A stretch of 64,000 nt of DNA from contig NZ_CP108100.1 of NCBI RefSeq assembly GCF_036195045.1, positions 5,270,001 to 5,334,000 of the forward strand. The letters run 5' to 3'. Each line of letters opens with the position of its first letter. Within the stretch, counting starts at the first letter, position 1. A program made the position numbers and the translations under genes. Below are positions 1-64,000 of the stretch, in pieces. This DNA is from Streptomyces sp. NBC_00236. Lineage in GTDB: Bacteria > Actinomycetota > Actinomycetes > Streptomycetales > Streptomycetaceae. The notes under the pieces are model-generated. The model saw nothing but the letters and a program-made list of their open reading frames with translations. It searched no databases and was not told the origin of the DNA.

Positions 1-1062
1 GACGAGCCGACCGCGGTGCTCGTCCCGCAGGAGGTGGACGCGCTCTTCGCGAACCTCCGCGAGCTCAAGGCCGAGGGTCTCACCGTCATCTTCATCTCGC
101 ACAAGCTCGGCGAGGTCCTCTCGGTCGCCGACGAGATCACGGTGATCCGGCGCGGTACGACGGTGGGCACCGCCGACCCGGCCCACACCACGACCAAGCA
201 GCTCGCCGAGCTCATGGTCGGCAGCGAACTGCCGTCGCCCGAGACGCGTGAGTCCACGGTGACGGATGAGCCGATGCTCCGCGTCGAGGGGCTCTCCCTC
301 ACCATGACGGACCCGGACGGAGTCGTCCGCGACGTCCTGTCCGACGTCGGCTTCACCATCCACAAGGGCGAGATCCTGGGCATCGCGGGCGTCGAGGGCA
401 ACGGCCAGACCGAGCTGATCGACGCGCTCATCGGGATGAAGTCCGCGGACAGCGGAGTGATCACCCTGGGCGACGAGGACATCTCCCGCGTGCCCACCCG
501 CAAGCGGCGCGAGAGCGGCATCGGCTACATCCCCGAGGACCGGCACCGGCACGGAGTCCTGCTGGACGCCCCGCTCTGGGAGAACCGCATCCTCGGCCAC
601 GTCACCGAGAAGCCCAACAGCCGCGGCTTCCTGCTCGACCCCAAGGCGGCCCGCCAGGACACCGTGCGGATCGTGCGCGAGTACGACGTCCGCACCCCCG
701 GCATCGAGGTCACGGCCGCCTCCCTCTCCGGCGGCAACCAGCAGAAGCTGATCGTCGGCCGCGAGATGAGCCACGCGCCGAAGCTCCTGATCGCCGCCCA
801 CCCCACCCGCGGCGTGGACGTCGGCGCGCAGGCGCAGATCTGGGACCAGATCCGCGACGCCCGCCGCGAAGGACTCGCCGTCCTGCTCATCTCGGCGGAC
901 CTGGACGAGCTCATCGGGCTCTCCGACACCCTGCGCGTCATGTACCGAGGACAGCTCGTCGCGGACGCCGACCCCGCCACCATCACCCCCGAGGAACTGG
1001 GCTCGGCCATGACCGGTGCCGCCGCAGGTCACCTCGAAGCAGCACCGGAGGACGAGGCCTGA
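1..1062 (+). CDS. Nucleoside/sugar ABC transporter ATP-binding protein, 5' end missing
   Basis: The reading frame is open from base 1, where it already encodes the Walker B motif DEPTAVL of a first nucleotide-binding domain, so the start lies left of the window. The H-loop (FISHKL) follows. A second domain has a degenerate Walker A (GVEGNGQTEL), the signature LSGGNQQK and Walker B LLIAAHPTRGVD. Two fused domains with a degenerate second one are typical of NupA/YufO/RbsA-type ATPases that power uptake of nucleosides or sugars. The next gene starts inside its stop (ATGA), and two BPD_transp_2 permeases plus cytidine deaminase follow, which favours nucleosides as the substrate. A BmpA-like binding protein is expected upstream, outside the window. 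Confidence 0.93.
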   Translation, partial: DEPTAVLVPQEVDALFANLRELKAEGLTVIFISHKLGEVLSVADEITVIRRGTTVGTADPAHTTTKQLAELMVGSELPSPETRESTVTDEPMLRVEGLSLTMTDPDGVVRDVLSDVGFTIHKGEILGIAGVEGNGQTELIDALIGMKSADSGVITLGDEDISRVPTRKRRESGIGYIPEDRHRHGVLLDAPLWENRILGHVTEKPNSRGFLLDPKAARQDTVRIVREYDVRTPGIEVTAASLSGGNQQKLIVGREMSHAPKLLIAAHPTRGVDVGAQAQIWDQIRDARREGLAVLLISADLDELIGLSDTLRVMYRGQLVADADPATITPEELGSAMTGAAAGHLEAAPEDEA

Positions 1063-2180
1063 TGAAGAAACTCGACAAGGACCGGCTGATCCTCGGCTTC
1101 GCCGGGCCGGCACTCGCCCTGGTCGTCGCCTTCGCGCTCAGCACCCTGGTGCTGCTCGTGTCGGACCGCGACCCCTTCGAGCTGTACCGGCTGCTGTTCG
1201 AGCAGGCGTCGTACTCCGACGTACAGGTACTGATCATCAACCAGGCCGGTACGTACTACCTCGCCGCTCTCGCGGTCGCGGTCGGCTTCCGGATGAACCT
1301 CTTCAACATCGGCGTCGACGGCCAGTACCGCCTCGCGGCGATGATGGCCGCGCTCGTCGGCGCCAGCGTCGACCTTCCCGGACCGTTCCAGATCGCCCTG
1401 ATCGTCGTCGTGGCGATGCTGGTGGGCGCGTTCTGGGCCGGTATCGCCGGCATCCTCAAGACGACCCGGGGAGTGAGCGAGGTCGTCTCGACGATCATGC
1501 TCAACTCCATCGCGACCTCCCTGATCGCCTGGCTGATCCTGCCGAAGAACTTCGGTGACCAGGCAGCCGGATCCAACAACCTCACGACCGGCGAGATCCA
1601 CGAGGGGGGCTGGTTCCCGGGACTGTCCCTGGGCCCCGAGTCCGGCGAGATCTACGGATTCACCTTCGTCGCCGCCGGCTGCGGCCTCGTGTACTGGTTC
1701 GTCCTCAACCGCACCCGCTTCGGCTTCGACCTGCGGGCCACCGGCGCCAGTGAGAGCGCCGCCCAGGCCTCCGGTGTGGACGCCAAGAAGATGATCCTCA
1801 CCTCCATGCTGATCTCCGGCGCGGTCGCCGGTCTGGCGGGCATGCCGACGCTGCTCGGCGACACCCACACGTACAGCCTCGACTTCCCGGTCGGCATCGG
1901 CTTCACCGGCATCACCATCGCCCTGCTCGGCCGGAACCACCCCGTGGGCATCGCGCTCAGCGCCCTGCTGATCGCGTTCCTGGACAAGGCCTCTTCCCCG
2001 CTCGACCAGTTCGGGTTCGAGAAGGAGATCGCCACGATCATGCAGGGCCTGATCGTGATCTCCGTCGTCATCAGCTACGAACTGGTCCGCCGTTACGGGA
2101 CCCGCCGTCAGCAGCAGAAGGTCGGCGAAGAGCTCGCCGCCGGCCACGCCCTCACGACCGAGAAGGAGGCGGCCCTGTGA
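1062..2180 (+). CDS. Nucleoside ABC transporter permease (NupB/YufP-like)
   Basis: A 372-residue polytopic membrane protein with repeated hydrophobic segments and the conserved patch YYLAALAVAVGFRMNLFNIGVDGQ, typical of branched-chain/ribose-type permeases (BPD_transp_2). The start ATG overlaps the ATPase stop by one base step (ATGA) and is preceded by GGAGGAC. It should form one half of the membrane channel with the next gene. The short cytosolic tail is rich in Gln and Lys. The substrate, nucleosides, is inferred from the cytidine deaminase at the end of the same operon. Confidence 0.92.
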   Translation: MKKLDKDRLILGFAGPALALVVAFALSTLVLLVSDRDPFELYRLLFEQASYSDVQVLIINQAGTYYLAALAVAVGFRMNLFNIGVDGQYRLAAMMAALVGASVDLPGPFQIALIVVVAMLVGAFWAGIAGILKTTRGVSEVVSTIMLNSIATSLIAWLILPKNFGDQAAGSNNLTTGEIHEGGWFPGLSLGPESGEIYGFTFVAAGCGLVYWFVLNRTRFGFDLRATGASESAAQASGVDAKKMILTSMLISGAVAGLAGMPTLLGDTHTYSLDFPVGIGFTGITIALLGRNHPVGIALSALLIAFLDKASSPLDQFGFEKEIATIMQGLIVISVVISYELVRRYGTRRQQQKVGEELAAGHALTTEKEAAL

Positions 2181-3439
2181 GCACCAGCAAAGTCTCCGCC
2201 GCACGCGTCGCCCCCAAGAGGGGCGGCGGCCGCAAGCTCTCCCTGCCCGTCGTCCTGCTGATCATCGCCGGCGCGCTCGCCCTCGTCTCGCTGGTCCGGC
2301 TGATCAGCGGCGCGAACGACATCACCTCCGTCGGCCAGGTCGGGGGCGCCCTCGAACTGGCCGTTCCCATCGGCCTCGCCGGCCTCGGCGGTCTGTGGGC
2401 CGAGCGGGCCGGCGTCGTCAACATCGGGCTCGAGGGCATGATGATCCTCGGCACCTGGTTCGGTGCCTGGGCCGGATTCCAGTGGGGCCCCTGGGTGGGC
2501 GTCCTGTTCGGCATCATCGGCGGCGCGCTCGGCGGTCTGCTGCACGCGGTCATGACGGTCACCTTCGGCGTGAACCACATCGTCTCCGGTGTGGCCATCA
2601 ACATCCTCGCCGTCGGCGTCACCCGCTACCTCTCGAACTTCACCTTCGCCGACGAGCCCGGCGGCTCCTCCAAGCAGTCCCCCCGCCTGGAGGAGATCGA
2701 CAAGATCACCATCCCAGGACTCTCCGACTGGTTGCAGGACCTCCAGCAACACCACTGGTTCTTCGTCTCCGACCTCGCCGGCATCATCGGCGGGCTGGTG
2801 ACCGGACTGTCCCTGCTGACCGTCGTCGCCCTGCTGCTGATCCCCGTCACCTGGTGGGTGCTGTGGCGCACGGCGTTCGGCCTGCGGCTCCGCTCCTGCG
2901 GCGAGAGCCCCGTGGCCGCCGAGACCCTCGGCGTGAACGTCTACAAGTACAAGTACATCGCCGTCGTCATCTCCGGCGGACTAGCCGGTCTCGGCGGTGC
3001 CTTCCTCTCCATCGTCGCCACCAGCATCTACCAGGAGGGCCAGACCGGCGGCCGCGGATACATCGGTCTCGCCGCGATGATCTTCGGTAACTGGATGCCC
3101 GGCGGCATGGCGCTCGGCGCCGGACTCTTCGGCTTCACCGACAGCCTCAAGCTGCGCGGCGGTGCGGAGAACGTGCACGCGATGCTGCTGCTCCTGGCGA
3201 TCCTGCTGGTGATCGCCGCCTTCTGGCAGCTGTACCGGAAGAAGTACGTGGCCGCCGTGATCTCGGCCGCCTGCTCCGCGGTCCTGTTCACCTGGTACGC
3301 GCTCACGGACCAGGTCCCGAGCCAGTTCGTCGACGCCGCCCCGTACGTCACCACGCTGCTCGTGCTGGCCCTGTCGTCCCAGCGGCTGCGGATGCCCAAG
3401 GCGGACGGCGTGCCGTACCGCAAGGGCGAGGGCAAGTGA
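2177..3439 (+). CDS. Nucleoside ABC transporter permease (NupC/YufQ-like)
   Basis: A 420-residue permease, the second channel subunit. The GTG start overlaps the previous stop (GTGA). The conserved stretch GGLWAERAGVVNIGLEGMM is the YufQ/NupC hallmark, and FGVNHIVSGVAINILAVG and GRGYIGLAAMIFGNW lie in later membrane segments. It is about 100 residues longer than many homologues: it has a basic N-terminal lead (KRGGGRK) and an extra pair of hydrophobic segments near the C-terminus (LLILAILLVIAAFW and VISAACSAVLFTW). It is translationally coupled to the first permease and to cdd. Confidence 0.92.
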   Translation: MSTSKVSAARVAPKRGGGRKLSLPVVLLIIAGALALVSLVRLISGANDITSVGQVGGALELAVPIGLAGLGGLWAERAGVVNIGLEGMMILGTWFGAWAGFQWGPWVGVLFGIIGGALGGLLHAVMTVTFGVNHIVSGVAINILAVGVTRYLSNFTFADEPGGSSKQSPRLEEIDKITIPGLSDWLQDLQQHHWFFVSDLAGIIGGLVTGLSLLTVVALLLIPVTWWVLWRTAFGLRLRSCGESPVAAETLGVNVYKYKYIAVVISGGLAGLGGAFLSIVATSIYQEGQTGGRGYIGLAAMIFGNWMPGGMALGAGLFGFTDSLKLRGGAENVHAMLLLLAILLVIAAFWQLYRKKYVAAVISAACSAVLFTWYALTDQVPSQFVDAAPYVTTLLVLALSSQRLRMPKADGVPYRKGEGK

Positions 3440-3840
3440 CGACGGGCGTCATGACCGCGGCCGGCTGGGAAGCGCTGCGTACGGCCGCCCGGGACGCGAT
3501 GTCCCGGGCGTACGCCCCGTACTCGGGCTACCCGGTCGGCGCGGCCGCCCGCGTCGACGACGGCCGCACCGTCGTCGGCTGCAACGTCGAGAACGCCTCG
3601 TACGGCATCGGACTGTGCGCCGAGTGCGGACTGGTCTCCCAGCTGCACGCCACCGGCGGCGGCCGGCTGACCCACTTCACCTGCGTGGACGGCTCGGGCG
3701 AGATCCTGGTGCCGTGCGGCAGGTGCAGGCAGCTGCTGTACGAGTTCGGCGGACCGGAACTCGTCCTGGAGACCCCGGACGGCTTCCGCACGCTCGACGA
3801 GATGCTTCCGCAGGCCTTCGGGCCCGCGCACCTCGGCTAG
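3436..3840 (+). CDS. cdd: Cytidine deaminase
   Basis: A 134-residue zinc enzyme converting (deoxy)cytidine to (deoxy)uridine. Visible motifs are the substrate loop PYSGYPVGAA, the zinc and catalytic motif CAECG (Cys and the proton-shuttling Glu) and PCGRCRQ with the other two zinc cysteines. Length fits the tetrameric short-chain class. GTG at 3436 overlaps the permease stop (GTGA) and is chosen for coupling; an in-frame ATG at 3451 is the alternative. As the last gene of an importer operon it acts directly on imported pyrimidine nucleosides, and its uridine product can feed the phosphorylase encoded just downstream. Confidence 0.95.
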   Translation: MTTGVMTAAGWEALRTAARDAMSRAYAPYSGYPVGAAARVDDGRTVVGCNVENASYGIGLCAECGLVSQLHATGGGRLTHFTCVDGSGEILVPCGRCRQLLYEFGGPELVLETPDGFRTLDEMLPQAFGPAHLG

Positions 3841-3845
3841 CCAAG

Positions 3846-3882
3846 CGCCGGACGGGCCCGCACACGGCGGGCCCGTCCGGCG
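3846..3882 (+). terminator. Terminator of the nucleoside uptake operon
   Basis: A 16-bp perfect inverted repeat (3846-3861 with 3867-3882, 5-base loop ACACG) starts 6 bases after the cdd stop. It is followed by a pyrimidine-rich tract (TCTCTCTTCTCCTC). It separates the importer operon from deoA. Confidence 0.85.
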
Positions 3883-3893
3883 TCTCTCTTCTC

Positions 3894-3909
3894 CTCTATG
3901 CGCGTAGAG
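3894..3909 (+). promoter_or_regulatory. Palindromic nucleoside-gene operator overlapping the deoA promoter
   Basis: CTCTATGCGCGTAGAG is a 16-bp near-perfect palindrome with one mismatched pair. It matches the motif CTACGCGCGTAG seen before add, deoC and the purine nucleoside phosphorylase. Its right edge merges with a -10-like TAGAGT (3905-3910), so a protein bound here would block the promoter. The binding protein is unknown. Confidence 0.6.
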
Positions 3910-3960
3910 TCAACGGGACTCATGCGTACGCACACGTACCGGCCGGAAGGACTCCAGGAC

Positions 3961-5238
3961 ATGGACGCCATCTCCGTCATCCGCACCAAGCGGGACCGAG
4001 GCGAGCTGACCCCCGAGCAGATCGACTGGGTCATCGACGCGTACACCCGCGGCGAGGTCGCCGACGAGCAGATGTCCGCGCTGGCCATGGCGATCCTGCT
4101 GAACGGCATGAACCGCACGGAGATCGCCCGCTGGACCGCCGCGATGATCGCCTCCGGCGAGCGGATGAACTTCGACGCGCTCTCCCGCCCCACCACCGAC
4201 AAGCACTCCACCGGCGGCGTCGGCGACAAGATCACCCTGCCGCTCGCCCCGCTGGTCGCCGCCTGCGGCGCCGCCGTACCGCAGCTCAGCGGCCGCGGCC
4301 TCGGCCACACCGGCGGCACCCTCGACAAGCTGGAGTCCATCCCCGGCTGGCGCGCGCACCTCTCGAACGCCGAGATGCTGAACGTCCTCGACACCACGGG
4401 CGCCGTCATCTGCGCGGCCGGTGACGGCCTGGCCCCCGCCGACAAGAAGCTGTACGCGCTCCGCGACGTCACCGGCACCGTCGAGGCCATCCCGCTCATC
4501 GCCAGCTCGATCATGTCCAAGAAGATCGCCGAAGGCACCGGCGCACTCGTCCTGGACGTCAAGGTCGGCTCCGGCGCCTTCATGAAGACCATCGAGGACG
4601 CCCGCGAACTGGCCTCCACCATGGTCGCGCTGGGCACCGACAGCGGAGTGCGCACGGTCGCCCTGCTCACCGACATGGCCACCCCGCTCGGCCTCACCGC
4701 CGGCAACGCCCTGGAGGTCCGCGAATCCGTGGACGTCCTGGCCGGCGGCGGTCCGAAGGACGTCGTCGACCTCACCCTGGCGCTCGCCCGCGAGATGCTG
4801 GACGCGGCCGGACTCAAGGACGCCGACCCGGAGAAGGCCCTCGCGGACGGCTCCGCGATGGACGTCTGGCGCCGGATGATCTCCGCCCAGGGCGGCGACC
4901 CGGACGCCACGCTCCCGGTGGCCCGCGAGCAGCACGTCGTCACGGCCCCGTCCTCCGGCGTCCTGACCCGCCTCGACGCCTACGACATCGGTGTGGCCGC
5001 CTGGCGCCTCGGTGCGGGCCGCGCCCGCAAGGAGGACCCGGTCCAGGCCGGCGCGGGCATCGAACTGCACGCGAAGCCGGGCGACGAGGTCACGGCGGGA
5101 ATGCCGCTGCTGACGCTGCACACGGACACCCCGGAGAAGTTCGAGTACGCGCTGAAGGCGCTGCCGGACGCGTACGACATCGCACCGTCCGGCACGCCGT
5201 TCGCCGCCGTCCCGGTGGTGCGGGAACGTATCGCCTGA
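3961..5238 (+). CDS. deoA: Thymidine (pyrimidine nucleoside) phosphorylase
   Basis: A 425-residue enzyme that splits thymidine, deoxyuridine and probably uridine with phosphate into base and (deoxy)ribose-1-phosphate. The family signature lies around residue 80: KHSTGGVGDK (phosphate and ribose contacts) and SGRGLGHTGGTLDKLESIPG. Start choice: ATG 3961 has GGAAGGA about 12 bases upstream and gives the usual family N-terminus MDAISVIRTKRDRG. In-frame ATGs at 3898 and 3922 lie within or at the edge of the operator/promoter. Deoxyribose-1-phosphate made here needs the mutase and DeoC encoded about 32 kb away, which carry the same operator. Confidence 0.95.
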   Translation: MDAISVIRTKRDRGELTPEQIDWVIDAYTRGEVADEQMSALAMAILLNGMNRTEIARWTAAMIASGERMNFDALSRPTTDKHSTGGVGDKITLPLAPLVAACGAAVPQLSGRGLGHTGGTLDKLESIPGWRAHLSNAEMLNVLDTTGAVICAAGDGLAPADKKLYALRDVTGTVEAIPLIASSIMSKKIAEGTGALVLDVKVGSGAFMKTIEDARELASTMVALGTDSGVRTVALLTDMATPLGLTAGNALEVRESVDVLAGGGPKDVVDLTLALAREMLDAAGLKDADPEKALADGSAMDVWRRMISAQGGDPDATLPVAREQHVVTAPSSGVLTRLDAYDIGVAAWRLGAGRARKEDPVQAGAGIELHAKPGDEVTAGMPLLTLHTDTPEKFEYALKALPDAYDIAPSGTPFAAVPVVRERIA

Positions 5239-5270
5239 CCTGCTCCGACCTGCGACTTCCTCATACAGGT

Positions 5271-5304
5271 GAACGGGACCGGTGGACTGCCACCGGTCCC
5301 GTTC
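5271..5304 (+). terminator. Terminator after deoA
   Basis: A perfect 15-bp inverted repeat, 5271-5285 with 5290-5304, with a 4-base loop (ACTG), lies 32 bases after the deoA stop. It has no T-run, as is usual in Streptomyces. Confidence 0.8.
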
Positions 5305-5346
5305 GGCATGCTGGACTCGGTGACGCACCGATAAGAGGAGACCGCC

Positions 5347-5937
5347 ATGAGCGCACTCACCGTCGACCCCGCGCCGGGCTTCGGCCAGGACTGGGACGAC
5401 CTCGTCCGGATCTGGGAGGAGACGGACGCGCCCGAGGGCTGCAAGGTGGAGATCATCGAGGGGATCGTCACTGTGTCGCCACCGCCGTCCAAGGACCACA
5501 ACACCACCGCTGAACTGCTCCAGCGCAGGCTCTACGGCGTCATCCCGGAGGACTGGGGGATCTACCAGACCCTCGGCGTCTCCGTGCCGGGCCGGGCCGG
5601 ACTCTACATCCCCGACCTCGTCGTGCTGCCGCGCGCGGTCGCCACCGGGCCGGGCAATCGCGTCCCGGCGGAAGAGGCACGGCTCGTCGTCGAGATCACC
5701 TCGCAGGCCAACGCCAACCACGACCGCATCGGCAAGGTGCACGGCTACGCGAAGGCCGGCGTCGAGCTCTTCCTCCTCCTCGACCCGTGGCACTCCGGCC
5801 GCCCCACCGCCACGCTGTACGGGGAGCCGGCCGACGGCACGTACCGCGTGCTGGACACGGTCGAGTACGGCGAGAAGCTGAGGCTGCCCGAGCCGTTCGG
5901 GCTGGACCTGGACACCGGGGTGTTCCCCGTCAGCTGA
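5347..5937 (+). CDS. Uma2-family (DUF820) PD-(D/E)XK nuclease-like protein
   Basis: A 196-residue protein of the Uma2 family. The nuclease-like core is visible: a Glu in the first helix (KVEIIEG), YIPDLVVLP supplying the PD motif, LVVEITS supplying the E-x-hydrophobic step, and a downstream Lys/Tyr helix (KVHGYAKAGVELFLLLDP). AGAGGAG sits 10 bases before the ATG. Uma2 genes are numerous in streptomycetes and their role is unknown. It appears monocistronic, standing between the deoA terminator and a STAS gene. Confidence 0.85.
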   Translation: MSALTVDPAPGFGQDWDDLVRIWEETDAPEGCKVEIIEGIVTVSPPPSKDHNTTAELLQRRLYGVIPEDWGIYQTLGVSVPGRAGLYIPDLVVLPRAVATGPGNRVPAEEARLVVEITSQANANHDRIGKVHGYAKAGVELFLLLDPWHSGRPTATLYGEPADGTYRVLDTVEYGEKLRLPEPFGLDLDTGVFPVS

Positions 5938-5969
5938 GACGCATCCCCGGCCCGCGATGAGTTTCACCC

Positions 5970-6296
5970 GTGCCACCGGTCTCCCAGGGTATGGATTCCT
6001 TGCCACCGGCCGTCCTCGTCGTTTCCGGGCGCCTCACCCGGGCCGGTACGCCCCGCCTCTGTGCCGATCTGGAGGCGATACTGACCGCTTCGGAAGCCGC
6101 CGTGGTCGACTGCGACGTGGGCGGCATCGTCGAGCCGGACCTGGCCTCCGTCGAGGCGATCGCCCGTCTGTCCCTGGTCGCGCGCAGGGCGGGCGGCAGG
6201 CGGCTGCGGCTGCGCGGGACGCCGCCCGAGCTTCAACTCCTCCTTGATCTGGTGGGGTTGAGCGAGGTGGTCGGGCTGGCGGAGACGCCGCTGTAG
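5970..6296 (+). CDS. STAS-domain (anti-anti-sigma-like) protein
   Basis: A 108-residue single-domain protein. The pattern PAVLVVSGRLTRAG, then VVDCDVGGIVEPDLASVEAIARL, then RRLRLRGTPPELQLLLDLVGL follows the beta/alpha order of STAS domains, with the phosphoacceptor region read as DLASVEAIARL. It may be an anti-anti-sigma factor or an MlaB-like lipid-transport subunit. No anti-sigma kinase is adjacent. GTG 5970 and ATG 5991 are both possible starts, and neither has a strong ribosome binding site. Confidence 0.65.
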   Translation: MPPVSQGMDSLPPAVLVVSGRLTRAGTPRLCADLEAILTASEAAVVDCDVGGIVEPDLASVEAIARLSLVARRAGGRRLRLRGTPPELQLLLDLVGLSEVVGLAETPL

Positions 6297-6448
6297 CGGC
6301 GGATCCGCGGAGTGCCGACGCGGCTGCGTCGAATCCTCTCGCCGGACAGGGGCACGCTCGCACCCGTCGCAGGGCCGGGCCCAGTCGGTGTTTTGGGCCC
6401 GGAGCGGGCCCGTGGACCTATGGTCGGATCGCCGTCGCCTCCCTAGTG

Positions 6449-6462
6449 TCTATGCGTGTAGA
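6449..6462 (+). promoter_or_regulatory. Degenerate copy of the nucleoside operator upstream of the M23 peptidase
   Basis: TCTATGCGTGTAGA differs from TCTACGCGCGTAGA at two positions and overlaps a -10-like TAGATA (6459-6464). It may be a weak or diverged site for the same regulator, or simply a promoter with chance resemblance. Confidence 0.3.
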
Positions 6463-6467
6463 TAAAT

Positions 6468-6510
6468 GACGTGGGCACCTCAAGCGCTGGGTTCGCGAGG
6501 CGCCCACGTC
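6468..6510 (+). other. Stem-loop in the leader of the M23 peptidase gene
   Basis: Arms 6468-6481 and 6497-6510 pair over 14 bp with one A-C mismatch and a 15-base loop. It starts about where the TAGATA promoter would begin transcription and ends 40 bases before the ATG. A structured 5' leader is plausible. The bases after it (GCCCGAATCAGCAGACCT) recall the 3' end of ydaO c-di-AMP riboswitches, but the conserved 5' half is absent. Confidence 0.5.
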
Positions 6511-6550
6511 GACAACTCGTGCCCGAATCAGCAGACCTGAGGGAGCGAAC

Positions 6551-7525
6551 ATGTGCGATTCCTGCGCAGCGGCGGAAGAGGCGACGGCGGAGGACCCGGA
6601 GACGCGCGCCGGCCTGTCCCGGCGGGGACTGATCGCCGGGACGGGGCTCGGGCTCGGCCTTGCCGCGCTGGGCCTCGCGAGCGGAGCCACGACGGCCTCC
6701 GCGGCCACGGCGAAGAACGGCAAATGGGCCAATCCCGCGCTCGGCCGGTTCCCCGCCGGCGGACACTACGGGGCTTCCCGGGGTGGCGCCGCGCACGCCG
6801 GTCAGGACGTCTCCAACTCGACGGGCACCGGTGTCTACGCGGCGGCCGCAGGCACGGTTGTCCGACGTTCGTGGGGAGGCGGCCTGACCGGCCGGACCGG
6901 CAACGCCCTGGTCATCGCGCACGGCAACGGCCAGTACACCTACTACGGTCACCTCAACGCCTACCGGGTCGCACTCAACGCCAAGGTCGCCGCGGGCCAG
7001 CGCATCGCCGACATGGGAGCCACCGGCAACGTGACGGGTCCCCACCTGCACTTCGAGACACACACGGGACGGCTCGGCGCCACGACCAACCCGGTCACCT
7101 TCATGGCGGCCCGGGGCGTCCACCTGGGCGGCGGCTGGCCCCGGATCGACCCCGGCGCGAGCGGCAGGACAGTCGTCGTCATTCAGTTCCTGATGAAGCA
7201 GCGCGGCTACGGCCTGGTCGCCGACGGGCAGTACGGCTCGGTCTCGTCCAACGCCGTCAAGCGCTTCCAGAAGGCCAAGGGCCTGGTGGCCGACGGCCAG
7301 GTGGGACCGGCGACCTGGCCGCATCTCGTCTACACCCTGCGAAAGGGCAGCGGATCCCACGTCCGGGCCCTGCAGAACGCGCTCAACAAGCGCAGCGCCG
7401 GTCTGGCGGTCGACGGCACGTTCGGCCCCGTCACCACGAGCGCCGTGCGCTCCTACCAGAAAGCCAACCGGTTGGTCGTCGACGGAGAGGCAGGCCCGGT
7501 GACCTGGCGGGCACTGGTCGGCTGA
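6551..7525 (+). CDS. Secreted M23 metallopeptidase with two peptidoglycan-binding domains
   Basis: A 324-residue cell-wall lytic enzyme. The N-terminus has a twin-arginine signal (SRRGLIAG, then a hydrophobic stretch ending near ASA at about 52). The M23/LytM domain (about 65-195) shows the zinc motifs HAGQDV and PHLHFE, so glycyl or D-alanyl peptide cross-links are the likely target. Two PG_binding_1 repeats follow, each with the DGxxGxxT-type motif (VADGQYGSVSSNAVKRFQ and VDGTFGPVTTSAVRSYQ). The leader carries a stem-loop and an operator-like site. GGGAG lies 7-12 bases before the ATG. Confidence 0.92.
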   Translation: MCDSCAAAEEATAEDPETRAGLSRRGLIAGTGLGLGLAALGLASGATTASAATAKNGKWANPALGRFPAGGHYGASRGGAAHAGQDVSNSTGTGVYAAAAGTVVRRSWGGGLTGRTGNALVIAHGNGQYTYYGHLNAYRVALNAKVAAGQRIADMGATGNVTGPHLHFETHTGRLGATTNPVTFMAARGVHLGGGWPRIDPGASGRTVVVIQFLMKQRGYGLVADGQYGSVSSNAVKRFQKAKGLVADGQVGPATWPHLVYTLRKGSGSHVRALQNALNKRSAGLAVDGTFGPVTTSAVRSYQKANRLVVDGEAGPVTWRALVG

Positions 7526-7531
7526 CGGTGT

Positions 7532-7567
7532 GCCGGGCCCGTCGGCAATGCTCCGGCGAGGCCCGGC
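7532..7567. terminator. Weak hairpin between convergent genes
   Basis: Eight-base arms (7532-7539, 7560-7567; GCCGGGCC/GGCCCGGC) with a 20-base loop lie between the convergent peptidase and small membrane protein genes. It could act in both directions. Confidence 0.35.
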
Positions 7568-7588
7568 GCGATCGGGCCGAACCTCGGA

Positions 7589-8002
7589 TCAGCCTCCGCC
7601 CACGGCCGAGTCGCAGACCACCCGGATGAGACGGGTCCGCGCGCCGGGCCCCGCCTCCGCACGCTTCGGCAGCACGTCGGACGCCCATGGCGCCGACGTG
7701 CCCTGGACCGGTACCGGACGCGGCATCGGAGTCGATGACAAGCCCGGCGCCGGAGCCGATGAAGCACCGGGCGCCGGGGCGGAGGCCGCGCCCGGTCCCG
7801 GCGACCGCTCCGCGGCCCGCGCTGCCGCCTCCGCGCAGTCGAACTCCGGCTGCGGACCCGGCTCCGCACCCGAGGCCGGCGGCACGACGCGGGCCGGCCC
7901 CGAGGTCGCGGCCGGCTCACCCACCCACTGCGTGAACCCCCACCCCGCGACGGCCAGCACCACCCACCCGGCAACCAGCCCCCGCAGCAGCCGCGGCCTC
8001 AC
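7589..8002 (-). CDS. Small single-pass membrane protein coupled to an ECF sigma factor
   Basis: A 137-residue protein of no recognised family. GTG 8002 overlaps the sigma factor stop (GTGA), which fixes the start and implies coupled translation. One membrane segment (LVAGWVVLAVAGWGFTQWV, about residues 8-26) follows a short basic cytosolic end. The rest is extracytoplasmic and rich in Pro, Ala, Ser and Gly, with two cysteines (EFDCAEA and RVVCDS). The position suggests a regulator or sensor for the sigma factor, but no anti-sigma helix bundle is visible and the cytosolic part is only about 7 residues. Confidence 0.65.
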   Translation of the reverse strand: MRPRLLRGLVAGWVVLAVAGWGFTQWVGEPAATSGPARVVPPASGAEPGPQPEFDCAEAAARAAERSPGPGAASAPAPGASSAPAPGLSSTPMPRPVPVQGTSAPWASDVLPKRAEAGPGARTRLIRVVCDSAVGGG

Positions 8003-8997
8003 GCGGCATCGGCGTCCAGGTGATCGGGCAGCCCGAACAGCGGGAACCAGCGCGGGGTGTCCAGGAAGCAGTGCATCCCCGTGATCGCCCCGTCCTGGAT
8101 GTCGATGACCTGCACGGCCCACGGCACGAACCCGGGCCCGTCCGGATTCGGCTTGTAGTGCGCGAACGCCGGGGTGCCGTTCGCCGACGTGGCGATCAGC
8201 CGGGAACCTTCGCAGGACGCGCCGATCGACGTCATGAACCCCGCGATGTCGTCGTGCCCCTGGAGCCAGAGGTCGAACGGCGGCATGGTCATCACGGCGT
8301 CCTCGTGGAGGAGCGCGGTCAGGGCCTTCATGTCGTAACCCTCGAACGCCGCCACATACCGCTCCAGGAGCTTGCGCTGCTCCTCGTCGAGCGGGTCCGC
8401 CGCATCAGCCGTGGCGGCGTCGCCCTGGTGATCGGTCAGCGTGGCCCGCGCCCGCTGGAGCGCGCTGTTGACCGAGGCGACCGAGGTGTCGAGCAGCTCG
8501 GCGACCTCGGCCGCCTTCCACGCCAGCACCTCGCGCAGGATCAGCACCGCCCGCTGCTTCGGCGGCAGGTGCTGGAGCGCGGCGACGAACGCGAGCCGTA
8601 CCGACTCACGTGCCACGGCGGCCTCCGCCGGGTCCGCGACCGACGGCAGGATCCGCCCGTCGGGCATCGGCTCCAGCCAGGTGTTCTCCGGCAGCGGATT
8701 GAGCGCGGCCTGCGCGAGCGGCGTCGGGCCGGACAGATCGACGGGCCTGGCCCGCTTGTTGCCCGCGTTGAGCATGTCGAGGCAGACGTTCGTCGCGATG
8801 CGGTAGAGCCAGGACCGCAGCGAGGACCGGCCCTCGAACTTCTCGATGTTGCGCCACGCGCGCACCAGCGTGTCCTGGACCGCGTCCTCCGCCTCGAAGG
8901 CCGAGCCGAGCATCCGGTAGCAGTACCCGGTCAGCTCGACCCGGTGTCCTTCCAAACGACTGTCGATATCGCTCGTCGTCGCCGTCAGATCAGTCAT
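7999..8997 (-). CDS. ECF sigma factor with C-terminal SnoaL-like domain (SigG/SigX5 type)
   Basis: A 332-residue sigma factor. Region 2 spans about 20-90 (ELTGYCYRMLGSAFEAEDAVQDTLVRAW, RSWLYRIATNVCLD). Region 4 spans about 135-190 (LPPKQRAVLILREVLAWKAAEVAELLDTSVASVNSALQRAR). An added SnoaL/NTF2-like domain covers about 205-325. In this ECF class the fused domain is thought to replace a separate anti-sigma factor as the control element. The coupled small membrane protein downstream is therefore unusual. It is divergent from nothing close: the next gene upstream is also on the minus strand. Confidence 0.92.
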   Translation of the reverse strand: MTDLTATTSDIDSRLEGHRVELTGYCYRMLGSAFEAEDAVQDTLVRAWRNIEKFEGRSSLRSWLYRIATNVCLDMLNAGNKRARPVDLSGPTPLAQAALNPLPENTWLEPMPDGRILPSVADPAEAAVARESVRLAFVAALQHLPPKQRAVLILREVLAWKAAEVAELLDTSVASVNSALQRARATLTDHQGDAATADAADPLDEEQRKLLERYVAAFEGYDMKALTALLHEDAVMTMPPFDLWLQGHDDIAGFMTSIGASCEGSRLIATSANGTPAFAHYKPNPDGPGFVPWAVQVIDIQDGAITGMHCFLDTPRWFPLFGLPDHLDADAA

Positions 8998-9096
8998 CGC
9001 TCTCGCTCACCCCTGTTGCGCTGTGACACCGCTCACTTCAGCACTTCGGAAGCTACCGCAGGGCACTGACAACGGGGGCGGGAAGAGCAGAAGCGG

Positions 9097-9822
9097 TCAC
9101 GTCCCGGGCTTGCGCCCGTACACGTACACGTCGTCGCCGTTCTTCAACAGGTTCCAGTATGACTTCGCGTCGGCGGTGCGCATGTTGACGCAACCGTGCG
9201 AGCCCGGCGGGTTCCACATCTTCACGCCGACCGCGTGGAACGCCTGCCCGCCGTCGAAGAACTGCGAGTACGGCATCTTCACGTGGTAGATCGACGAGAC
9301 GTGGTTCTTGTGCTTCCAGTAGATCTTCTTGGCACCGGTCCGCGTCTCGTACCCGTTCCGCCCGGTCCGCACCGGCACCGGTCCGAACTTCAGCTTGCTG
9401 CCGTCCTGGATCCAGGTGATCTGCCGGGTGAGGTCGACGCAGGCGATGCGCCCCTTGTTCGTGGGGCACTTCTTGGCCTTGTTCGGGGTCTTCCCGGCCG
9501 CCTTCTGGGCGGCGAGCGTCTGCATGGTGCGCCAGGTGACCGGCCCGGCGTAACCGATCGTGGGGGTGACGCCGTACTTGCTCTGGAACGACCGGATCGC
9601 CTTGCAGTCGGCGGCGGACTGCTTGCCGTCCACCTTCAGGTGCAGGTACTTCTCGACCTGCTTCTGGTACGGCCCCCTGGACGTCGTGCACGACGCCGCC
9701 TCGGCCGTGCCGCCGGTGCCGAGCACGAACGCCGGTACCGCCGTCAGACCGGCGACGGCCAGCGCGAGCCCGCGCCGCGTCCGTACACCCTTCACGTTCC
9801 GTATGTTCTCCACGACTCCCAT
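9097..9822 (-). CDS. Secreted L,D-transpeptidase (YkuD) with peptidoglycan-binding domain
   Basis: A 241-residue secreted enzyme. ATG 9822 is chosen because GGGGAG lies about 10 bases upstream and it opens a signal peptide (GVRTRRGLALAVAGLTAVPAFVLG, cleavage near AEAAS). A short peptidoglycan-binding domain (about 45-105, KAIRSFQSKYGVTPTIGYAGPVTWRTM) precedes the YkuD domain, whose active site reads SHGCVNM (Cys 211) with an upstream His in FHAVGVKMWNPPGSHG. It should form 3-3 cross-links or anchor proteins in the wall. It ends VYVYGRKPGT. Confidence 0.9.
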   Translation of the reverse strand: MGVVENIRNVKGVRTRRGLALAVAGLTAVPAFVLGTGGTAEAASCTTSRGPYQKQVEKYLHLKVDGKQSAADCKAIRSFQSKYGVTPTIGYAGPVTWRTMQTLAAQKAAGKTPNKAKKCPTNKGRIACVDLTRQITWIQDGSKLKFGPVPVRTGRNGYETRTGAKKIYWKHKNHVSSIYHVKMPYSQFFDGGQAFHAVGVKMWNPPGSHGCVNMRTADAKSYWNLLKNGDDVYVYGRKPGT

Positions 9823-9907
9823 AACCGCCAACTCCCCTTCGCGCACAGTGCGGTGATTCCGCCTGCTAGACGCGCGTCGGGGAGTGGATGGTTGTGCGCC
9901 GAATGTC

Positions 9908-11227
9908 TCAGTTCTGTACGGAGACGAGTCCGGCCGGCCGCATCCGCTCCGCGCGGGCCGCCCGCGTCCCGTACAGCGTGATCGAGACGACACCGAGTAC
10001 GGCGGCCAGTCCCAGCGCGACCGTGCCCGCCCAGCCACCGGCGTGGAAGGCGACCGCGCCGAGCGTGCCGCCCGCGCTGGAGCCCAGGTAGTACGCCGAC
10101 TGGTAGAGCGCCGACGCCTGGGCGCGGCCCGTGGTGGCGGTGCGGCTCACCGAGGACGAGGCGACCGCGTGCCCGGCGAAGAAGCCGGCCGTGATCAGGA
10201 CCAGGCCGAGGAGCACGGCCACCAGCTGGTCGGCCAGCGAGAGCAGCAGACCGGCGGCCGTGGTGGAGACGGCGAGGTAGAGCGCACCCCGGCGCCCCAG
10301 CCGGGCGACGAGCTTCCCCGCAGCCGCGGAGGAGACTGTACCGACCAGATAGACGAGGAAGATCGACCCGACCACACCCTGCGGGAGGCTGAACGGCGCC
10401 TCGACGAGCCGGTAGCCGATCACCGTGTAGACCGCGCCGAACACCGTCATGAACAGTGCGCCGATCGCGTACAGCCGCCGCAGCAGCGGATCGGCGAGGT
10501 GCCCGCCGACGGTCCTGGCGAGGGCCTTCGGGTTCAGCGAGCCGGGAGAGAAGTGCTTGGCCCGGGGGATCATGAAGTGGAAGACGACGGCGCAGGCCAC
10601 GGCCAGCAGCCCGACCGCTCCGAGCGCGGCCCGCCAGCCCCACGCCTGGGCGACCCAGCCGGTGAGGATCCGGCCGCTCATCCCGCCGATGCTGTTACCG
10701 GCCACGAACAGCCCGATCGCGGCGACGAGCGCCTTCGGCCGGACCTCCTCCGCCAGGTACGCCATCGCGGAGGCGGGCAGACCGGCGAGCGCCGCACCCT
10801 GGACCGCGCGCAGCGCGATCAGCCAGCCGAGCGAGGGCGCGAACGGCACGAACAGCCCCACGGTCACCGCGACCACCAGCGAAGCGGTCATCATCTGCCG
10901 CCGCCCGAACCGCTCGGACAGCGCGCTCATCGGCAGCACACACAGCGCCAGCGCACCCGTCGCGGCGGACACCGTCCAGCTCGCCTGCCCCGCCGTGGCG
11001 CCGAAGGAGGCGGAGACGGCGGGCAACAGGGCCTGGGTGGAGTAGAGGAGCGCGAAGGTCGCGACACCGGCGGCGAAGAGCGCGAAGCTCATCCGGCGAT
11101 AGCCGGGGCGTCCGGGCTCGAGCCGGTCTGCGGTGGCGGACGCGACGGGAGCGGCTGCGGCGACGGGGGACGACTGGGTCGAGGCGGCCACGATGAGGGT
11201 GGACGCCCCGGTACTGGCAGGAGGCAT
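9908..11227 (-). CDS. MFS transporter (YnfM-like)
   Basis: A 439-residue major facilitator with 12 predicted membrane segments after a 45-residue cytosolic Ala/Ser-rich lead. The loop-2 motif reads ALSERFGRRQMM, and a second-half counterpart reads GKLVARLGRRGALY. The family exports small molecules or drugs; the substrate here is unknown. It is transcribed away from a LysR regulator with a 62-base shared promoter region, the usual arrangement for local control by that regulator. Confidence 0.9.
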   Translation of the reverse strand: MPPASTGASTLIVAASTQSSPVAAAAPVASATADRLEPGRPGYRRMSFALFAAGVATFALLYSTQALLPAVSASFGATAGQASWTVSAATGALALCVLPMSALSERFGRRQMMTASLVVAVTVGLFVPFAPSLGWLIALRAVQGAALAGLPASAMAYLAEEVRPKALVAAIGLFVAGNSIGGMSGRILTGWVAQAWGWRAALGAVGLLAVACAVVFHFMIPRAKHFSPGSLNPKALARTVGGHLADPLLRRLYAIGALFMTVFGAVYTVIGYRLVEAPFSLPQGVVGSIFLVYLVGTVSSAAAGKLVARLGRRGALYLAVSTTAAGLLLSLADQLVAVLLGLVLITAGFFAGHAVASSSVSRTATTGRAQASALYQSAYYLGSSAGGTLGAVAFHAGGWAGTVALGLAAVLGVVSITLYGTRAARAERMRPAGLVSVQN

Positions 11228-11289
11228 GCCACGAACGTATGCCGCCGCCTTTCATGCGTCCAATGCACAAACGCGCAATAATCAATCCC
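11228..11289. promoter_or_regulatory. Divergent MFS/LysR promoter with LysR-type imperfect palindrome
   Basis: The 62 bases between the divergent starts contain AATGCACAAACGCGCAAT (about 11260-11278), an imperfect inverted repeat (AATGCaC / GcGCAAT). This is a likely binding site for the LysR protein on both promoters. The region is AT-rich near the LysR start (AATAATCAATCCC). Confidence 0.45.
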
Positions 11290-12243
11290 ATGGCGCATCA
11301 GCACAGCTCACAGCCTCGGCTGTCACCAAGCAGTTACGAAGAAGACATCCGCGCGGTCCTCGCGCCGCGCCTGGCGTACTTCGAGGCCGTGGCCCGCCAC
11401 GAACACGTGACCCGTGCCGCGCACGAGCTCGGCGTCCCCCAGTCCACGCTCTCGCGGGCCATGGTCCGCCTGGAACAGGACCTGGGCGTGGCCCTGTTCG
11501 CCCGCAAGGGCCGCACGGTCTCCCTCACCCCCGCGGGCCGCACCTTCCTCGGCTCGGCGGAACGGGCACTCGCGGAGGTGGAGAAGGCCGCCGACTCGGT
11601 ACGGGCCGACGCCGACCCCACCGCCGGCAAGGTCGCCTTCGGCTTCCTCCACACGATGGGCTCGGAAACCGTCCCCGCCCTCATCCGCGCCTTCCGCGTC
11701 GACCACCCCCGGGTCCGCTTCCAGCTCGTCCAGAACTACGGCGAAGCCATGATCGAACGCCTCCGCGCCGGCGGCCTCGACCTCTGCCTCACCTCACCCG
11801 TCCCGGACGCCCCGGACCTGGTCGCCCGCCGCCTGGACGAACAGCGCCTGCGCCTGGTCGTCCCCGAGGACCACCGCCTGGCCAGCCGCCGCCGCATCCG
11901 CCTGGCGGAGGCCGCCGACGAAACCTTCGTCACCCTGGAACCCGGCTACGGCCTGCGCCGCATCACGGACGACCTCTGCACGGAGGCGGGCTTCGTCCCC
12001 CGCGTCGCGTTCGAGGGCGAGGAGGCGGAGACCCTGCGCGGCCTGGTCGCGGCCGGCCTGGGCGTGGCCCTGCTCCCGCCTCCGGCGGTGGCCCGCCCGG
12101 GGGTGGTGGAACTGACGGTGACGGCACCGCGGGCCGCTCGGGAGATCGGGGTGGCGTGGCTGGACGGTCACCCGGACACCCCGCCGGTGGCGGCGTTCAA
12201 GAAGTTCCTGCTGTCGCGGCGGGGGAATTTGCTGCCGGACTGA
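11290..12243 (+). CDS. LysR-family transcriptional regulator
   Basis: A 317-residue regulator. The winged helix-turn-helix (about 20-80) reads AYFEAVARHEHVTRAAHELGVPQSTLSRAMVRLEQDLGVALF. A periplasmic-binding-like effector domain (about 105-305) follows, with KVAFGFLHTMGSETVPALIRAF opening it. ATG 11290 is preferred over upstream in-frame ATGs at 11239 and 11254, which lie in the operator region. It probably controls the divergent MFS exporter in response to that exporter's substrate. Confidence 0.9.
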   Translation: MAHQHSSQPRLSPSSYEEDIRAVLAPRLAYFEAVARHEHVTRAAHELGVPQSTLSRAMVRLEQDLGVALFARKGRTVSLTPAGRTFLGSAERALAEVEKAADSVRADADPTAGKVAFGFLHTMGSETVPALIRAFRVDHPRVRFQLVQNYGEAMIERLRAGGLDLCLTSPVPDAPDLVARRLDEQRLRLVVPEDHRLASRRRIRLAEAADETFVTLEPGYGLRRITDDLCTEAGFVPRVAFEGEEAETLRGLVAAGLGVALLPPPAVARPGVVELTVTAPRAAREIGVAWLDGHPDTPPVAAFKKFLLSRRGNLLPD

Positions 12244-12253
12244 GGGACACGGC

Positions 12254-12811
12254 TCAGTACGGAGCCATCACCAGGTCGCCGATCACCTGGAGCCCTACCT
12301 GCGCGGCCAGCCAGGGCGCGCGCTCGGCCTCGATCTGCTTCACGTGGACGAAGACGGTGTGATCGGTGGCCGGTTGCTCCAGGTCGAGGTCGCGGACGTT
12401 GACGCACAGGGTCACGAAGGCGCCCCTGGATCCTCCGTAGCCCAGGCCTACCTCGGGGGCGGCCGGCCAGCCCTCGAAGTCCCACCGCACGGTGGCTGGG
12501 GTGTCATGCAACGATTTGAGGAACGGTCCCACCGTCTCCGGGTCCGCTGCCCGGGCCCTCACGCGAATGGGCAGATGGGCCGACGGATCGTCGCCGGCCT
12601 CCGACGACGCCTCACTGTCACCTTCGGCGTACCACATCGCCCGCGGCAACACCTCCAACAGAGGCGTCAGGGTTCTTGTCGAGGAGACGCGTGCCTCGTA
12701 GTCGATTTCGAGCTCTCGCAGGTCAGCGATCGCAAGCAACCGCTCGACAACGCGCAGCCCTTCCGACAGATCGGTGGTTCTGAGGACGGGTTGCGCATAC
12801 GAGTTGGCCAT
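12254..12811 (-). CDS. Hypothetical protein, 185 residues
   Basis: I do not recognise this gene. It is soluble, acidic and lacks a signal peptide or membrane segment. Recognisable stretches are LRTTDLSEGLRVVERLLAIADLRELEIDYEARVSS and a C-terminal beta-rich part (GAFVTLCVNVRDLDLEQPATDHTVFVHVKQIEAERAPWLAAQVG) that looks like a domain with alternating strands. Codon use matches its neighbours. It is convergent with the LysR gene and stands alone upstream of the DUF397 gene, with about 130 bases between them. Confidence 0.7.
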   Translation of the reverse strand: MANSYAQPVLRTTDLSEGLRVVERLLAIADLRELEIDYEARVSSTRTLTPLLEVLPRAMWYAEGDSEASSEAGDDPSAHLPIRVRARAADPETVGPFLKSLHDTPATVRWDFEGWPAAPEVGLGYGGSRGAFVTLCVNVRDLDLEQPATDHTVFVHVKQIEAERAPWLAAQVGLQVIGDLVMAPY

Positions 12812-12943
12812 GGGCGGTGATTCTGTCGAGCTCAGCGCTGCGGCGCGACCAAGTTTCGTACGCCGAACGCCTCTCGGCCCCGTAGGCCTCCAGGCATGTC
12901 CGCCGGCGAATCGGCGGCGATCAGGGCACGGGAGTGCCGCTGA

Positions 12944-13135
12944 TCAGGACGCGGCGGTGGACGCGTACGCCGTGAAGTCCGACCAAGCGGCCGTGGAGAC
13001 GGCGAATGGGCGCCGGTCGGTGTCCTTGGAGTCGCGGACGTGGACGGTGCGGGCGGCCAGGGCGACCTCGACGCAGTTGTCGCCATCGCCGCCGCTGTAG
13101 CTGCTCTTGAACCAGTTCAGCTCTGTGGTGCTCAT
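12944..13135 (-). CDS. DUF397 protein
   Basis: A 63-residue protein with the DUF397 pattern: WFKSSYSGGDGDNCVEVA, then VHVRDSKD, then FAVSTAAWSDFTAY. Its ATG overlaps the stop of the XRE gene (ATGA), so the two are coupled. In Streptomyces these partner XRE/DUF5753 regulators (WhiJ and AbaA-like loci) and are thought to bind or antagonise them. Confidence 0.93.
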   Translation of the reverse strand: MSTTELNWFKSSYSGGDGDNCVEVALAARTVHVRDSKDTDRRPFAVSTAAWSDFTAYASTAAS

Positions 13136-13980
13136 AGCGCTCCTCGCATCCGTTCCAGCAAGCTCACCGTAGCCCGGCAATCCAGGGCCTGGGAACGCAG
13201 CTTGCCATAGCGCTGGAGCAGGATGCTGACTTCGCTCGGAGCGGTGAGCAGGGCGCTTGAGCGGTGGCCCTCGGTGTAGCCGAACCACTGGTTGGCCTGG
13301 CTCTCGGCCAGATACATCTGCCCGTCGATCCCCGTGTGGTCCTGTTGTCGGAGCGGCATGACCTGGATCTCCACGTTGGTGTACCGCCCGATGTGCAGCA
13401 GGTGGTCGATGACGAGGGCGGTCACGCGCGCCCCGCCCACCTGGCGCTCCAGGATGCCCTGCTCGATGACGAAGCTGAAGGCGGTGTTGGGGCGTTCGCA
13501 CAGGAGCCGCTGACGTTCGAGCCGAGCCGTGACCTGTCGTTGAATCTGTGTCTCCGTGAGAGGCGGCAACTGGCGTTCAAACACGGCCCGGATGTATCCC
13601 TCGGGCTGTAACAGCCCAGGAATCCCCCGGCACTCGTACGCATACAGCGTGATCGCTTCCTCCTCGATCCCCGCCCACTGCTGGAACCAGGAGGCGAGCC
13701 CGGCCCTCCTGCGCAGACTCCGCGCGGCGGCGCCGAGGACCTTGCCCGCGACCGCCCCCAGGGCCTCCGCTGCCCGTTCCGGGAGGTTCTCCGGCGGGAA
13801 CCGCTTGCCCTGCTCGATCTTGGCGATGTAGGCGGGCGAGTACTGCACGCGGGGTGCGAAGTCCTCCTGGGTGAGGCCGGCGGCTTCGCGCAGGGCCTTC
13901 AGTACGGCCCCGAACGTCCGCAGGCTGTCGGACAGCTCGGGCTCGCCGCTCGTCGTGGTGCTCTCGTGGTCCGCCGTCAT
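13132..13980 (-). CDS. XRE-family regulator with DUF5753 domain (WhiJ-like)
   Basis: A 282-residue regulator. The HTH_3 domain (about 20-80) reads FGAVLKALREAAGLTQEDFAPRVQYSPAYIAKIEQGKRFPP. The DUF5753 effector domain (about 100-275) contains WFQQWAGIEEEAITLYAYECRGIPGLLQPEGYIRAVF. ATG 13980 has GGGGCGGCG before it. It is coupled to the DUF397 gene and transcribed away from an anti-sigma-type ATPase gene, completing the three-gene WhiJ-like module. The inverted repeat at 14055-14080 in the shared promoter is a likely autoregulatory site. Confidence 0.93.
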   Translation of the reverse strand: MTADHESTTTSGEPELSDSLRTFGAVLKALREAAGLTQEDFAPRVQYSPAYIAKIEQGKRFPPENLPERAAEALGAVAGKVLGAAARSLRRRAGLASWFQQWAGIEEEAITLYAYECRGIPGLLQPEGYIRAVFERQLPPLTETQIQRQVTARLERQRLLCERPNTAFSFVIEQGILERQVGGARVTALVIDHLLHIGRYTNVEIQVMPLRQQDHTGIDGQMYLAESQANQWFGYTEGHRSSALLTAPSEVSILLQRYGKLRSQALDCRATVSLLERMRGAL

Positions 13981-14054
13981 CGCCGCCCCGTCTTTCGCGC
14001 ATCGATCAACGCGACAATGATCACGGACGGTTACCCACCCCGTCCAGAGCGTCA

Positions 14055-14080
14055 ACCCATACAGAGGGATCTGTATGGGT
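14055..14080. promoter_or_regulatory. 26-bp perfect inverted repeat in the XRE/ATPase divergent promoter
   Basis: Arms ACCCATACAGA (14055-14065) and TCTGTATGGGT (14070-14080) are exact complements separated by GGGA. The repeat lies 75 bases from the XRE start and 45 from the ATPase start. It is too AT-rich for chance in this context and faces no terminating gene, so it reads as an operator. Confidence 0.65.
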
Positions 14081-14124
14081 GTTGTTCCTGCTGGCGCGGG
14101 TGGTCCAGGCGGAACGCTGGGCGC

Positions 14125-14571
14125 ATGACAGCACTGCAAGCCCAACCGCCCGTAACCGTAAGCGTGTTCGTCCAGAGGTGTTCTGCCACCCGCCGGGGCG
14201 CGACCCTCGCGCGGCGGCTGGCCGTGTGGAAGCTCGACGCCTGGGGGGTCCCGTACGGCACGCAGCTCTCCGACACCGTGGCCCTGCTCGTCGCCGAGCT
14301 CGCGGCCAACGCGGTCCTGCACGGGCGGGTTCCGGGGCGCGACTTCGAGCTGCGGCTCGTGTACGCGTACGGGACCGGAGTCGTACGCGTCGAGATCTCC
14401 GACACCCACGAGGCCCGCCCGGACCCCGCCGCCGTGCCCCGGCCCGACCCGGAGGCCGACGGGGGCAGGGGCCTCCTCATCGTGGAGGCCCTCGCCTCCC
14501 GCTGGGGCGTGAGCGATCGGGTCGGGCCGGGCAAGACCGTGTGGGCGGAGGCGGGACCGGTTGCCCGGTGA
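14125..14571 (+). CDS. ATP-binding protein of the anti-sigma kinase fold (HATPase_c)
   Basis: A 148-residue GHKL-type ATPase like RsbW/SpoIIAB. The N box reads LVAELAANAVLHGRV and the G-type loops read VEISDTHE and GGRGLLIVEALASRWGV. It has no transmembrane or sensor part. Such genes are the third member of WhiJ-like modules with XRE/DUF5753 and DUF397 proteins. ATG 14125 is used because it begins the conserved domain; the upstream frame crosses the promoter. Confidence 0.88.
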   Translation: MTALQAQPPVTVSVFVQRCSATRRGATLARRLAVWKLDAWGVPYGTQLSDTVALLVAELAANAVLHGRVPGRDFELRLVYAYGTGVVRVEISDTHEARPDPAAVPRPDPEADGGRGLLIVEALASRWGVSDRVGPGKTVWAEAGPVAR

Positions 14572-14599
14572 GAGCCGAGCGGGTCCGGGTCCGGCTCCG

Positions 14600-14917
14600 T
14601 CAGGAGAGGGGCTCGTGGTTGGCCCAGACGACCTTGTAGGCGTGGCGGGACTGCCAGCGCTTGATGACGTCATCGAGGCCGGGGGCCGTGAACGAAGCGT
14701 TGAGGGCGTCGAGGCCGGCGAGGGCGATCTGCACGATCGCGGTGGCCGTGGGTAGGGGGCTGTGCTCCTCGGCGGGTACGCGGATGTGGCGCGACGCCGC
14801 GAACGTCTGGATCTGCCCCGAGTCGCGCATGACCTGTTCGATGTCCTTGAGGAACTGATCCAGCTCGGTGTCCGGGACGGGCTCGGTGAAAGAGACGATC
14901 ATTGTGTGGTGAATCAT
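14600..14917 (-). CDS. Small hypothetical protein, possible dimeric alpha/beta-barrel
   Basis: A 105-residue soluble protein. MIVSFTEPVPDTELDQFLKDIEQVMRDSG resembles the strand-helix opening of ferredoxin-like Dabb/ABM proteins, and the C-terminal YKVVWANHEPLS could be the closing strand. The family is not certain. It is transcribed away from a LysR regulator with 69 bases between starts, so it is the likely target of that regulator. Confidence 0.65.
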   Translation of the reverse strand: MIHHTMIVSFTEPVPDTELDQFLKDIEQVMRDSGQIQTFAASRHIRVPAEEHSPLPTATAIVQIALAGLDALNASFTAPGLDDVIKRWQSRHAYKVVWANHEPLS

Positions 14918-14930
14918 GGGTCAATCGAAC

Positions 14931-14963
14931 CTCGCCCCAGGAACGAAGTCCAAGACCGATTGA
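14931..14963. promoter_or_regulatory. Inverted repeat in the LysR/hypothetical divergent promoter
   Basis: TCAATCG (14931-14937) and CGATTGA (14957-14963) are exact complements 19 bases apart in the 69-base divergent region. This is a candidate operator for the LysR protein, although the spacing is wider than the classic T-N11-A box. Confidence 0.45.
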
Positions 14964-14986
14964 TTCTTCGGCGATAACCTGGAGGC

Positions 14987-15889
14987 ATGAGTGATCTGGA
15001 GACGCGTGAGCTGGAGTACTTCGTCGCGGTCGCCGAAGAGCTGCACTTCGGCCATGCCGCCGCGCGCCTCGCCATCGCACAGCCGGCGCTGTCGAAAGCG
15101 ATTCAACGGGTCGAATCCCGACTCGGCGTTCAGCTGCTCCTGCGCTCCAGCCGCCGCGTGTCGCTGACCCCGGCCGGGGAGGCCCTGCTGCACCACGGCC
15201 GCCACGCGCTCAACGCGGTGAGCGCGGCGGCCCGGAGTGCGCGCCGGGCCGGTGACGTCCAGGCGCAGCTGCGGCTGGTGATCAAGCCCGGTGGTGATGC
15301 CAACCTGCTGTCCGGGATCCTCGCCGCGTACGCCGGTCAGCCCGATGCACGCAGGGTGGACGTCCTGTTCGGCGGCGCCACCGACCGGGCCGACTATCTG
15401 CGTGACGGCAGAGCCGATGTGGCGCTGCTGTACGCGCCGTTCGACGACCTCACGGGACTGGAGTCCGAGACGCTGTTCGTCGAAGGGCGCGTGGCGATTC
15501 TGCCCCGGGACCACAGGCTGGCCGCGTACGACGAACTGCGCATGGCCGACCTGGAGCACGAGACGCTGCCGCGCTGGAAGGGGGTGCCCGGCGGCGGGAC
15601 CGGGCCGGAGATCGGGGACGTGGCGCAGATGACGCAGATGATCATGCTCGGCCGGACCATCGCGATCCTGCCGCGCTCGTCCGTCGAACCGGTTCACCCG
15701 GGGCTGGTCTACAGGCCGGTGGTCGATGCGGCGCCCAGCCGCCTGGTCGTCGCGTGGTCGCAGCTGGACCAGCGGCCCCTCGTCGCCTCGTTCGTCGCCG
15801 CAGCGGTCGCCGCGAGCCGGTCGCAGCCGGGAGTTGGCGCTGGGGCGCGTCCCGACAGGCTGAGTCGTACGAACTCGTCCAAAAGATGA
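14987..15889 (+). CDS. LysR-family transcriptional regulator
   Basis: A 300-residue regulator. The HTH (about 6-65) reads ELEYFVAVAEELHFGHAAARLAIAQPALSKAIQRVESRLGV. The effector-binding domain follows with LRLVIKPGGDANLLSGILAAYAGQ. The C-terminal 20 residues are basic and low in complexity. GGAGG lies only one base before the ATG, an unusually short spacing. It is convergent with the propeller gene: 6 bases separate the stops. Confidence 0.9.
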   Translation: MSDLETRELEYFVAVAEELHFGHAAARLAIAQPALSKAIQRVESRLGVQLLLRSSRRVSLTPAGEALLHHGRHALNAVSAAARSARRAGDVQAQLRLVIKPGGDANLLSGILAAYAGQPDARRVDVLFGGATDRADYLRDGRADVALLYAPFDDLTGLESETLFVEGRVAILPRDHRLAAYDELRMADLEHETLPRWKGVPGGGTGPEIGDVAQMTQMIMLGRTIAILPRSSVEPVHPGLVYRPVVDAAPSRLVVAWSQLDQRPLVASFVAAAVAASRSQPGVGAGARPDRLSRTNSSKR

Positions 15890-15895
15890 CAGCCC

Positions 15896-16981
15896 TTAGA
15901 CCAGGGCGTCCTTGTAGTAGAAGCTGGCCCGCTTGTTGGTGTCGGTGGCCGATGTCGTGGAGGCGAATCCGGTGACCAGCCGGGCGGCCGTGGGCTTCGT
16001 GGTGTCCGGGATCTGGATCGCGAGACCCTCGGGCTCGCGGAAGGCCAGGCTCTTGCCGGCCTCGGAGAGGCGGCGTTCGGTCCGGGTTCCGGTGTTCCAG
16101 TCGATGACCGACTGGTAGGTGTTGCCCGGTGCCGGGTTGGTGCTTCCGTAGGCCGAGCCCTCCAGGAGGTAGAGGTACTGGCCGAAGGTGGTGAAGCCCT
16201 GGAACGGCGGCGGGCTCGCGATGTCGGTCGGTTGCATGACGTGGGCGAGCTGGGTGTACGTGCCCGCGGTGAAGGTCGCGAGGTCGTACAGGCCGAACTG
16301 GAAGGCGCCGCCCAGCCGGTATCGGAGCGCGAGCCGCTTCGACGCCGGGTCGATGGCGATGGTCGTGCGGTCGGCGCCTGCTACCGGGGTGAACTTGGCG
16401 ACCTTGGACGAGTTCGCGGTGAGCACCGTGCCGTTGGCGAACTTGAACCGGCCGATGCGGCTGCCCCAGCCGATGTTCTTGGACGCGTCGGTGGGGTAAC
16501 TGGGGTCGGGTGCCTCGACGGATTCGGTCTCTGTCCACAAGTAGGCGCCGTTGCCCGACGGTTCGACGGCGATGGAGACGCCGTGGCCGAAGCCCTTGAG
16601 GTACATGCGGCCGAGTTTGGCGCCGGTCCAGTCGAGTTCGGTGACGCAGAGGTCGCCGTACTTCGCCCGCTCGTCGCCGGTGTACGTGCGTGTCTCGCCC
16701 GGGAGCTGGCGGCTTCCCTGCACCAGGCTCACGACGTACAGGTGCTTGTTGGTGTTGTCGAAGGAGAAGGACTGCAGGACGCGGGTCTCCTGGAGGGCAA
16801 TCTCGCGGAACAACTCGTTGGACGGGTCCTTGAGGTCGAAGCGCGTCGAGGCGCCGACGGCGGCGCCGGCCGGGCCGCCGCTCGCCAGGGTCATTGCCGT
16901 GCCTGCCGCGGCCACGCCGAGTGCCCCGGCAGCCCAGGCGAACAACTGACGGCGTCCGATCGCGGATCTCTTGCTGTCCAT
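15896..16981 (-). CDS. Secreted TagC-like beta-propeller protein
   Basis: A 361-residue exported protein. The twin-arginine signal is SKRSAIGRRQLFAWAAG, with cleavage near the GPAGAA run. The mature part starts DLKDPSNELFREIALQETRVLQSFSFDNTNKHLYVVSLVQG and continues with repeated strand blades (GDLCVTELDWTGAKLGRMYLKGFGHGVSIAVEPSG). It matches the family annotated as phage P68 receptor-binding or teichoic acid TagC-like, a sugar- or wall-polymer-binding propeller. No tail genes surround it, so it is a chromosomal secreted protein. ATG 16981 is preferred to an upstream ATG at 17029 because it places the signal at the N-terminus. Confidence 0.8.
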   Translation of the reverse strand: MDSKRSAIGRRQLFAWAAGALGVAAAGTAMTLASGGPAGAAVGASTRFDLKDPSNELFREIALQETRVLQSFSFDNTNKHLYVVSLVQGSRQLPGETRTYTGDERAKYGDLCVTELDWTGAKLGRMYLKGFGHGVSIAVEPSGNGAYLWTETESVEAPDPSYPTDASKNIGWGSRIGRFKFANGTVLTANSSKVAKFTPVAGADRTTIAIDPASKRLALRYRLGGAFQFGLYDLATFTAGTYTQLAHVMQPTDIASPPPFQGFTTFGQYLYLLEGSAYGSTNPAPGNTYQSVIDWNTGTRTERRLSEAGKSLAFREPEGLAIQIPDTTKPTAARLVTGFASTTSATDTNKRASFYYKDALV

Positions 16982-17391
16982 GACTGAATCCCACCCTCTG
17001 CTGGCCTTGCGCTTCGGCCGTCGGCGCACGGTCCGGTGCGCTGCCGCAGCCGGAATGCCGTAGCCCTCCGACGGCGGGGCAGGTCCGGCCCGACCGGGAT
17101 TGAATCACCAGATCGCCCCCCGCGCCACCACGGGCCGAAATGCGCTGTCCCGGACGTAACTGCAGGTCAAAGGCCTGGAGGCAATGTGGCGTGTGTCACT
17201 GTGAGGTGTGGGTGATCGGTCGCTTAATCGCAGGTTGCGGATGATTTGTAGATCTTCTTTGAATCTTCTCGCTGATCTAGCCTCTGCTCGGACTGTCTGT
17301 CACCGGCCTGTGCCGAAGCCGTGAGCGGCGGTCTGCTGCGCTGCCGGACTCGGAAGGCGGCTGTCCTTCAGGGGTGGGAGTGAGCTTTGTG
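16982..17391. other. Non-coding region upstream of the RHS gene
   Basis: About 400 bases between divergent genes. It is clearly more AT-rich around 17220-17280 than the flanking coding DNA. A short inverted repeat TAGATC (17249-17254) / GATCTA (17274-17279) lies in the AT-rich part, about 115 bases before the RHS start, and may belong to its promoter. I see no coding frame of normal codon use. Confidence 0.5.
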
Positions 17392-20300
17392 ATGTCCGGA
17401 CGGGTGAGACAACTGGCGCTGGTGGTGTCCGGCGCGCTGGTGACAGGGTTGCTGGGCGCCCAGGTACCGGCCGTGGCCGCGGCGTCGGCCACGGTGGCGA
17501 CGGCCCGGGACCAGGTGAACGTGGCCGCGCAGAAGCCCGGCCGGGCGCGCGGTGACGGAGCAGCCGAACCGACTGCGACGAAGGCGCTCACGCCGGTATG
17601 GCCCAAGAAGGCCAGAGCCCGGCTGGACCTGTCGGCCGTTCCCGTCGGGTCGGCCCTGCCCGTGGCTCCCGAGGGCGCCGCCGATCCCACGAAGGCCGCC
17701 GCCGTCCGGGTCGGACCCGCACCGCGCGGTGAGGCCCGGATCAAGTCCGAGGCCGTGCAGGTCCCCGCCGACTCGCCGTCCGACGTGGACGTCGAGGTGC
17801 TCGACCGGGCGGCACTCGCCCCGGTCGGTGCGGCAGGGCTCGGCGTGAAGGTGACGCGGCGCGACGGCGAGGCCGAGGCCGGCCCCGTCGAAGTCACCCT
17901 GGACTACTCCGACTTCAAGTACGCCTACGGGGGTTCCTTCGCCTCGCGCCTGCGCCTGGTCAAGCTGCCCGCCTGCGCTCTCACGACCCCCGAGGCGAAG
18001 GGCTGCTCGGCCGGCAGTACGGACTTCGTGAAGGCCACGAACGACGTCGAGTCCGGAACGCTCACGGCCACCGTCCAGGCGGACGCCGACCCTGCGGCGA
18101 CCGCGCCGCCGGTGCTCGACCAGGACCTGTCCGGGCTGCGCTCGGGGCAGACGCTGCAGGCGTCGGCGGCCGTCGCGTCCGGCACGGTGTACGCGCTCGC
18201 CTCCTCCTCGTCGTCGGACGCGGGTGACTACCGGGCATCCACGCTGAGCCCCGCCGGTACGTGGAACGTGTCCACCGGGTCGGGCGCGTTCACGTACAAC
18301 CTGCCGATCCAGGTGCCCGAGCCGCCGACGGGCGACGCCCCCGGCCTCGCACTCTCGTACAACTCGCAGTCCGTCGACGCGATGACGTCCTCGGAGAACA
18401 CCCAGGCCTCCTGGTCCGGTCTCGGATGGAACCTGGGGATCGGCTTCATCGAAAGGCGTTACCGGGGATGCCAGGACGACGGGACGGGAACCGGCTGGGT
18501 CGGTGACCTCTGCTGGGACTCGCCGAACTCGGCCAAGGAGATCGACGGCGCGGTCTACGTCATCAGTCTCAACGGCGTGACGTCCGAACTGATCCAGGAC
18601 AACGGCGGCACCGGCTGGTACCACGTCAAGGACGACCCGGGCTGGCGGGTCCAGCACCTGACCGGTGGGCACGGGTCGGACGACGAGTACTGGGTCGTCT
18701 CCAGCCAGGAGGGCATGCGCTACTACTTCGGCTGGGGCCGCTCGGAGCGGACCGGCGGGGCCACGAGCTCGGTCCTGACCGTGCCGGTGTTCGGCAACGA
18801 CGCCGGCGAGCCCGGTTACAGCGGCGGTGTCGGTGTGCAGACGCAGGCCTACCGCTGGGGCCTGGACCGGGTGGTGGACGCGCAGGAGGTGGAGTCGGCC
18901 TACTTCTACGAGAAGGAGACCAACCACTACCGCTCCGTACTGCTCGGGGACAAGGCGCGGTCCTACGACTCCGCCGCCTACCCCGTCCGGATCGAATACG
19001 GCTGGGCCTCGCAGATCCCCGGCGCGCAGCTGCCCGCCAAGGTGGACCTGTCCTACGTCGGGCGCTGCGTGGAACGCATGGCCGACAAGGACCCGCTGGC
19101 GAGCGAACCGGCCGCGTGCCCCGGAATTTCCACCCACGCCGCTTCCTACCCCGACGTACCCACCGACCTCATGTGCGACGGCACATCGGCCGACGACGGC
19201 TGTCGCACCATCACGGGTGAGACCTACTCGCCGACGTTCTTCGCGACCAGGATGCTGTGGGACATCAAGACCTATGTCCGCGACAACGACAGCGCGGCAT
19301 GGGATCCGGCGATGCAGTACCAGATGAAGTACGGGCTGCCGAATCCCGAAGGCACCGTCGACAGCACGCTGTGGCTGGACTACATCCAGCGCAAGGGGTA
19401 CGGCGACGGTGACGACATCACGCTGCCGACGATCAACATCAACGGCGAGTGGCGCGACAACCAGCTCGGCGGTGGGGTGCTCAACTTCCGCCGGGTGACG
19501 CAGATCCACGGTGACCTCGGGTCGTTCACCGACGTCACCTATCGCAACTACGACGAGCAGGACCGCTGCGACATCGACAGCCTGCCCAGCGAGTCGAACA
19601 ACACCCAGGCCTGCTTCAGGCAGAAGTGGACGCCCGAGGGCGCGACCGAGGCGAAGACCGGGTGGTTCAAGAAGTACGTCGTCTCGAAGGTGAGCGTGGA
19701 TCCCGGCCCGGGGGCCGGGGCGGCGAACGACGGCGATCCGGTGATGACCACCACCTACGACTATGTGGGCAAGCCGGCCTGGGCGTTCCCCAACGACCCG
19801 CTGACCAAGGACGAGGACGAGTCCTGGACGGACTGGCGTGGTTACCAGCAGGTCGAGGTGCACACCGGGACCAAGGACAACGCCGCGTCCGTCTACCACT
19901 GGCTGTACCGCGGCATGGACGGCGACCGCACGTCGAAGACGGACCCTTCCGCGACGCGGAGCGTGACCGTTTCGGACGGGGACAACGCGACCTCCAGTGT
20001 GACCGACCATGCCTGGCTGAGCGGCCGGGAGCTGGAGACCAGCCTGCGGGACGGCTCGGGTCAGTCGCACCAGCGGGTCTGGCACGAGTACTGGACCCAC
20101 AACACCGCGCAGTACGACGGTCTGCCCGACGCCCGGTTCGTGCGTGAGTCCAAGACCACCACGCACGAACTGACGTCCACCGGCTGGCGCGAGCACATCG
20201 TCAAGAACGAGTTCGACGACGCCGAACCGGCCAGCACCAAGTACGGCCTGCCGATGCGCACCAACGACTGGGGTCTCACCGACACGGACGACAACCGCTG

Positions 20301-23300
20301 TGTCACGTACGGCCGCGCCTACAACACCGACCTGTTCACCGATTCCGCCGTGCAGCGCTGGATGGTGATGACGGACGAGACCCGGCACTACGCGGCCGAC
20401 TGCGCGGCACGCGGCACGGCCAACGCGGACGCCTACGAGGTGACGCTGTACGACGGCGCCACCTCCGTGGACACCAACAAGCCCGTCGACGGCAACATCA
20501 CGGCGTCGCGGAGGTACACCGACTCCACGCACTACCGGCAGACGACGTTCGGCTACGACGCGGCCGGGCGGATGACCTCCAGCACCGACGGCAAGCAGCA
20601 GACGACGACCACGGTGTACAGCCCGGCGACCTCGTGGCCCGTGGACGGGGTCAGGACGACCGTCCCCGACCCCGACGGGACCGGCCCGTCGACGGCGTCG
20701 AGCAGTACCACCTGGTACTCACGACTGTGGGGCACTCCGTACCGCATCCTCGACGCCAACGGCCGCACCACCCGGGTCGTCTCCGACTCGGTGGGGCGTA
20801 CCCATCAGGTGTTCAAGCCCTCGCAGATCGGCGCCTACCCCGACGGAACCCCGTCGCTGCAGTTCGACTACGCGGTCACCACGCAGGACAACAGCGAGGG
20901 TGTGCCGGACCTGGTCGCGGGAACCCCGCCGAAGATCACGACCCGGACGCTCCAGACCGGATCGACGGTCGCGACCAGTCACAGTTTCACCGACGGCCTC
21001 GGCCGGGTCAGGGAGACGCAGACCCCCGCGGCCACCGGAACCGGACGGACCGTCGTCTCCACGCGCTACGACACGTCGGGCAACGTGACGGGGACCAGCG
21101 CGCCGTTCTACAACACCGGCACTGCCGGCTCGGGCATGGTGCTCCCCACCGTCGACAGCCTCCCGTCCTACACGGACCTCGTCGTCGACTATGCGGGGCA
21201 CACCACCCAGACCCGGCTGATGACCAAGGGCAGTCCCCAGATCCAGAACCAGGCGTCGACCAACTACCACGGTGACTACACCACCGCCGTTCCTCCCGTG
21301 GGCGCCCGCACGAACACGTACACGAACGTCTTCGGCGAGATCACCAGGATCGTGGAGTTCGGTCCCTCGACCTACAGCACCCTGTACGAGTACACCCGCA
21401 GCGGTGATCTCGCGAAGGTCACTGACGCGAAGGGCAACATCACCCGCTACACGTACAACTGGCTGGGCGAACGGCTCTCCACGACCGACCCCGACGCGGG
21501 TACCTCGTCCGTCACGTACGACGAGAACGGCAACGTCGCGACCGTCACCGACGCCAACAACGTGACGCTGACCCACACCTACGACCGTCTCGACCGGCCG
21601 TTGACCATCCAGAACGGCGCCACGCTGCTGTCGAGCAGGACGTACGACTCCGTGCCCGGGGGAATCGGTCTGCAGGCCTCCGCCACGGCCTACTCCGGGG
21701 GCTTCGGCTACCGGACCGACGTGACCGGCTACGACGTCAACGGCCAGCCGACCGGCACCCAGGTCGTCATCCCCGCGGACGGATCGGGACTGGAGGGCAC
21801 CTACGCGGCGTCCTACGAGTACGACGCCGCCGGACGCCAGAGCAGCATCAGCTACCCCGCCACGGCAGGCCTGCCGGCGGAGAAGGTGACGAGTACCTAC
21901 GACGCCTTCGGCCTGCCCGAGAAGGTCCTCAGCCCTCTCGCCACCTACGTCGACGCCACGGACTTCGACAACATCGGCCGGCTCGTCGGACGCAGTTACG
22001 GAACCGCTGCCACCACGCCCACGACGGCCCGGCGCACCTACACCTACGACGACGTCACCGGTACCGGCTGGCTGAAGAACATCAGCACCACCACGAGCAG
22101 CAAGGGCATCGTCCAGAACGACGACTACCTCCGTGACGCCGGCGGGCAGCTCACCGACCTGACGGACAGACTCACCTCGCAGCGCCAGTGCTACACCTAC
22201 GACGAACTCAACCGACTCTCGAAGGCGTGGACGTCCGCAAGCGCGGCCGGGTGCGGCGGGCCGTTCAGCCCCGACCTCGCCACGGGGACCGATCCGTACC
22301 AGCTCGACTACACCTACGACGGCATCGGCAACCTGCAGAAGGTCACCAGCACGACGGCTGCGGGCAGCACGGCGCGGGACTACGTCTATCCCGGCTACTC
22401 CGCCGACCAGCAGACCTACACGCCCGGTGCGGCCCGCCCGCACGCGGTCGCCGGCGTCAAGTCACCGGCCGGCACCGACACCTACGCCTACGACAACGCG
22501 GGTCAGATGACCTCGCGCACGGTCGGTGGCGTGACCACCGGCTTCGTCTGGAACGAACTCCACCACCTCGCCGGGACGACGGGGGCGGACGCCGGAAGCT
22601 ACGTCTACGACGCGGAGGGCAATCTCCTGCTCCGCAGGAGCAAGGACGGCAACACCCTCTACCTGGGCAGCCAAGAGGTGAGAAAGGCCGGCAGCACAGC
22701 CGCCCGGGGCACCCGGTACTACGCCGGCGGGACCAGCGCCGTCGCCATGCGCGTCGCCGGTACCGGTGACGGCACCGTCACCTGGCTGATGTCGGACCAA
22801 CAGGCCTCCACACAGGTCGCCGTGGATGTGGCGACCGGTGCGGCGGTCCGCAGACGCTACCTTCCGTTCGGCGCGCAGCGCGGCAGTTCCGGACTGCCGG
22901 CGGGAACCGACCGGGGATTCCTCGGCAAGTCGGAGGACAGCGTCCTGGGCATCAGTATTCTCGGTGCCCGCCTCTACGACGCGAACCTGGGCCGTTTCCT
23001 CAGCGCCGACCCGGTCAGTACACCGTACGACCCACAGAACATGAGCGCCTACAGCTACGCGCGCAACAACCCCGTGGGCCTGTCGGACCCGAGCGGCATG
23101 GCCCTTCCGGAATGCCTGACGGGCGAGATCAAATGCCAGGGCGGACTGCCGGTCAGCAGCGGAGGCAAGGACCCCGCACCTTCGGCCCCCTCCATCAAGT
23201 ACGACAAGGGGTTCCGTGCCGACATCGTCCATGACTCGCACGGGAACAAGTACCGGATAGGCGAAGAGCCGGGCATCACCCGTGACGAGATCGACGTCCG

Positions 23301-23913
23301 CAACTACATGAACGACCGCGAACGGCAGCAGGGCACCTTCTCGGACGGCAAGGACGGCGGCAGTGGTACGGAATACCGGCCGGTCAATCCCATCAAGGGG
23401 CAGAAGCGCGGCAACGGCACGTCCGACCTGGTGCGGCTCACCTGGAAGGACGGCAAGTTGATCAAGGTGGACTCGGTCGACATCTACACGCCGCTGGAGG
23501 GGAAGAACGGGCCGGCTCCGATCCTCAAGAGCGTCGGCAAAAAGGTCGGGCAGACGGATGAGGTGATCGTCTACTACAAGGAGGGAACGGCCGCGGCGGC
23601 GGACAAGATAGGAAAGGCCCTCCCCAGCGATCTGAAGCTGAACGACGTGCACATCGTGGCGGAGGACGGAAAGTACTTCCGCAGCTTCGGCGGTGCGGGC
23701 TCCGCCCTCGGTCCTCCCGAGACCCCGTCCACGCCCCGGCCGAGCGTCGACCCCCCGAAGACGGGCGGTACGCGGGCGCCCATGGGCGGAAAGATGATGC
23801 GCGGCGCGGGTATTCTCGGCGAACTGTTCCTTTGGTACGACGCGTACAAGGTCGCCAAGGGCGACGACGTCTGCCCGTGGCCCATGGAATGTGCTTCACC
23901 GGAAATCCTTTAG
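17392..23913 (+). CDS. Secreted RHS-repeat polymorphic toxin
   Basis: A giant protein of about 2,173 residues. A signal peptide (VRQLALVVSGALVTGLLGAQVPAVAAAS) leads. An SpvB/TcdB-like shell domain begins near 300 (GDAPGLALSYNSQSVD), then many YD repeats (for example DAKGNITRYTYNWLGERLS), then the RHS-associated core ending LSADPVSTPYDPQNMSAYSYARNNPVGLSDPSG near 1,900. The last 270 residues differ in style and form the presumed toxin. Its GTSDLVRLTWKDGK and VDSVDIYTP, followed by IVYYK and VHIVAEDGKYF, resemble the CdiA_C tRNase/nuclease fold. ATG 17392 has GGGAG 11 bases upstream; GTG 17374 is an alternative. The following DUF4253 gene is the candidate antidote. Confidence 0.93.
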   Translation: MSGRVRQLALVVSGALVTGLLGAQVPAVAAASATVATARDQVNVAAQKPGRARGDGAAEPTATKALTPVWPKKARARLDLSAVPVGSALPVAPEGAADPTKAAAVRVGPAPRGEARIKSEAVQVPADSPSDVDVEVLDRAALAPVGAAGLGVKVTRRDGEAEAGPVEVTLDYSDFKYAYGGSFASRLRLVKLPACALTTPEAKGCSAGSTDFVKATNDVESGTLTATVQADADPAATAPPVLDQDLSGLRSGQTLQASAAVASGTVYALASSSSSDAGDYRASTLSPAGTWNVSTGSGAFTYNLPIQVPEPPTGDAPGLALSYNSQSVDAMTSSENTQASWSGLGWNLGIGFIERRYRGCQDDGTGTGWVGDLCWDSPNSAKEIDGAVYVISLNGVTSELIQDNGGTGWYHVKDDPGWRVQHLTGGHGSDDEYWVVSSQEGMRYYFGWGRSERTGGATSSVLTVPVFGNDAGEPGYSGGVGVQTQAYRWGLDRVVDAQEVESAYFYEKETNHYRSVLLGDKARSYDSAAYPVRIEYGWASQIPGAQLPAKVDLSYVGRCVERMADKDPLASEPAACPGISTHAASYPDVPTDLMCDGTSADDGCRTITGETYSPTFFATRMLWDIKTYVRDNDSAAWDPAMQYQMKYGLPNPEGTVDSTLWLDYIQRKGYGDGDDITLPTININGEWRDNQLGGGVLNFRRVTQIHGDLGSFTDVTYRNYDEQDRCDIDSLPSESNNTQACFRQKWTPEGATEAKTGWFKKYVVSKVSVDPGPGAGAANDGDPVMTTTYDYVGKPAWAFPNDPLTKDEDESWTDWRGYQQVEVHTGTKDNAASVYHWLYRGMDGDRTSKTDPSATRSVTVSDGDNATSSVTDHAWLSGRELETSLRDGSGQSHQRVWHEYWTHNTAQYDGLPDARFVRESKTTTHELTSTGWREHIVKNEFDDAEPASTKYGLPMRTNDWGLTDTDDNRCVTYGRAYNTDLFTDSAVQRWMVMTDETRHYAADCAARGTANADAYEVTLYDGATSVDTNKPVDGNITASRRYTDSTHYRQTTFGYDAAGRMTSSTDGKQQTTTTVYSPATSWPVDGVRTTVPDPDGTGPSTASSSTTWYSRLWGTPYRILDANGRTTRVVSDSVGRTHQVFKPSQIGAYPDGTPSLQFDYAVTTQDNSEGVPDLVAGTPPKITTRTLQTGSTVATSHSFTDGLGRVRETQTPAATGTGRTVVSTRYDTSGNVTGTSAPFYNTGTAGSGMVLPTVDSLPSYTDLVVDYAGHTTQTRLMTKGSPQIQNQASTNYHGDYTTAVPPVGARTNTYTNVFGEITRIVEFGPSTYSTLYEYTRSGDLAKVTDAKGNITRYTYNWLGERLSTTDPDAGTSSVTYDENGNVATVTDANNVTLTHTYDRLDRPLTIQNGATLLSSRTYDSVPGGIGLQASATAYSGGFGYRTDVTGYDVNGQPTGTQVVIPADGSGLEGTYAASYEYDAAGRQSSISYPATAGLPAEKVTSTYDAFGLPEKVLSPLATYVDATDFDNIGRLVGRSYGTAATTPTTARRTYTYDDVTGTGWLKNISTTTSSKGIVQNDDYLRDAGGQLTDLTDRLTSQRQCYTYDELNRLSKAWTSASAAGCGGPFSPDLATGTDPYQLDYTYDGIGNLQKVTSTTAAGSTARDYVYPGYSADQQTYTPGAARPHAVAGVKSPAGTDTYAYDNAGQMTSRTVGGVTTGFVWNELHHLAGTTGADAGSYVYDAEGNLLLRRSKDGNTLYLGSQEVRKAGSTAARGTRYYAGGTSAVAMRVAGTGDGTVTWLMSDQQASTQVAVDVATGAAVRRRYLPFGAQRGSSGLPAGTDRGFLGKSEDSVLGISILGARLYDANLGRFLSADPVSTPYDPQNMSAYSYARNNPVGLSDPSGMALPECLTGEIKCQGGLPVSSGGKDPAPSAPSIKYDKGFRADIVHDSHGNKYRIGEEPGITRDEIDVRNYMNDRERQQGTFSDGKDGGSGTEYRPVNPIKGQKRGNGTSDLVRLTWKDGKLIKVDSVDIYTPLEGKNGPAPILKSVGKKVGQTDEVIVYYKEGTAAAADKIGKALPSDLKLNDVHIVAEDGKYFRSFGGAGSALGPPETPSTPRPSVDPPKTGGTRAPMGGKMMRGAGILGELFLWYDAYKVAKGDDVCPWPMECASPEIL

Positions 23914-23954
23914 GAACAAGGCCCGTCGTCATGGCGGAGGAGGGGGCATTCGAC

Positions 23955-24746
23955 ATGCTGGATGACCTGACGTCTTTCATCGCCGCGACGACGGGCCTTG
24001 CCGTTTCCTCGGTCGAGAGCGCTCGACCGCCCCGGGGAGGCGTGCTCCACGGGTTCGCCTGCCCGCCCGACGCGCGCACGGACGCATGGCGGCGGCTTCG
24101 CTCGGAGTTCTCCAGGACGGGGCTCTGGCCCTTCGTCAGCCATCAGCGGCCGACGGACTGGGACTGGGACGAGACGCGGTCGGGAGCCCAGCACGTCGCG
24201 GAGCCGGCCGGTCACCGCCCCGTCCTGGAAAGGCTGCTGGCGGAGCAGAGCGGACAACTGAGGCTCGGTGTTCCCGGTGCGGGGCCGCCGGCCGACGGAC
24301 TCGACGCGCTGGTGGAATCACTGACCCGCGCCATCGGTGACGGGGCGGCGCCGGCCCGGGGACTCGACCCGGACGAGGTCTTCGCCCGGCCGCCCGGCTG
24401 GATCTGTCTGGCGCCTGTCGCGGACCCGTCCGGCCTGCCGGAACTCCTCGACGCACCCGACACGGTCAACTGGACGTCGGACGCGCCCGACGCGACCCTC
24501 GGATACGCCGACCACTCGGCCGTACTCCGTGAATGGAACGTGCGTTACGGCGCCGTGCCCTACCAGATCGGGAGCAGGACACTGGTGCTCGCCGTGAAGC
24601 ACCCGCCCGTGTCCCGGCGGGAGACCGCACGCGTGGCCCTTGAGCAGTTCGCCTACTGCCCTGATCTGGAGCAGGTCCTGGGCGGCCCCGTCGCGATCGC
24701 GCAGCGCCAGGCGGGCGCGGACCGATGGTTCTTCCACTGGGACTGA
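23955..24746 (+). CDS. DUF4253 protein, candidate immunity protein
   Basis: A 263-residue soluble protein. The C-terminal third has the DUF4253 pattern: LREWNVRYGAVPYQIGSRTLVLAVKHPP, ALEQFAYCPDLEQ, and the terminal WFFHWD. ATG 23955 has GGAGGAGG about 8 bases upstream; ATG 23931 is possible. It begins 41 bases after the RHS stop on the same strand, the position where polymorphic-toxin immunity genes usually lie. That role is inferred from position only. Confidence 0.8.
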   Translation: MLDDLTSFIAATTGLAVSSVESARPPRGGVLHGFACPPDARTDAWRRLRSEFSRTGLWPFVSHQRPTDWDWDETRSGAQHVAEPAGHRPVLERLLAEQSGQLRLGVPGAGPPADGLDALVESLTRAIGDGAAPARGLDPDEVFARPPGWICLAPVADPSGLPELLDAPDTVNWTSDAPDATLGYADHSAVLREWNVRYGAVPYQIGSRTLVLAVKHPPVSRRETARVALEQFAYCPDLEQVLGGPVAIAQRQAGADRWFFHWD

Positions 24747-24759
24747 ACCCCTCTCCGCC

Positions 24760-25521
24760 TCACCCCCGCAACGACTTCCCGAACCCCGCGGCCAGCGGCA
24801 TCCGCAGGCCCAGCGGGGGCGGGGCCGCCAGGGCGTCCGCGACCGGGCGGGCGTAGCCGCGGCCGAAGAGCGAGCCGCGGACGAAGTCGGCGGCCAGGGC
24901 GGCTACTTCGGCGTGGTGCTGGCGCAGTGCGTGGCCGTCCGAGTGGACCTCGAAGCGGCAGGTGTCGCGGTTGGACTTCTTCGCGCGCTCGGCCAGGCGG
25001 AACGACAGCTCCGGGTCCGAGCGGGCGTCGTTCGTGCCGTGGATCAGCAGGACCTGGCGGCCGACCAGGTGCTTGACCGGTTCCGGTTCGGCGTCCGGGT
25101 CGCCGGGGAGCCAGGGGGCCATGGCGAGGACCGAGGTGACCGCGGAGTGGCCGCCCGCGCGGAGGGCGGCGCGGCCGCCCATGCCGTGGCCGGCCAGGCA
25201 GACGGGGATGTCGCCGTAGCGGCGTACGACCTCGTCCACCGCCCATTCGGCGTCCGCCGCGTGGTGGGCTTCCGTCGTGTTCCAGCCGCGGCATCGGTAG
25301 TGGACGACGTGGGCGGCGAGGCCGTCGGTGCCGCCGGCGCGGGCCAGGGACCGGGCCAGGGGGAGCTGGAGGGCGTACGTGAGAGGGGAGGGGCGGCGGT
25401 GCGAGTAGGGCTCGCCGTCCGGGAGCAGCAGGACCACGCCGCTGACCGTGGTGGATTCTCCGGCCGTCCTGACGGCCCGTCCCAGCCTTGCAGCAGGCAG
25501 GGGGAGTGCGCGCTGTGCCAT
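24760..25521 (-). CDS. Alpha/beta-hydrolase-fold protein lacking the nucleophile serine
   Basis: A 253-residue protein of the dienelactone hydrolase/lipase fold. VVLLLPDGE opens it. The nucleophile elbow reads LAGHGMGGRAAL, where the expected Ser of GHSMGG is Gly (codon GGC, one base from AGC). The acid region LLIHGTNDARSDPELSF and the histidine region SDGHALRQHH are kept. It may be a pseudoenzyme or use another chemistry. Convergent with the DUF4253 gene, it shares a promoter region with add on the other side. Confidence 0.85.
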   Translation of the reverse strand: MAQRALPLPAARLGRAVRTAGESTTVSGVVLLLPDGEPYSHRRPSPLTYALQLPLARSLARAGGTDGLAAHVVHYRCRGWNTTEAHHAADAEWAVDEVVRRYGDIPVCLAGHGMGGRAALRAGGHSAVTSVLAMAPWLPGDPDAEPEPVKHLVGRQVLLIHGTNDARSDPELSFRLAERAKKSNRDTCRFEVHSDGHALRQHHAEVAALAADFVRGSLFGRGYARPVADALAAPPPLGLRMPLAAGFGKSLRG

Positions 25522-25563
25522 GACGTAACAGTGTCAGAAGGGCAGGTGTACGCCACCCGTATT

Positions 25564-25677
25564 CGCGGTCTCTGTTACGTATCGGCGGGCCGCGCCCGGC
25601 GGCGCTCCGCGCGGGTGGGGCGCGGTCTCTGTTACGTATCGACGGGCGGCGTCCAGCGGCGCTCTACGCGCGTAGGC
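25564..25677. repeat. 57-bp tandem duplication in the add promoter region
   Basis: Two copies, 25564-25620 and 25621-25677, share CGCGGTCTCTGTTACGTATC exactly, and the next 25 bases with a few changes. The right copy ends in the intact operator CTACGCGCGTAG. The left copy has CTCCGCGCGGGT at the same place, a decayed operator. A third CTGTTACGT lies inverted at 25522-25531 next to the hydrolase start. Confidence 0.75.
25664..25675 (+). promoter_or_regulatory. Perfect palindromic operator upstream of add
   Basis: CTACGCGCGTAG is identical on both strands and lies 16 bases before the adenosine deaminase ATG. A -10-like TTAGAGT follows at 25679-25685, placing the transcription start at or near the ATG and suggesting a leaderless mRNA. 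The same 12-mer precedes deoC and the purine nucleoside phosphorylase. Confidence 0.65.
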
Positions 25678-25691
25678 GTTAGAGTGCGTGG

Positions 25692-26846
25692 ATGATGAGC
25701 CCGACCCTCAATGTGCCCGGCCAGGATCAGATCCGGCGTGCCCCCAAGGTCCTTCTCCACGACCACCTCGACGGCGGCCTGCGCCCCGGGACGATCGTCG
25801 AACTCGCGGCGGCGGGCGGCTACGACGGCCTCCCGGAGACCGATGCCGACAAGCTCGGCATCTGGTTCAGGGACGCCGCCGACTCCGGGTCGCTGGAGCG
25901 CTATCTGGAGACGTTCGCCCATACGTGTGCCGTGATGCAGACCCGCGACGCGCTGGTCCGGGTCGCCGCCGAGTGCGCGGAGGACCTGGCCGCCGACGGT
26001 GTCGTCTATGCCGAGATCCGGTACGCCCCCGAGCAGCACCTGGAAGCCGGTCTGAGCCTCGAAGAGGTCGTCGAGGCCGTCAACGAGGGCTTCCGCGAGG
26101 GAGAGCGCCGGGCGCGGAAGGACGGGAACCGGATCAGGGTGGGCGCGCTGCTCACCGCGATGCGGCACGCCGCACGGTCGCTGGAGATCGCGGAACTGGC
26201 CAACCGCTACCGCGAGCAGGGCGTCGTCGGCTTCGACATCGCGGGCGCCGAGGCGGGCTTCCCGCCCACCCGGCACCTCGACGCCTTCGAGTACCTCAAG
26301 CGCGAGAACAACCACTTCACCATCCACGCCGGCGAGGCCTTCGGCCTGCCGTCGATCTGGCAGGCCATCCAGTGGTGCGGCGCCGACCGGCTCGGCCACG
26401 GCGTCCGCATCATCGACGACATCGAGGTCGCCGAGGACGGCAGTGTGAAGCTCGGCCGCCTCGCCTCGTACGTACGGGACAAGCGCATCCCGCTGGAGCT
26501 CTGCCCGACGTCCAACCTGCAGACCGGTGCCGCGGCCTCGTACGCCGAGCACCCGATCGGGCTGCTGCGCCGGCTTCACTTCCGGGCCACCGTGAACACG
26601 GACAACCGGCTGATGAGCGGGACGAGCATGAGCCGGGAATTCGAGAAGCTGACCGAGACCTTCGGATACACGCTCGATGACATGCAGTGGTTCACCGTCA
26701 ATGCGATGAAATCAGCATTCATTCCTTTCGATGAACGTCTGGCGATGATCAGTGACGTCATCAAGCCCGGATACGCCGAGCTGAAGTCCGAATGGCTCTT
26801 CGAGCAGACCGCTGCGACCAGCGTGTCTACCTCGGTCGCCGGCTGA
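25692..26846 (+). CDS. add: Adenosine deaminase
   Basis: A 384-residue zinc enzyme converting (deoxy)adenosine to (deoxy)inosine. Motifs are HDHLDGG (zinc ligands), TIHAGEAFG (catalytic Glu), DRLGHGV and [16 protein letters not shown], where NTDN takes the place of the usual TDDP stretch as in actinobacterial Add. No ribosome binding site precedes the ATG and the -10-like element is 6-7 bases upstream, so translation is probably leaderless. Inosine made here is a substrate for the phosphorylase at 39.8-40.6 kb, which carries the same operator. Confidence 0.95.
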
Positions 26847-26862
26847 ACGGACGCCTTCGGGG

Positions 26863-26891
26863 AACGGCCGGGAATCACTTTCCCGGCCGTT
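26863..26891 (+). terminator. Terminator after add
   Basis: Twelve-base arms AACGGCCGGGAA (26863-26874) and TTCCCGGCCGTT (26880-26891) with a 5-base loop are followed by TTTCCGCGTTTTCC, a T-rich tail rare for this genome. Confidence 0.85.
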
Positions 26892-26980
26892 TTCCGCGTT
26901 TTCCGATGTTTGCGGGACGGGCAGAAGGCTGACTACGTTGCAGAGCCGCTCACATCCCCTTCCCCAAGGATGAATTTCAC

Positions 26981-27295
26981 ATGAAGCAGTCTGCTGCCAG
27001 GACTCTCGGCGTCGCCGCTCTCGGTGCCGCTTTCGCCGCTGCCGCCGCCGGTACGGCGTCCGCCTCCGCGCTGCCGCTGGAGGCCGCGACCAGCGCCCTG
27101 CCCGTCGCCGGCGCACTGGCGAACGCCACGTCGACCCTGCCGGTCCAGGACACCGCCACCGAGCTCCTCGGCACCAGCCAGACGAAGGTCCTGGGCGACG
27201 CCACCGCTCCCGTCCAGGGGCTCATCGGCGGGATGCCCGCCGGTGGTCTGACGACCAGCGGTCTGTCGGCCAACGGGCTGCCCCTCGGCCGCTGA
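26981..27295 (+). CDS. Small secreted protein of unknown function
   Basis: A 104-residue protein with a clear signal peptide (KQSAARTLGVAALGAAFAAAAAGTASA). The mature 75 residues are short, uncharged and rich in Ala, Thr, Gly and Leu (LPVAGALANATSTLPVQDTATELLG, ending GLPLGR). It recalls the second small secreted protein at 33156-33572 in style (Leu-Pro-Val, Gln, Gly, Leu runs), but not in clear sequence identity. AAGGATG stands 10 bases upstream. It is flanked by strong terminators and so is monocistronic. I do not recognise the family. Confidence 0.75.
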   Translation: MKQSAARTLGVAALGAAFAAAAAGTASASALPLEAATSALPVAGALANATSTLPVQDTATELLGTSQTKVLGDATAPVQGLIGGMPAGGLTTSGLSANGLPLGR

Positions 27296-27311
27296 GGCAC
27301 GTCACACACAC

Positions 27312-27352
27312 GCCTGTGGGCGGACACCCGGTTCCGGGGTCCGCCCACAGGC
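27312..27352. terminator. Hairpin between convergent small genes
   Basis: Thirteen-base arms GCCTGTGGGCGGA (27312-27324) and TCCGCCCACAGGC (27340-27352) lie 17 bases after the secreted-protein stop and face the convergent PspC gene. Confidence 0.75.
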
Positions 27353-27385
27353 GTTGTGCGTACGGGGCTACCAGTCTGTACGGGA

Positions 27386-27592
27386 CTACCAGGCGGTCGC
27401 GGCGGACGACGGCCGCTCCTGGGGGAGCAGCAGCCACAGCGCCAGGTAGAGCAGGAACTGCGGGCCCGGCAGCAGGCACGAGACGACGAAGATGATGCGC
27501 ATGGTCCTCGCCGAGGTGCCGAAGCGCCGTGCCAGCGCTGCGCACACCCCGCCGAGCATGCGTCCGTCACGGGGGCGGGCAAGTGCGGCCAT
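27386..27592 (-). CDS. PspC-domain small membrane protein
   Basis: A 68-residue protein that is almost wholly one PspC domain: RPRDGRMLGGVCAALARRFGTSARTMRIIFVVSCLLPGPQFLLYLALWLLLP. One hydrophobic hairpin is embedded in the membrane. Stand-alone PspC proteins are linked to envelope-stress sensing. AAGGAG is 7 bases before ATG 27592. Confidence 0.9.
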   Translation of the reverse strand: MAALARPRDGRMLGGVCAALARRFGTSARTMRIIFVVSCLLPGPQFLLYLALWLLLPQERPSSAATAW

Positions 27593-27695
27593 GGTGGGCT
27601 CCTTCGCGAACCGTTGCTGAATTACCGAGGAGGGAGCGGGTCGTTGCGCTCCCGGTGTATCCAGGATGGCCCGGGCAACGGGGCAAAGCGTCGCT

Positions 27696-28265
27696 CTACG
27701 GGGCGATACCGACCCTGGAAATCGTCGGGGTCGATCCCTGAGAGGCCGACAGCGACGAGGGCTGGGCCGTGCGCGCCGCCCGGGGCAGCAGGCGTCCCCG
27801 CTCCACCTCGCGGCGGCGCTGTCGCGCTCGCCAGGCCGGAACGACCAGGACATGCGCGAGAGCCACGCCGACCGTGTTCAGGAGCAGCGAGTCGACGTCG
27901 ACCACCTGGCCGGGCACTCCGGTCTGGCCCAGTTCGATGGCCAGCGAGATCAGCGCCCCGGCCGCGACCGTACGGGTCAGTGACGCCCACGGGGAGACGA
28001 GAAGCCGGCCTCCGGCCAGCGGCAGCAGCACGCCCAGCGGGGCCAGCAGCAGGAGCTGCTTGCCGATGTGACGGGCGGCGGCGACCGGGCCCAGGGACAG
28101 GTCGGCCTTGATTCCGGCGAACGGCTGGAGGTTGGCGGCGGTCATCCACGGCACGTCCAGGGGGCGCAGAGTCAGCCACCCGACGAACAGCAGATGCGCG
28201 AGGAGCAGTGACACTCCGACCGCGCGGAAACGGATGACGGCTTGGCCGCCCGAACCTTGACGCAC
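27696..28265 (-). CDS. VanZ-family membrane protein
   Basis: A 189-residue membrane protein with the VanZ pattern: LRPLDVPWMTAANLQPF, a central pair of segments, and the motif SLAIELGQTGVPGQVVDVDSLLLNTVGVALAH. The C-terminal tail is basic and cytosolic. Some VanZ proteins give low-level teicoplanin resistance, but most have no known role. GTG 28265 is chosen over an in-frame TTG at 28274. No operon with neighbours is evident: gaps are 94 and 103 bases. Confidence 0.85.
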   Translation of the reverse strand: MRQGSGGQAVIRFRAVGVSLLLAHLLFVGWLTLRPLDVPWMTAANLQPFAGIKADLSLGPVAAARHIGKQLLLLAPLGVLLPLAGGRLLVSPWASLTRTVAAGALISLAIELGQTGVPGQVVDVDSLLLNTVGVALAHVLVVPAWRARQRRREVERGRLLPRAARTAQPSSLSASQGSTPTISRVGIAP

Positions 28266-28359
28266 GTCACCCAAGACGCGGGCGGCGGCAGGATCGGTTC
28301 CGCTCCGGTGGGGGAGACCTGGCTCACGTGGTTCCCGCGCCGCCCGTGAGCCGGACCGG

Positions 28360-29004
28360 TCAGGGCAGCTGGGCCGTGTCCGCCGTAGGAACGGCCTTCG
28401 GGCTGGCCTTCGTCTCCGTCGTGCACAGGTAGGCGCGCGGTGCGTAGTCGCCCGGGCCGCCGAGTGTCATCGACTCGTCGGGGACGAGCGACTCGCTCTC
28501 GGCGAACGTGCAGACGATCTGTGCCAGTGCCTCGGACGGCAGGTCCTCCGGCTGCACGCTGAGACGCAGCGTGCCCTTCGGGTCGCCCGCGTGGGGGCCG
28601 TCGACCCGGAGCGTCCCGGGGACGTGCGTGGAGAACCCGGCCTGCTTCTCCGTGTCCGGCGGTTCCAGGCGCAGTTCGTCCAGGAGGGCCCGGGCGATCC
28701 GGAGCCGGTCCGACGCCGTCTCCCGGACCTGCACCGCGCGGTCCACGGTGACCAGCTCCGAGGCGCAGACCAGATAGATCTGCACGGGGATGCCCTGCTG
28801 GGCCTGGGTGGTGATGTCCTCCGCCGGCATGGCGCACGGCACCCGGGAGGGGGCCGGTCCCGCGTCGACGGGGACCGACGTCGTCCTGATCCCGCAGCCC
28901 GTGGCCAGTGCCGCGCAGAGCGCGGCGGCGGCGAGGGCCGCGGCGGGGCGGCGGCCCGGGCGTGGCGCGGCGGGGCGGCGGCCCCGGCGTCCGGTGGGTG
29001 TCAC
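28360..29004 (-). CDS. GerMN-like lipoprotein of the AfsQ locus
   Basis: A 214-residue lipoprotein. A long basic lead (GRRGRRPAAPRPGRRP) and hydrophobic stretch end in the lipobox LATGC. The body follows the GerMN pattern: GIPVQIYLVCASELVTVDRAVQ, IARALLDELRLEPPDTEKQAGFSTHVPG and LAQIVCTFAES. GTG 29004 overlaps the sensor kinase stop (GTGA), so it is the third gene of an afsQ1-afsQ2-lipoprotein operon. It may tune the kinase from outside the membrane, as CseA does for the CseB/CseC pair, but that is an inference. Confidence 0.88.
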   Translation of the reverse strand: MTPTGRRGRRPAAPRPGRRPAAALAAAALCAALATGCGIRTTSVPVDAGPAPSRVPCAMPAEDITTQAQQGIPVQIYLVCASELVTVDRAVQVRETASDRLRIARALLDELRLEPPDTEKQAGFSTHVPGTLRVDGPHAGDPKGTLRLSVQPEDLPSEALAQIVCTFAESESLVPDESMTLGGPGDYAPRAYLCTTETKASPKAVPTADTAQLP

Positions 29005-30539
29005 GTGGCGTCGTCCTCCTGGTCGGGGATCTCCGCGCCGTGACCCTCGGTGGTGCGGCTCAGCGCCTCCGCGTCACGCGGCAGGCGCAGGACGAATATC
29101 GCGCCGTCGCCGTCCGGCGAGTTCGCGGCGGTGATGTCGCCGCCGTGGATGTGCGCGTTCTCCATGGCGATCGAGAGCCCCAGGCCGCTGCCCTCGGAGC
29201 GGGGGCGGGAGGCGCTGGCCTTGTAGAAGCGGTCGAAGACGTGCGGCAGCACGTCCTCGGGGATGCCGGGACCGTGGTCGCGTACCTCGATGACGAGGTC
29301 GTCGCCCTCGGTCCGCACCGTGACCCGTACGGGTGAACCGCCGTGCTTCAGCGCGTTGCCGATCAGATTGGCCAGGATCACGTCGAGCCGGCGCGGATCG
29401 AGGCGGACCATCATGCCGCGCTCGGCGTCCAGGTCCACCGCGTCCAGCCAGGCGCGGACGTCGATGCAGGCGGTCACCTGGTCGGCGACGTCGACGGTGT
29501 CGAGGACGAGACGGGCCGTGCCCGCGTCGAAGCGGGTGACCTCCATCAGGTTCTCCACCAGGTCGTTGAGGCGCCGGGTCTCGCTGACCACCAGGTGCAC
29601 GGCGGGCGCGATCATCGGGTCGAGGCTGTCGGCCTCGTCCTCCAGCACCTCGGCGACCGCGGTGATCGCGGTGAGCGGGGTGCGCAGTTCGTGCGACATG
29701 TCGGCGACGAAGCGGCGGCTGGACTCCTCCCGCGCGCTCATGTCCGCGACCTTCTTCTCCAGGGAGCTCGCCGTTCTGTTGAACGTCCGGGAGAGATCGG
29801 CCAGTTCATCGGTGCCGGACACCGTGAGGCGGGTGTCGAGCTTGCCCTCACCGAGCTTGCGCGCGGCGTCGCCGAGCCGTTGCACGGGACGCAGCACCGT
29901 CGTCGCCGCGGCCTGGGCGAGCAGGGCGGAGCCGACGAGGGCCAGGGCGGTGGCGATCCCCAGTGACCAGGCGAGGGAGTTGAGGTCCTGCCGTTCCTGG
30001 TCGAGCGACTTGAGCATGTAGCCGGTCGGGCCGCCGCCGATGATCTTCGTACCGGCGACGAGATACGGCGTGCCGCGGATCGAGGTCCGCTGCCAGAACA
30101 GGTGGTACTCGTACTTGTTGCCCGCCTTGACCGGCTGCTTCCTGTCGACCTGCTGCTGGAGCGACACCGGCACGTTGTCGCGGGTGAAGGTGTCCAGGTC
30201 GGAGTTGCCGACGATCGGCTTGCCGGGATCGCGCTCGTCGATCAGCAGCACGCTGTAGCCGGGGCTGCTGCTCGCCATCTGCACGGCGGCGGTCTGCAGG
30301 TCCTCCTTGGTGGGGTTCAGCGGCAGCGAGGCCGCGCGGCCCTGCATCTCCTGCCGGAAGTCCCCGAGCGCGGAGTCCTGTGTACGGGTCAGCACCGCCT
30401 CGCGGTTCAGCCAGTACGCGATCCCGGACGCGGACACCGCGGCGGTCAGCGCGACCAGGGCGAACACGACGACGAGCCGCAGCCGCAGGCTGGTCCAGCG
30501 GAGCCCGGCCAGCAGGCTCCGCCGCACAGCCGTGCTCAC
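29001..30539 (-). CDS. afsQ2: Sensor histidine kinase AfsQ2
   Basis: A 512-residue membrane kinase. Two membrane segments (LRLRLVVVFALVALTAAVSASGIAYWL near 20-45 and LAWSLGIATALALVGSALLAQ near 180-200) flank an extracellular sensor. HAMP, the H box FVADMSHELRTPLTAI, the N box NLIGNALKHGGSP and G boxes DHGPGIPED and GSGLGLSIAMENAHIHGG follow. GTG 30539 overlaps the response regulator stop (GTGA). It phosphorylates AfsQ1. The S. coelicolor pair responds to nitrogen status (for example glutamate as sole nitrogen source) and affects antibiotic production. Confidence 0.93.
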   Translation of the reverse strand: MSTAVRRSLLAGLRWTSLRLRLVVVFALVALTAAVSASGIAYWLNREAVLTRTQDSALGDFRQEMQGRAASLPLNPTKEDLQTAAVQMASSSPGYSVLLIDERDPGKPIVGNSDLDTFTRDNVPVSLQQQVDRKQPVKAGNKYEYHLFWQRTSIRGTPYLVAGTKIIGGGPTGYMLKSLDQERQDLNSLAWSLGIATALALVGSALLAQAAATTVLRPVQRLGDAARKLGEGKLDTRLTVSGTDELADLSRTFNRTASSLEKKVADMSAREESSRRFVADMSHELRTPLTAITAVAEVLEDEADSLDPMIAPAVHLVVSETRRLNDLVENLMEVTRFDAGTARLVLDTVDVADQVTACIDVRAWLDAVDLDAERGMMVRLDPRRLDVILANLIGNALKHGGSPVRVTVRTEGDDLVIEVRDHGPGIPEDVLPHVFDRFYKASASRPRSEGSGLGLSIAMENAHIHGGDITAANSPDGDGAIFVLRLPRDAEALSRTTEGHGAEIPDQEDDAT

Positions 30540-31222
30540 TGCGGCGAGTCCAGCCGGTACCCCACGCCCCGCACGGTACGGATCAGGGTCGGCGAGGACG
30601 GTACGTCCTCCACCTTCGCGCGCAGCCGCTGGACGCAGGCGTCCACCAGGCGCGAGTCGCCGAGGTAGTCGTGCTCCCACACGAGGCGCAGCAGCTGCTG
30701 CCGTGACAGGGCCTGGCCCGGCCGGCGGCTCAGCTCCAGGAGGAGGCGCAGCTCGGTCGGCGTGAGCTGCAGGTCCTCCCCGTTCTTCGTCACGGTCATG
30801 GCGGACCGGTCGATGACCACGCTGCCGAACGTGGCGGAGTCCGTGGACTCGCGCTCACCGCGGCGCAGCACCGCGCGGATCCGGGCGTCGAGCACCCGGC
30901 CCTGCACGGGTTTCACCACATAGTCGTCGGCACCGGACTCCAGACCGACCACGACGTCGATGTCGTCGCTCCGCGCGGTCAGCAGGATGATCGGCAGTTG
31001 GTCGGTGCGCCGGATGCGCCGGCACACCTCGAAACCGTCGATCCCGGGCAGCATCACATCCAGCACGACCAGGTCGGGTCGCTGCTCGCGCAGCAGGTTG
31101 AGGCCGTCCTCTCCCGTCGCCGCGGTGGCCACACGGTGGCCCTGGCGAGACAGCGAGAGTTCGAGGGCCGTGCGGATGGCGTCGTCGTCCTCGATCAGCA
31201 ACAGGAAAGGCACGTTGGTCAT
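30536..31222 (-). CDS. afsQ1: Response regulator AfsQ1
   Basis: A 228-residue OmpR-type regulator. The receiver (LLLIEDDDAIRTALELSL, phosphoacceptor Asp 55 in VVLDVMLPG, Lys in YVVKPV) precedes the winged-helix DNA-binding domain (LTPTELRLLLELSRRPGQALSRQQLLRLVW). The sequence is close to S. coelicolor AfsQ1. ATG 31222 adds three residues relative to the GTG at 31213, and neither has a clear ribosome binding site. It is divergent from sigQ, with its known-type binding box between them. Confidence 0.93.
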   Translation of the reverse strand: MTNVPFLLLIEDDDAIRTALELSLSRQGHRVATAATGEDGLNLLREQRPDLVVLDVMLPGIDGFEVCRRIRRTDQLPIILLTARSDDIDVVVGLESGADDYVVKPVQGRVLDARIRAVLRRGERESTDSATFGSVVIDRSAMTVTKNGEDLQLTPTELRLLLELSRRPGQALSRQQLLRLVWEHDYLGDSRLVDACVQRLRAKVEDVPSSPTLIRTVRGVGYRLDSPQ

Positions 31223-31306
31223 TCTGACCCATGGGGGTGCCCTAGTTCGACAGTTGGTCCCCTCTCATGCATCCGGCGGCCCCGAATCACGTCCGCGCCG
31301 GGCCCT

Positions 31307-31322
31307 GTGACAGGTCTGTGAC
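31307..31322. promoter_or_regulatory. AfsQ1 box in the afsQ1-sigQ intergenic region
   Basis: GTGAC-AGGTCT-GTGAC fits the reported AfsQ1 consensus GTnAC-n6-GTnAC exactly. It lies about 85 bases from both the afsQ1 and sigQ starts, the expected place for control of sigQ and autoregulation. Confidence 0.85.
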
Positions 31323-31405
31323 AGTCGGCGGACAGGGCCATGAAATCGCCCCGGCAAGCTCGTTGACACAAGGAACGGACGGACTCCACCGACGGGGGGC
31401 GCGAG

Positions 31406-32167
31406 ATGAACACAACGCACAGCATCACCACGAGCGCAGTTGTCACGCGTCTCCACGACGTCGGGCGGAGCACCGAGAAGTCCGGCGCCGCAGTGAACGG
31501 ACGGGGGTGCGTTCGAGGCGCCGGGCGTCAGCACCCGTCATACATGACGGTGGTCGACGCGCCTGCCGCCACGGGGGCGGGCAACGGGGGAAGCACGTAC
31601 GGGGAGGTCACGGGGGAGCGGAAGGCCCCGGAGCGGGCCGAGGACGCCGAAGCGGCGTTCACGGCCTACGTCCGGGAGCGCCGCGCCTCCCTGTACGCCA
31701 CCGCCTACCACCTGACCGGTGACCGGTTCGAGGCCGAGGACCTGCTGCAGAGCGCCCTCTTCTCGACGTACCGGGCATGGGACCGGATCAGCGACAAGGC
31801 GGCGGTCGGCGGCTATCTGCGCCGCACCATGACGAACCTGCACATCAGCGCCTGGCGCAGGCGCAAGCTGAACGAATACCCGACCGAGGAGCTGCCGGAG
31901 ACGGCGGGCGACACGGACGCGATGCGCGGTACGGAGCTGCGCGCCGTGCTCTGGCAGGCGCTGGCGCGACTGCCCGAGACGCAGCGCACGATGCTGGTCC
32001 TGCGCTACTACGAGGGCCGTACGGACCCGGAGATCGCGTCCATCCTCGACATCAGTGTCGGCACGGTGAAGTCCAGCATCTGGCGGTCGCTCCGCCGGCT
32101 GCGCGAGGACGAGGTCCTCAGCTTCGGCCGTGACGAGGAGGAGTCCTTCGGCGAGCTGGTGGCCTGA
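31406..32167 (+). CDS. sigQ: ECF sigma factor SigQ
   Basis: A 253-residue sigma factor. Region 2 (VRERRASLYATAYHLTGDRFEAEDLLQSALFSTYRAWDRI) and region 4 (LPETQRTMLVLRYYEGRTDPEIASILDISVGTVKSSIWRSLRRLR) are complete. The first 65 residues are a disordered Thr/Gly/Ala-rich extension. ATG 31406 has GGGG about 8 bases upstream; an internal ATG at 31544 has no binding site. No anti-sigma gene is adjacent. In S. coelicolor sigQ is a direct target of AfsQ1 and opposes its effect on antibiotic production. Confidence 0.92.
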   Translation: MNTTHSITTSAVVTRLHDVGRSTEKSGAAVNGRGCVRGAGRQHPSYMTVVDAPAATGAGNGGSTYGEVTGERKAPERAEDAEAAFTAYVRERRASLYATAYHLTGDRFEAEDLLQSALFSTYRAWDRISDKAAVGGYLRRTMTNLHISAWRRRKLNEYPTEELPETAGDTDAMRGTELRAVLWQALARLPETQRTMLVLRYYEGRTDPEIASILDISVGTVKSSIWRSLRRLREDEVLSFGRDEEESFGELVA

Positions 32168-32197
32168 GGCAACGGGGGGAACGGGGTACGGGGGCGC

Positions 32198-32270
32198 CGC
32201 TTCGGGGGAGGCGGCGTTGTCACGGGGGAAGCGGGGCCGTCGCTTCGGGGGAGGCGGCGGTGCCACGGGG
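32198..32270. repeat. G-rich direct repeat after sigQ
   Basis: Two copies of CGCTTCGGGGGAGGCGGCG plus a similar tail (32198-32226 and 32241-32270, period 43) lie in a stretch with eight runs of four or more G. A G-quadruplex is possible on the plus strand. The function is unknown. Confidence 0.6.
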
Positions 32271-32289
32271 GTACGGGGTACGGGGAAGT

Positions 32290-32330
32290 CGAAGGGTCGG
32301 ACGGGCCGGGGGGTCCTGTCCGGCCCTTCG
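32290..32330. terminator. Terminator between sigQ and the uridine kinase gene
   Basis: Thirteen-base arms (32290-32302, 32318-32330) pair perfectly apart from one G-U step, with a 15-base loop. They lie between convergent genes. Confidence 0.7.
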
Positions 32331-32363
32331 GCGTTTGTGAGCAGGGGCCCGAGTTCGTTCCGG

Positions 32364-33014
32364 TCAGTCGCCGGACGGGCTCACGGGCGCGGGCGCTGGT
32401 GTGCGGCAGCGGCCCGCCGCGGCGGCTGCCAGGCGGCCCAGGGCCTCGGCCTTGCCGCAGGGGTACGCTCCCAGCTCCTCCTGGCGCGCCACGATGCGGC
32501 GTTCGGCGCGCATCAGCCGCCAGCCCCGGCGCAGCAGGAAGGGCACGGACTTGCGGCCTTCGCGCAGGTCCCGCAGCAGCCGGCGGCGGAACGTGGTCGA
32601 CGGGCGGCCGCGCAGGCACAGGGCGTCCGCGAGGAGGCCCAGGGACTGGCACCGCGCCACGATGTCCGCCGCGAAGATCCCCTCGGCCACGAAGAGCGGC
32701 GTGCGCTCGATGTGGAAGCCCTCGTGTCCCGTACGGGAGCTGGTCGCGATGTCGTACACCGGTACGTCGGTCCGTCCGGTGCGGCACAGTTCCGTGATCG
32801 CGGCGACCGCCGCGTCGGCGTCCCAGGACAGGGCGGAGTCCCAGTCGATGTCCGTGCTGCCGGTGACGAGCGGCAGCGTGGGGTCGCCGGCCTCCTTGTA
32901 GAAGTCGTCCAGCCGCAGCACCGGAAGACCGGTACGGGCGGCCAGGGATGACTTGCCGGAGCCGGAGGGGCCCGCCAGCAGGACGACGCGGGTCGAAATC
33001 GCTTGGGAACTCAC
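32364..33014 (-). CDS. Uridine kinase-like P-loop kinase
   Basis: A 216-residue soluble kinase. Walker A is GPSGSGKSS, followed by LRLDDFYKEAGDPTLPLV (the uridine kinase DDFYK motif) and WDSALSWDADAAVAAI. VVEGIFAAD-type sequence (FVAEGIFAAD) is the second conserved motif. It should phosphorylate uridine or a related nucleoside, a salvage step that fits the neighbourhood. GTG 33014 gives the usual SSQAISTRVVLLAG start; GTG 33044 is the alternative. Confidence 0.85.
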   Translation of the reverse strand: MSSQAISTRVVLLAGPSGSGKSSLAARTGLPVLRLDDFYKEAGDPTLPLVTGSTDIDWDSALSWDADAAVAAITELCRTGRTDVPVYDIATSSRTGHEGFHIERTPLFVAEGIFAADIVARCQSLGLLADALCLRGRPSTTFRRRLLRDLREGRKSVPFLLRRGWRLMRAERRIVARQEELGAYPCGKAEALGRLAAAAAGRCRTPAPAPVSPSGD

Positions 33015-33155
33015 AGAACACAAGTGTGAGGCATTGACCCGCACAGGGGATCCCCGGAGGTCCTGTTGGTATCCGGCATCACACCTCAACTACTCTGTGC
33101 ACTCAACCGATTACTCGATTGATGGTTCGAATCGGCCCGATCAGGTGGGAACTTC

Positions 33156-33572
33156 ATGGCACGTCACGCACTTTCCAAGTCCCGGCGCCGCACGCTGCTG
33201 CGGGCAGGTCTGACCGTCACCGCGGTGGGTGCCGCGCTCGGTGCGGGGGGTGCGGCGGCCCAGGCGGCCCCGCTGCCCCTCGTGCAGGCGTCGGGTACGG
33301 ACACCAGCCTCGGCGAGGCGAGCGAGGCGGCCGGCGGTGCGGTCACCGGCGCGCTCGGCCACTCGCTCGAGAACGGCATCGCGCCCGTGACGCATCTGCG
33401 GCTCGACCCGCTGGCCGGTACGGGCGTCGACCCGCTGGACAACGCGGTGGGGACGCAGGTCGCCGACTTCAAGCCGGTCTCCACCGCGCTGGTCACCGAC
33501 CCGGTGACCAGTGGCGGCGCGCTGAAGGACCTGCCCGTGGTGGGGCAGGTCACGGGCCTGCTGCACCGCTGA
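33156..33572 (+). CDS. Small secreted protein of unknown function
   Basis: A 138-residue exported protein. The signal peptide has a KSRRRTLLRAGLT start, possibly twin-arginine, and ends near QAA. The mature part is Ala/Gly/Leu-rich with DPLAGTGVDPLDNAVGTQVADFKPVSTALVTDPVTSGGALKDLPVVGQVTGLL; no cysteine and no known domain. GGTGGGA stands 7 bases upstream. It is the sole gene of its unit, ending in a bidirectional terminator. A protein of similar composition is encoded at 26981-27295. Confidence 0.75.
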   Translation: MARHALSKSRRRTLLRAGLTVTAVGAALGAGGAAAQAAPLPLVQASGTDTSLGEASEAAGGAVTGALGHSLENGIAPVTHLRLDPLAGTGVDPLDNAVGTQVADFKPVSTALVTDPVTSGGALKDLPVVGQVTGLLHR

Positions 33573-33578
33573 CGCGAA

Positions 33579-33617
33579 GCGGCCCGCGCCCCGGATTCCT
33601 TCCAGGGCGCGGGCCGC
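33579..33617. terminator. Bidirectional terminator
   Basis: Perfect 13-base arms GCGGCCCGCGCCC (33579-33591) and GGGCGCGGGCCGC (33605-33617) with a 13-base loop lie between the convergent secreted-protein and aldehyde dehydrogenase genes. Confidence 0.8.
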
Positions 33618-33630
33618 TGCCGTGTGTGCG

Positions 33631-34578
33631 TCAGTACGAGGAGCCCGACACGCCCAGTGCGCCCGTCGGGTGCCAGACCGTCTTGGTCTCCAGGAAGGCG
33701 GTGAGCCGGTGGGTGCCCGGATCGGCCGACCAGTCGTCGCCGTCCACAGCCTGTGGATGAGCGGCGCCGTGCGCCTCCTTCTCGGGGTCGTGGCGGGCGA
33801 CGGGTGAGCGGCGGACCCGCTTCAGGTTGTCGGCCGCCGCGATCTCCAGCTCCTTCGCCAGATCCGCGTCCGCCCCCGTCAGGTCGATGCCGTTCACGTC
33901 CTGGTGGGAGGCGAGCGGCGCGGCGATCTCCGCCGTCCTCCCCGACAGGATGTTGACCACGCCGCCCGGCAGGTCCGAGGTGGCCAGCACCTCGCCCAGC
34001 GACAGCGCGGGCAGCGGTGACCCTTCCGAGGCCACGACGACCGCCGTGTTGCCGGCCGCGATCACCGGGGCGAGCACCGAGACCAGGCCCAGGAACGACG
34101 ACTTCTGCGGGGCGAGGACGGTCACGACGCCGGTCGGTTCGGGCGTCGAGAGGTTGAGGAACGGTCCCGCGACCGGGTTCGCCCCGCCCACGATCTGGGC
34201 GATCTTGTCCGTCCAGCCCGCGTACCAGACCCAGCGGTCGACCGCCGCGTCCACGACGGCCGTGGCCTTGGACTTGGAGAGACCCTCGGCCTCGGCCACC
34301 TCGCGGACGAACTGGTCCCGGCGGCCCTCCAGCATCTCCGCGATGCGGTAGAGGATCTGGCCGCGGTTGTACGCGGTCGCGCCCGACCAGCCGCCGAACG
34401 CCTTGCGGGCGGCCACGACGGCGTCCCGCGCGTCCTTGCGGGAGGACTGGGGCGCGTTCGCCAGCCACTTGCCCTTGGAGTCGGTCACCTCGTACACCCG
34501 GCCGCTCTCGGAGCGGGGGAACTTGCCCCCGACGTACAGCTTGTAGGTCTTGAAGACGCTCAGTCGCCCGTCAGACAT
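33631..34578 (-). CDS. Truncated, non-catalytic aldehyde dehydrogenase-like protein
   Basis: A 315-residue protein with the N-terminal half of an ALDH fold (YVGGKFPRSESGRVYEV, RGQILYRIAEMLEGRRD, FLNLSTPEPTGVVTVLAPQKSSFLGLVSVLAPVIAAGNTAVV). It then ends in an unrelated basic tail. The conserved catalytic Cys and the GGKS-type Glu loop are absent, so it cannot be an active ALDH by itself. Its ATG overlaps the stop of the full-length ALDH gene by 8 bases. The two together (478 + 315) are about the size of an ALDH16 polypeptide, whose second domain also lacks the catalytic Cys. Confidence 0.85.
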   Translation of the reverse strand: MSDGRLSVFKTYKLYVGGKFPRSESGRVYEVTDSKGKWLANAPQSSRKDARDAVVAARKAFGGWSGATAYNRGQILYRIAEMLEGRRDQFVREVAEAEGLSKSKATAVVDAAVDRWVWYAGWTDKIAQIVGGANPVAGPFLNLSTPEPTGVVTVLAPQKSSFLGLVSVLAPVIAAGNTAVVVASEGSPLPALSLGEVLATSDLPGGVVNILSGRTAEIAAPLASHQDVNGIDLTGADADLAKELEIAAADNLKRVRRSPVARHDPEKEAHGAAHPQAVDGDDWSADPGTHRLTAFLETKTVWHPTGALGVSGSSY

Positions 34579-36007
34579 CGAGGTAGGCCTCCAGACCGTG
34601 ACGGCCGCCTTCGCGGCCGAAGCCCGACTCCTTGTAGCCGCCGAACGGCGAGGTCGGGTCGAACTTGTTGAACGTGTTGGCCCAGACGACGCCCGCCCGG
34701 AGCTTGTTCGCCACCGCGAGGATGCGGGAGCCCTTCTCCGTCCAGATGCCGGCCGAGAGGCCGTACTGGCTGTTGTTGGCCTTGGCGACCGCCTCGTCCG
34801 GCGTACGGAAGGTCAGCACCGACAGGACCGGGCCGAAGATCTCGTCGCGGGCGACGGTGTGCGCCTGGGTGACGCCGGTGAACAGCGTCGGCGCGAACCA
34901 GTAGCCGGCGGACGGCAGCTCGCACGGGGCCGACCAGCGGTTCGCGCCCTCGGCCTCGCCCGTCTCGACGAGCGCGGTGATCCGGGAGAGCTGCTCCTCG
35001 GAGTTGATCGCGCCGATGTCGGTGTTCTTGTCCAGCGGGTCGCCGAGGCGCAGCGTGGACAGCCGGCGCTTGAGGGAGTCCAGCAGTTCGTCCTCGACGG
35101 ACTCCTGTACGAGGAGTCGCGAGCCCGCGCAGCAGACCTGGCCCTGGTTGAAGAAGATGCCGGTGACGATGCCCTCGACGGCCTGGTCGACGGGGGCGTC
35201 GTCGAAGACGATGTTGGCGCCCTTGCCGCCCAGCTCCAGGGTGGCCTTCTTGTCCGTGCCGGCGATCTGGCGGGCGATGGCCTTGCCGACCGCGGTCGAT
35301 CCGGTGAAGGCGATCTTGTTGACGTCGGGGTGTTCGACGAGGGCCGAGCCCGCGTCCCCGTAGCCCGTCAGGATGTTGACGACGCCCTTGGGCAGACCGG
35401 CCTGGCGGCAGATGTCCGCGAAGAAGAGCGCGGAGAGCGGGGTCGTCTCGGCCGGCTTCAGCACCACCGTGTTGCCGGTGGCGAGCGCCGGGGCGATCTT
35501 CCACGCGAGCATCAGGAGCGGGAAGTTCCACGGGATGATCTGGCCGGCGACACCGAGCGGTCGCGGGTTCGCGCCGTAGCCCGCGTGGTCCAGCTTGTCG
35601 GCCCAGCCCGCGTAGTAGAAGAAGTGCGCCGCGACCAGCGGGAGGTCCGCGTCGCGGGTCTCCTTGATCGGCTTGCCGTTGTCCAGGGTCTCCAGGACGG
35701 CCAGTTCGCGCGAGCGCTCCTGGATGATCCTGGCGATCCGGAACAGGTACTTGGCGCGCTCGGAGCCGGGCAGCGCCGACCACTTCTCGAACGCCCGGCG
35801 GGCCGCCTTCACGGCCCGGTCCACGTCCGCGGAGCCTGCCCGCGCGACCTCGGAGAGCACCTCCTCCGACGACGGGCTGACCGTCTTGAAGACCTGACCG
35901 TCGGCGGCGTCGGTGAACTCGCCGTCGATGAACAGGCCGTACGAGGGGGCGATGTCGACGACGGAACGGGATTCCGGCGCCGGTGCGTACTCGAATGCAG
36001 ATGCCAT
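34571..36007 (-). CDS. Aldehyde dehydrogenase
   Basis: A 478-residue NAD(P)-dependent ALDH. Motifs are IIPWNFPLLMLAWKIAPALATGNTVVLKPAE (cofactor binding), FTGSTAVGKAI, ELGGKGANIVF (catalytic Glu region) and FNQGQVCCAGSR (catalytic Cys). It starts at ATG 36007, five bases after the deoC stop, so the operon reads deoC-aldh-truncated aldh. Acetaldehyde released by DeoC from deoxyribose-5-phosphate is a natural substrate, which would turn deoxynucleosides into acetate or acetyl-CoA precursors. Confidence 0.93.
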   Translation of the reverse strand: MASAFEYAPAPESRSVVDIAPSYGLFIDGEFTDAADGQVFKTVSPSSEEVLSEVARAGSADVDRAVKAARRAFEKWSALPGSERAKYLFRIARIIQERSRELAVLETLDNGKPIKETRDADLPLVAAHFFYYAGWADKLDHAGYGANPRPLGVAGQIIPWNFPLLMLAWKIAPALATGNTVVLKPAETTPLSALFFADICRQAGLPKGVVNILTGYGDAGSALVEHPDVNKIAFTGSTAVGKAIARQIAGTDKKATLELGGKGANIVFDDAPVDQAVEGIVTGIFFNQGQVCCAGSRLLVQESVEDELLDSLKRRLSTLRLGDPLDKNTDIGAINSEEQLSRITALVETGEAEGANRWSAPCELPSAGYWFAPTLFTGVTQAHTVARDEIFGPVLSVLTFRTPDEAVAKANNSQYGLSAGIWTEKGSRILAVANKLRAGVVWANTFNKFDPTSPFGGYKESGFGREGGRHGLEAYLDV

Positions 36008-36012
36008 GGGAA

Positions 36013-36969
36013 TCAGTCCACCGTCACGTAATCGGGGCCGGAGTAACGGCCGGTGCTGAGCTTCTGGCGCTGCATCAGCAGGTCGTTCAGCAGGCTGGAG
36101 GCGCCGAAACGGAACCAGTGGCTGTCCAGCCAGTCCTCGCCCGCCGTCTCGTTCACCAGCACCAGGAACTTGATCGCGTCCTTGGAGGTGCGGATGCCGC
36201 CGGCCGGCTTCACGCCGATCTGGATGCCGGTCTGCGCGCGGAAGTCGCGCACCGCCTCCAGCATCAGCAGGGTGTTCGCGGGTGTGGCGTTGACGCCGAC
36301 CTTGCCGGTCGACGTCTTGATGAAGTCCGCGCCGGCCAGCATCCCGAGCCAGGAGGCCCGGCGGATGTTGTCGTACGTGGACAGCTCGCCGGTCTCGAAG
36401 ATCACCTTCAGCCGGGCCCGGCCGCACTCGGCCTTCACGGCGAGGATTTCCTCGTACACCTTCAGATAGCGGCCGGAGAGGAAGGCGCCGCGGTCGATCA
36501 CCATGTCGATCTCGTCGGCCCCGGCCGCCACGGCGTCGCGGACGTCCGCGAGCTTGACGTCGAGTGCGGCGCGCCCGGCGGGGAAGGCCGTCGCGACGGA
36601 CGCCACCTTCACGCCGGAACCGGCCAGGGCGGCCACCGCGGTCGCCGCCATGTCGGGGTAGACGCAGACCGCCGCGGTGTGCGGGGTCGTGCGGTCGGTG
36701 GGATCGGGATGGACGGCCTTGGCGGCGAGCGCGCGGACCTTGCCCGGGGTGTCCGAGCCTTCCAGCGTCGTCAGGTCGATCATCGAAATGGCGAGGTCGA
36801 TGGCGTACGCCTTGGCCGTCGTCTTGATCGAACGGGTTCCGAGCGAGGCGGCGCGCGCTTCGAGGCCGACGGCGTCGACGCCGGGCAGCCCGTGCAGGAA
36901 GCGGCGCAGCGCACTGTCGGACGCCGTCGCGTCGGCGAATGCGGGAGCAGTGGTGGGCATGGTCACCAC
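36013..36969 (-). CDS. deoC: Deoxyribose-phosphate aldolase
   Basis: A 318-residue class I aldolase cleaving 2-deoxyribose-5-phosphate to glyceraldehyde-3-phosphate and acetaldehyde. The Schiff-base Lys lies in GADFIKTSTGKVG and the second Lys in IGVKPAGGIRTSKDA; the substrate motif ADEIDMVIDRG is also present. It is the longer, ALDH-associated form of the family. The operator 36980-36991 is only 11 bases from GTG 36969, so a leaderless start is likely; ATG 36960 is also possible. Confidence 0.95.
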   Translation of the reverse strand: MVTMPTTAPAFADATASDSALRRFLHGLPGVDAVGLEARAASLGTRSIKTTAKAYAIDLAISMIDLTTLEGSDTPGKVRALAAKAVHPDPTDRTTPHTAAVCVYPDMAATAVAALAGSGVKVASVATAFPAGRAALDVKLADVRDAVAAGADEIDMVIDRGAFLSGRYLKVYEEILAVKAECGRARLKVIFETGELSTYDNIRRASWLGMLAGADFIKTSTGKVGVNATPANTLLMLEAVRDFRAQTGIQIGVKPAGGIRTSKDAIKFLVLVNETAGEDWLDSHWFRFGASSLLNDLLMQRQKLSTGRYSGPDYVTVD

Positions 36970-36979
36970 ATGAGCATAT

Positions 36980-36991
36980 CTACGCGCGTAG
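36980..36991 (-). promoter_or_regulatory. Perfect palindromic operator upstream of deoC
   Basis: CTACGCGCGTAG again, with CTGTACAGG three bases further upstream (minus strand), a second element shared with the purine nucleoside phosphorylase promoter. The right edge merges with TAGATATGCT, which offers -10 hexamers TAGATA or TATGCT. Confidence 0.65.
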
Positions 36992-37140
36992 CGGCCTGTA
37001 CAGGGGCCCAGGTCGGACGCGTATCGCGCGGCGGCGCGGCGGCGGCGTACGCGTGTCCGGAGCCCGCCCCGCCGGACTCCGGACGCGTGTCCGGGCGGCC
37101 GCCCCCGCGTCCGCCGCGCCCGTCAGGCAGAATCGGGCTC

Positions 37141-37779
37141 ATGACGAGCCCCACACCGCCCTCCGAGCCCACCTACGCCGACCGGACGTTCCGGTCGCCC
37201 GCCGGGCTGATCGGAGGCGTCCTGCTGCTCGTGCTCGTCGGCTGGATCGGCGTGGACGCCATCATCCAGGGCGAGGGCACGGTGCCGTGGCTGGCGCTGG
37301 CCGCGCTGCTGACCGTGGTGCCGCTGGTGATCGCCTTCACCCTGCGGCCGGTGGTGTCCGCCAACGCACAGCGCATCCGGATCCGTAACCCGTTCCGGAC
37401 GATCACGCTGCCGTGGACCGACGTCAAGGACGTCCGGGCCGGGTACTCGAGCGAGATCTTCACCGAGCGCGGCGCGAAGTACCAGCTCTACGCGATCCCG
37501 GTGTCGCTGCGGCAGCGCAAGAAGGCCGCCCGCCACCAGTCCCGGCAGGCGGTCGACGACCCGTACGGCCGGACGTCCGCCACCGCCGACGTACGCGACA
37601 CGAAGGCGCGGGAGGCGGTCGCCGACCAGACGATGCACGATCTGCGGCAGCTGGCCGAGCACGCGGGCGACAAGCCCGCCGCCGAGGGCGCCGTCACGTC
37701 GGTCCGCTGGGCGTACGAGGTGATCGCTCCGGCCGTCGTGGGCGCCGTGCTGCTGGTGGTGCTGCTCATCGTCGGCTGA
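37141..37779 (+). CDS. PH-domain membrane protein
   Basis: A 212-residue protein with two N-terminal membrane segments (SPAGLIGGVLLLVLVGWIGVDAI and VPWLALAALLTVVPLVIAF), a PH-like DUF domain (VSANAQRIRIRNPFRTITLPWTDVKDVRAGYSSEIFTERGAKYQLYAIPV) and a C-terminal anchor (VIAPAVVGAVLLVVLLIVG). Bacterial PH proteins of this kind are widespread in Streptomyces and of unknown role. It is divergent from deoC. Confidence 0.88.
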   Translation: MTSPTPPSEPTYADRTFRSPAGLIGGVLLLVLVGWIGVDAIIQGEGTVPWLALAALLTVVPLVIAFTLRPVVSANAQRIRIRNPFRTITLPWTDVKDVRAGYSSEIFTERGAKYQLYAIPVSLRQRKKAARHQSRQAVDDPYGRTSATADVRDTKAREAVADQTMHDLRQLAEHAGDKPAAEGAVTSVRWAYEVIAPAVVGAVLLVVLLIVG

Positions 37780-37861
37780 CGGGCCAACAGCCGGCGGTCG
37801 CCGCGCGGACGGCGCAGGGGGACTCCGACCGCCGGGCGAACAGCGAGAAGCGTCCCCGCGG

Positions 37862-37902
37862 ACACCGGCTTCACGTACCTGATGCGTACGTGAAGCCGGT
37901 GT
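37862..37902. terminator. Strong bidirectional terminator
   Basis: Perfect 17-base arms (37862-37878 and 37886-37902) with a 7-base loop lie between the convergent PH-domain and phosphosugar mutase genes. Confidence 0.88.
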
Positions 37903-37917
37903 GCGGAACGCGAACGG

Positions 37918-39561
37918 TCAGATCCCGGCCGCGGCCGCCAGGTCCCGCTTGATGCCGGCCAGCAGCTCGGCGCCCTTCGCACGGGCCGCGGGCAGCTCGT
38001 CGGCCGAGCCGACCGGCACCACGACCTCCAGGTAGCACTTGAGCTTCGGCTCGGTGCCGCTCGGGCGGACGATCACCCGGGCGCCCTCCAGCCGATAGCG
38101 CAGCCCGTCGGTCGGCGGCAGCAGCTCCGTACCGTGCGACAGGTCCTCGGCCGACGTGACGGCCAGGCCCGCGAGTGCGGCCGGCGGCTGCTCGCGCAGG
38201 CGGCGCATGGCGTCCGCGATGACGGACAGGTCCTCGACCCGGACCGACAGCTGGTCGGTGGCGTGCAGCCCGTGTTCCAGGGCGAGGTCGTCCAGCAGGT
38301 CGAGCAGGGTGCGGCCCTGCTCCTTGAGTACGGAGGCGAGTTCGGCGACCAGCAGCGCGGCCGTTATGCCGTCCTTGTCGCGGACGCCGTCCGGGTCGAC
38401 GCAGTAGCCGAGCGCCTCCTCGTAGCCGTACCGCAGGCCCTCCACGCGGGCGATCCACTTGAAGCCGGTCAGCGTCTCCTCGTGACCGAGGCCCGCCTTC
38501 TGCGCGATCCGGCCGAGGAGGGACGACGACACGATCGACTCGGCGAACACGCCGCTGACACCGCGGCGGACCAGGTGGGCGGCGAGCAGCGCGCCGACCT
38601 CGTCACCACGCAGCATCCGCCAGCCGCCGTCCACGGCCGGGTCGGGGACGGCGACGGCGCAGCGGTCCGCGTCCGGGTCGTTGGCGATGACGAGGTCCGG
38701 GTCCGAGCGGCGCGCGGTGGCGAACGCGAGGTCCATCGCGCCGGGCTCCTCCGGATTGGGGAACGCGACGGTGGGGAACGCGGGGTCGGGCTCGGCCTGC
38801 TCGGCGACGAGGACCGGGGCGGGGAAGCCGGCGCGGTCGAAGGCGGCGGTGAGCACGGAGGCGCCGACGCCGTGCATGGCGGTGTAGACGACGCGGGCGG
38901 TGCGCGGCGATCCCGCGTCCAGGACGGCGTCCGTACGGGCCAGATAGGCGTCCAGGACCTCGTCGCCGAGGGTCTCCCAGCCGCTGTCGGGGCGGGGCAC
39001 GGTGTCGAGCGGGCCGACCGCGTCGATCGCGGCGGCGATCTCACCGTCGGCCGGCGGCACGATCTGCGAGCCGTCGCCGAGGTAGACCTTGTAGCCGTTG
39101 TCGCGCGGCGGGTTGTGACTGGCGGTCACCTCGACGCCCGCGACGGCCCCCAGATGCCTTATGGCGTAGGCCAGGACGGGGGTGGGGAGCGGGCGGGGGA
39201 GCACGGCGGCCCGCAGACCGGCGCCGGTCATCACGGCCGCGGTGTCCCGGGCGAAGTCGGTGGACTTGTAGCGGGCGTCGTAGCCGATGACGACGAGACC
39301 GCCGTCCTGCCCCTGGTCCTTCAGGTACGCGGCGAGCCCGGCGGCGGCCCGGATGACGACGGCGCGGTTCATCCGCATGGGCCCGGCGCCGATCTCACCG
39401 CGGAGTCCGGCGGTGCCGAACTGGAGCGTGCCGGCGAAGCGTGCCCCGAGCTCGTCGAGGTCCTCGGCGTCGATGAGCTTCGCGAGCTCGTCGCGGGTCT
39501 CGGGGTCGGGGTCCTCGGCGAGCCAGGTCCTGGCCCGGGCGATGAGGTTCTGCGTCGTCAC
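37918..39561 (-). CDS. Phospho-sugar mutase (phosphomannomutase/phosphopentomutase-like)
   Basis: A 547-residue alpha-D-phosphohexomutase. The phosphoserine loop reads VTASHNPPRDNGYKVY, the metal loop NDPDADRCA, the sugar loop EEALGYCVDP and the phosphate-binding loop RPSGTEPKLKCY. GTG 39561 is the start. Annotation could be phosphomannomutase or phosphoglucomutase. Because it sits between deoC and a purine nucleoside phosphorylase, a pentose-phosphate role (ribose-1-P to ribose-5-P, like PGM2) is the attractive alternative. Confidence 0.93.
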   Translation of the reverse strand: MTTQNLIARARTWLAEDPDPETRDELAKLIDAEDLDELGARFAGTLQFGTAGLRGEIGAGPMRMNRAVVIRAAAGLAAYLKDQGQDGGLVVIGYDARYKSTDFARDTAAVMTGAGLRAAVLPRPLPTPVLAYAIRHLGAVAGVEVTASHNPPRDNGYKVYLGDGSQIVPPADGEIAAAIDAVGPLDTVPRPDSGWETLGDEVLDAYLARTDAVLDAGSPRTARVVYTAMHGVGASVLTAAFDRAGFPAPVLVAEQAEPDPAFPTVAFPNPEEPGAMDLAFATARRSDPDLVIANDPDADRCAVAVPDPAVDGGWRMLRGDEVGALLAAHLVRRGVSGVFAESIVSSSLLGRIAQKAGLGHEETLTGFKWIARVEGLRYGYEEALGYCVDPDGVRDKDGITAALLVAELASVLKEQGRTLLDLLDDLALEHGLHATDQLSVRVEDLSVIADAMRRLREQPPAALAGLAVTSAEDLSHGTELLPPTDGLRYRLEGARVIVRPSGTEPKLKCYLEVVVPVGSADELPAARAKGAELLAGIKRDLAAAAGI

Positions 39562-39695
39562 GGTGTCCGCCTTTCCGGTTTCCGTTTCCGGGTGCGTGGT
39601 GCGTGGTGCGTGGGGGGATGCGGTGCGGGTGGTCGGGCCTGCGGCGCCTGTGTTCCCCTACCCGCCCCTTCCCGAACCCGGGGCCCGGCCCCGGA

Positions 39696-39757
39696 CCCCG
39701 CGCCTCGAACGCCGGCGGGGCTGACTCCTGAGCCCCTCCGGCGATTGGGGCGCGGGG
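39696..39757. repeat. Inverted copies of a Streptomyces-type GC-rich intergenic element
   Basis: Arms 39696-39722 and 39731-39757 are near complements built around (G)CTCCTC-GA-CGCCGGAGGGGC. A second palindrome GGGGGCAGCGCCCCC follows at 39762-39776. The same two units recur at 44.1 and 48.3 kb. It separates the mutase and phosphorylase genes and could act as a terminator. Confidence 0.7.
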
Positions 39758-39795
39758 GTACGGGGGCAGCGCCCCCGAGAAGGCGCCGCCCGCCG

Positions 39796-40620
39796 TCAGA
39801 TCCGGTCCAGGACCCTCGCCAGCAGCGACCCCATCCGGGTCGCCGAGTCGCGCCCCGCCTGCAGCACCTCTTCGTGGTTCAGCGGCTCCCCGCTCAGCCC
39901 CGCCGCCAGGTTCGTCACCAGGGAGATGCCCAGCACCTCCGCGCCCGCCTCGCGGGCCGCGATGGCCTCCAGCACGGTGGACATGCCGACGAGGTCGCCG
40001 CCCATCACGCGGACCATGTTGATCTCGGCCGGGGTCTCGTAGTGCGGGCCGGGGAACTGCACGTACACGCCCTCTTCGAGGGTCTCGTCGATCTCCTTGC
40101 ACAGCGCCCGCAGCCGCGGCGAGTACAGGTCGGTCAGATCGACGAAGTTGGCGCCGATGATCGGCGACGCCGCCGTGAGGTTGATGTGGTCGCTGATCAG
40201 GACCGGCTGTCCGGGGCGCATGCCCTCGCGCAGACCGCCGCAGCCGTTCGTCAGCACGATGGTCTTGCAGCCCGCGGCGACGGCGGTGCGCACCCCGTGC
40301 GACACGGCGGCGACGCCACGGCCCTCGTAGAAGTGCGTGCGGCCGAGGAAGACCAGGACGCGCTTCTCGCCGATGAGGTACGAGCGGATCGTGCCGCCGT
40401 GGCCCTCGACCGCGGGGGCGGGGAAACCGGGCAGGTCCGTCACCGGGAACTCGGCCTCCGGAGTGCCGAGCGCATCGCCGGCCGGCGCCCAGCCGGAACC
40501 CATCACGAGGGCGACGTCGTGGGTCTCGGCACCGGTCAGCTCGCGCAGGCGGGCAGCGGCGTCGGCGGCGGCGGCGTGCGGGTCGCCCTGGATGTGGTCC
40601 GGAATAACTGATGCGTTCAC
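39796..40620 (-). CDS. Purine nucleoside phosphorylase (trimeric type)
   Basis: A 274-residue enzyme splitting inosine and guanosine (and deoxy forms) with phosphate. Family motifs are [67 protein letters not shown] and [20 protein letters not shown]. These are those of the trimeric PunA/XapA class, not hexameric DeoD. The GTG start follows the shared operator by 25 bases. It works directly after adenosine deaminase and supplies (deoxy)ribose-1-phosphate to the adjacent mutase. Confidence 0.95.
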
Positions 40621-40645
40621 GCGGATGAGCGTAACCGCTGAATCC

Positions 40646-40657
40646 CTACGCGCGTAG
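40646..40657 (-). promoter_or_regulatory. Perfect palindromic operator upstream of purine nucleoside phosphorylase
   Basis: CTACGCGCGTAG with CTGTACAGG five bases upstream, as at deoC. The right edge forms TAGGGA, a possible -10 box 16 bases after TGTACA. Confidence 0.65.
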
Positions 40658-40755
40658 ATGCTCCTGTACAGAGTCTTGGCGCGTTCGTTTGTGTGTTCCC
40701 ACAGCGAGCCGCGGGTGGGGCGGGGAAAAGCCAGATCAGAGCGGGTTGCCGGCGC

Positions 40756-41193
40756 TCAGCACGGGCGCTTGCGGAGTTCCATCACATAGTCGTGCGGCGC
40801 GCCCGCGGAATCGGCCGCGTCGGCCACCTCGCCCAGGTAGCGGGCGGACGGCAGCCCGCCCTCGTACCCGTTCAGCACGTACATCCAGGCCGGCTCCTCG
40901 CCGTCCAGGGTGTGCACCCGGACCCGCATGCGGCGGTAGATGTCCAGGCCGACGCCCTCCCAGCGGTCCATGGAGTCCTCGTCCATGGGTGCCAGGTCGT
41001 AGAGCGCCACGAACACCTGGGAGCGCGGCGCCTCGACCACCGTGGCCAGCGCGCCTTCCCAGCCCATCTGCTCGCCGCCGAACGTGAGCCGCCAGCCGTT
41101 CAGCCAGCCGGTGCCGCGCAGCGGGGAGTGCGGTGCGCGGCGCGTCATCAGCCGCGCGTCGAGGTTGCCGGCGTACGCGGCGTAGAGCGACAT
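40756..41193 (-). CDS. Gamma-glutamylcyclotransferase-fold protein
   Basis: A 145-residue soluble protein of the GGCT/AIG2 fold. SLYAAYAGNLDARLMTRRAP is the typical YxGNL opening, and WMYVLNGYEGGLPSARYLGEVADAADSAG the closing half. Enzymes of this fold cleave gamma-glutamyl amides, but many bacterial members have no proven activity. ATG 41193 is the only start that gives the family N-terminus. It is divergent from the flavoprotein gene. Confidence 0.85.
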   Translation of the reverse strand: MSLYAAYAGNLDARLMTRRAPHSPLRGTGWLNGWRLTFGGEQMGWEGALATVVEAPRSQVFVALYDLAPMDEDSMDRWEGVGLDIYRRMRVRVHTLDGEEPAWMYVLNGYEGGLPSARYLGEVADAADSAGAPHDYVMELRKRPC

Positions 41194-41478
41194 GGGATCG
41201 AGGGTACGGGAGGTGACGCCGGGAGCGTCGATTCCTGGGAGGAACCACCCCGCCCGGGGATCCTGATCCGGGCCGGCCGCCCTCTGTGCGCCGACGGGTC
41301 CGACCGGCCGTTTCCCGCGCCCGGAGCGCCCCGGCGCACGGATGGAGGGCCCCGGGGCGAAGCACCTTGGCGCGTGCGGGACAATGAAGTACGTACTGCA
41401 TTCCCCCGGGGCGGCCCCCCGGACCCCCGGCCGGGACAGCAGACGGCCGCGGGACGAGAAACGCGAGGCGGACTTTTC

Positions 41479-42918
41479 GTGACCCGGATCGTGATCATCG
41501 GCGGCGGACCCGGCGGGTACGAGGCGGCATTGGTGGGCGCCCAGCTCGGCGCGGAGGTGACCGTCGTCGACTGTGACGGCCTCGGCGGCGCGTCCGTGCT
41601 CACCGACTGCGTGCCCTCGAAGACCCTGATCGCGACGGCAGAGGTGATGACCACCTTCGACTCCTCGTACGAGGAGCTCGGCATCATCGTCGCGGACGAC
41701 ACGCCGCACATAGAGCAGGCGGCGCGGGTGGTCGGCGTCGACCTGGGCAAGGTCAACCGACGGGTGAAGCGCCTCGCGCTCGCCCAGTCCCACGACATCA
41801 CCGCCTCCGTCACCCGTGCCGGCGCACGGGTGATGCGCGGGCGCGGCCGTCTGGAGGGCCTCCAGGCCGCCGACGGCTCCCGCCAGGTCGTCGTCACGGC
41901 GGCCGACGGTACGGAGGAGACGCTCACCGCGGACGCCGTACTGATCGCCACCGGCGGCCACCCCCGGGAGATCCCGGACGCGCTTCCCGACGGAGAGCGG
42001 ATCCTGAACTGGACCCAGGTCTACGACCTCGACGAGCTCCCCGAGGAGCTCATCGTCGTCGGCTCGGGTGTCACCGGCGCCGAGTTCGCCGGTGCCTACC
42101 AGGCCCTCGGTTCCCGCGTCACCCTCGTCTCCTCCCGCGACCGGGTGCTGCCGGGCGAGGACCCGGACGCGGCGGCCGTCCTGGAGGACGTCTTCCGGCG
42201 CCGCGGCATGAACGTGATGGCCCGCTCCCGCGCCCAGTCCGCCAAGCGGGTCGGCGACCGGGTCGAGGTGACCCTCGCCGACGGCCGGGTCATCACCGGC
42301 TCGCACTGCCTGATGGCGGTCGGCGCCATCCCGAACAGCGCCGGCATGGGCCTGGAGGACGCCGGGGTCCGGCTCAAGGACTCGGGCCACATCTGGACCG
42401 ACAAGGTCTCCCGCACCAGTGCGCCCGGCGTCTACGCCGCCGGTGATGTCACCGGGATCTTCGCGCTCGCCTCGGTCGCCGCCATGCAGGGCCGGATCGC
42501 GATGTACCACTTCCTCGGCGACGCGGTGGCGCCGCTGAACCTGAAGACGGTCTCCTCGAACGTCTTCACCGACCCCGAGATCGCCACGGTCGGCTACACC
42601 CAGGCCGACGTCGACGGCGGCAAGATCGACGCGCGCGTCGTCAAGCTCCCGCTGCTGCGCAACCCGCGCGCCAAGATGCAGGGCATCCGGGACGGCTTCG
42701 TCAAGATCTTCTGCCGCCCGGGCACCGGCATCGTGGTCGGCGGCTGTGTCGTCGCGCCGAAGGCGAGCGAGCTGATCCACCCCATCTCGATCGCGGTCGA
42801 CAACAATCTGACCGTGGAACAGATCGCAAACGCCTTCACCGTGTATCCGTCCCTGTCGGGATCGATCGCGGAAGTGGCCCGGCAGTTGCACACCCGGAAG
42901 CAGGCGGGCGAGGCGTAA
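41479..42918 (+). CDS. Lpd-like flavoprotein, probable NAD(P)H-quinone reductase (LpdA type)
   Basis: A 479-residue FAD/NAD(P) flavoprotein. FAD binding is IVIIGGGPGGYEAALVGAQLG; the active-site stretch is GGASVLTDCVPSKTL, with only one Cys where dihydrolipoamide dehydrogenase has two. NAD(P) binding is ELIVVGSGVTGAEFAGAYQ. The C-terminal dimer domain has SSNVFTDPEIATVGYTQ. Loss of the redox disulfide matches M. tuberculosis LpdA (Rv3303c), an NAD(P)H-quinone reductase. GTG 41479 begins the FAD motif. It ends before a strong terminator. Confidence 0.9.
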   Translation: MTRIVIIGGGPGGYEAALVGAQLGAEVTVVDCDGLGGASVLTDCVPSKTLIATAEVMTTFDSSYEELGIIVADDTPHIEQAARVVGVDLGKVNRRVKRLALAQSHDITASVTRAGARVMRGRGRLEGLQAADGSRQVVVTAADGTEETLTADAVLIATGGHPREIPDALPDGERILNWTQVYDLDELPEELIVVGSGVTGAEFAGAYQALGSRVTLVSSRDRVLPGEDPDAAAVLEDVFRRRGMNVMARSRAQSAKRVGDRVEVTLADGRVITGSHCLMAVGAIPNSAGMGLEDAGVRLKDSGHIWTDKVSRTSAPGVYAAGDVTGIFALASVAAMQGRIAMYHFLGDAVAPLNLKTVSSNVFTDPEIATVGYTQADVDGGKIDARVVKLPLLRNPRAKMQGIRDGFVKIFCRPGTGIVVGGCVVAPKASELIHPISIAVDNNLTVEQIANAFTVYPSLSGSIAEVARQLHTRKQAGEA

Positions 42919-43016
42919 CCACCCTCCTGGGGACCCCGGGGAAACCGGCATTCCCCGGCAACCCCCGGCAACTCAGGCGGTCGCGGGCCGTCGTTCGATC
43001 AGTACGGAACAACAAC

Positions 43017-43044
43017 GGGGCCGCCTATACCACTTGGCGGCCCC
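43017..43044 (+). terminator. Terminator after the flavoprotein gene
   Basis: Nine-base perfect arms GGGGCCGCC (43017-43025) and GGCGGCCCC (43036-43044) are followed by TCGTATGTACAACTTCTGC. It lies 73 bases before the DeoR gene. Confidence 0.7.
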
Positions 43045-43116
43045 TCGTATGTACAACTTCTGCTATTCGGCGCAAACAGCTGAAAACGCTCGGGCGGTCA
43101 CGTTACTGTCAGTTTT

Positions 43117-44070
43117 GTGTTCGCTGCAGAACGTCGTCAGTTGATCCTCGAAATGGTGCGTGCCAACGGGGCGGTATCGCTCCGTGAGCTCGCCCGCGTC
43201 GTCCAGACCTCCGAAGTGACCGTACGGCGGGACGTGCGGGCACTGGAGGCAGAAGGACTCCTCGACCGCCGGCACGGCGGTGCGGTTTTGCCGGGCGGTT
43301 TTACGCGGGAGTCCGGCTTTCCGCAGAAATCCCATCTCGCCACCGCGGAGAAAACGGCCATCGCCGACCTGGCCGCCGGCCTCGTCGAAGAGGGCGAGGC
43401 CATTGTGGTCGGCGCCGGTACGACCACGCAGGAGCTGGCCCGCCGGCTCGCGCGGGTCCCCGGTCTGACCGTGGTCACCAACTCGCTGCTCGTCGCCCAG
43501 GCGTTGGCCCATGCCAACCGGGTGGAAGTGGTGATGACCGGGGGCACCCTGCGCGGTTCCAACTACGCCCTGGTGGGCAGTGGGGCCGAGCAGTCGCTCC
43601 AGGGACTGCGGGTCTCGCGCGCCTTCCTGTCCGGGAGCGGGCTCACCGCCGAACGCGGACTCTCCACGTCCAACATGCTCTCCGCGAGCGTGGACCGGGC
43701 GCTGGTGCAGGCCGCGGGGGAGGTGGTGGTCCTCGCCGACCACACCAAGCTCGGTTCCGACACCATGTTCCAGACCGTGCCGACGGATCTCATCACCCGT
43801 CTGGTGACGGACGAGCCGGCCGCGCACGACGACCGGGCAGCCGCGGAGTTGCAGGCCCTGGCCGATCAGGGCGTGCAGATCGCGGTGGCGGGTTCCGGGG
43901 GTGCGCCTGCCTCGGCCGATGCCGGGCCGCCGGGCCGGTCCGCCCGTCGCGACATGCCCCTGCCGGGGCAGCGGCGCACCCATGCGCAGCAGTTGCGGGG
44001 GGCGGCGGTGCTGGCTGACCAGGGTGGTCAGGGGGACCGGGCGCGCGTGGCGGACCTGCGGCGGCGGTAG
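43117..44070 (+). CDS. DeoR-family transcriptional regulator
   Basis: A 317-residue regulator. The HTH (about 4-55) reads AERRQLILEMVRANGAVSLRELARVVQTSEVTVRRDVRALEAEGLL; the DeoR signature RRHGGAVLPGG follows. The sugar-phosphate sensor domain (about 75-235) has GAGTTTQELARRL and VLADHTKLG. The C-terminal 70 residues are low in complexity. The effector is probably a phosphosugar. Being near the nucleoside genes it is one candidate binder of the CTACGCGCGTAG operator, but no direct evidence links them. Confidence 0.92.
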   Translation: MFAAERRQLILEMVRANGAVSLRELARVVQTSEVTVRRDVRALEAEGLLDRRHGGAVLPGGFTRESGFPQKSHLATAEKTAIADLAAGLVEEGEAIVVGAGTTTQELARRLARVPGLTVVTNSLLVAQALAHANRVEVVMTGGTLRGSNYALVGSGAEQSLQGLRVSRAFLSGSGLTAERGLSTSNMLSASVDRALVQAAGEVVVLADHTKLGSDTMFQTVPTDLITRLVTDEPAAHDDRAAAELQALADQGVQIAVAGSGGAPASADAGPPGRSARRDMPLPGQRRTHAQQLRGAAVLADQGGQGDRARVADLRRR

Positions 44071-44091
44071 CCGGTTTCGGGGGCTCCGCCT

Positions 44092-44187
44092 CCGGACCCC
44101 CGCTCCTCGATCTCCCCCAGACTTCGTCCGGGGGACCCTCAGGGGCTTGATCTGCCCGGACCCCGGCTCCTCAATCGCCGGAGGGGC
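44092..44187. repeat. Two copies of the GC-rich intergenic element, one inside the TetR 3' end
   Basis: CCGGACCCCCGCTCCTCGAT (44092-44111) and a fuller copy (44156-44187, CCGGACCCCGGCTCCTCAATCGCCGGAGGGGC) are relatives of the elements at 39.7 and 48.3 kb. The second copy supplies the TetR stop codon and last residues. Confidence 0.7.
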
Positions 44188-44827
44188 GGGAAAGGCCAGA
44201 GGGGCCGGAGGGGCTGGGAGGCTCGGAGGGGCCGGAGCTGCTCAACCCCCGCAGTGTCAGCGTCAGCAATCGCTCCGCCAGTTCCGGATCGTCCGGTGAC
44301 TGCTCGGCGGCCAGCGCGATCGCGTTCGTCAGCTGCATCAGGTCGTCGATGGACACCTCGGCCCGTACCGCCCCGCTCGACTGCGCCCGGGCCAGCAGGA
44401 CCGAACCTGCCTCGCGCAACGGCACGTTGCACGGTGACAGGGCCGATGTCTCGTCACGGCACGTCGACATGAGTGCCTGGGCCAGCCCTCGGTACTCACC
44501 CGCATGAGTGATGAGCGCGCCCAGCCACTCCACCAGGCCGGTGCACGGCTGATCCGCCCCGGCCAGTTCGCGGGAGCGGGCGATGAGGGAGGCCACGGCC
44601 TCCTGGAAGACCGCGCTCATCAGCGCGTGCCGGGTCGGGAAGTGCCGGTACAGGGTGCCGATGCCCACGCCCGCCCGTCGCGCGACGTCCTCCAGGGAGG
44701 CGTCCGTGCCGTGCTCGGCGAAGGAGTTGCGCGCCTCGGTCAGCAGCCGGTCGTAGTTGCGGCGCGCGTCGGCGCGCATGGGCCGGTCAGGCGTGTGGAC
44801 CGGTGTCCCCGCCGTACTGATCGCCAT
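44171..44827 (-). CDS. TetR-family transcriptional regulator
   Basis: A 218-residue regulator. The HTH (about 25-70) reads DRLLTEARNSFAEHGTDASLEDVARRAGVGIGTLYRHFPTRHALM; an SbtR-like ligand domain follows. GGAGGACTG lies 6 bases before ATG 44827. The last 25 residues (SSGPSEPPSPSGPSGLSRPSGD) are repetitive and are encoded by the intergenic element, which looks like repeat sequence read into the gene. Targets are unknown. Confidence 0.9.
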   Translation of the reverse strand: MAISTAGTPVHTPDRPMRADARRNYDRLLTEARNSFAEHGTDASLEDVARRAGVGIGTLYRHFPTRHALMSAVFQEAVASLIARSRELAGADQPCTGLVEWLGALITHAGEYRGLAQALMSTCRDETSALSPCNVPLREAGSVLLARAQSSGAVRAEVSIDDLMQLTNAIALAAEQSPDDPELAERLLTLTLRGLSSSGPSEPPSPSGPSGLSRPSGD

Positions 44828-44926
44828 TGCGCAGTCCTCCCTGTGTCCGCCCCGGGGTCCAGGATGCCACCGGTTAACCGGAGGTGCCCTCCGTAACGTT
44901 GAACGGGCGGTCCGTTCCCCGCAATG

Positions 44927-44970
44927 ACCGGCGCCCCGGTCACGTCCTATGACATGAGCGGGGCGCCGGT
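44927..44970 (-). terminator. Terminator after accA2
   Basis: Twelve-base arms ACCGGCGCCCCG (44927-44938) and CGGGGCGCCGGT (44959-44970) with a 20-base loop, 30 bases after the accA2 stop on the minus strand. Confidence 0.65.
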
Positions 44971-44999
44971 GGAACAGGTGGGAACGGATGCCGCGAGGG

Positions 45000-46754
45000 T
45001 CAGTCCTTGATCTCGCAGATGACGGCACCGGAGGAGACCGAGCTGCCGACCTCGGCGGCCAGGCCCTTGATGGTGCCGGCGCGGTGCGCGTTGAGCGGCT
45101 GCTCCATCTTCATGGCCTCCAGGACGACGATCAGATCGCCCTCCTTGACCTCCTGGCCCTCTTCCACCGCGATCTTCACGATGGTGCCCTGCATGGGGGA
45201 GGCCAGGGTGTCGCCGGAGACGGCCGAGCCGGACTTCTTGGCCGCGCGGCGCTTGGGCTTGGCGCCCGCCGCGAGTCCCGTACGGGCCAGGCTCATGCCC
45301 AGCGACGAGGGCAGCGAGACCTCCAGGCGCTTGCCGCCGACCTCGACGACGACCGTCTCGCGGCCGGACTCCTCGTCCGCCTCCGTGTCGGCCGGAGCCG
45401 CGAACGGCTTGATCTCGTTGACGAACTCCGTCTCGATCCAGCGGGTGTGGATGCGGAACGGGTCGGAGGTGAACGCCGGATCGGCGACGACCGCGCGGTG
45501 GAAGGGGATGGCGGTGGCCATGCCCTCGACGTTGAACTCGGCCAGCGCGCGGGCCGCGCGCTGGAGCGCCTGCTCACGGGTCGCACCGGTCACGATCAGC
45601 TTGGCGAGCAGGGAGTCCCAGGCCGGGCCGATGACCGAGCCGGACTCCACGCCCGCGTCGAGGCGGACACCGGGACCGCTCGGCGGCGCGAAGACGGTGA
45701 CGGTGCCCGGGGCGGGCAGGAAGCCGCGGCCCGGGTCCTCGCCGTTGATCCGGAACTCGAAGGAGTGACCGCGCATCTCCGGGTCGTCGTAGCCGAGTTC
45801 CTCGCCGTCGGCGATGCGGAACATCTCGCGTACGAGGTCGAGGCCGGTGACCTCCTCGGTGACCGGGTGCTCGACCTGGAGGCGGGTGTTGACCTCCAGG
45901 AAGGAGATCGTGCCGTCCATGCCGACCAGGAACTCGACCGTGCCGGCGCCGACGTAGCCGGCCTCCTTCAGGATCGCCTTGGACGCCGCGTACAGCTCCG
46001 CGTTCTGCGCCTCGGAGAGGAAGGGGGCCGGGGCCTCCTCGACCAGCTTCTGGTGGCGGCGCTGGAGCGAGCAGTCACGGGTGGAGACGACGACCACGTT
46101 GCCGTGGGTGTCGGCCAGGCACTGGGTCTCCACGTGCCGCGGCTTGTCGAGGTAGCGCTCCACGAAGCACTCCCCGCGCCCGAACGCGGCGACGGCCTCA
46201 CGGACCGCGGAGTCGTACAGCTCCGGGATCTCCTCCAGCGTGCGCGCGACCTTCAGCCCGCGCCCGCCACCGCCGAACGCGGCCTTGATCGCGATCGGCA
46301 GCCCGTGCTCCTCGGCGAAGGCGACGACCTCGGCGGAACCCTCGACCGGGTCCGGGGTGCCCGCGACGAGCGGGGCGCCGGCCCGCTGGGCGATGTGACG
46401 GGCGGCGACCTTGTCGCCGAGGTCCCGGATCGCCTGCGGCGGCGGGCCGATCCACGTGAGACCGGCGTCCAGCACGGCCTGGGCGAACTCGGCGTTCTCC
46501 GAGAGGAAGCCGTAGCCCGGGTGGATCGCGTCCGCCCCGGAGTCCTTGGCCGCCTGGAGCACCTTGGCCATGTCCAGGTAGCTGGCGGCCGGGGTGTCAC
46601 CGCCCAGAGCGAATGCCTCGTCGGCCGCCCGCACATGCAGAGCGTCGCGGTCCGGGTCTGCGTAGACGGCCACGCTCCCGATTCCCGCGTCCCGGCAGGC
46701 TCGGGCAACACGGACAGCAATTTCGCCACGGTTGGCGATGAGCACCTTGCGCAC
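45000..46754 (-). CDS. accA2: Acyl-CoA (propionyl/acetyl-CoA) carboxylase alpha subunit, biotin carboxylase and carrier
   Basis: A 584-residue subunit. The biotin carboxylase part (about 1-450) has [34 protein letters not shown], and [16 protein letters not shown]. The biotinyl carrier domain is C-terminal; the biotinylated Lys is K549 in [12 protein letters not shown] 46754 has AAGGAGG 8 bases upstream and gives the S. coelicolor AccA2 N-terminus. With the PccB and AccE genes 2-5 kb away it forms a propionyl-CoA carboxylase making methylmalonyl-CoA. It has its own promoter region (46755-47155). Confidence 0.95.
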
Positions 46755-47155
46755 GATGGCTCCCTCCTTGAAACAAGCTGAGTTTAGGGACAACCGACAC
46801 GGTCCTACGACCCGTCCCCATTGGTGAGCTTGCCCACACGGAGTGTGATTCGAGGCTTGCTCGAGTCGCGAAATCCCTTGTGGCACCACGGTACGCCGGG
46901 AACCATGACCGCACAGTAGCCACGAGGTGTGGTCCAGGTCTCTGTCGGCACGGGCACCGACTCCCGGTGTTTCTTTGTGGACTTCCTACTAAGCGGCGCG
47001 TGATTCTTTGCCCGACGCACTTGGGCGCGGACAAGGGGGCGCGAAGCGGGGGCGTACGGGCGCAGGAAGGGGGCGCCGAACCTCTTGTCGGGAGCATTAC
47101 CCGTTAGTAGGGTCCGCGCTATCGCACGTACTGCAGGTAACAGGGGGTGAGCGCC
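46755..47155. other. Intergenic region with two promoters, no gene
   Basis: About 400 bases of relatively AT-rich sequence between divergent accA2 and a membrane protein gene. The most AT-rich part is 46960-47000 (GTTTCTTTGTGGACTTCC). A promoter for the plus-strand gene may include CATTACCCGTTAGTAGGGTCC near 47090-47110. An open frame at 46880-47107 has poor codon use and no start signal, and I do not accept it as a gene. Confidence 0.5.
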
Positions 47156-47605
47156 ATGGTGCGCAGGCCGGTGGCTTTCATAGCCGCGCTCGTGCTGTTC
47201 GCGGAAGCCGTGGGCATCGTGATCATCAACGTCGTCCTCGGAACGGTCGTGAAGAACCAGGACATGTCCCTGGCCGGCACCGATCCCGGTGTCATGTCCA
47301 AGGGGACCTGGGTGCTGGGAGGCGTCTCGGGCGTGTTCCTGGTGTTCTGCGGCGTGTTGCTCCTGGGGGCCGGCATCCGTGACCGGGCCCCGGGCCGTGG
47401 AGCCCGGATCGTGCTCATCGGCTGCGCCGTCGTCCACGGTGTGCTGGGCGCGCTGACGGTCGGTCTGGTGGGCTGGGCGGCGTTCGCCCTCATGATGGTG
47501 GTGCTCGGACTGATCGTGCTGACCCTGGTGGCGTACGGCCCCGCCGACGGGGAACCGGCCGCCGGTGCCGAGCCCGAGCAGCCGGCGGCACCGGCCCCCG
47601 CCTGA
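47156..47605 (+). CDS. Integral membrane protein, four segments
   Basis: A 149-residue protein with four predicted membrane segments (FIAALVLFAEAVGIVIINVVLG, GGVSGVFLVFCGVLLLGAG, IVLIGCAVVHGVLGALTVGLVG, AFALMMVVLGLIVLTLVAYG) and an acidic Ala/Pro-rich tail. It is a conserved Streptomyces protein of unknown function. ATG 47156 has AGGGGGTGA about 7 bases upstream; GTG 47147 is also possible. It is convergent with maf: 10 bases separate the stops. Confidence 0.82.
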   Translation: MVRRPVAFIAALVLFAEAVGIVIINVVLGTVVKNQDMSLAGTDPGVMSKGTWVLGGVSGVFLVFCGVLLLGAGIRDRAPGRGARIVLIGCAVVHGVLGALTVGLVGWAAFALMMVVLGLIVLTLVAYGPADGEPAAGAEPEQPAAPAPA

Positions 47606-47615
47606 ACCGGGCCGC

Positions 47616-48224
47616 TCAGACCCAGAGGTCGGTGACCTGGATCCCCAGCTCGCCCAGCAGCCGCCGCAGCAACGGCAGCGAGAGCCCGATGACGTTGCCC
47701 GGGTCGCCGTCGATCGAGTCCACGAACGGTGCCGAGCGCCCGTCGAGAGTGAAGGCGCCCGCGACGTGCAGCGGTTCGCCGGAGGCCACGTAGGCGGCGA
47801 TCTCGGCGTCCGAGGGCTCACCGAAGCGGACCGTCGTGGACGCGGTCGCGGAGGCGGTGCGCCCGCTCGCCGTGTCGGTCACGCAGTGGCCGGTCTGCAG
47901 GACCCCGGAGCGCCCCCGCATGGACTTCCAGCGGGCCGTGGCCTCCTCGGCGTCGGCCGGCTTGCCGAGGGCCTGCCCGTCCAGTTCGAGCACCGAGTCG
48001 CACCCGATGACCAGGGCCCCGGCGGCCTGCGGCAGCCCGGCCACCACCCCCGCCTTGGCCTCGGCCAGGACGAGCGCGAGTTCCGCCGGGGTCGGGGCGC
48101 TCAGCGCGTCCTCGTCGACCCCGCTGACGATCACCTCGGGCGCGAACCCGGCCTGCCGCAGCAGCCCCAGACGGGCGGGTGACTTCGAGGCGAGCACGAG
48201 GCGGCGGGGTGCGGGATGAGTCAT
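47616..48224 (-). CDS. maf: Maf/YceF-type nucleoside triphosphate pyrophosphatase
   Basis: A 202-residue Maf protein. The signature [23 protein letters not shown], the Glu/Lys motif [23 protein letters not shown] and the RxxSG-type [14 protein letters not shown] are present. Maf enzymes hydrolyse dTTP, UTP or modified NTPs and were linked to septum control. In-frame ATG 48233 is an alternative start. It is the last gene of a minus-strand run headed by pccB. Confidence 0.93.
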
Positions 48225-48266
48225 GCCGGCCATCGTACAAACGGGCCGCGTGCGCGGGGCACTCCC

Positions 48267-48311
48267 GGGGGCGCTGCCCCCGGACCTCCGCTCCTCGGTC
48301 GCCGGAGGGGC
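48267..48311. repeat. GC-rich intergenic element
   Basis: The palindrome GGGGGCGCTGCCCCC (48267-48281) joins a unit CCGGACCTCCGCTCCTCGGTCGCCGGAGGGGC (48280-48311). Both recur at 39.7 kb and the second at 44.1 kb. Confidence 0.7.
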
Positions 48312-48339
48312 TTCAAGGGCCGCACGGGCCCGAGGCCGG

Positions 48340-48468
48340 TCAGCGGGCGCCCAGGACGAACATCGCGATCACCATGGCCAGCGCGAGCACGAGGCCCGCG
48401 CGCCGGAGCATGTCCTGGGCGTCGCGCAGTTCCTTCGGCGGCTTGTTCTCGGGGTCGGACCACAGCAT
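48340..48468 (-). CDS. Very small membrane protein
   Basis: A 42-residue protein starting at ATG 48468: a soluble head [25 protein letters not shown] and one membrane helix [18 protein letters not shown]. It lies between maf and accE on the same strand, where S. coelicolor also has a small ORF. The function is unknown. Confidence 0.75.
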
Positions 48469-48491
48469 GATCCGATCCTGCGGTGCGGACC

Positions 48492-48529
48492 GTGGCGGCG
48501 CCTGAGTACGCGTACTCAACCGCCGCCAC
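48492..48529 (-). other. 38-bp near-perfect palindrome after accE
   Basis: Centre TGAGTACGCGTACTCA (48503-48518) is a perfect 16-bp palindrome. The flanks pair for nine more bases per arm with two mismatched steps. It starts 11 bases after the accE stop and could be a terminator or attenuator, or a strong operator upstream of the small membrane gene. Confidence 0.65.
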
Positions 48530-48540
48530 ACGCGTCACTA

Positions 48541-48747
48541 CTACCCGGGCCAGTACGTACGCGCCCAGGCGCGCGGTCCCGGCAGGTGACGGCCGCGCCG
48601 GGCCAGCCGGCCCGGGTCGGACCACTGCGCGGGCAGCTCCGGCGCACCGGACGACACGGCGGACGCCGCCGCGGCGCGCGCCTGCACCACCGCCAGAGCG
48701 GCGGCCAGCTCCTCCGGGGTCGGGTTGCCCCGTACGACCTTGATCAT
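48541..48747 (-). CDS. accE: Acyl-CoA carboxylase epsilon subunit
   Basis: A 68-residue protein: IKVVRGNPTPEELAAALAVVQARAAAA is the conserved AccE/PccE core, and the basic tail (RLARRGRHLPGPRAWARTYWPG) is typical. In Streptomyces the epsilon subunit binds the beta subunit and raises carboxylase activity. It lies 14 bases after pccB in one operon. Confidence 0.93.
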   Translation of the reverse strand: MIKVVRGNPTPEELAAALAVVQARAAAASAVSSGAPELPAQWSDPGRLARRGRHLPGPRAWARTYWPG

Positions 48748-48761
48748 GGCCAGGACCCTTT

Positions 48762-50345
48762 CTAGAGGGGGATGTTGCCGTGCTTCTTCGGGGGCAGCGA
48801 CTCCCGCTTGGTGCGCAGCTGCCGCAGGCCCTTGACCACCTGGGCCCGGGTCTCGTGCGGCATGATCACCGCGTCCACGTAGCCGCGCTCGGCCGCCACG
48901 TACGGGTTGAGGAGCGCGTCCTCGTAGTCCGCCATCAGCTCGGCACGGGTCGCGTCCTGATCCTCCGCGGCGGCGATCGTGCGGCGGTGCAGGATGTTGA
49001 CGGCGCCCTGCGCGCCCATGACGGCGATCTGCGCGGTCGGCCAGGCGACGTTGATGTCGGCGCCCAGGTGCTTGGAGCCCATGACGTCGTACGCGCCGCC
49101 GAACGCCTTGCGGGTGATCACCGTGATCAGCGGGACGGTCGCCTCCGCGTACGCGTAGATCAGCTTGGCGCCGCGGCGGATGATGCCGCCGTACTCCTGG
49201 TCCACACCGGGCAGGAAGCCCGGGACGTCGACGAAGGTCAGCACGGGCACGTTGAAGGCGTCACACGTGCGGACGAACCGTGCGGCCTTCTCGCTCGCGT
49301 TGATGTCCAGGCAGCCGGCGAACTGCATCGGCTGATTGGCGACGATGCCGACCGGGTAACCCTCCACCCGGCCGAAGCCGGTGAGGATGTTCGGCGCGAA
49401 CAGGGCCTGGGTCTCCAGGAATTCGCCGTCGTCCAGCACGTGCTCGATCGCGGTGTGCATGTCGTACGGCTGGTTCGCCGAGTCCGGGATGAGCGTGTCG
49501 AGTTCGCGGTCCTCGTCGCTGACCGCCAGGTCCGCCTCCTCCGGGAACGCCGGGGCCTCGGAGAGGTTGTTCGACGGCAGGTACGACAGCAGCGACTTGA
49601 CGTACTCGATGGCGTCCTTCTCGTCGCCCGCCATGTGGTGCGCCACACCCGAGGTGGTGTTGTGCGTACGGGCGCCGCCCAGCTCCTCGAAGCCGACGTC
49701 CTCGCCGGTGACCGTCTTGATGACGTCGGGTCCGGTGATGAACATGTGCGAGGTCTGGTCGACCATGACCGTGAAGTCGGTGATCGCGGGGGAGTAGACC
49801 GCGCCGCCCGCGCACGGTCCGACGATCAGCGAGATCTGCGGGACCACGCCCGAGGCGTGCACGTTGCGGCGGAAGATCTCCGCGAAGAGGCCCAGCGCCG
49901 CGACACCCTCCTGGATGCGGGCGCCGCCGCCGTCGTTGATGCCGATGACCGGACAGCCGGTCTTCAGCGCGAAGTCCATCACCTTGACGATCTTCTCACC
50001 GTAGACCTCGCCGAGCGAGCCGCCGAAGATGGTGAAGTCCTGCGAGTACACACAGACGGGGCGGCCGTCGACCGTGCCGTACCCGGTGACGACGCCGTCC
50101 CCGTACGGCCGGTTCTTCTCGATGCCGAAGTTCGTCGAGCGGTGCCGGGCGAATTCGTCCAGCTCCACGAAGGAACCCTCGTCGAGCAGGAGGTCGACGC
50201 GCTCACGCGCGGTCAACTTGCCCTTCGCGTGCTGCTTTTCCACCGCGCGCGCGGAACCCGCGTGGGTCGCCTCGTCGATACGGCGCTGCAGGTCCGCGAG
50301 CTTGCCCGCGGTGGTGTGGATGTCGATCTCTACCGGCTCGGACAT
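48762..50345 (-). CDS. pccB: Propionyl-CoA carboxylase beta subunit (carboxyltransferase)
   Basis: A 527-residue carboxyltransferase. CoA/biotin-pocket loops such as [35 protein letters not shown] and [22 protein letters not shown] are intact. Asp 420 in GGAYD corresponds to Asp 422 of S. coelicolor PccB, the residue linked to propionyl-CoA preference. ATG 50345. It pairs with AccA2 and AccE to make methylmalonyl-CoA, the extender for polyketides and odd-chain metabolism, and is divergent from the biotin ligase gene. Confidence 0.95.
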
Positions 50346-50502
50346 CGGGTGGCGGCTCCCTGCCTGGTCACGGGGACGACTGTGCTGCTGATCAGCGGAT
50401 GGACGGCTGACGGCCCGCAGCGCTGTACGGCTACTGATCCGTAGCGTATCGGCGCGGATACCGTTCGGCAGTGCGTCGTTTGACACACCTAGGGTGGCTT
50501 GC

Positions 50503-51366
50503 ATGACACCCTCGGATGCGCCACAGAGCCGTTGGTCGGACCTGGACCGGCCGCCCCTGAACGTTCCCGCGCTGCGCCGCGGACTGCTGCGGCCGGACGG
50601 GCTGTGGACCTCCCTCGACGTCGTCGACAGCACCGGTTCCACCAACTCCGACCTCGCGGGGCGTGCGGCCTCCCTCACCGAGGGTGCCGTCCTGGTCGCC
50701 GAGGAGCAGACCGCCGGGCGCGGCCGTCTGGACCGCACCTGGACCGCCCCGGCCCGCTCCGGCCTGTTCTTCTCGGTCTACCTGACGCCCGGCGCCGTCC
50801 CCGTCCAGCGCTGGGGCTGGCTGCCGCTGCTGGCCGGGGTCGCCGCGGCGACCGGCCTGGCGCGGTCGGCCGGCGTGGACACGGCACTGAAATGGCCCAA
50901 CGACCTGCTGGTCACCGTCGAAGGGGAGGAGCGCAAGACGGGCGGCATCCTCGCCGAGCGGGCCGGTGACGGCGTCGTCATCGGCATCGGCCTCAACGTC
51001 TCCCTGCGCACCGACGAACTGCCCGCCCCCACCGCCGCCTCGCTCGCCCTCGCCGGAGCGGTCTCCACCGACCGGGAGACCCTGCTGCGGGGCGTACTGC
51101 GCTCCCTGGAGGAGTGGTACGGCCAGTGGCGGGCGGCCGACGGCGACGCGGCGGCGAGCGGCCTCCAGGAGGCCTACGCGGCGGGCTGCGCCACGCTCGG
51201 CCGGACGGTACGGGCCCAGCTGCCCGGCGACCGCACGCTCACCGGTGAGGCGGTGGCGATCGACGGGGACGGCCGGCTGGTCCTGTCCTCGGGCGACGGC
51301 CTGCGCGAACCGGTGTCGGCGGGCGACATCGTGCACCTGCGCGGCGCGGAGGGTGGACTGACCTGA
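50503..51366 (+). CDS. birA: Biotin-[acetyl-CoA carboxylase] ligase (class I, no repressor domain)
   Basis: A 287-residue ligase that biotinylates AccA-type carrier domains. The adenylation loop reads [17 protein letters not shown] and the biotin-binding motif KWPNDLLV. There is no winged-helix N-terminus, so it is not a BioR-like repressor. ATG 50503; an upstream TTG at 50494 is unlikely. It is divergent from pccB, with 157 bases between the starts. Confidence 0.95.
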
Positions 51367-51546
51367 GGCAGCCCAGGGCCTGTCGTGACGACGGGCCCTG
51401 GGAGAGGCACTGGTGAGCGGCACGCACGCCCCGACCCGTCGGGTAACGCCTCGACGACGTGAGGTAGGGCACACCTGCCGTATCGTTGAGGCGATCCACC
51501 GACAGATCGGCAGGGCAGTGCGCAGGGAACGGGCAGGAGGCGGCTG

Positions 51547-52716
51547 GTGACCGTCGGCGACACGACCTCCGGCGCGGGCGCGGAGCCCCCGTCGGACTCC
51601 TCGGTCCACGCGACACCGCATCACGACGTCGACCACACGGCCGAACCGACCGACGATCCTCTGGCGATCCGGCTGGAACAGCTGATCCTGGGTGCCGACC
51701 GGCGGTACACCCCGTTCCAGGCCGCCCGGACCGCGGGCGTCTCCATGGATCTGGCGTCCCGGTTCTGGCGGGCCATGGGGTTCGCCGACATCGGCCAGGC
51801 CAAGGCGCTGACCGAGGCCGACGTCCTGGCGCTGCGGCGGCTCTCCGGCCTCGTCGAGGCGGGGCTGCTCAGCGAGCCGATGGCGATCCAGGTGGCCCGG
51901 TCCACCGGGCAGACCACCGCCCGGCTGGCGGAATGGCAGATCGATTCGTTCCTGGAGGGCCTCACCGAGCCGCCCGAGCCCGGAATGACCCGCACCGAGG
52001 TCACGTACCCCCTGATCGAACTGCTGCTGCCGGAGCTGGAGGAGTTCCTGGTGTACGTGTGGCGGCGCCAGCTCGCCGCCGCCACCGGCCGGGTCGTGCA
52101 GGCGGCGGACGACGAGGAGATGGTCGACCGGCGCCTGGCCGTCGGCTTCGCCGACCTCGTCGGGTTCACCCGGCTGACCCGTCGGCTGGAGGAGGAGGAG
52201 CTCGGCGAACTCGTCGAGTCCTTCGAGACCACCTGTGCCGACCTCGTGGCCGCGCACGGCGGCCGGCTCATCAAGACCCTCGGCGACGAGGTGCTCTTCG
52301 CCGCCGACGACGCGGGCACCGCGTCCGAGATCGCGCTGCGCCTCATCGAGGCGATGACCCTGGACGAGACGATGCCGGCGCTGCGCGTCGGCATCGCGTT
52401 CGGCACCGTCACCACCCGGATGGGCGATGTCTTCGGCACCACGGTGAACCTCGCCAGCCGGCTGACGTCGATAGCGCCGAAGGACGCCGTCCTGGTGGAC
52501 GGGGCGTTCGCCGAGGAGCTGACCCGGACCGGCGACGCCCCCGTCTCCGAGGCCCGGGCCGCGGAGGAGGCGGCCGCCGCCAAGGAGAGCGCGGACGGCG
52601 AGGAGCCGGCCCCCGTACCCAAGTACCGCTACGGGCTGCAGCCGATGTGGCAGCGCCCGGTGCGTGGCCTCGGCATCGTCGAACCGTGGCTGCTGGCCCG
52701 TCGCGGCACCTCCTGA
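51547..52716 (+). CDS. cya: Class III adenylate cyclase
   Basis: A 389-residue soluble cyclase. After an acidic lead, an N-terminal regulatory helix region (AIRLEQLILGADRRYTPFQAARTAGVSMDLASRFWRAMGF) precedes the catalytic domain (about 195-330): metal Asp in GFADLVGFTRL, IKTLGDEVLFAAD, and GTTVNLASRLTS. It makes cAMP, which works with the CRP protein in germination, sporulation and antibiotic control. The C-terminal extension is acidic and then basic (KYRYGLQPMWQRPVRGLGIVEPWLLAR). GTG 51547. Confidence 0.93.
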   Translation: MTVGDTTSGAGAEPPSDSSVHATPHHDVDHTAEPTDDPLAIRLEQLILGADRRYTPFQAARTAGVSMDLASRFWRAMGFADIGQAKALTEADVLALRRLSGLVEAGLLSEPMAIQVARSTGQTTARLAEWQIDSFLEGLTEPPEPGMTRTEVTYPLIELLLPELEEFLVYVWRRQLAAATGRVVQAADDEEMVDRRLAVGFADLVGFTRLTRRLEEEELGELVESFETTCADLVAAHGGRLIKTLGDEVLFAADDAGTASEIALRLIEAMTLDETMPALRVGIAFGTVTTRMGDVFGTTVNLASRLTSIAPKDAVLVDGAFAEELTRTGDAPVSEARAAEEAAAAKESADGEEPAPVPKYRYGLQPMWQRPVRGLGIVEPWLLARRGTS

Positions 52717-52836
52717 CGGCAGCCCCGGCCGCCCCCTGACGCCCCGCCCGGGCGGAGCTCTAGGATCCCTCCGGTAACGCTCGTCAGAGGCGCCGCCCCC
52801 AATGGCCGGACCCTCTTGACCGACAGGGGTGCAGCC

Positions 52837-53649
52837 ATGACCGTCACGTCCGAGCAGCGGTTCGGGGAGTTCGTCGTCGTACGGGGCCACGAGGGGCTGG
52901 CACATGTCGCCGAGCTGGTCCTCGACCGGCCCAAGGCCATGAACGCGGTGTCCACGGACATGGCCCGCTCGATCGCCGCCGCCTGTGCCGCGCTCGCCGC
53001 CGACCCGGACGTCCGGGTCACCGTCCTCACCTCCAGCCACGAGCGGGCCTTCTGCGTGGGCGCTGACCTGAAGGAGCGCAACTCCTTCACGGACGCCGAC
53101 CTGGTGCGTCAGCGGCCCACCGCACGCGCCGCCTACACCGGGGTGCTGGAACTGCCGATGCCGACGATCGCCGCGGTGCACGGCTTCGCGCTGGGCGGCG
53201 GGTTCGAGCTGGCTCTGTCCTGCGATCTGATCGTCGCCGACCCGACCGCCCTGGTCGGCCTGCCCGAGGTGTCGGTCGGCGTCATCCCGGGCGGCGGCGG
53301 CACCCAGCTGCTGCCGCGCAGGATCGGGGCGGCGCGCGCCGCGGAGCTGGTCTTCACCGCCCGCCGGGTGGAGGCGGCCGAGGCGCGGGAGCTGGGGCTG
53401 GTCGACGAGCTGGTCGCGGACGGACAGGACCGGACCGAGGCGCTGGCGCTCGCCGGCCGGATCGCGGCGAACTCCCCGGTGGGGCTGCGGGCGGCCAAGC
53501 GGGCACTGCGGCTCGGCCACGGGCTCGATCTGCGGGCCGGTCTGGAGGTCGAGGACTCCGCCTGGCGCTCGGTGGCCTTCTCCGGCGACCGGGCGGAGGG
53601 CGTGGCCGCGTTCAACGAGAAGCGGAAGCCGAACTGGCCCGGGGAGTGA
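52837..53649 (+). CDS. Enoyl-CoA hydratase/isomerase
   Basis: A 270-residue crotonase-fold enzyme. The oxyanion hole segments are SSHERAFCVGADLKE and HGFALGGGFELALSCDLIVA; the catalytic Glu is in GLPEVSVGVIPGGGGTQLLPR. It hydrates trans-2-enoyl-CoA in beta-oxidation or amino-acid breakdown. ATG 52837 follows a modest purine tract. It is monocistronic by spacing. Confidence 0.92.
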   Translation: MTVTSEQRFGEFVVVRGHEGLAHVAELVLDRPKAMNAVSTDMARSIAAACAALAADPDVRVTVLTSSHERAFCVGADLKERNSFTDADLVRQRPTARAAYTGVLELPMPTIAAVHGFALGGGFELALSCDLIVADPTALVGLPEVSVGVIPGGGGTQLLPRRIGAARAAELVFTARRVEAAEARELGLVDELVADGQDRTEALALAGRIAANSPVGLRAAKRALRLGHGLDLRAGLEVEDSAWRSVAFSGDRAEGVAAFNEKRKPNWPGE

Positions 53650-53701
53650 CCCGTCGGTGACTCCACGTGCTCGCGTCGCGACGCACCGTGCATGATTCAG
53701 G

Positions 53702-53728
53702 TCGCAAACTGATCAAATCATCGCAAAC
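53702..53728 (+). promoter_or_regulatory. Direct repeat upstream of the diguanylate cyclase gene
   Basis: TCGCAAAC occurs at 53702-53709 and 53721-53728, 19 bases apart (about two helical turns), with an AT-rich spacer TGATCAAATCA and a possible -10 ACATAAG downstream. Start is at 53746, so this is a likely operator or promoter. Confidence 0.5.
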
Positions 53729-53745
53729 CTACATAAGCTGGGGCG

Positions 53746-54966
53746 ATGGGTGGTGACGATGCGCGGCTGCGGGCCGTGGTTTCGCTTGCGCAGGCGATGG
53801 CGGCGGCGCACACCCCTCGGGGGTGCTGGCGGGCGGCGGCGCTGGGGGCGTGCGAGGCGCTGGGCGGCAGTTTCGCCGCGTTGTCGGTCTGGGAGCGCGG
53901 GCGCGGGCGGCTGCGGGTCCTGGTCAACGCGGGCGAGCGGGCGGACGGGGAGGAGGAGTTCCCCGACGAGGAGACGTACCCCGTGCACCAGTTCCCCGAG
54001 ATCACCGAGTTCCTGCACGAGCGGTGGGCCGGGGGCGGTGAGCCGGACGCCTGGGTGGAGACCGCCGACGGCCCGGTGGAGCCGGAGCCCGAGCCGGGGG
54101 GCGCCGAGGTGTCGGGTGCGCACGGCTACCGGCGCGGCTACTGCCATCAGCGGGTGGCCGCGCTGCGCCGGCGCGGGCGTGGCTGCTGTGTCGTCGCGCC
54201 GATCGTGCTGCACGGGCGGGCCTGGGGCGAGCTCTATGTGGCGCGGCCGTCGGGGGAGCCGGTGTTCGACCGCCGGGACGCGGACTTCGCCACGGTGCTG
54301 GCCGCCGTCGTGGCCGCCGGGATCTCCCAGACGGAGCGCCTGGAGGAGGTGCGCAAGCTCGCCTTCACCGATCCGCTGACGGGCCTCGCCAACCGGCGGG
54401 CCGTCGACGTGCGGCTGGACGAGGCGGTGGAGCGGCACCGGGAGGACGGCTCGGTGGTGAGCCTGGTCGTCTGCGACCTCAACGGTCTCAAGCGGGTCAA
54501 CGACACGCACGGGCATGCTGTCGGTGACCGTCTGCTGGAACGTTTCGGCTCCGTGCTGTCCCGGTGCGGGGCCATGCTGCCCGGAGCGCTCGCGGCCCGG
54601 CTCGGCGGGGACGAGTTCTGTCTGCTGTCCCTGGGGCCCGGGGCGGACGAGGTGATCGCGGTGGCCACGGAGCTCTGCGAGCGGGCCGCCGAGCTGGAGT
54701 TCGGCAACGGGGTCGCCTGCGGGATCGCGTCCACGGGGGACCCGATCGGCCCGGTGGTCTCCGCCCGGCGGCTCTTCCGGCTCGCGGACGCGGCCCAGTA
54801 CCGGGCGAAGGCGGCCCGCTCCAGGAGGCCCGTGGTGGCGGGGCGCGACGGCGAGGTCATCCGGCTGGCCGACTCCCCGCCGAAGTCCGCCCACGACCGC
54901 CGCCGGCTGCGGGGAGCGGCTCCCGGGGCGACGGACGAGGTAAGGGGTCACCCCGAGGACCACTAG
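53746..54966 (+). CDS. GAF-GGDEF diguanylate cyclase
   Basis: A 406-residue soluble protein. A GAF-like sensor (about 5-200; FAALSVWERGRGRLRVLVNAG) precedes the GGDEF domain (about 205-365; DPLTGLANRRAVDVRLDEAV, then RLGGDEFCLL). The catalytic GGDEF site is intact. The RxxD inhibitory I-site expected five residues before GGDEF is not seen (PGALAARLGGDEF), so product inhibition may be absent. Its position and domains match the Streptomyces protein called CdgE, but I am not certain of that identity. It starts at ATG 53746 and is followed 35 bases later by hutH. Confidence 0.93.
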   Translation: MGGDDARLRAVVSLAQAMAAAHTPRGCWRAAALGACEALGGSFAALSVWERGRGRLRVLVNAGERADGEEEFPDEETYPVHQFPEITEFLHERWAGGGEPDAWVETADGPVEPEPEPGGAEVSGAHGYRRGYCHQRVAALRRRGRGCCVVAPIVLHGRAWGELYVARPSGEPVFDRRDADFATVLAAVVAAGISQTERLEEVRKLAFTDPLTGLANRRAVDVRLDEAVERHREDGSVVSLVVCDLNGLKRVNDTHGHAVGDRLLERFGSVLSRCGAMLPGALAARLGGDEFCLLSLGPGADEVIAVATELCERAAELEFGNGVACGIASTGDPIGPVVSARRLFRLADAAQYRAKAARSRRPVVAGRDGEVIRLADSPPKSAHDRRRLRGAAPGATDEVRGHPEDH

Positions 54967-55001
54967 TGACATGAAGGGTTTCAATCCGTACGCTTCTGAA
55001 T

Positions 55002-56561
55002 ATGGATATGCATACAGTCGTGGTGGGGACGTCCGGTACCACCGCTCAGGACGTCATCGCCGTGGCCCGCGGCAACGCCCGTGTCGAGCTCTCCGCCGCC
55101 GCGGTGAGTGCCCTGGCCGCCGCCCGCGAGATCGTGGAAGCGCTCGCCGCCAAGCCCGAGCCGGTCTACGGCGTCTCCACCGGATTCGGCGCCCTGGCCA
55201 GCCGCCACATCAGCCCGGAGCTCCGCGCCCAGCTCCAGCGCAACATCGTCCGCTCGCACGCCGCCGGCATGGGCCCGCGGGTCGAGCGCGAGGTCGTCAG
55301 GGCACTGATGTTCCTCCGGCTGAAGACGGTCGCCTCCGGCCACACGGGCGTGCGGCCCGAGGTCGCGCAGACCATGGCCGACGTACTCAACGCCGGGATC
55401 ACACCCGTCGTTCACGAGTACGGTTCCCTCGGCTGCTCCGGCGATCTGGCACCGCTCTCGCACTGCGCCCTGACCCTGATGGGTGAGGGTGACGCGGAGG
55501 GCCCCGACGGGACCGTCCGCCCGGCCGGCGAGCTCCTCACCGCCCACGGCATCACCCCGGTCGAGCTGCGCGAGAAGGAGGGCCTCGCCCTCCTCAACGG
55601 CACCGACGGCATGCTCGGCATGCTCGTGATGGCCCTCGCCGACCTGCGCAGCCTCTACACCTCGGCCGACATCACCGCGGCCCTCTCCCTGGAGGCGCTG
55701 CTCGGCACGGACAAGGTCCTCGCCCCCGAGCTGCACGCCATCCGCCCGCACCCCGGCCAGGGCGCCAGCGCCGACAACATGCTGCGGGTGCTGGCCGGTT
55801 CGGGCCTCACGGGGCGGCACGCCGAGGTCACAGGCGACGCGCCGCGCGTCCAGGACGCCTACTCCGTGCGCTGTGCGCCCCAGGTCAACGGCGCGGGCCG
55901 CGACACCCTCGCGTACGCCGCGACCGTCGCCGAGCGCGAACTGGCCTCGTCCGTCGACAACCCCGTCGTCCTTCCGGACGGCCGGGTCGAGTCCAACGGC
56001 AACTTCCACGGGGCGCCGGTCGCGTACGTCCTGGACTTTCTGGCGATCGTGGCGGCGGACCTCGGCTCGATCGCCGAGCGCCGCACCGACCGGCTGCTGG
56101 ACAAGAACCGTTCGCACGGCCTGCCGCCGTTCCTCGCCGACGACGCGGGTGTCGACTCGGGCCTGATGATCGCCCAGTACACGCAGGCCGCCCTGGTCAG
56201 CGAGATGAAGCGGCTCGCCGTCCCGGCATCCGCCGACTCGATCCCGTCCTCCGCAATGCAGGAGGATCACGTCTCCATGGGCTGGTCGGCCGCGCGCAAG
56301 CTCCGTACCGCCGTCGACAACCTCGCCCGGATCGTGGCCGTCGAGCTGTACGCGGCGACCCGCGCCGTCGAACTGCGCGTCGCGCAGGGGCTGACCCCGG
56401 CCCCCGCCTCGCTCGCCGCCATCGAGGCGCTGCGGGCGGCGGGCGTCGAGGGCCCGGGGCCGGACCGCTTCCTGTCGCCGGACCTGGCCGCGGCGGACGC
56501 CTTCGTCCGGGCGGGCGGGCTCGTCGCGGCGGTCGAGCCGGTCACGGGGCCGCTGGCCTGA
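55002..56561 (+). CDS. hutH: Histidine ammonia-lyase
   Basis: A 519-residue lyase, the first step of histidine use: L-histidine to urocanate and ammonia. The MIO prosthetic group forms from Cys145-Ser146-Gly147 (GCSGDLAPLSH), where most relatives have Ala-Ser-Gly; the Cys form is known in Streptomyces. GTGFGALASRHI-type (YGVSTGFGALASRHI) and NGTDGMLGMLVMAL motifs are intact. ATG 55002, or ATG 55008, which gives the same protein minus two residues. A strong terminator follows. Confidence 0.95.
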   Translation: MDMHTVVVGTSGTTAQDVIAVARGNARVELSAAAVSALAAAREIVEALAAKPEPVYGVSTGFGALASRHISPELRAQLQRNIVRSHAAGMGPRVEREVVRALMFLRLKTVASGHTGVRPEVAQTMADVLNAGITPVVHEYGSLGCSGDLAPLSHCALTLMGEGDAEGPDGTVRPAGELLTAHGITPVELREKEGLALLNGTDGMLGMLVMALADLRSLYTSADITAALSLEALLGTDKVLAPELHAIRPHPGQGASADNMLRVLAGSGLTGRHAEVTGDAPRVQDAYSVRCAPQVNGAGRDTLAYAATVAERELASSVDNPVVLPDGRVESNGNFHGAPVAYVLDFLAIVAADLGSIAERRTDRLLDKNRSHGLPPFLADDAGVDSGLMIAQYTQAALVSEMKRLAVPASADSIPSSAMQEDHVSMGWSAARKLRTAVDNLARIVAVELYAATRAVELRVAQGLTPAPASLAAIEALRAAGVEGPGPDRFLSPDLAAADAFVRAGGLVAAVEPVTGPLA

Positions 56562-56574
56562 CCGTGCGACCCGT

Positions 56575-56614
56575 ACGGAAGCGGCCACCGGGCAGACCCG
56601 GTGGCCGCTTCCGT
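56575..56614. terminator. Strong terminator after hutH
   Basis: Perfect 18-base arms (56575-56592 and 56597-56614) with a 4-base loop lie 13 bases after the hutH stop and 9 bases from the convergent surface-protein gene. Confidence 0.9.
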
Positions 56615-56623
56615 GCAGTCCGG

Positions 56624-56911
56624 TCACACGGCCGGCTGCGGACCTCCGCGACGGCCCGAGTAGGTCACGAAGCCCGCCCCGATGCCCAGGAACGCCATCC
56701 CGCCGATGAGGTACGGCGTCGTGTCGATGCCGGTCCCGGTATCGGCGAGCGAGCCGGTGTCCGTCTGCGGACCGGTGGCGCCGGCGCTGTGGCCGGCCGT
56801 GCCCGGGGCCGTGGCCGCATCGCCCGCGTTGGCGGACGGGACGAACCACAAGGCGCAGAGCAGCGTTCCCGCAGCGGTGGCGGTCAGGAGCGGGCGGCGG
56901 GTGATGGCCAC
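56624..56911 (-). CDS. Small LAXTG-type surface protein
   Basis: A 95-residue protein. The signal peptide (TRRPLLTATAAGTLLCALWFVPSANA) leads to a short Thr/Gly/Ala spacer, then SLADTGTG, a membrane helix (TPYLIGGMAFLGIGAGFVTY) and a basic tail SGRRGG. LAXTG plus helix plus positive tail is the class E sortase signal used for chaplins in Streptomyces. The protein is therefore probably wall-anchored, but its role is unknown. GTG 56911; AGGGGG lies about 12 bases before it. Confidence 0.8.
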   Translation of the reverse strand: MAITRRPLLTATAAGTLLCALWFVPSANAGDAATAPGTAGHSAGATGPQTDTGSLADTGTGIDTTPYLIGGMAFLGIGAGFVTYSGRRGGPQPAV

Positions 56912-57049
56912 GGAATCGATCCCCCTCGGGGCAGCCGTACGTGCGAGGGCATCCCGAATGCCGGGTTCCCTCAGGCCTGTTGCACCGATGCTAATGAACG
57001 CAGCGGGTCGCGGGAAAGCCATCGCGGCAGGCGGCTTACGCTCCGCTTC

Positions 57050-57499
57050 ATGAGTACTTCTGAGTCATCACGATTCGTTCGCCTTCGTGTCGAAATGGTG
57101 TTGGAGATCACGGATGCCGAGGCCCTGAGCGGAACCGCCCTGGAAAGCCTCGCCGCCGAGTACGGCGAGCCCGGCGGGGAGTCCGCCGAGGAACGCACGC
57201 ATGCCGAGACCGCGGTACGGGAAGACGGTGCGGAGGCCCTCGCCTCGCTGATCGATCCGTTCGACCTGGTCAGCGAGGTTCCCGGGGTCGAGCTGACCCA
57301 GGCCTCCTGGAGCAGCGAGAGCATCGACTACGACCCGGAGGACCCGGACGGATGGGACCTCGATGACGGCCAGGACGACGACGGCGACGACTACGTCGAC
57401 GAGGAGGAGGAAGGGGGCGACGGCGACGGGAGCACTTCCGGCGTCCCGCACAATGGGGAGAAGGACGACCGGCGCGGCACCACGGAGCGGCGGGCCTAA
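57050..57499 (+). CDS. Acidic hypothetical protein
   Basis: A 149-residue soluble protein. The first 90 residues form a compact domain (RFVRLRVEMVLEITDAEALSGTALESLAAEYG), and the rest is a strongly acidic tail (DLDDGQDDDGDDYVDEEEE) ending in a basic patch (KDDRRGTTERRA). The family is not recognised. ATG 57050 has weak upstream purines (GGCAGGCGG). Confidence 0.7.
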   Translation: MSTSESSRFVRLRVEMVLEITDAEALSGTALESLAAEYGEPGGESAEERTHAETAVREDGAEALASLIDPFDLVSEVPGVELTQASWSSESIDYDPEDPDGWDLDDGQDDDGDDYVDEEEEGGDGDGSTSGVPHNGEKDDRRGTTERRA

Positions 57500-57521
57500 G
57501 GGCCGTCCCGCAGGCGGAACA

Positions 57522-57559
57522 CACCGGCCCCGGCACGCTTCGTCGGACCGGGGCCGGTG
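57522..57559. terminator. Hairpin after the acidic protein gene
   Basis: Twelve-base arms CACCGGCCCCGG (57522-57533) and CCGGGGCCGGTG (57548-57559) with a 14-base loop. About 250 bases of non-coding DNA follow before the L,D-transpeptidase gene. Confidence 0.65.
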
Positions 57560-57811
57560 CGCGTGGGCGGCCGGTGGATCCGGACCGCGGACGTGCGGTA
57601 CAACCGGGTCGTGCACCGGCTGGTACATAGGTGATGAACAGCGGGAACCACGGCTGTCACCACCGCGTCGATGAGTGGTGTTCCCCACATCTGGGACAGA
57701 TATGGAACGGGACACCCGGCCAGGGTGTTCTTGGAGCATTGACGGGGTTTCGCCGGCCGACGGGTCGGCACGGGGTTTTCGGGGATTTCGGCAACGATGG
57801 AGAAGCGTGTG

Positions 57812-59065
57812 ATGACGGACAGCAAACGGCGCAAGGGCCTCATGGCCGCGTCCGCACTGCTCGGCGGCGTGCTGGTGCTTACTGCCTGTAGCGACGGCGG
57901 GGACAGCGGCGCAAGCCCGGACAGCTCGAAGAAGTCACAGGCGGCCGAGGTCGACAAGGCGGCGGCCGAGGAGGCCTCCGAGGCGCAGATAGCGATCTCC
58001 CCGAAGAACGGTTCGACCAACGCGAGCATCAACAACGCCGCCAAGGTCTCCGTCACCAAGGGCAAGCTGACCGTCGTCACGATGACCACGGCGGCCGGCG
58101 AGAGCGTCAAGGGCACCCTGTCCGCCGACGGCACCAGCTGGAAGCCGGACGCGCAGCTGGAGCGTTCGACCACGTACAAGATCAACGCGACGGCGCAGGA
58201 CTCGAAGGGCCGCGAGGCGCACGAGAACTCCTCCTTCACCACCGTGTCGCCCGCCAACAGCTTCATCGGGAACTTCACCCCCGAGGACGGCTCCACCGTC
58301 GGCGTCGGCATGCCCGTCTCGATCAACTTCAACAAGCCGATCACGGACCAGAAGGCGGTCCAGGCCGGCATCACCGTGACGTCCAGCAGCGGCCAGCAGG
58401 TCGCCGGTCACTGGTTCAACTCCCAGCGCCTGGACCTGCGCCCCGAGGACTACTGGACGGGCGGCTCCACCGTCACGCTGAAGCTGGCGCTGGACGGCGT
58501 CGAGGGCGCGGACGGCGTCTACGGCGTGCAGCAGAAGACGGTCACCTTCAAGGTCGGCCGCAACCAGGTGTCGACCGTGGACGCCAAGACGCACACGATG
58601 ACCGTCACCCAGAACGGCAAGACGATCAAGACCATCCCGATCTCGGCCGGTTCGTCGGACAACCCGACGTACAACGGTCAGATGGTGATCTCCGAGAAGT
58701 TCAAGGAGACCCGGATGGACGGTTCGACGGTCGGCTTCACCGACGACGACGGCAAGGGTGAGTACGACATCAAGGACGTGCCGCACGCCATGCGGCTGTC
58801 CACGTCGGGCACCTTCATCCACGGCAACTACTGGGGCGCCAAGTCGATCTTCGGCAGCGCCAACACCAGCCACGGCTGCATCGGTCTCTCCGACACCAAG
58901 GGCGCCGGAGACCCCAACGAGCCGGCCGCCTGGTTCTACAACAACTCCATGATCGGCGACGTGGTCATCGTCAAGAACTCCCCGGACGCGACCATCAAGG
59001 CCGACAACGGCCTCAACGGCTGGAACCTCAGCTGGGCCGAGTGGACGGCGGGCTCCCAGGCCTGA
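57812..59065 (+). CDS. Lipoprotein L,D-transpeptidase with Ig-like domains
   Basis: A 417-residue lipoprotein. The lipobox is LVLTAC (Cys 26). Two beta-rich Ig-like domains (about 60-260) are followed by the YkuD domain with active-site Cys 356 in SHGCIGLSD. It resembles M. tuberculosis LdtMt2 and makes 3-3 peptidoglycan cross-links. ATG 57812 has GGAGAAG six bases upstream; ATG 57797 and GTG 57809 are alternatives. It is one of two L,D-transpeptidases in the window. Confidence 0.92.
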   Translation: MTDSKRRKGLMAASALLGGVLVLTACSDGGDSGASPDSSKKSQAAEVDKAAAEEASEAQIAISPKNGSTNASINNAAKVSVTKGKLTVVTMTTAAGESVKGTLSADGTSWKPDAQLERSTTYKINATAQDSKGREAHENSSFTTVSPANSFIGNFTPEDGSTVGVGMPVSINFNKPITDQKAVQAGITVTSSSGQQVAGHWFNSQRLDLRPEDYWTGGSTVTLKLALDGVEGADGVYGVQQKTVTFKVGRNQVSTVDAKTHTMTVTQNGKTIKTIPISAGSSDNPTYNGQMVISEKFKETRMDGSTVGFTDDDGKGEYDIKDVPHAMRLSTSGTFIHGNYWGAKSIFGSANTSHGCIGLSDTKGAGDPNEPAAWFYNNSMIGDVVIVKNSPDATIKADNGLNGWNLSWAEWTAGSQA

Positions 59066-59087
59066 GCCGGCCGCACCCCGCTCCGTA

Positions 59088-59143
59088 CGCCGCAGGCGGC
59101 GGCTCCGCGATCCCCACGGATCCCGGGGCCGCCGCCTGCGGCG
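59088..59143 (+). terminator. Terminator after the L,D-transpeptidase
   Basis: Sixteen-base arms CGCCGCAGGCGGCGGC (59088-59103) and GCCGCCGCCTGCGGCG (59128-59143) pair perfectly around a 24-base loop. Confidence 0.75.
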
Positions 59144-59216
59144 TTCCCGGGCCGTTCTCATCCCGCTCTCATCGTGGCCTTAACCCACCATCACAAGCGG
59201 TCCCTAGCCTCGCGCC

Positions 59217-60662
59217 ATGTTCTTCACCTACCTCCGGCGCGAGCTGCGCCGCCGCAGAAAGGCGGCGCTCGTCGTCGCCTCGGGGCTCGCCCTCGGCATT
59301 GCGCTCGTCATCATCGTCAGCTCGGTCTCCTCGGGCATGAGCAAGGCCCAGGACAAGGTCCTGGAATCGCTGTACGGCCTCGGCACGGACATGACCGTCA
59401 CCAAGGCCGCCGCAGCTCCGGGCTCCGGCACGGAGCGCCCCAAGTTCGAGTTCGACGCCAAGGACGGCGACGACGACGCGACGCAGAGCACCGACCGCGT
59501 CATGGTCCAGGGCTTCCAGAGCCTGGCCGCCACCACGGTCGGCCAGGTGGGCGAGCAGACCGGCGTCGCCGACGCCGTCGGCGGGCTGAGCCTGACCGTC
59601 ATGAAGGTGGACGGCCAGTTCAGGCGCGGCGAGTTCAAGCAGGACGAGAGCGCCACGGCCGGGGGCGGCGGCCGCGGCGGCAGCACCCAGCCGCAGGGCG
59701 AGGTCCAGGGCGGCGGAGCCTCCTTCGACGTCAACTCCTACACCGTGTACGGCACCGACGTCACCAAGCAGGACCTCGGCCCGCTCACCTCCTCGAAGAT
59801 CACCACCGGACGTACGTTCAAGACGACCGAGACCAACGCGAAGGTGGCCGTCGTCGACGCCGCGTACGCGAAGGAGAAGGAACTCTCGACCGGCAAGACG
59901 GTGACGATCCACGGGACCACGTTCTCGATCGTCGGCGTCTCGACGGCCGAGAGCGGTGACGCGGCCGCGAACCTGTACATCCCGCTCCAGCAGGCGCAGA
60001 CCCTCGCCGACTCGAAGGACAAGGTCACCACGGTCTACGTCAAGGCCGCCGACTCGCAGCAGATCGACAGCGTCAAGGCCGCCATCCAGAAGAACATCAC
60101 GGGCACCACGGTCACCACCTCCGCCGACCTCGCGGACACCGTGTCCGGTTCCCTGTCCACCGCGTCCGACCTGGCCTCCAGCGTCGGCAAGTGGCTCTCC
60201 ATCGCCGTGCTCATCGCCGCCTTCCTGGTGGCCGGCCTCCTCACCTCCTCCGCGGTCAGCCGCCGCGTACGGGAGTTCGGCACGCTCAAGGCGCTCGGCT
60301 GGAGGAGCGGCCGGGTCACCCGCCAGGTCATCGGCGAGGCACTCGTCAACGGCCTGATGGGCGGCGTCCTCGGCATCGCGGTCGGCCTCGCCGGCGCCTA
60401 CGCCGTCACCGCCGTCAGCCCCACCCTCACCGCCCAGCTCGGCTCCACCGGCGGCGGCGGGGGACGCGGCGGCGGCATGGGCGGCCCCGGCCGGCAGACC
60501 GCGTCCAAGGCGCTCGACATCGCGCTGACCGCGCCCGTCTCCCTCTCCGTCATCCTGATGGCCGTCGGCCTGGCCGTGGCGGGCGGGCTGATCGCGGGCG
60601 CCTTCGGCGGCTGGCGCGCCTCCCGGCTGCGCCCCGCCGACGCGCTGCGCCGCGTCGAGTAG
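59217..60662 (+). CDS. MacB/FtsX-type ABC exporter permease
   Basis: A 481-residue permease. One N-terminal membrane helix (ALVVASGLALGIALVIIVSSVSSG), a long extracellular MacB_PCD-like domain with Gly-rich insertions (GGGGRGGSTQPQGEVQGGG), and three C-terminal helices ending ASRLRPADALRRVE. A -10-like TAGCCT is 7 bases before the ATG and no ribosome binding site is seen, so translation may be leaderless. It pairs with the ATPase downstream. It probably exports or extracts a lipid, peptide or drug. Confidence 0.9.
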   Translation: MFFTYLRRELRRRRKAALVVASGLALGIALVIIVSSVSSGMSKAQDKVLESLYGLGTDMTVTKAAAAPGSGTERPKFEFDAKDGDDDATQSTDRVMVQGFQSLAATTVGQVGEQTGVADAVGGLSLTVMKVDGQFRRGEFKQDESATAGGGGRGGSTQPQGEVQGGGASFDVNSYTVYGTDVTKQDLGPLTSSKITTGRTFKTTETNAKVAVVDAAYAKEKELSTGKTVTIHGTTFSIVGVSTAESGDAAANLYIPLQQAQTLADSKDKVTTVYVKAADSQQIDSVKAAIQKNITGTTVTTSADLADTVSGSLSTASDLASSVGKWLSIAVLIAAFLVAGLLTSSAVSRRVREFGTLKALGWRSGRVTRQVIGEALVNGLMGGVLGIAVGLAGAYAVTAVSPTLTAQLGSTGGGGGRGGGMGGPGRQTASKALDIALTAPVSLSVILMAVGLAVAGGLIAGAFGGWRASRLRPADALRRVE

Positions 60663-60783
60663 CCCGCACGGGATGACCGGTGACCGGGCATCCCGTTCCC
60701 CGTCCCCAGCGATCCCCGGTCCACGGGCGACCCCCGAGGCGGTCGCCCGGGATCCGCGATCACCGCCCAGCAGGAGCTGAACC

Positions 60784-61467
60784 ATGTACACGCTTCAAGG
60801 CGTCACCAAGCAGTACACACGCGGCAAGTCCACCGTCCACGCGCTCGCCGGCGTCGACCTGACCATCGAGGACGGCGGCCGCCTGGTCATCCAGGGCCCG
60901 ACCGGCGGCGGCAAGTCCACGCTGCTGCAGATGCTCGGCGGCCTGGACCGCCCCACCGCCGGCAGCGTCGAGCTCGACGGGGTGGACCTCGCGAAGCTCA
61001 GCGAGGCCAAGCTCACCAAGGTGCGCGCCGAGAACATCGGCTTCGTCTTCCAGAGCTTCAACCTCATCCCCACGCTCACCGCCCAGGAGAACGTCGAGAC
61101 CGCCCTCGTCCCGCTCGGCGTCAAGACGTCCGAGCGCCGCAGAAGAGCGGCCGAGGCACTCGACTCGTTCGGGCTCGGCGAACGCCTCACCCATCTCCCC
61201 GGCGAGATGTCCGGCGGCCAGCAGCAGCGCGTCGCGATCGCCAGGGCCCTGGTCAAGCAGCCCAAGGTGCTGCTCGCCGACGAGCCCACCGGCAACCTCG
61301 ACGAGTCCATGCGCGACGAGATCATGGAGGTGCTGGAGACCCTGTGGAAGGAGCACGGGCTCACCTTCATCATGGTCACCCACGACAGCGCGATCGCCCG
61401 CAGGGCCCCGCGCCTGGCGACCATCCGCAAGGGCAGGGTCACCATCACGGAGAACGCCGCGGCCTGA
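60784..61467 (+). CDS. ABC exporter ATPase (MacB/LolD type)
   Basis: A 227-residue ATPase. Walker A is GPTGGGKST, the signature MSGGQQQRVAIARAL, Walker B VLLADEPTGNLD and the H-loop VTHDSA. GCAGGAGCTGA provides a ribosome binding site before ATG 60784. It is the partner of the preceding permease, with a 121-base gap, longer than usual for one operon. Confidence 0.95.
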   Translation: MYTLQGVTKQYTRGKSTVHALAGVDLTIEDGGRLVIQGPTGGGKSTLLQMLGGLDRPTAGSVELDGVDLAKLSEAKLTKVRAENIGFVFQSFNLIPTLTAQENVETALVPLGVKTSERRRRAAEALDSFGLGERLTHLPGEMSGGQQQRVAIARALVKQPKVLLADEPTGNLDESMRDEIMEVLETLWKEHGLTFIMVTHDSAIARRAPRLATIRKGRVTITENAAA

Positions 61468-61597
61468 CCCGGCGACACCCGACCGCCCGGCCGGCGGACC
61501 CGACCCGCACGACGGGATCCGCCGGCCCGTGGGCACACGGGCCACCGGGCGGCCGGCGATCCGCCGGCCCGGCAACGCGCAGGCCACCCGGCAGCCC

Positions 61598-62215
61598 TCA
61601 GCCGGTCCGCCCGGCCACGGCCCTGCGGTGCGCCACCAGATCGGTGCGGCGGACCTGGCGCAGGCCGGCCGGGTCGTTGTACGCGACGCCCTCCCCGCAG
61701 GCCGTTCGCGGACCGGGGCCGCCCCGGGCCAGCCGGGCGCGCAGCCCGTACCAGGGCTGCAGCGGCAGCCAGCACAGCCCGTACAGCCAGCGCCGCACCA
61801 GGCGTACGGGGCCCGGACGGCCCACGTCCGGCAGGCTCACCACCCGTATCCCCATGATCAGTTTTCCCGCTCCGGCACCCGCGACCGCGGTGAGCACCAC
61901 CTGGTTGAGGAACGAGAGGACCAGCACCGGCCCGATCAGCAGCCCGACGACCTGGGGAAAGGACGCCGAGTCCGCGTACGGCCGGACGAGTAACCCGCCG
62001 GCGACCAGGCAGAGGTAGCAGTCGAGCCCCACGGCGAGATACCGGCGCACCTCACCGGCCCGGGGCGGCGTCCCCGGCGCGGGCCGCTCCGACCCCCCGG
62101 GGACGTACGGAGGCCCCGGCTGCCGGTATCCGAGCAGCGGTCCTGCGGTCAACGGCCTTTGCCTGTAAGGAGTATGGGGATCGCGGCCCTTGCGGTTCCC
62201 CCGTGATGTCGTCAT
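61598..62215 (-). CDS. RDD-family membrane protein
   Basis: A 205-residue protein with a 50-residue Pro/Arg-rich lead and three membrane segments (YLAVGLDCYLCLVAGGLLV, VGLLIGPVLVLSFLNQVVLTAVAG, RLVRRWLYGLCWLPLQP). RDD motif elements include GAGKLIMGIRVVSLPD. RDD proteins are small membrane proteins, some linked to ion exchange. ATG 62215. It is convergent with the ABC genes. Confidence 0.82.
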   Translation of the reverse strand: MTTSRGNRKGRDPHTPYRQRPLTAGPLLGYRQPGPPYVPGGSERPAPGTPPRAGEVRRYLAVGLDCYLCLVAGGLLVRPYADSASFPQVVGLLIGPVLVLSFLNQVVLTAVAGAGAGKLIMGIRVVSLPDVGRPGPVRLVRRWLYGLCWLPLQPWYGLRARLARGGPGPRTACGEGVAYNDPAGLRQVRRTDLVAHRRAVAGRTG

Positions 62216-62417
62216 GACGGAATCATGTCTGATAGCCCGTCACCGCGGGCCCGGACCGCACACCTGCGGGCATCGCGGCCGGCGGCGCGTGGTGTAGCCC
62301 GCTACACCACCGGTCCGGGAGTCCGGCCCCTCGTACCGGCGTCCGTCCGTCGCGAAGATGGGGGACACGGCCGGGCAGCTGCCCGGCACGACCGCCCGAC
62401 CTCTCCTGGAGGAACCC

Positions 62418-62588
62418 GTGAAGCAGCTGCTCCGGACCGTGCTCCTCGTCGCACTCGTCGCGAACGTCTCGCTGAACTTCCTGGTGGAACAGGAAGGACC
62501 GAACATTGCCCTGAGCGTGGTCTCGGGCGTGGTCGTGCTCGCGTCGGCGGCAGGCCTGTGGATGCTGCGCGGCCCGCGCGAGAGCTGA
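62418..62588 (+). CDS. Very small two-segment membrane protein
   Basis: A 56-residue protein with GTG 62418 following a full Shine-Dalgarno (TGGAGG). Two hydrophobic stretches (LLRTVLLVALVANVSLNFLV and IALSVVSGVVVLASAAGLWML) form a hairpin. The family is unknown. It is monocistronic. Confidence 0.8.
   Translation: MKQLLRTVLLVALVANVSLNFLVEQEGPNIALSVVSGVVVLASAAGLWMLRGPRES

Positions 62589-64000
<1,412 letters not shown>

Follow-up and report, generated by a model that had tools for sequence, protein, structure and literature searches.

Nucleoside genes are controlled by DeoR proteins in other organisms. E. coli CytR and DeoR, and DeoR of B. subtilis, act on deoA, deoC, a nucleoside phosphorylase gene and uptake genes, as the system proposed here would, and the E. 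coli PurR regulon likewise combines a LacI-family regulator, an even-centred palindrome with a central CG and a pur gene target. In the literature searched, we found neither a nucleoside regulator of Streptomyces nor a published regulon for a LacI protein of the SCO4158 type. A search with the letters of the site described below gave no title on this subject among the matches listed; an earlier computational report of the motif, for instance in a 2004 paper on Streptomyces motifs, may exist. NupR of Bacillus thuringiensis (PMC9430930) is likewise a regulator of nucleoside uptake and belongs to a different protein family (GntR/HutC) from the candidate LacI protein.

We analyzed a window of 64,000 nucleotides (the whole stretch presented), in which the initial annotation had linked a palindrome to a nucleoside regulon of four enzymes. 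The genes concerned were as follows:

16 to 3439, plus strand: nucleoside-type importer, comprising the rest of an ABC ATPase gene and two permease genes (profile and sequence)
3436 to 3840, plus strand: cytidine deaminase gene cdd, at the end of the importer operon (NCBIfam, above cut-off)
3961 to 5238, plus strand: thymidine phosphorylase gene deoA, probable start (NCBIfam 644.1 bits, cut-off 269)
25692 to 26846, plus strand: adenosine deaminase gene add (NCBIfam 645.6 bits, cut-off 412)
36013 to 36969, minus strand: deoxyribose-phosphate aldolase gene deoC (TIGR00126 175.2 bits, cut-off 117.3)
39796 to 40620, minus strand: purine nucleoside phosphorylase gene, PNP (TIGR01698 329.2 bits, cut-off 302.6)

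Regulators identified in the window, apart from a DeoR-family protein considered below, were two LysR proteins, an HTH_31/DUF5753 protein, a response regulator and sigma factors.

The palindromes reported earlier were present, including the one-mismatch 16-bp form before deoA, and their distances to add, deoC and PNP (16, 11 and 26 bases) were reproduced. The exact 12-mer CTACGCGCGTAG lies at 25664-25675, 36980-36991 and 40646-40657, the last two before the minus-strand genes deoC and PNP, and the deoA variant CTATGCGCGTAG lies at 3896-3907 within CTCTATGCGCGTAGAG. Extended to 14 bases, the operator-like sites, identified by sequence counts, were:

3895 to 3908, plus strand: TCTATGCGCGTAGA, before deoA
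25663 to 25676, plus strand: TCTACGCGCGTAGG, before add
36979 to 36992, minus strand: GCTACGCGCGTAGA, between the deoC -35 and -10 boxes
40645 to 40658, minus strand: TCTACGCGCGTAGG, before PNP

In the window alone, the 12-mer with up to two mismatches is unremarkable (7 sites where 4.58 were expected, a count that 12 of 100 shuffles reached), and it is the genome-wide counts that make the palindrome significant. The 8.33 Mb Streptomyces-like genome contains three exact copies of CTACGCGCGTAG, all inside the window (reversed-pattern control: 0), and five copies of CTAYGCGCRTAG (control: 1), which precede deoA, add, deoC, PNP and the gene of a secreted ExeM/NucH-like nuclease. The 14-mer TCTACGCGCGTAGA with up to two mismatches occurred 24 times against 8 for the control, and all eight sites one mismatch from it precede nucleotide-metabolism genes, an enrichment before functionally related genes as in a common operator; the 12-mer within one mismatch, however, stayed at background (23 against 29 for the control). 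Among the two-mismatch 14-mer sites, 11 of 16 had no link to nucleotides.

The importer operon extending left of the window had been predicted to carry the site, and it does, with CTACGCGTGTAG before the ABC ATPase gene (G000:C1:5269343) and CTACGCGCGTTA before bmpA (L019 6038-6049); the copies at this operon and at two secreted nucleotidase genes are weaker. At the nuclease gene, 37 bases separate the site from the GTG start. Besides the genes of the secreted nuclease and the nucleotidases, purSQL is marked, as are genes for an NCS2-type permease and for enzymes of pyrimidine-base breakdown; gene identities were checked for purS, purQ, purL, the two nucleotidases and a second adenosine deaminase. 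That these genes form a nucleoside regulon with an operator of repressor type is well supported, but the set is broader than the four enzymes first proposed, taking in nuclease, nucleotidases, importer, permease, purSQL and base breakdown. It would be unusual for a single repressor to control both breakdown genes and purSQL.

The promoter elements read from the sequence were:

3905 to 3910, plus strand: possible -10 box TAGAGT, overlapping the deoA palindrome
25680 to 25685, plus strand: possible -10 box TAGAGT for a leaderless add transcript
36973 to 36978, minus strand: possible -10 box TATGCT of deoC, conserved in the deoC consensus
36997 to 37002, minus strand: TGTACA, probable deoC -35 box (the CTGTACAGG of the initial annotation), found in 48 of 54 deoC contexts
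40628 to 40633, minus strand: possible -10 box TACGCT for a leaderless PNP transcript

The terminal TAG of the palindrome had been placed in a possible -10 box at every gene. This held at deoA, where it forms part of a TANNNT box; at add and PNP, by contrast, the box lies 17 and 25 bases from the start of the 14-mer, and the deoC palindrome is immediately adjacent to TATGCT. Across the sites, TANNNT boxes lay 10-27 bases from the site start in no single phase, and at four regulon sites none was seen downstream of the site. The sites overlap the promoter at distances that vary, an arrangement suggestive of repression. CTGTACAG, noted earlier as common to the deoC and PNP upstream regions, is present at both here, but across relatives TGTACA is kept at deoC only: it occurred in the 48 contexts listed above, out of 54 that a simple pattern assigned to deoC, and in 2 of the other 80, most of which were PNP contexts. 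Lying 18 bp before TATGCT, it probably serves as a -35 box, and CTGTACAGG was rejected as a second shared operator.

The exact 12-mer was present in 80 of 81 Streptomycetaceae genomes; of 181 genomes of the class that belong to other genera, 7 had it. The site was also conserved at orthologous promoters: 79 of 80 loci have an exact copy at the PNP position, 1.7-3.0 kb upstream of deoR, and the purS site was present in six genomes. At add in other families, none of 21 loci from 20 genomes carried the palindrome, the best match having 3 mismatches. The sites, their specificity, their conservation and their placement in promoters are direct observations.

A candidate binder is encoded directly after glnR, outside the window (G000:C1:4490788-4491831, minus strand). 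By synteny, this gene is SCO4158 of S. coelicolor, and the fold of its product is plain from the sequence. The protein belongs to the LacI family, with the LacI helix-turn-helix and an effector domain like periplasmic binding proteins (PF00356 52.3 bits, cut-off 27; PF13377 100.5; PF00532 83.0), and did not reach the subfamily cut-offs for RbsR (181.3/382), PurR (171.8/501), CytR (158.2/436) or CcpA (157.3/442.35). The palindrome is similar in shape to LacI-family operators. All 31 family genomes searched have the candidate gene, and its own promoter carries an asymmetric copy of the palindrome with 3-4 mismatches, at -25/-26, in 25 of 30 family loci, overlapping a -10 box that is conserved for its own sake. 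The right half, GCGTAGA, was complete in 24 of these 25 copies. When 420 permutations of the half-site were compared, the true one among them, no palindrome other than the true one reached 25 loci (next best: 7), and none of 5000 random palindromes did so. In the other 5 of the 30 loci (g91, g94, g99) the copy was missing and the operators were still there. The candidate was chosen after inspection of 29 LacI loci of one genome, three others of which had 2- or 3-mismatch copies somewhere within 3 kb, and cross-genome promoter tracing covers this one LacI gene.

Among the class genomes searched, G127 was the only one outside the family with more than one exact palindrome. It entered the homologue search on account of these palindromes, and its homologue of the candidate (identity in the 44-45% range, same helix GTSTAVVSYV) lies 14.6 kb from one of them; of the three palindromes, only one stands before an operon encoding purine-type enzymes. 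The G126 homologue has TCTAATCGTTTAGA before its own gene. Passages of PMC9739823 on SCO4158, which has the corresponding position downstream of glnR, raise the idea that its product regulates glnR and describe no nucleoside regulon, and the title of a work cited there (Meng 2012) refers to antibiotic-pigment effects.

These results point, with a probability of about 0.7, to the palindrome as the operator of the dimeric LacI repressor encoded after glnR, controlling dispersed nucleic-acid scavenging promoters together with that of purSQL. We infer that this protein binds the sites, with half-sites TCTACGC and GCGTAGA, and represses by occupying the -35/-10 region, so that the dispersed promoters would be shut down. 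Its targets would cover extracellular digestion (ExeM/NucH-like nuclease, 5'-nucleotidase, cyclic phosphodiesterase/3'-nucleotidase), import of nucleosides and bases (Bmp/ABC importer, NCS2-type permease), the breakdown of nucleosides (deoA, add, PNP, deoC) and of pyrimidine bases (dihydropyrimidinase with a carbon-nitrogen hydrolase encoded next to it) and purSQL, and the LacI gene may be weakly self-repressed through its asymmetric copy. Because the scavenging genes and purSQL have a common site, our first guess for the effector is a purine-type co-repressor reporting nucleotide sufficiency; a nucleoside-derived inducer is the second.

The regulators considered as binder were the LacI genes of one genome and DeoR, and a third regulator could bind the palindrome instead, which we regard as unlikely. 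Genes of ROK, MarR, TetR and GntR type do occur near single sites, but each adjoins one site in one genome, and such a regulator would leave the conserved copy before the LacI gene unexplained. The binder was also sought as a gene adjoining 20 further exact sites in other genomes, and a regulator gene stood beside none of them.

The initial annotation had named as possible binder the neighboring DeoR protein:

43117 to 44070, plus strand: DeoR-family regulator gene (Pfam DeoRC, HTH_DeoR), not favored as binder

That this SCO4920-type protein binds the palindrome and represses the regulon would accord with the presence of deoR in all 81 family genomes and with the palindrome kept before it, at the PNP place, in 79 of 80 loci. 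However, the strongly conserved promoter of deoR itself has no site in any of the 80 loci, although autoregulation is common rather than obligatory. Close DeoR homologues occur in 13 class genomes outside the genus, 12 of which lack the exact palindrome; the recognition-helix residues SEVTVRRD were unchanged in the eight of these homologues read, and five such deoR regions had no deoC, PNP or add within 18 kb. With no site at its own promoter, and with helix-identical homologues in families that do not have the palindrome, DeoR is quite unlikely to be the binder, and a DeoR-controlled regulon is not favored. A LacI regulator elsewhere, raised as the other option, fits much better. A further reading, in which the palindrome serves as a promoter element or a feature of DNA structure and is bound by no regulator, is highly improbable: every copy here is in a core promoter and one-mismatch forms of the 12-mer do not exceed the control, but the marked genes are functionally related, the site is symmetric, its distance to the -10 box varies, and it is concentrated in the family (80/81 against 7/181 genomes).

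If the LacI reading is true, the analysis yields a regulon whose sites are named, assigns a likely function to a LacI protein that all 31 of the searched family genomes encode, and brings scattered nuclease, nucleotidase, importer and salvage genes under a single explanation. Nucleotide pools feed Streptomyces development and antibiotic production. Tentatively, and at somewhat less than even odds, the LacI protein encoded next to glnR, the gene of a nitrogen regulator, may be a global switch kept across the family, through which the digestion of extracellular DNA and nucleotides is tied to import, salvage, base breakdown and de novo purine synthesis. The regulon would then join purine sufficiency with nucleic-acid scavenging and possibly serve to recycle DNA of dying hyphae; the G127 homologue, outside the family, may have been acquired to control a deazapurine-like gene cluster.

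PurR is among the nearest solved relatives of the candidate LacI protein. Unlike in the E. coli PurR regulon, most targets in the present system serve scavenging and breakdown, and the operator bases differ, and the candidate falls far below the cut-off of the PurR NCBIfam model (171.8 against 501). Unlike in the CytR and DeoR regulons, the palindrome here is specific to Streptomycetaceae and the local DeoR protein is not indicated as its binder, and secreted nucleases, nucleotidases, base breakdown and purSQL come under a common operator.

The initial annotation had placed exact copies of a palindromic 12-mer before add, deoC and the purine nucleoside phosphorylase (PNP) gene, and a variant before deoA, and all four were confirmed on the sequence. 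The products of these genes, together with cytidine deaminase, matched NCBIfam models above cut-off; the importer ABC proteins matched solely below cut-off. Within the window, the number of sites with up to two mismatches was ordinary (7 versus 4.58 expected; 7 attained in 12 of 100 shuffles), and across the genome the 12-mer with up to one mismatch stood at background level (23 sites versus 29 for the reversed pattern). The extended 14-mer TCTACGCGCGTAGA gave 24 genomic sites with up to two mismatches against 8 for the control, and CTAYGCGCRTAG gave 5 in the 8,333,111-base genome against 1 for the reversed pattern. All eight one-mismatch 14-mer sites lay upstream of the genes listed below.

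Sites by mismatches to the 14-mer, with the offset of a TANNNT box from the 14-mer start
One, before deoA: 10 bases
One, before add: 17 bases
One, before deoC: 14 bases
One, before PNP: 25 bases
One, before purS, then purQ and purL (all three above NCBIfam cut-off): 27 bases, second box at 10
One, before an NCS2-type Xan_ur_permease gene: none seen after the site
One, before a dihydropyrimidinase gene (TIGR02033, 572.8 bits, cut-off 393.25): none seen after the site
One, before a carbon-nitrogen hydrolase gene ~3 kb from dihydropyrimidinase: none seen after the site
Two, before the importer ABC gene: 30 bases, doubtful
Two, before a 5'-nucleotidase-like protein gene (above Pfam, below NCBIfam cut-off): 17 bases
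Two (two sites), before a 2',3'-cyclic-nucleotide phosphodiesterase/3'-nucleotidase-like gene (above Pfam, below NCBIfam cut-off): none seen after the site
Two, 37 bases before the GTG start of a nuclease gene (also the fifth CTAYGCGCRTAG site): 10 bases
Three, at bmpA: 11 bases
LacI candidate gene: 10 bases

The top NCBIfam match of the carbon-nitrogen hydrolase was N-carbamoylputrescine amidase, below cut-off; from its position near dihydropyrimidinase, we read it as a ureidopropionase. The nuclease was secreted-looking, with LTD and endonuclease/exonuclease/phosphatase domains and a best NCBIfam match to ExeM/NucH nuclease (179.9 bits, under the cut-off of 300). A ROK-family regulator gene (locus L018, 6600-8234) is divergent from it, with the palindrome in between. 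The order of genes agreed with that in S. coelicolor, where SCO2015, named 2',3'-cyclic-nucleotide 2'-phosphodiesterase-like, has a promoter region common with pyk1, according to passages of PMC3293853 and PMC5839063. The importer operon had been expected to carry the site and did, with two mismatches before the ABC gene and three at bmpA. The one-mismatch 14-mers all stood at nucleotide-metabolism genes (8/8). Of the 16 two-mismatch sites, five preceded importer, nucleotidase or nuclease genes, and the other 11 lay inside coding sequence or upstream of genes without an evident nucleotide link (among them those for an M23 peptidase, a GH25 lysozyme-type protein and a DUF3103 protein). Since the control gave 8 matches, these 11 are close to background. 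The sequence TCTATGCGTGTAGA (window 6449-6462), two mismatches from the 14-mer, lies ~90 bases upstream of the M23 peptidase gene, and an open reading frame of 2179 residues that contains an RHS repeat (window 17374-23913) lies between the salvage genes. Searches by locus tag, site letters and topic found, among the listed papers, no such regulon, most subscription papers being outside their coverage.

The terminal TAG of the palindrome, which the initial annotation placed in a possible -10 box at each gene, fell within one at deoA (box offset 10) but not at add (17), PNP (25) or deoC (14). The add and PNP transcripts look leaderless. TGTACA was kept in 48 of 54 deoC contexts; in this genome it lies 18 bp upstream of TATGCT. 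Because the site shifts between -35 and -10, a repressor is more fitting than an activator, and we infer that the palindrome is a repressor site.

The exact 12-mer was present in 80/81 Streptomycetaceae genomes and in 23 of 197 class genomes (16/16 of the genus and 7/181 others), and CTAYGCGCRTAG occurred in at least 3 copies in 41/41 genus genomes, against about one per genome for the reversed pattern (40 in 41 genomes). In 79/80 deoR loci there was an exact copy 1.7-3.0 kb upstream of deoR, at the position of PNP. G244, a genome without an exact copy, carried CTACGCGAGTAG at deoC, and its PNP had CTACGCGCGTTA; in genera g91 and g94, where the genes were found, CTACGCGTGTAG stood at deoC and CTACGCGCATAG at PNP, and add of g94 had the exact form. 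At 21 add loci from 20 genomes of other families, no palindrome was found. From other genomes we hand-picked 26 additional sites, exact or CTAYGCGCRTAG, among the matches listed. Three of the first 6 fell where a second adenosine deaminase gene begins, and one lay before purS, identified by position; the next 20 comprised four before purS, four at the second add, two before add, one each before deoC and the importer ATPase gene, and eight elsewhere. In seven genomes (L050, L052, L054, L178, L180, L183, L184) the palindrome lies within the first codons of this second adenosine deaminase gene (565.8 bits in the one protein checked, NCBIfam cut-off 412), and an operator may be written into its coding sequence. 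In three genomes of genus g103 (L189, L190, L191), a site precedes the gene for a secreted protein that has Ig-like and MAM-like domains.

Palindromes of this shape are of the kind read by LacI-family proteins, which suggests a LacI protein as binder. Among the 29 LacI genes of this genome (G000), one directly follows a gene that encodes a GlnR_1st domain, and the second codon of this LacI gene has TCCATCCGCGTAGA 26 bases upstream; three other LacI loci had 2- or 3-mismatch copies somewhere within 3 kb. By position this gene is SCO4158, according to PMC9739823. The candidate was found in 31/31 family genomes, and its promoter carried a palindrome copy at -25 or -26 in 25 of 30 loci, 21 of these copies having 3 mismatches and the others 4, with the right half GCGTAGA complete in 24 of the 25; the five loci without a copy belong to g91, g94 and g99. 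Among 420 half-site permutations (the real one included), the real palindrome alone reached 25 loci (next best 7), and none of 5000 random palindromes did. The -10 box TAGACT is itself part of this conservation.

The initial annotation had named as a possible binder the DeoR protein (SCO4920-type; window 43117..44070, + strand), which was found near PNP in 81/81 family genomes, but the palindrome was absent from its own strongly conserved promoter (80 loci) and, in exact form, from 12 of the 13 class genomes outside the genus with a homologue (E 1e-70 or better), and SEVTVRRD of its recognition helix was identical in the 8 homologues read of those 13, all of which argues against it. The ~110 bases upstream of deoR (window ~43007-43116) are strongly conserved over 80 Streptomycetaceae loci (L067-L146) around CTTCTGTTATTCGGCGCAAACTGCTGAAA, perhaps DeoR's own operator. 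A network study describes a module centred on SCO4920, and its text mentions neither nucleoside nor purine (PMC3224704).

Homologues of the LacI candidate (E 1e-50 or better) were found in 2/23 genomes outside the family. One was G127, which entered this search on account of its three exact palindromes, the sole such genome outside the genus; its homologue (44-45%) has an identical helix, GTSTAVVSYV. One exact palindrome there (L048 8062-8073), 14.6 kb from the LacI homologue, lies before an operon that encodes PTPS, PfkB, radical-SAM and IMPDH/GMPR proteins, which we take to resemble deazapurine clusters; the other two were not before genes of that type. In the other genome, G126, TCTAATCGTTTAGA stands before the homologue's own gene and shares the outer bases and central CG of the palindrome.

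Both SCO4158 and SCO4920 appear in a table of glucose-responding regulators (PMC4848846). The regulon targets include both breakdown and synthesis genes, and a co-repressor signalling sufficiency would make sense of both alike; an inducer is a possible effector as well. The LacI candidate matched 18 NCBIfam models, none up to its own cut-off; among proteins of solved structure, CcpA, RbsR and PurR are closest to it.
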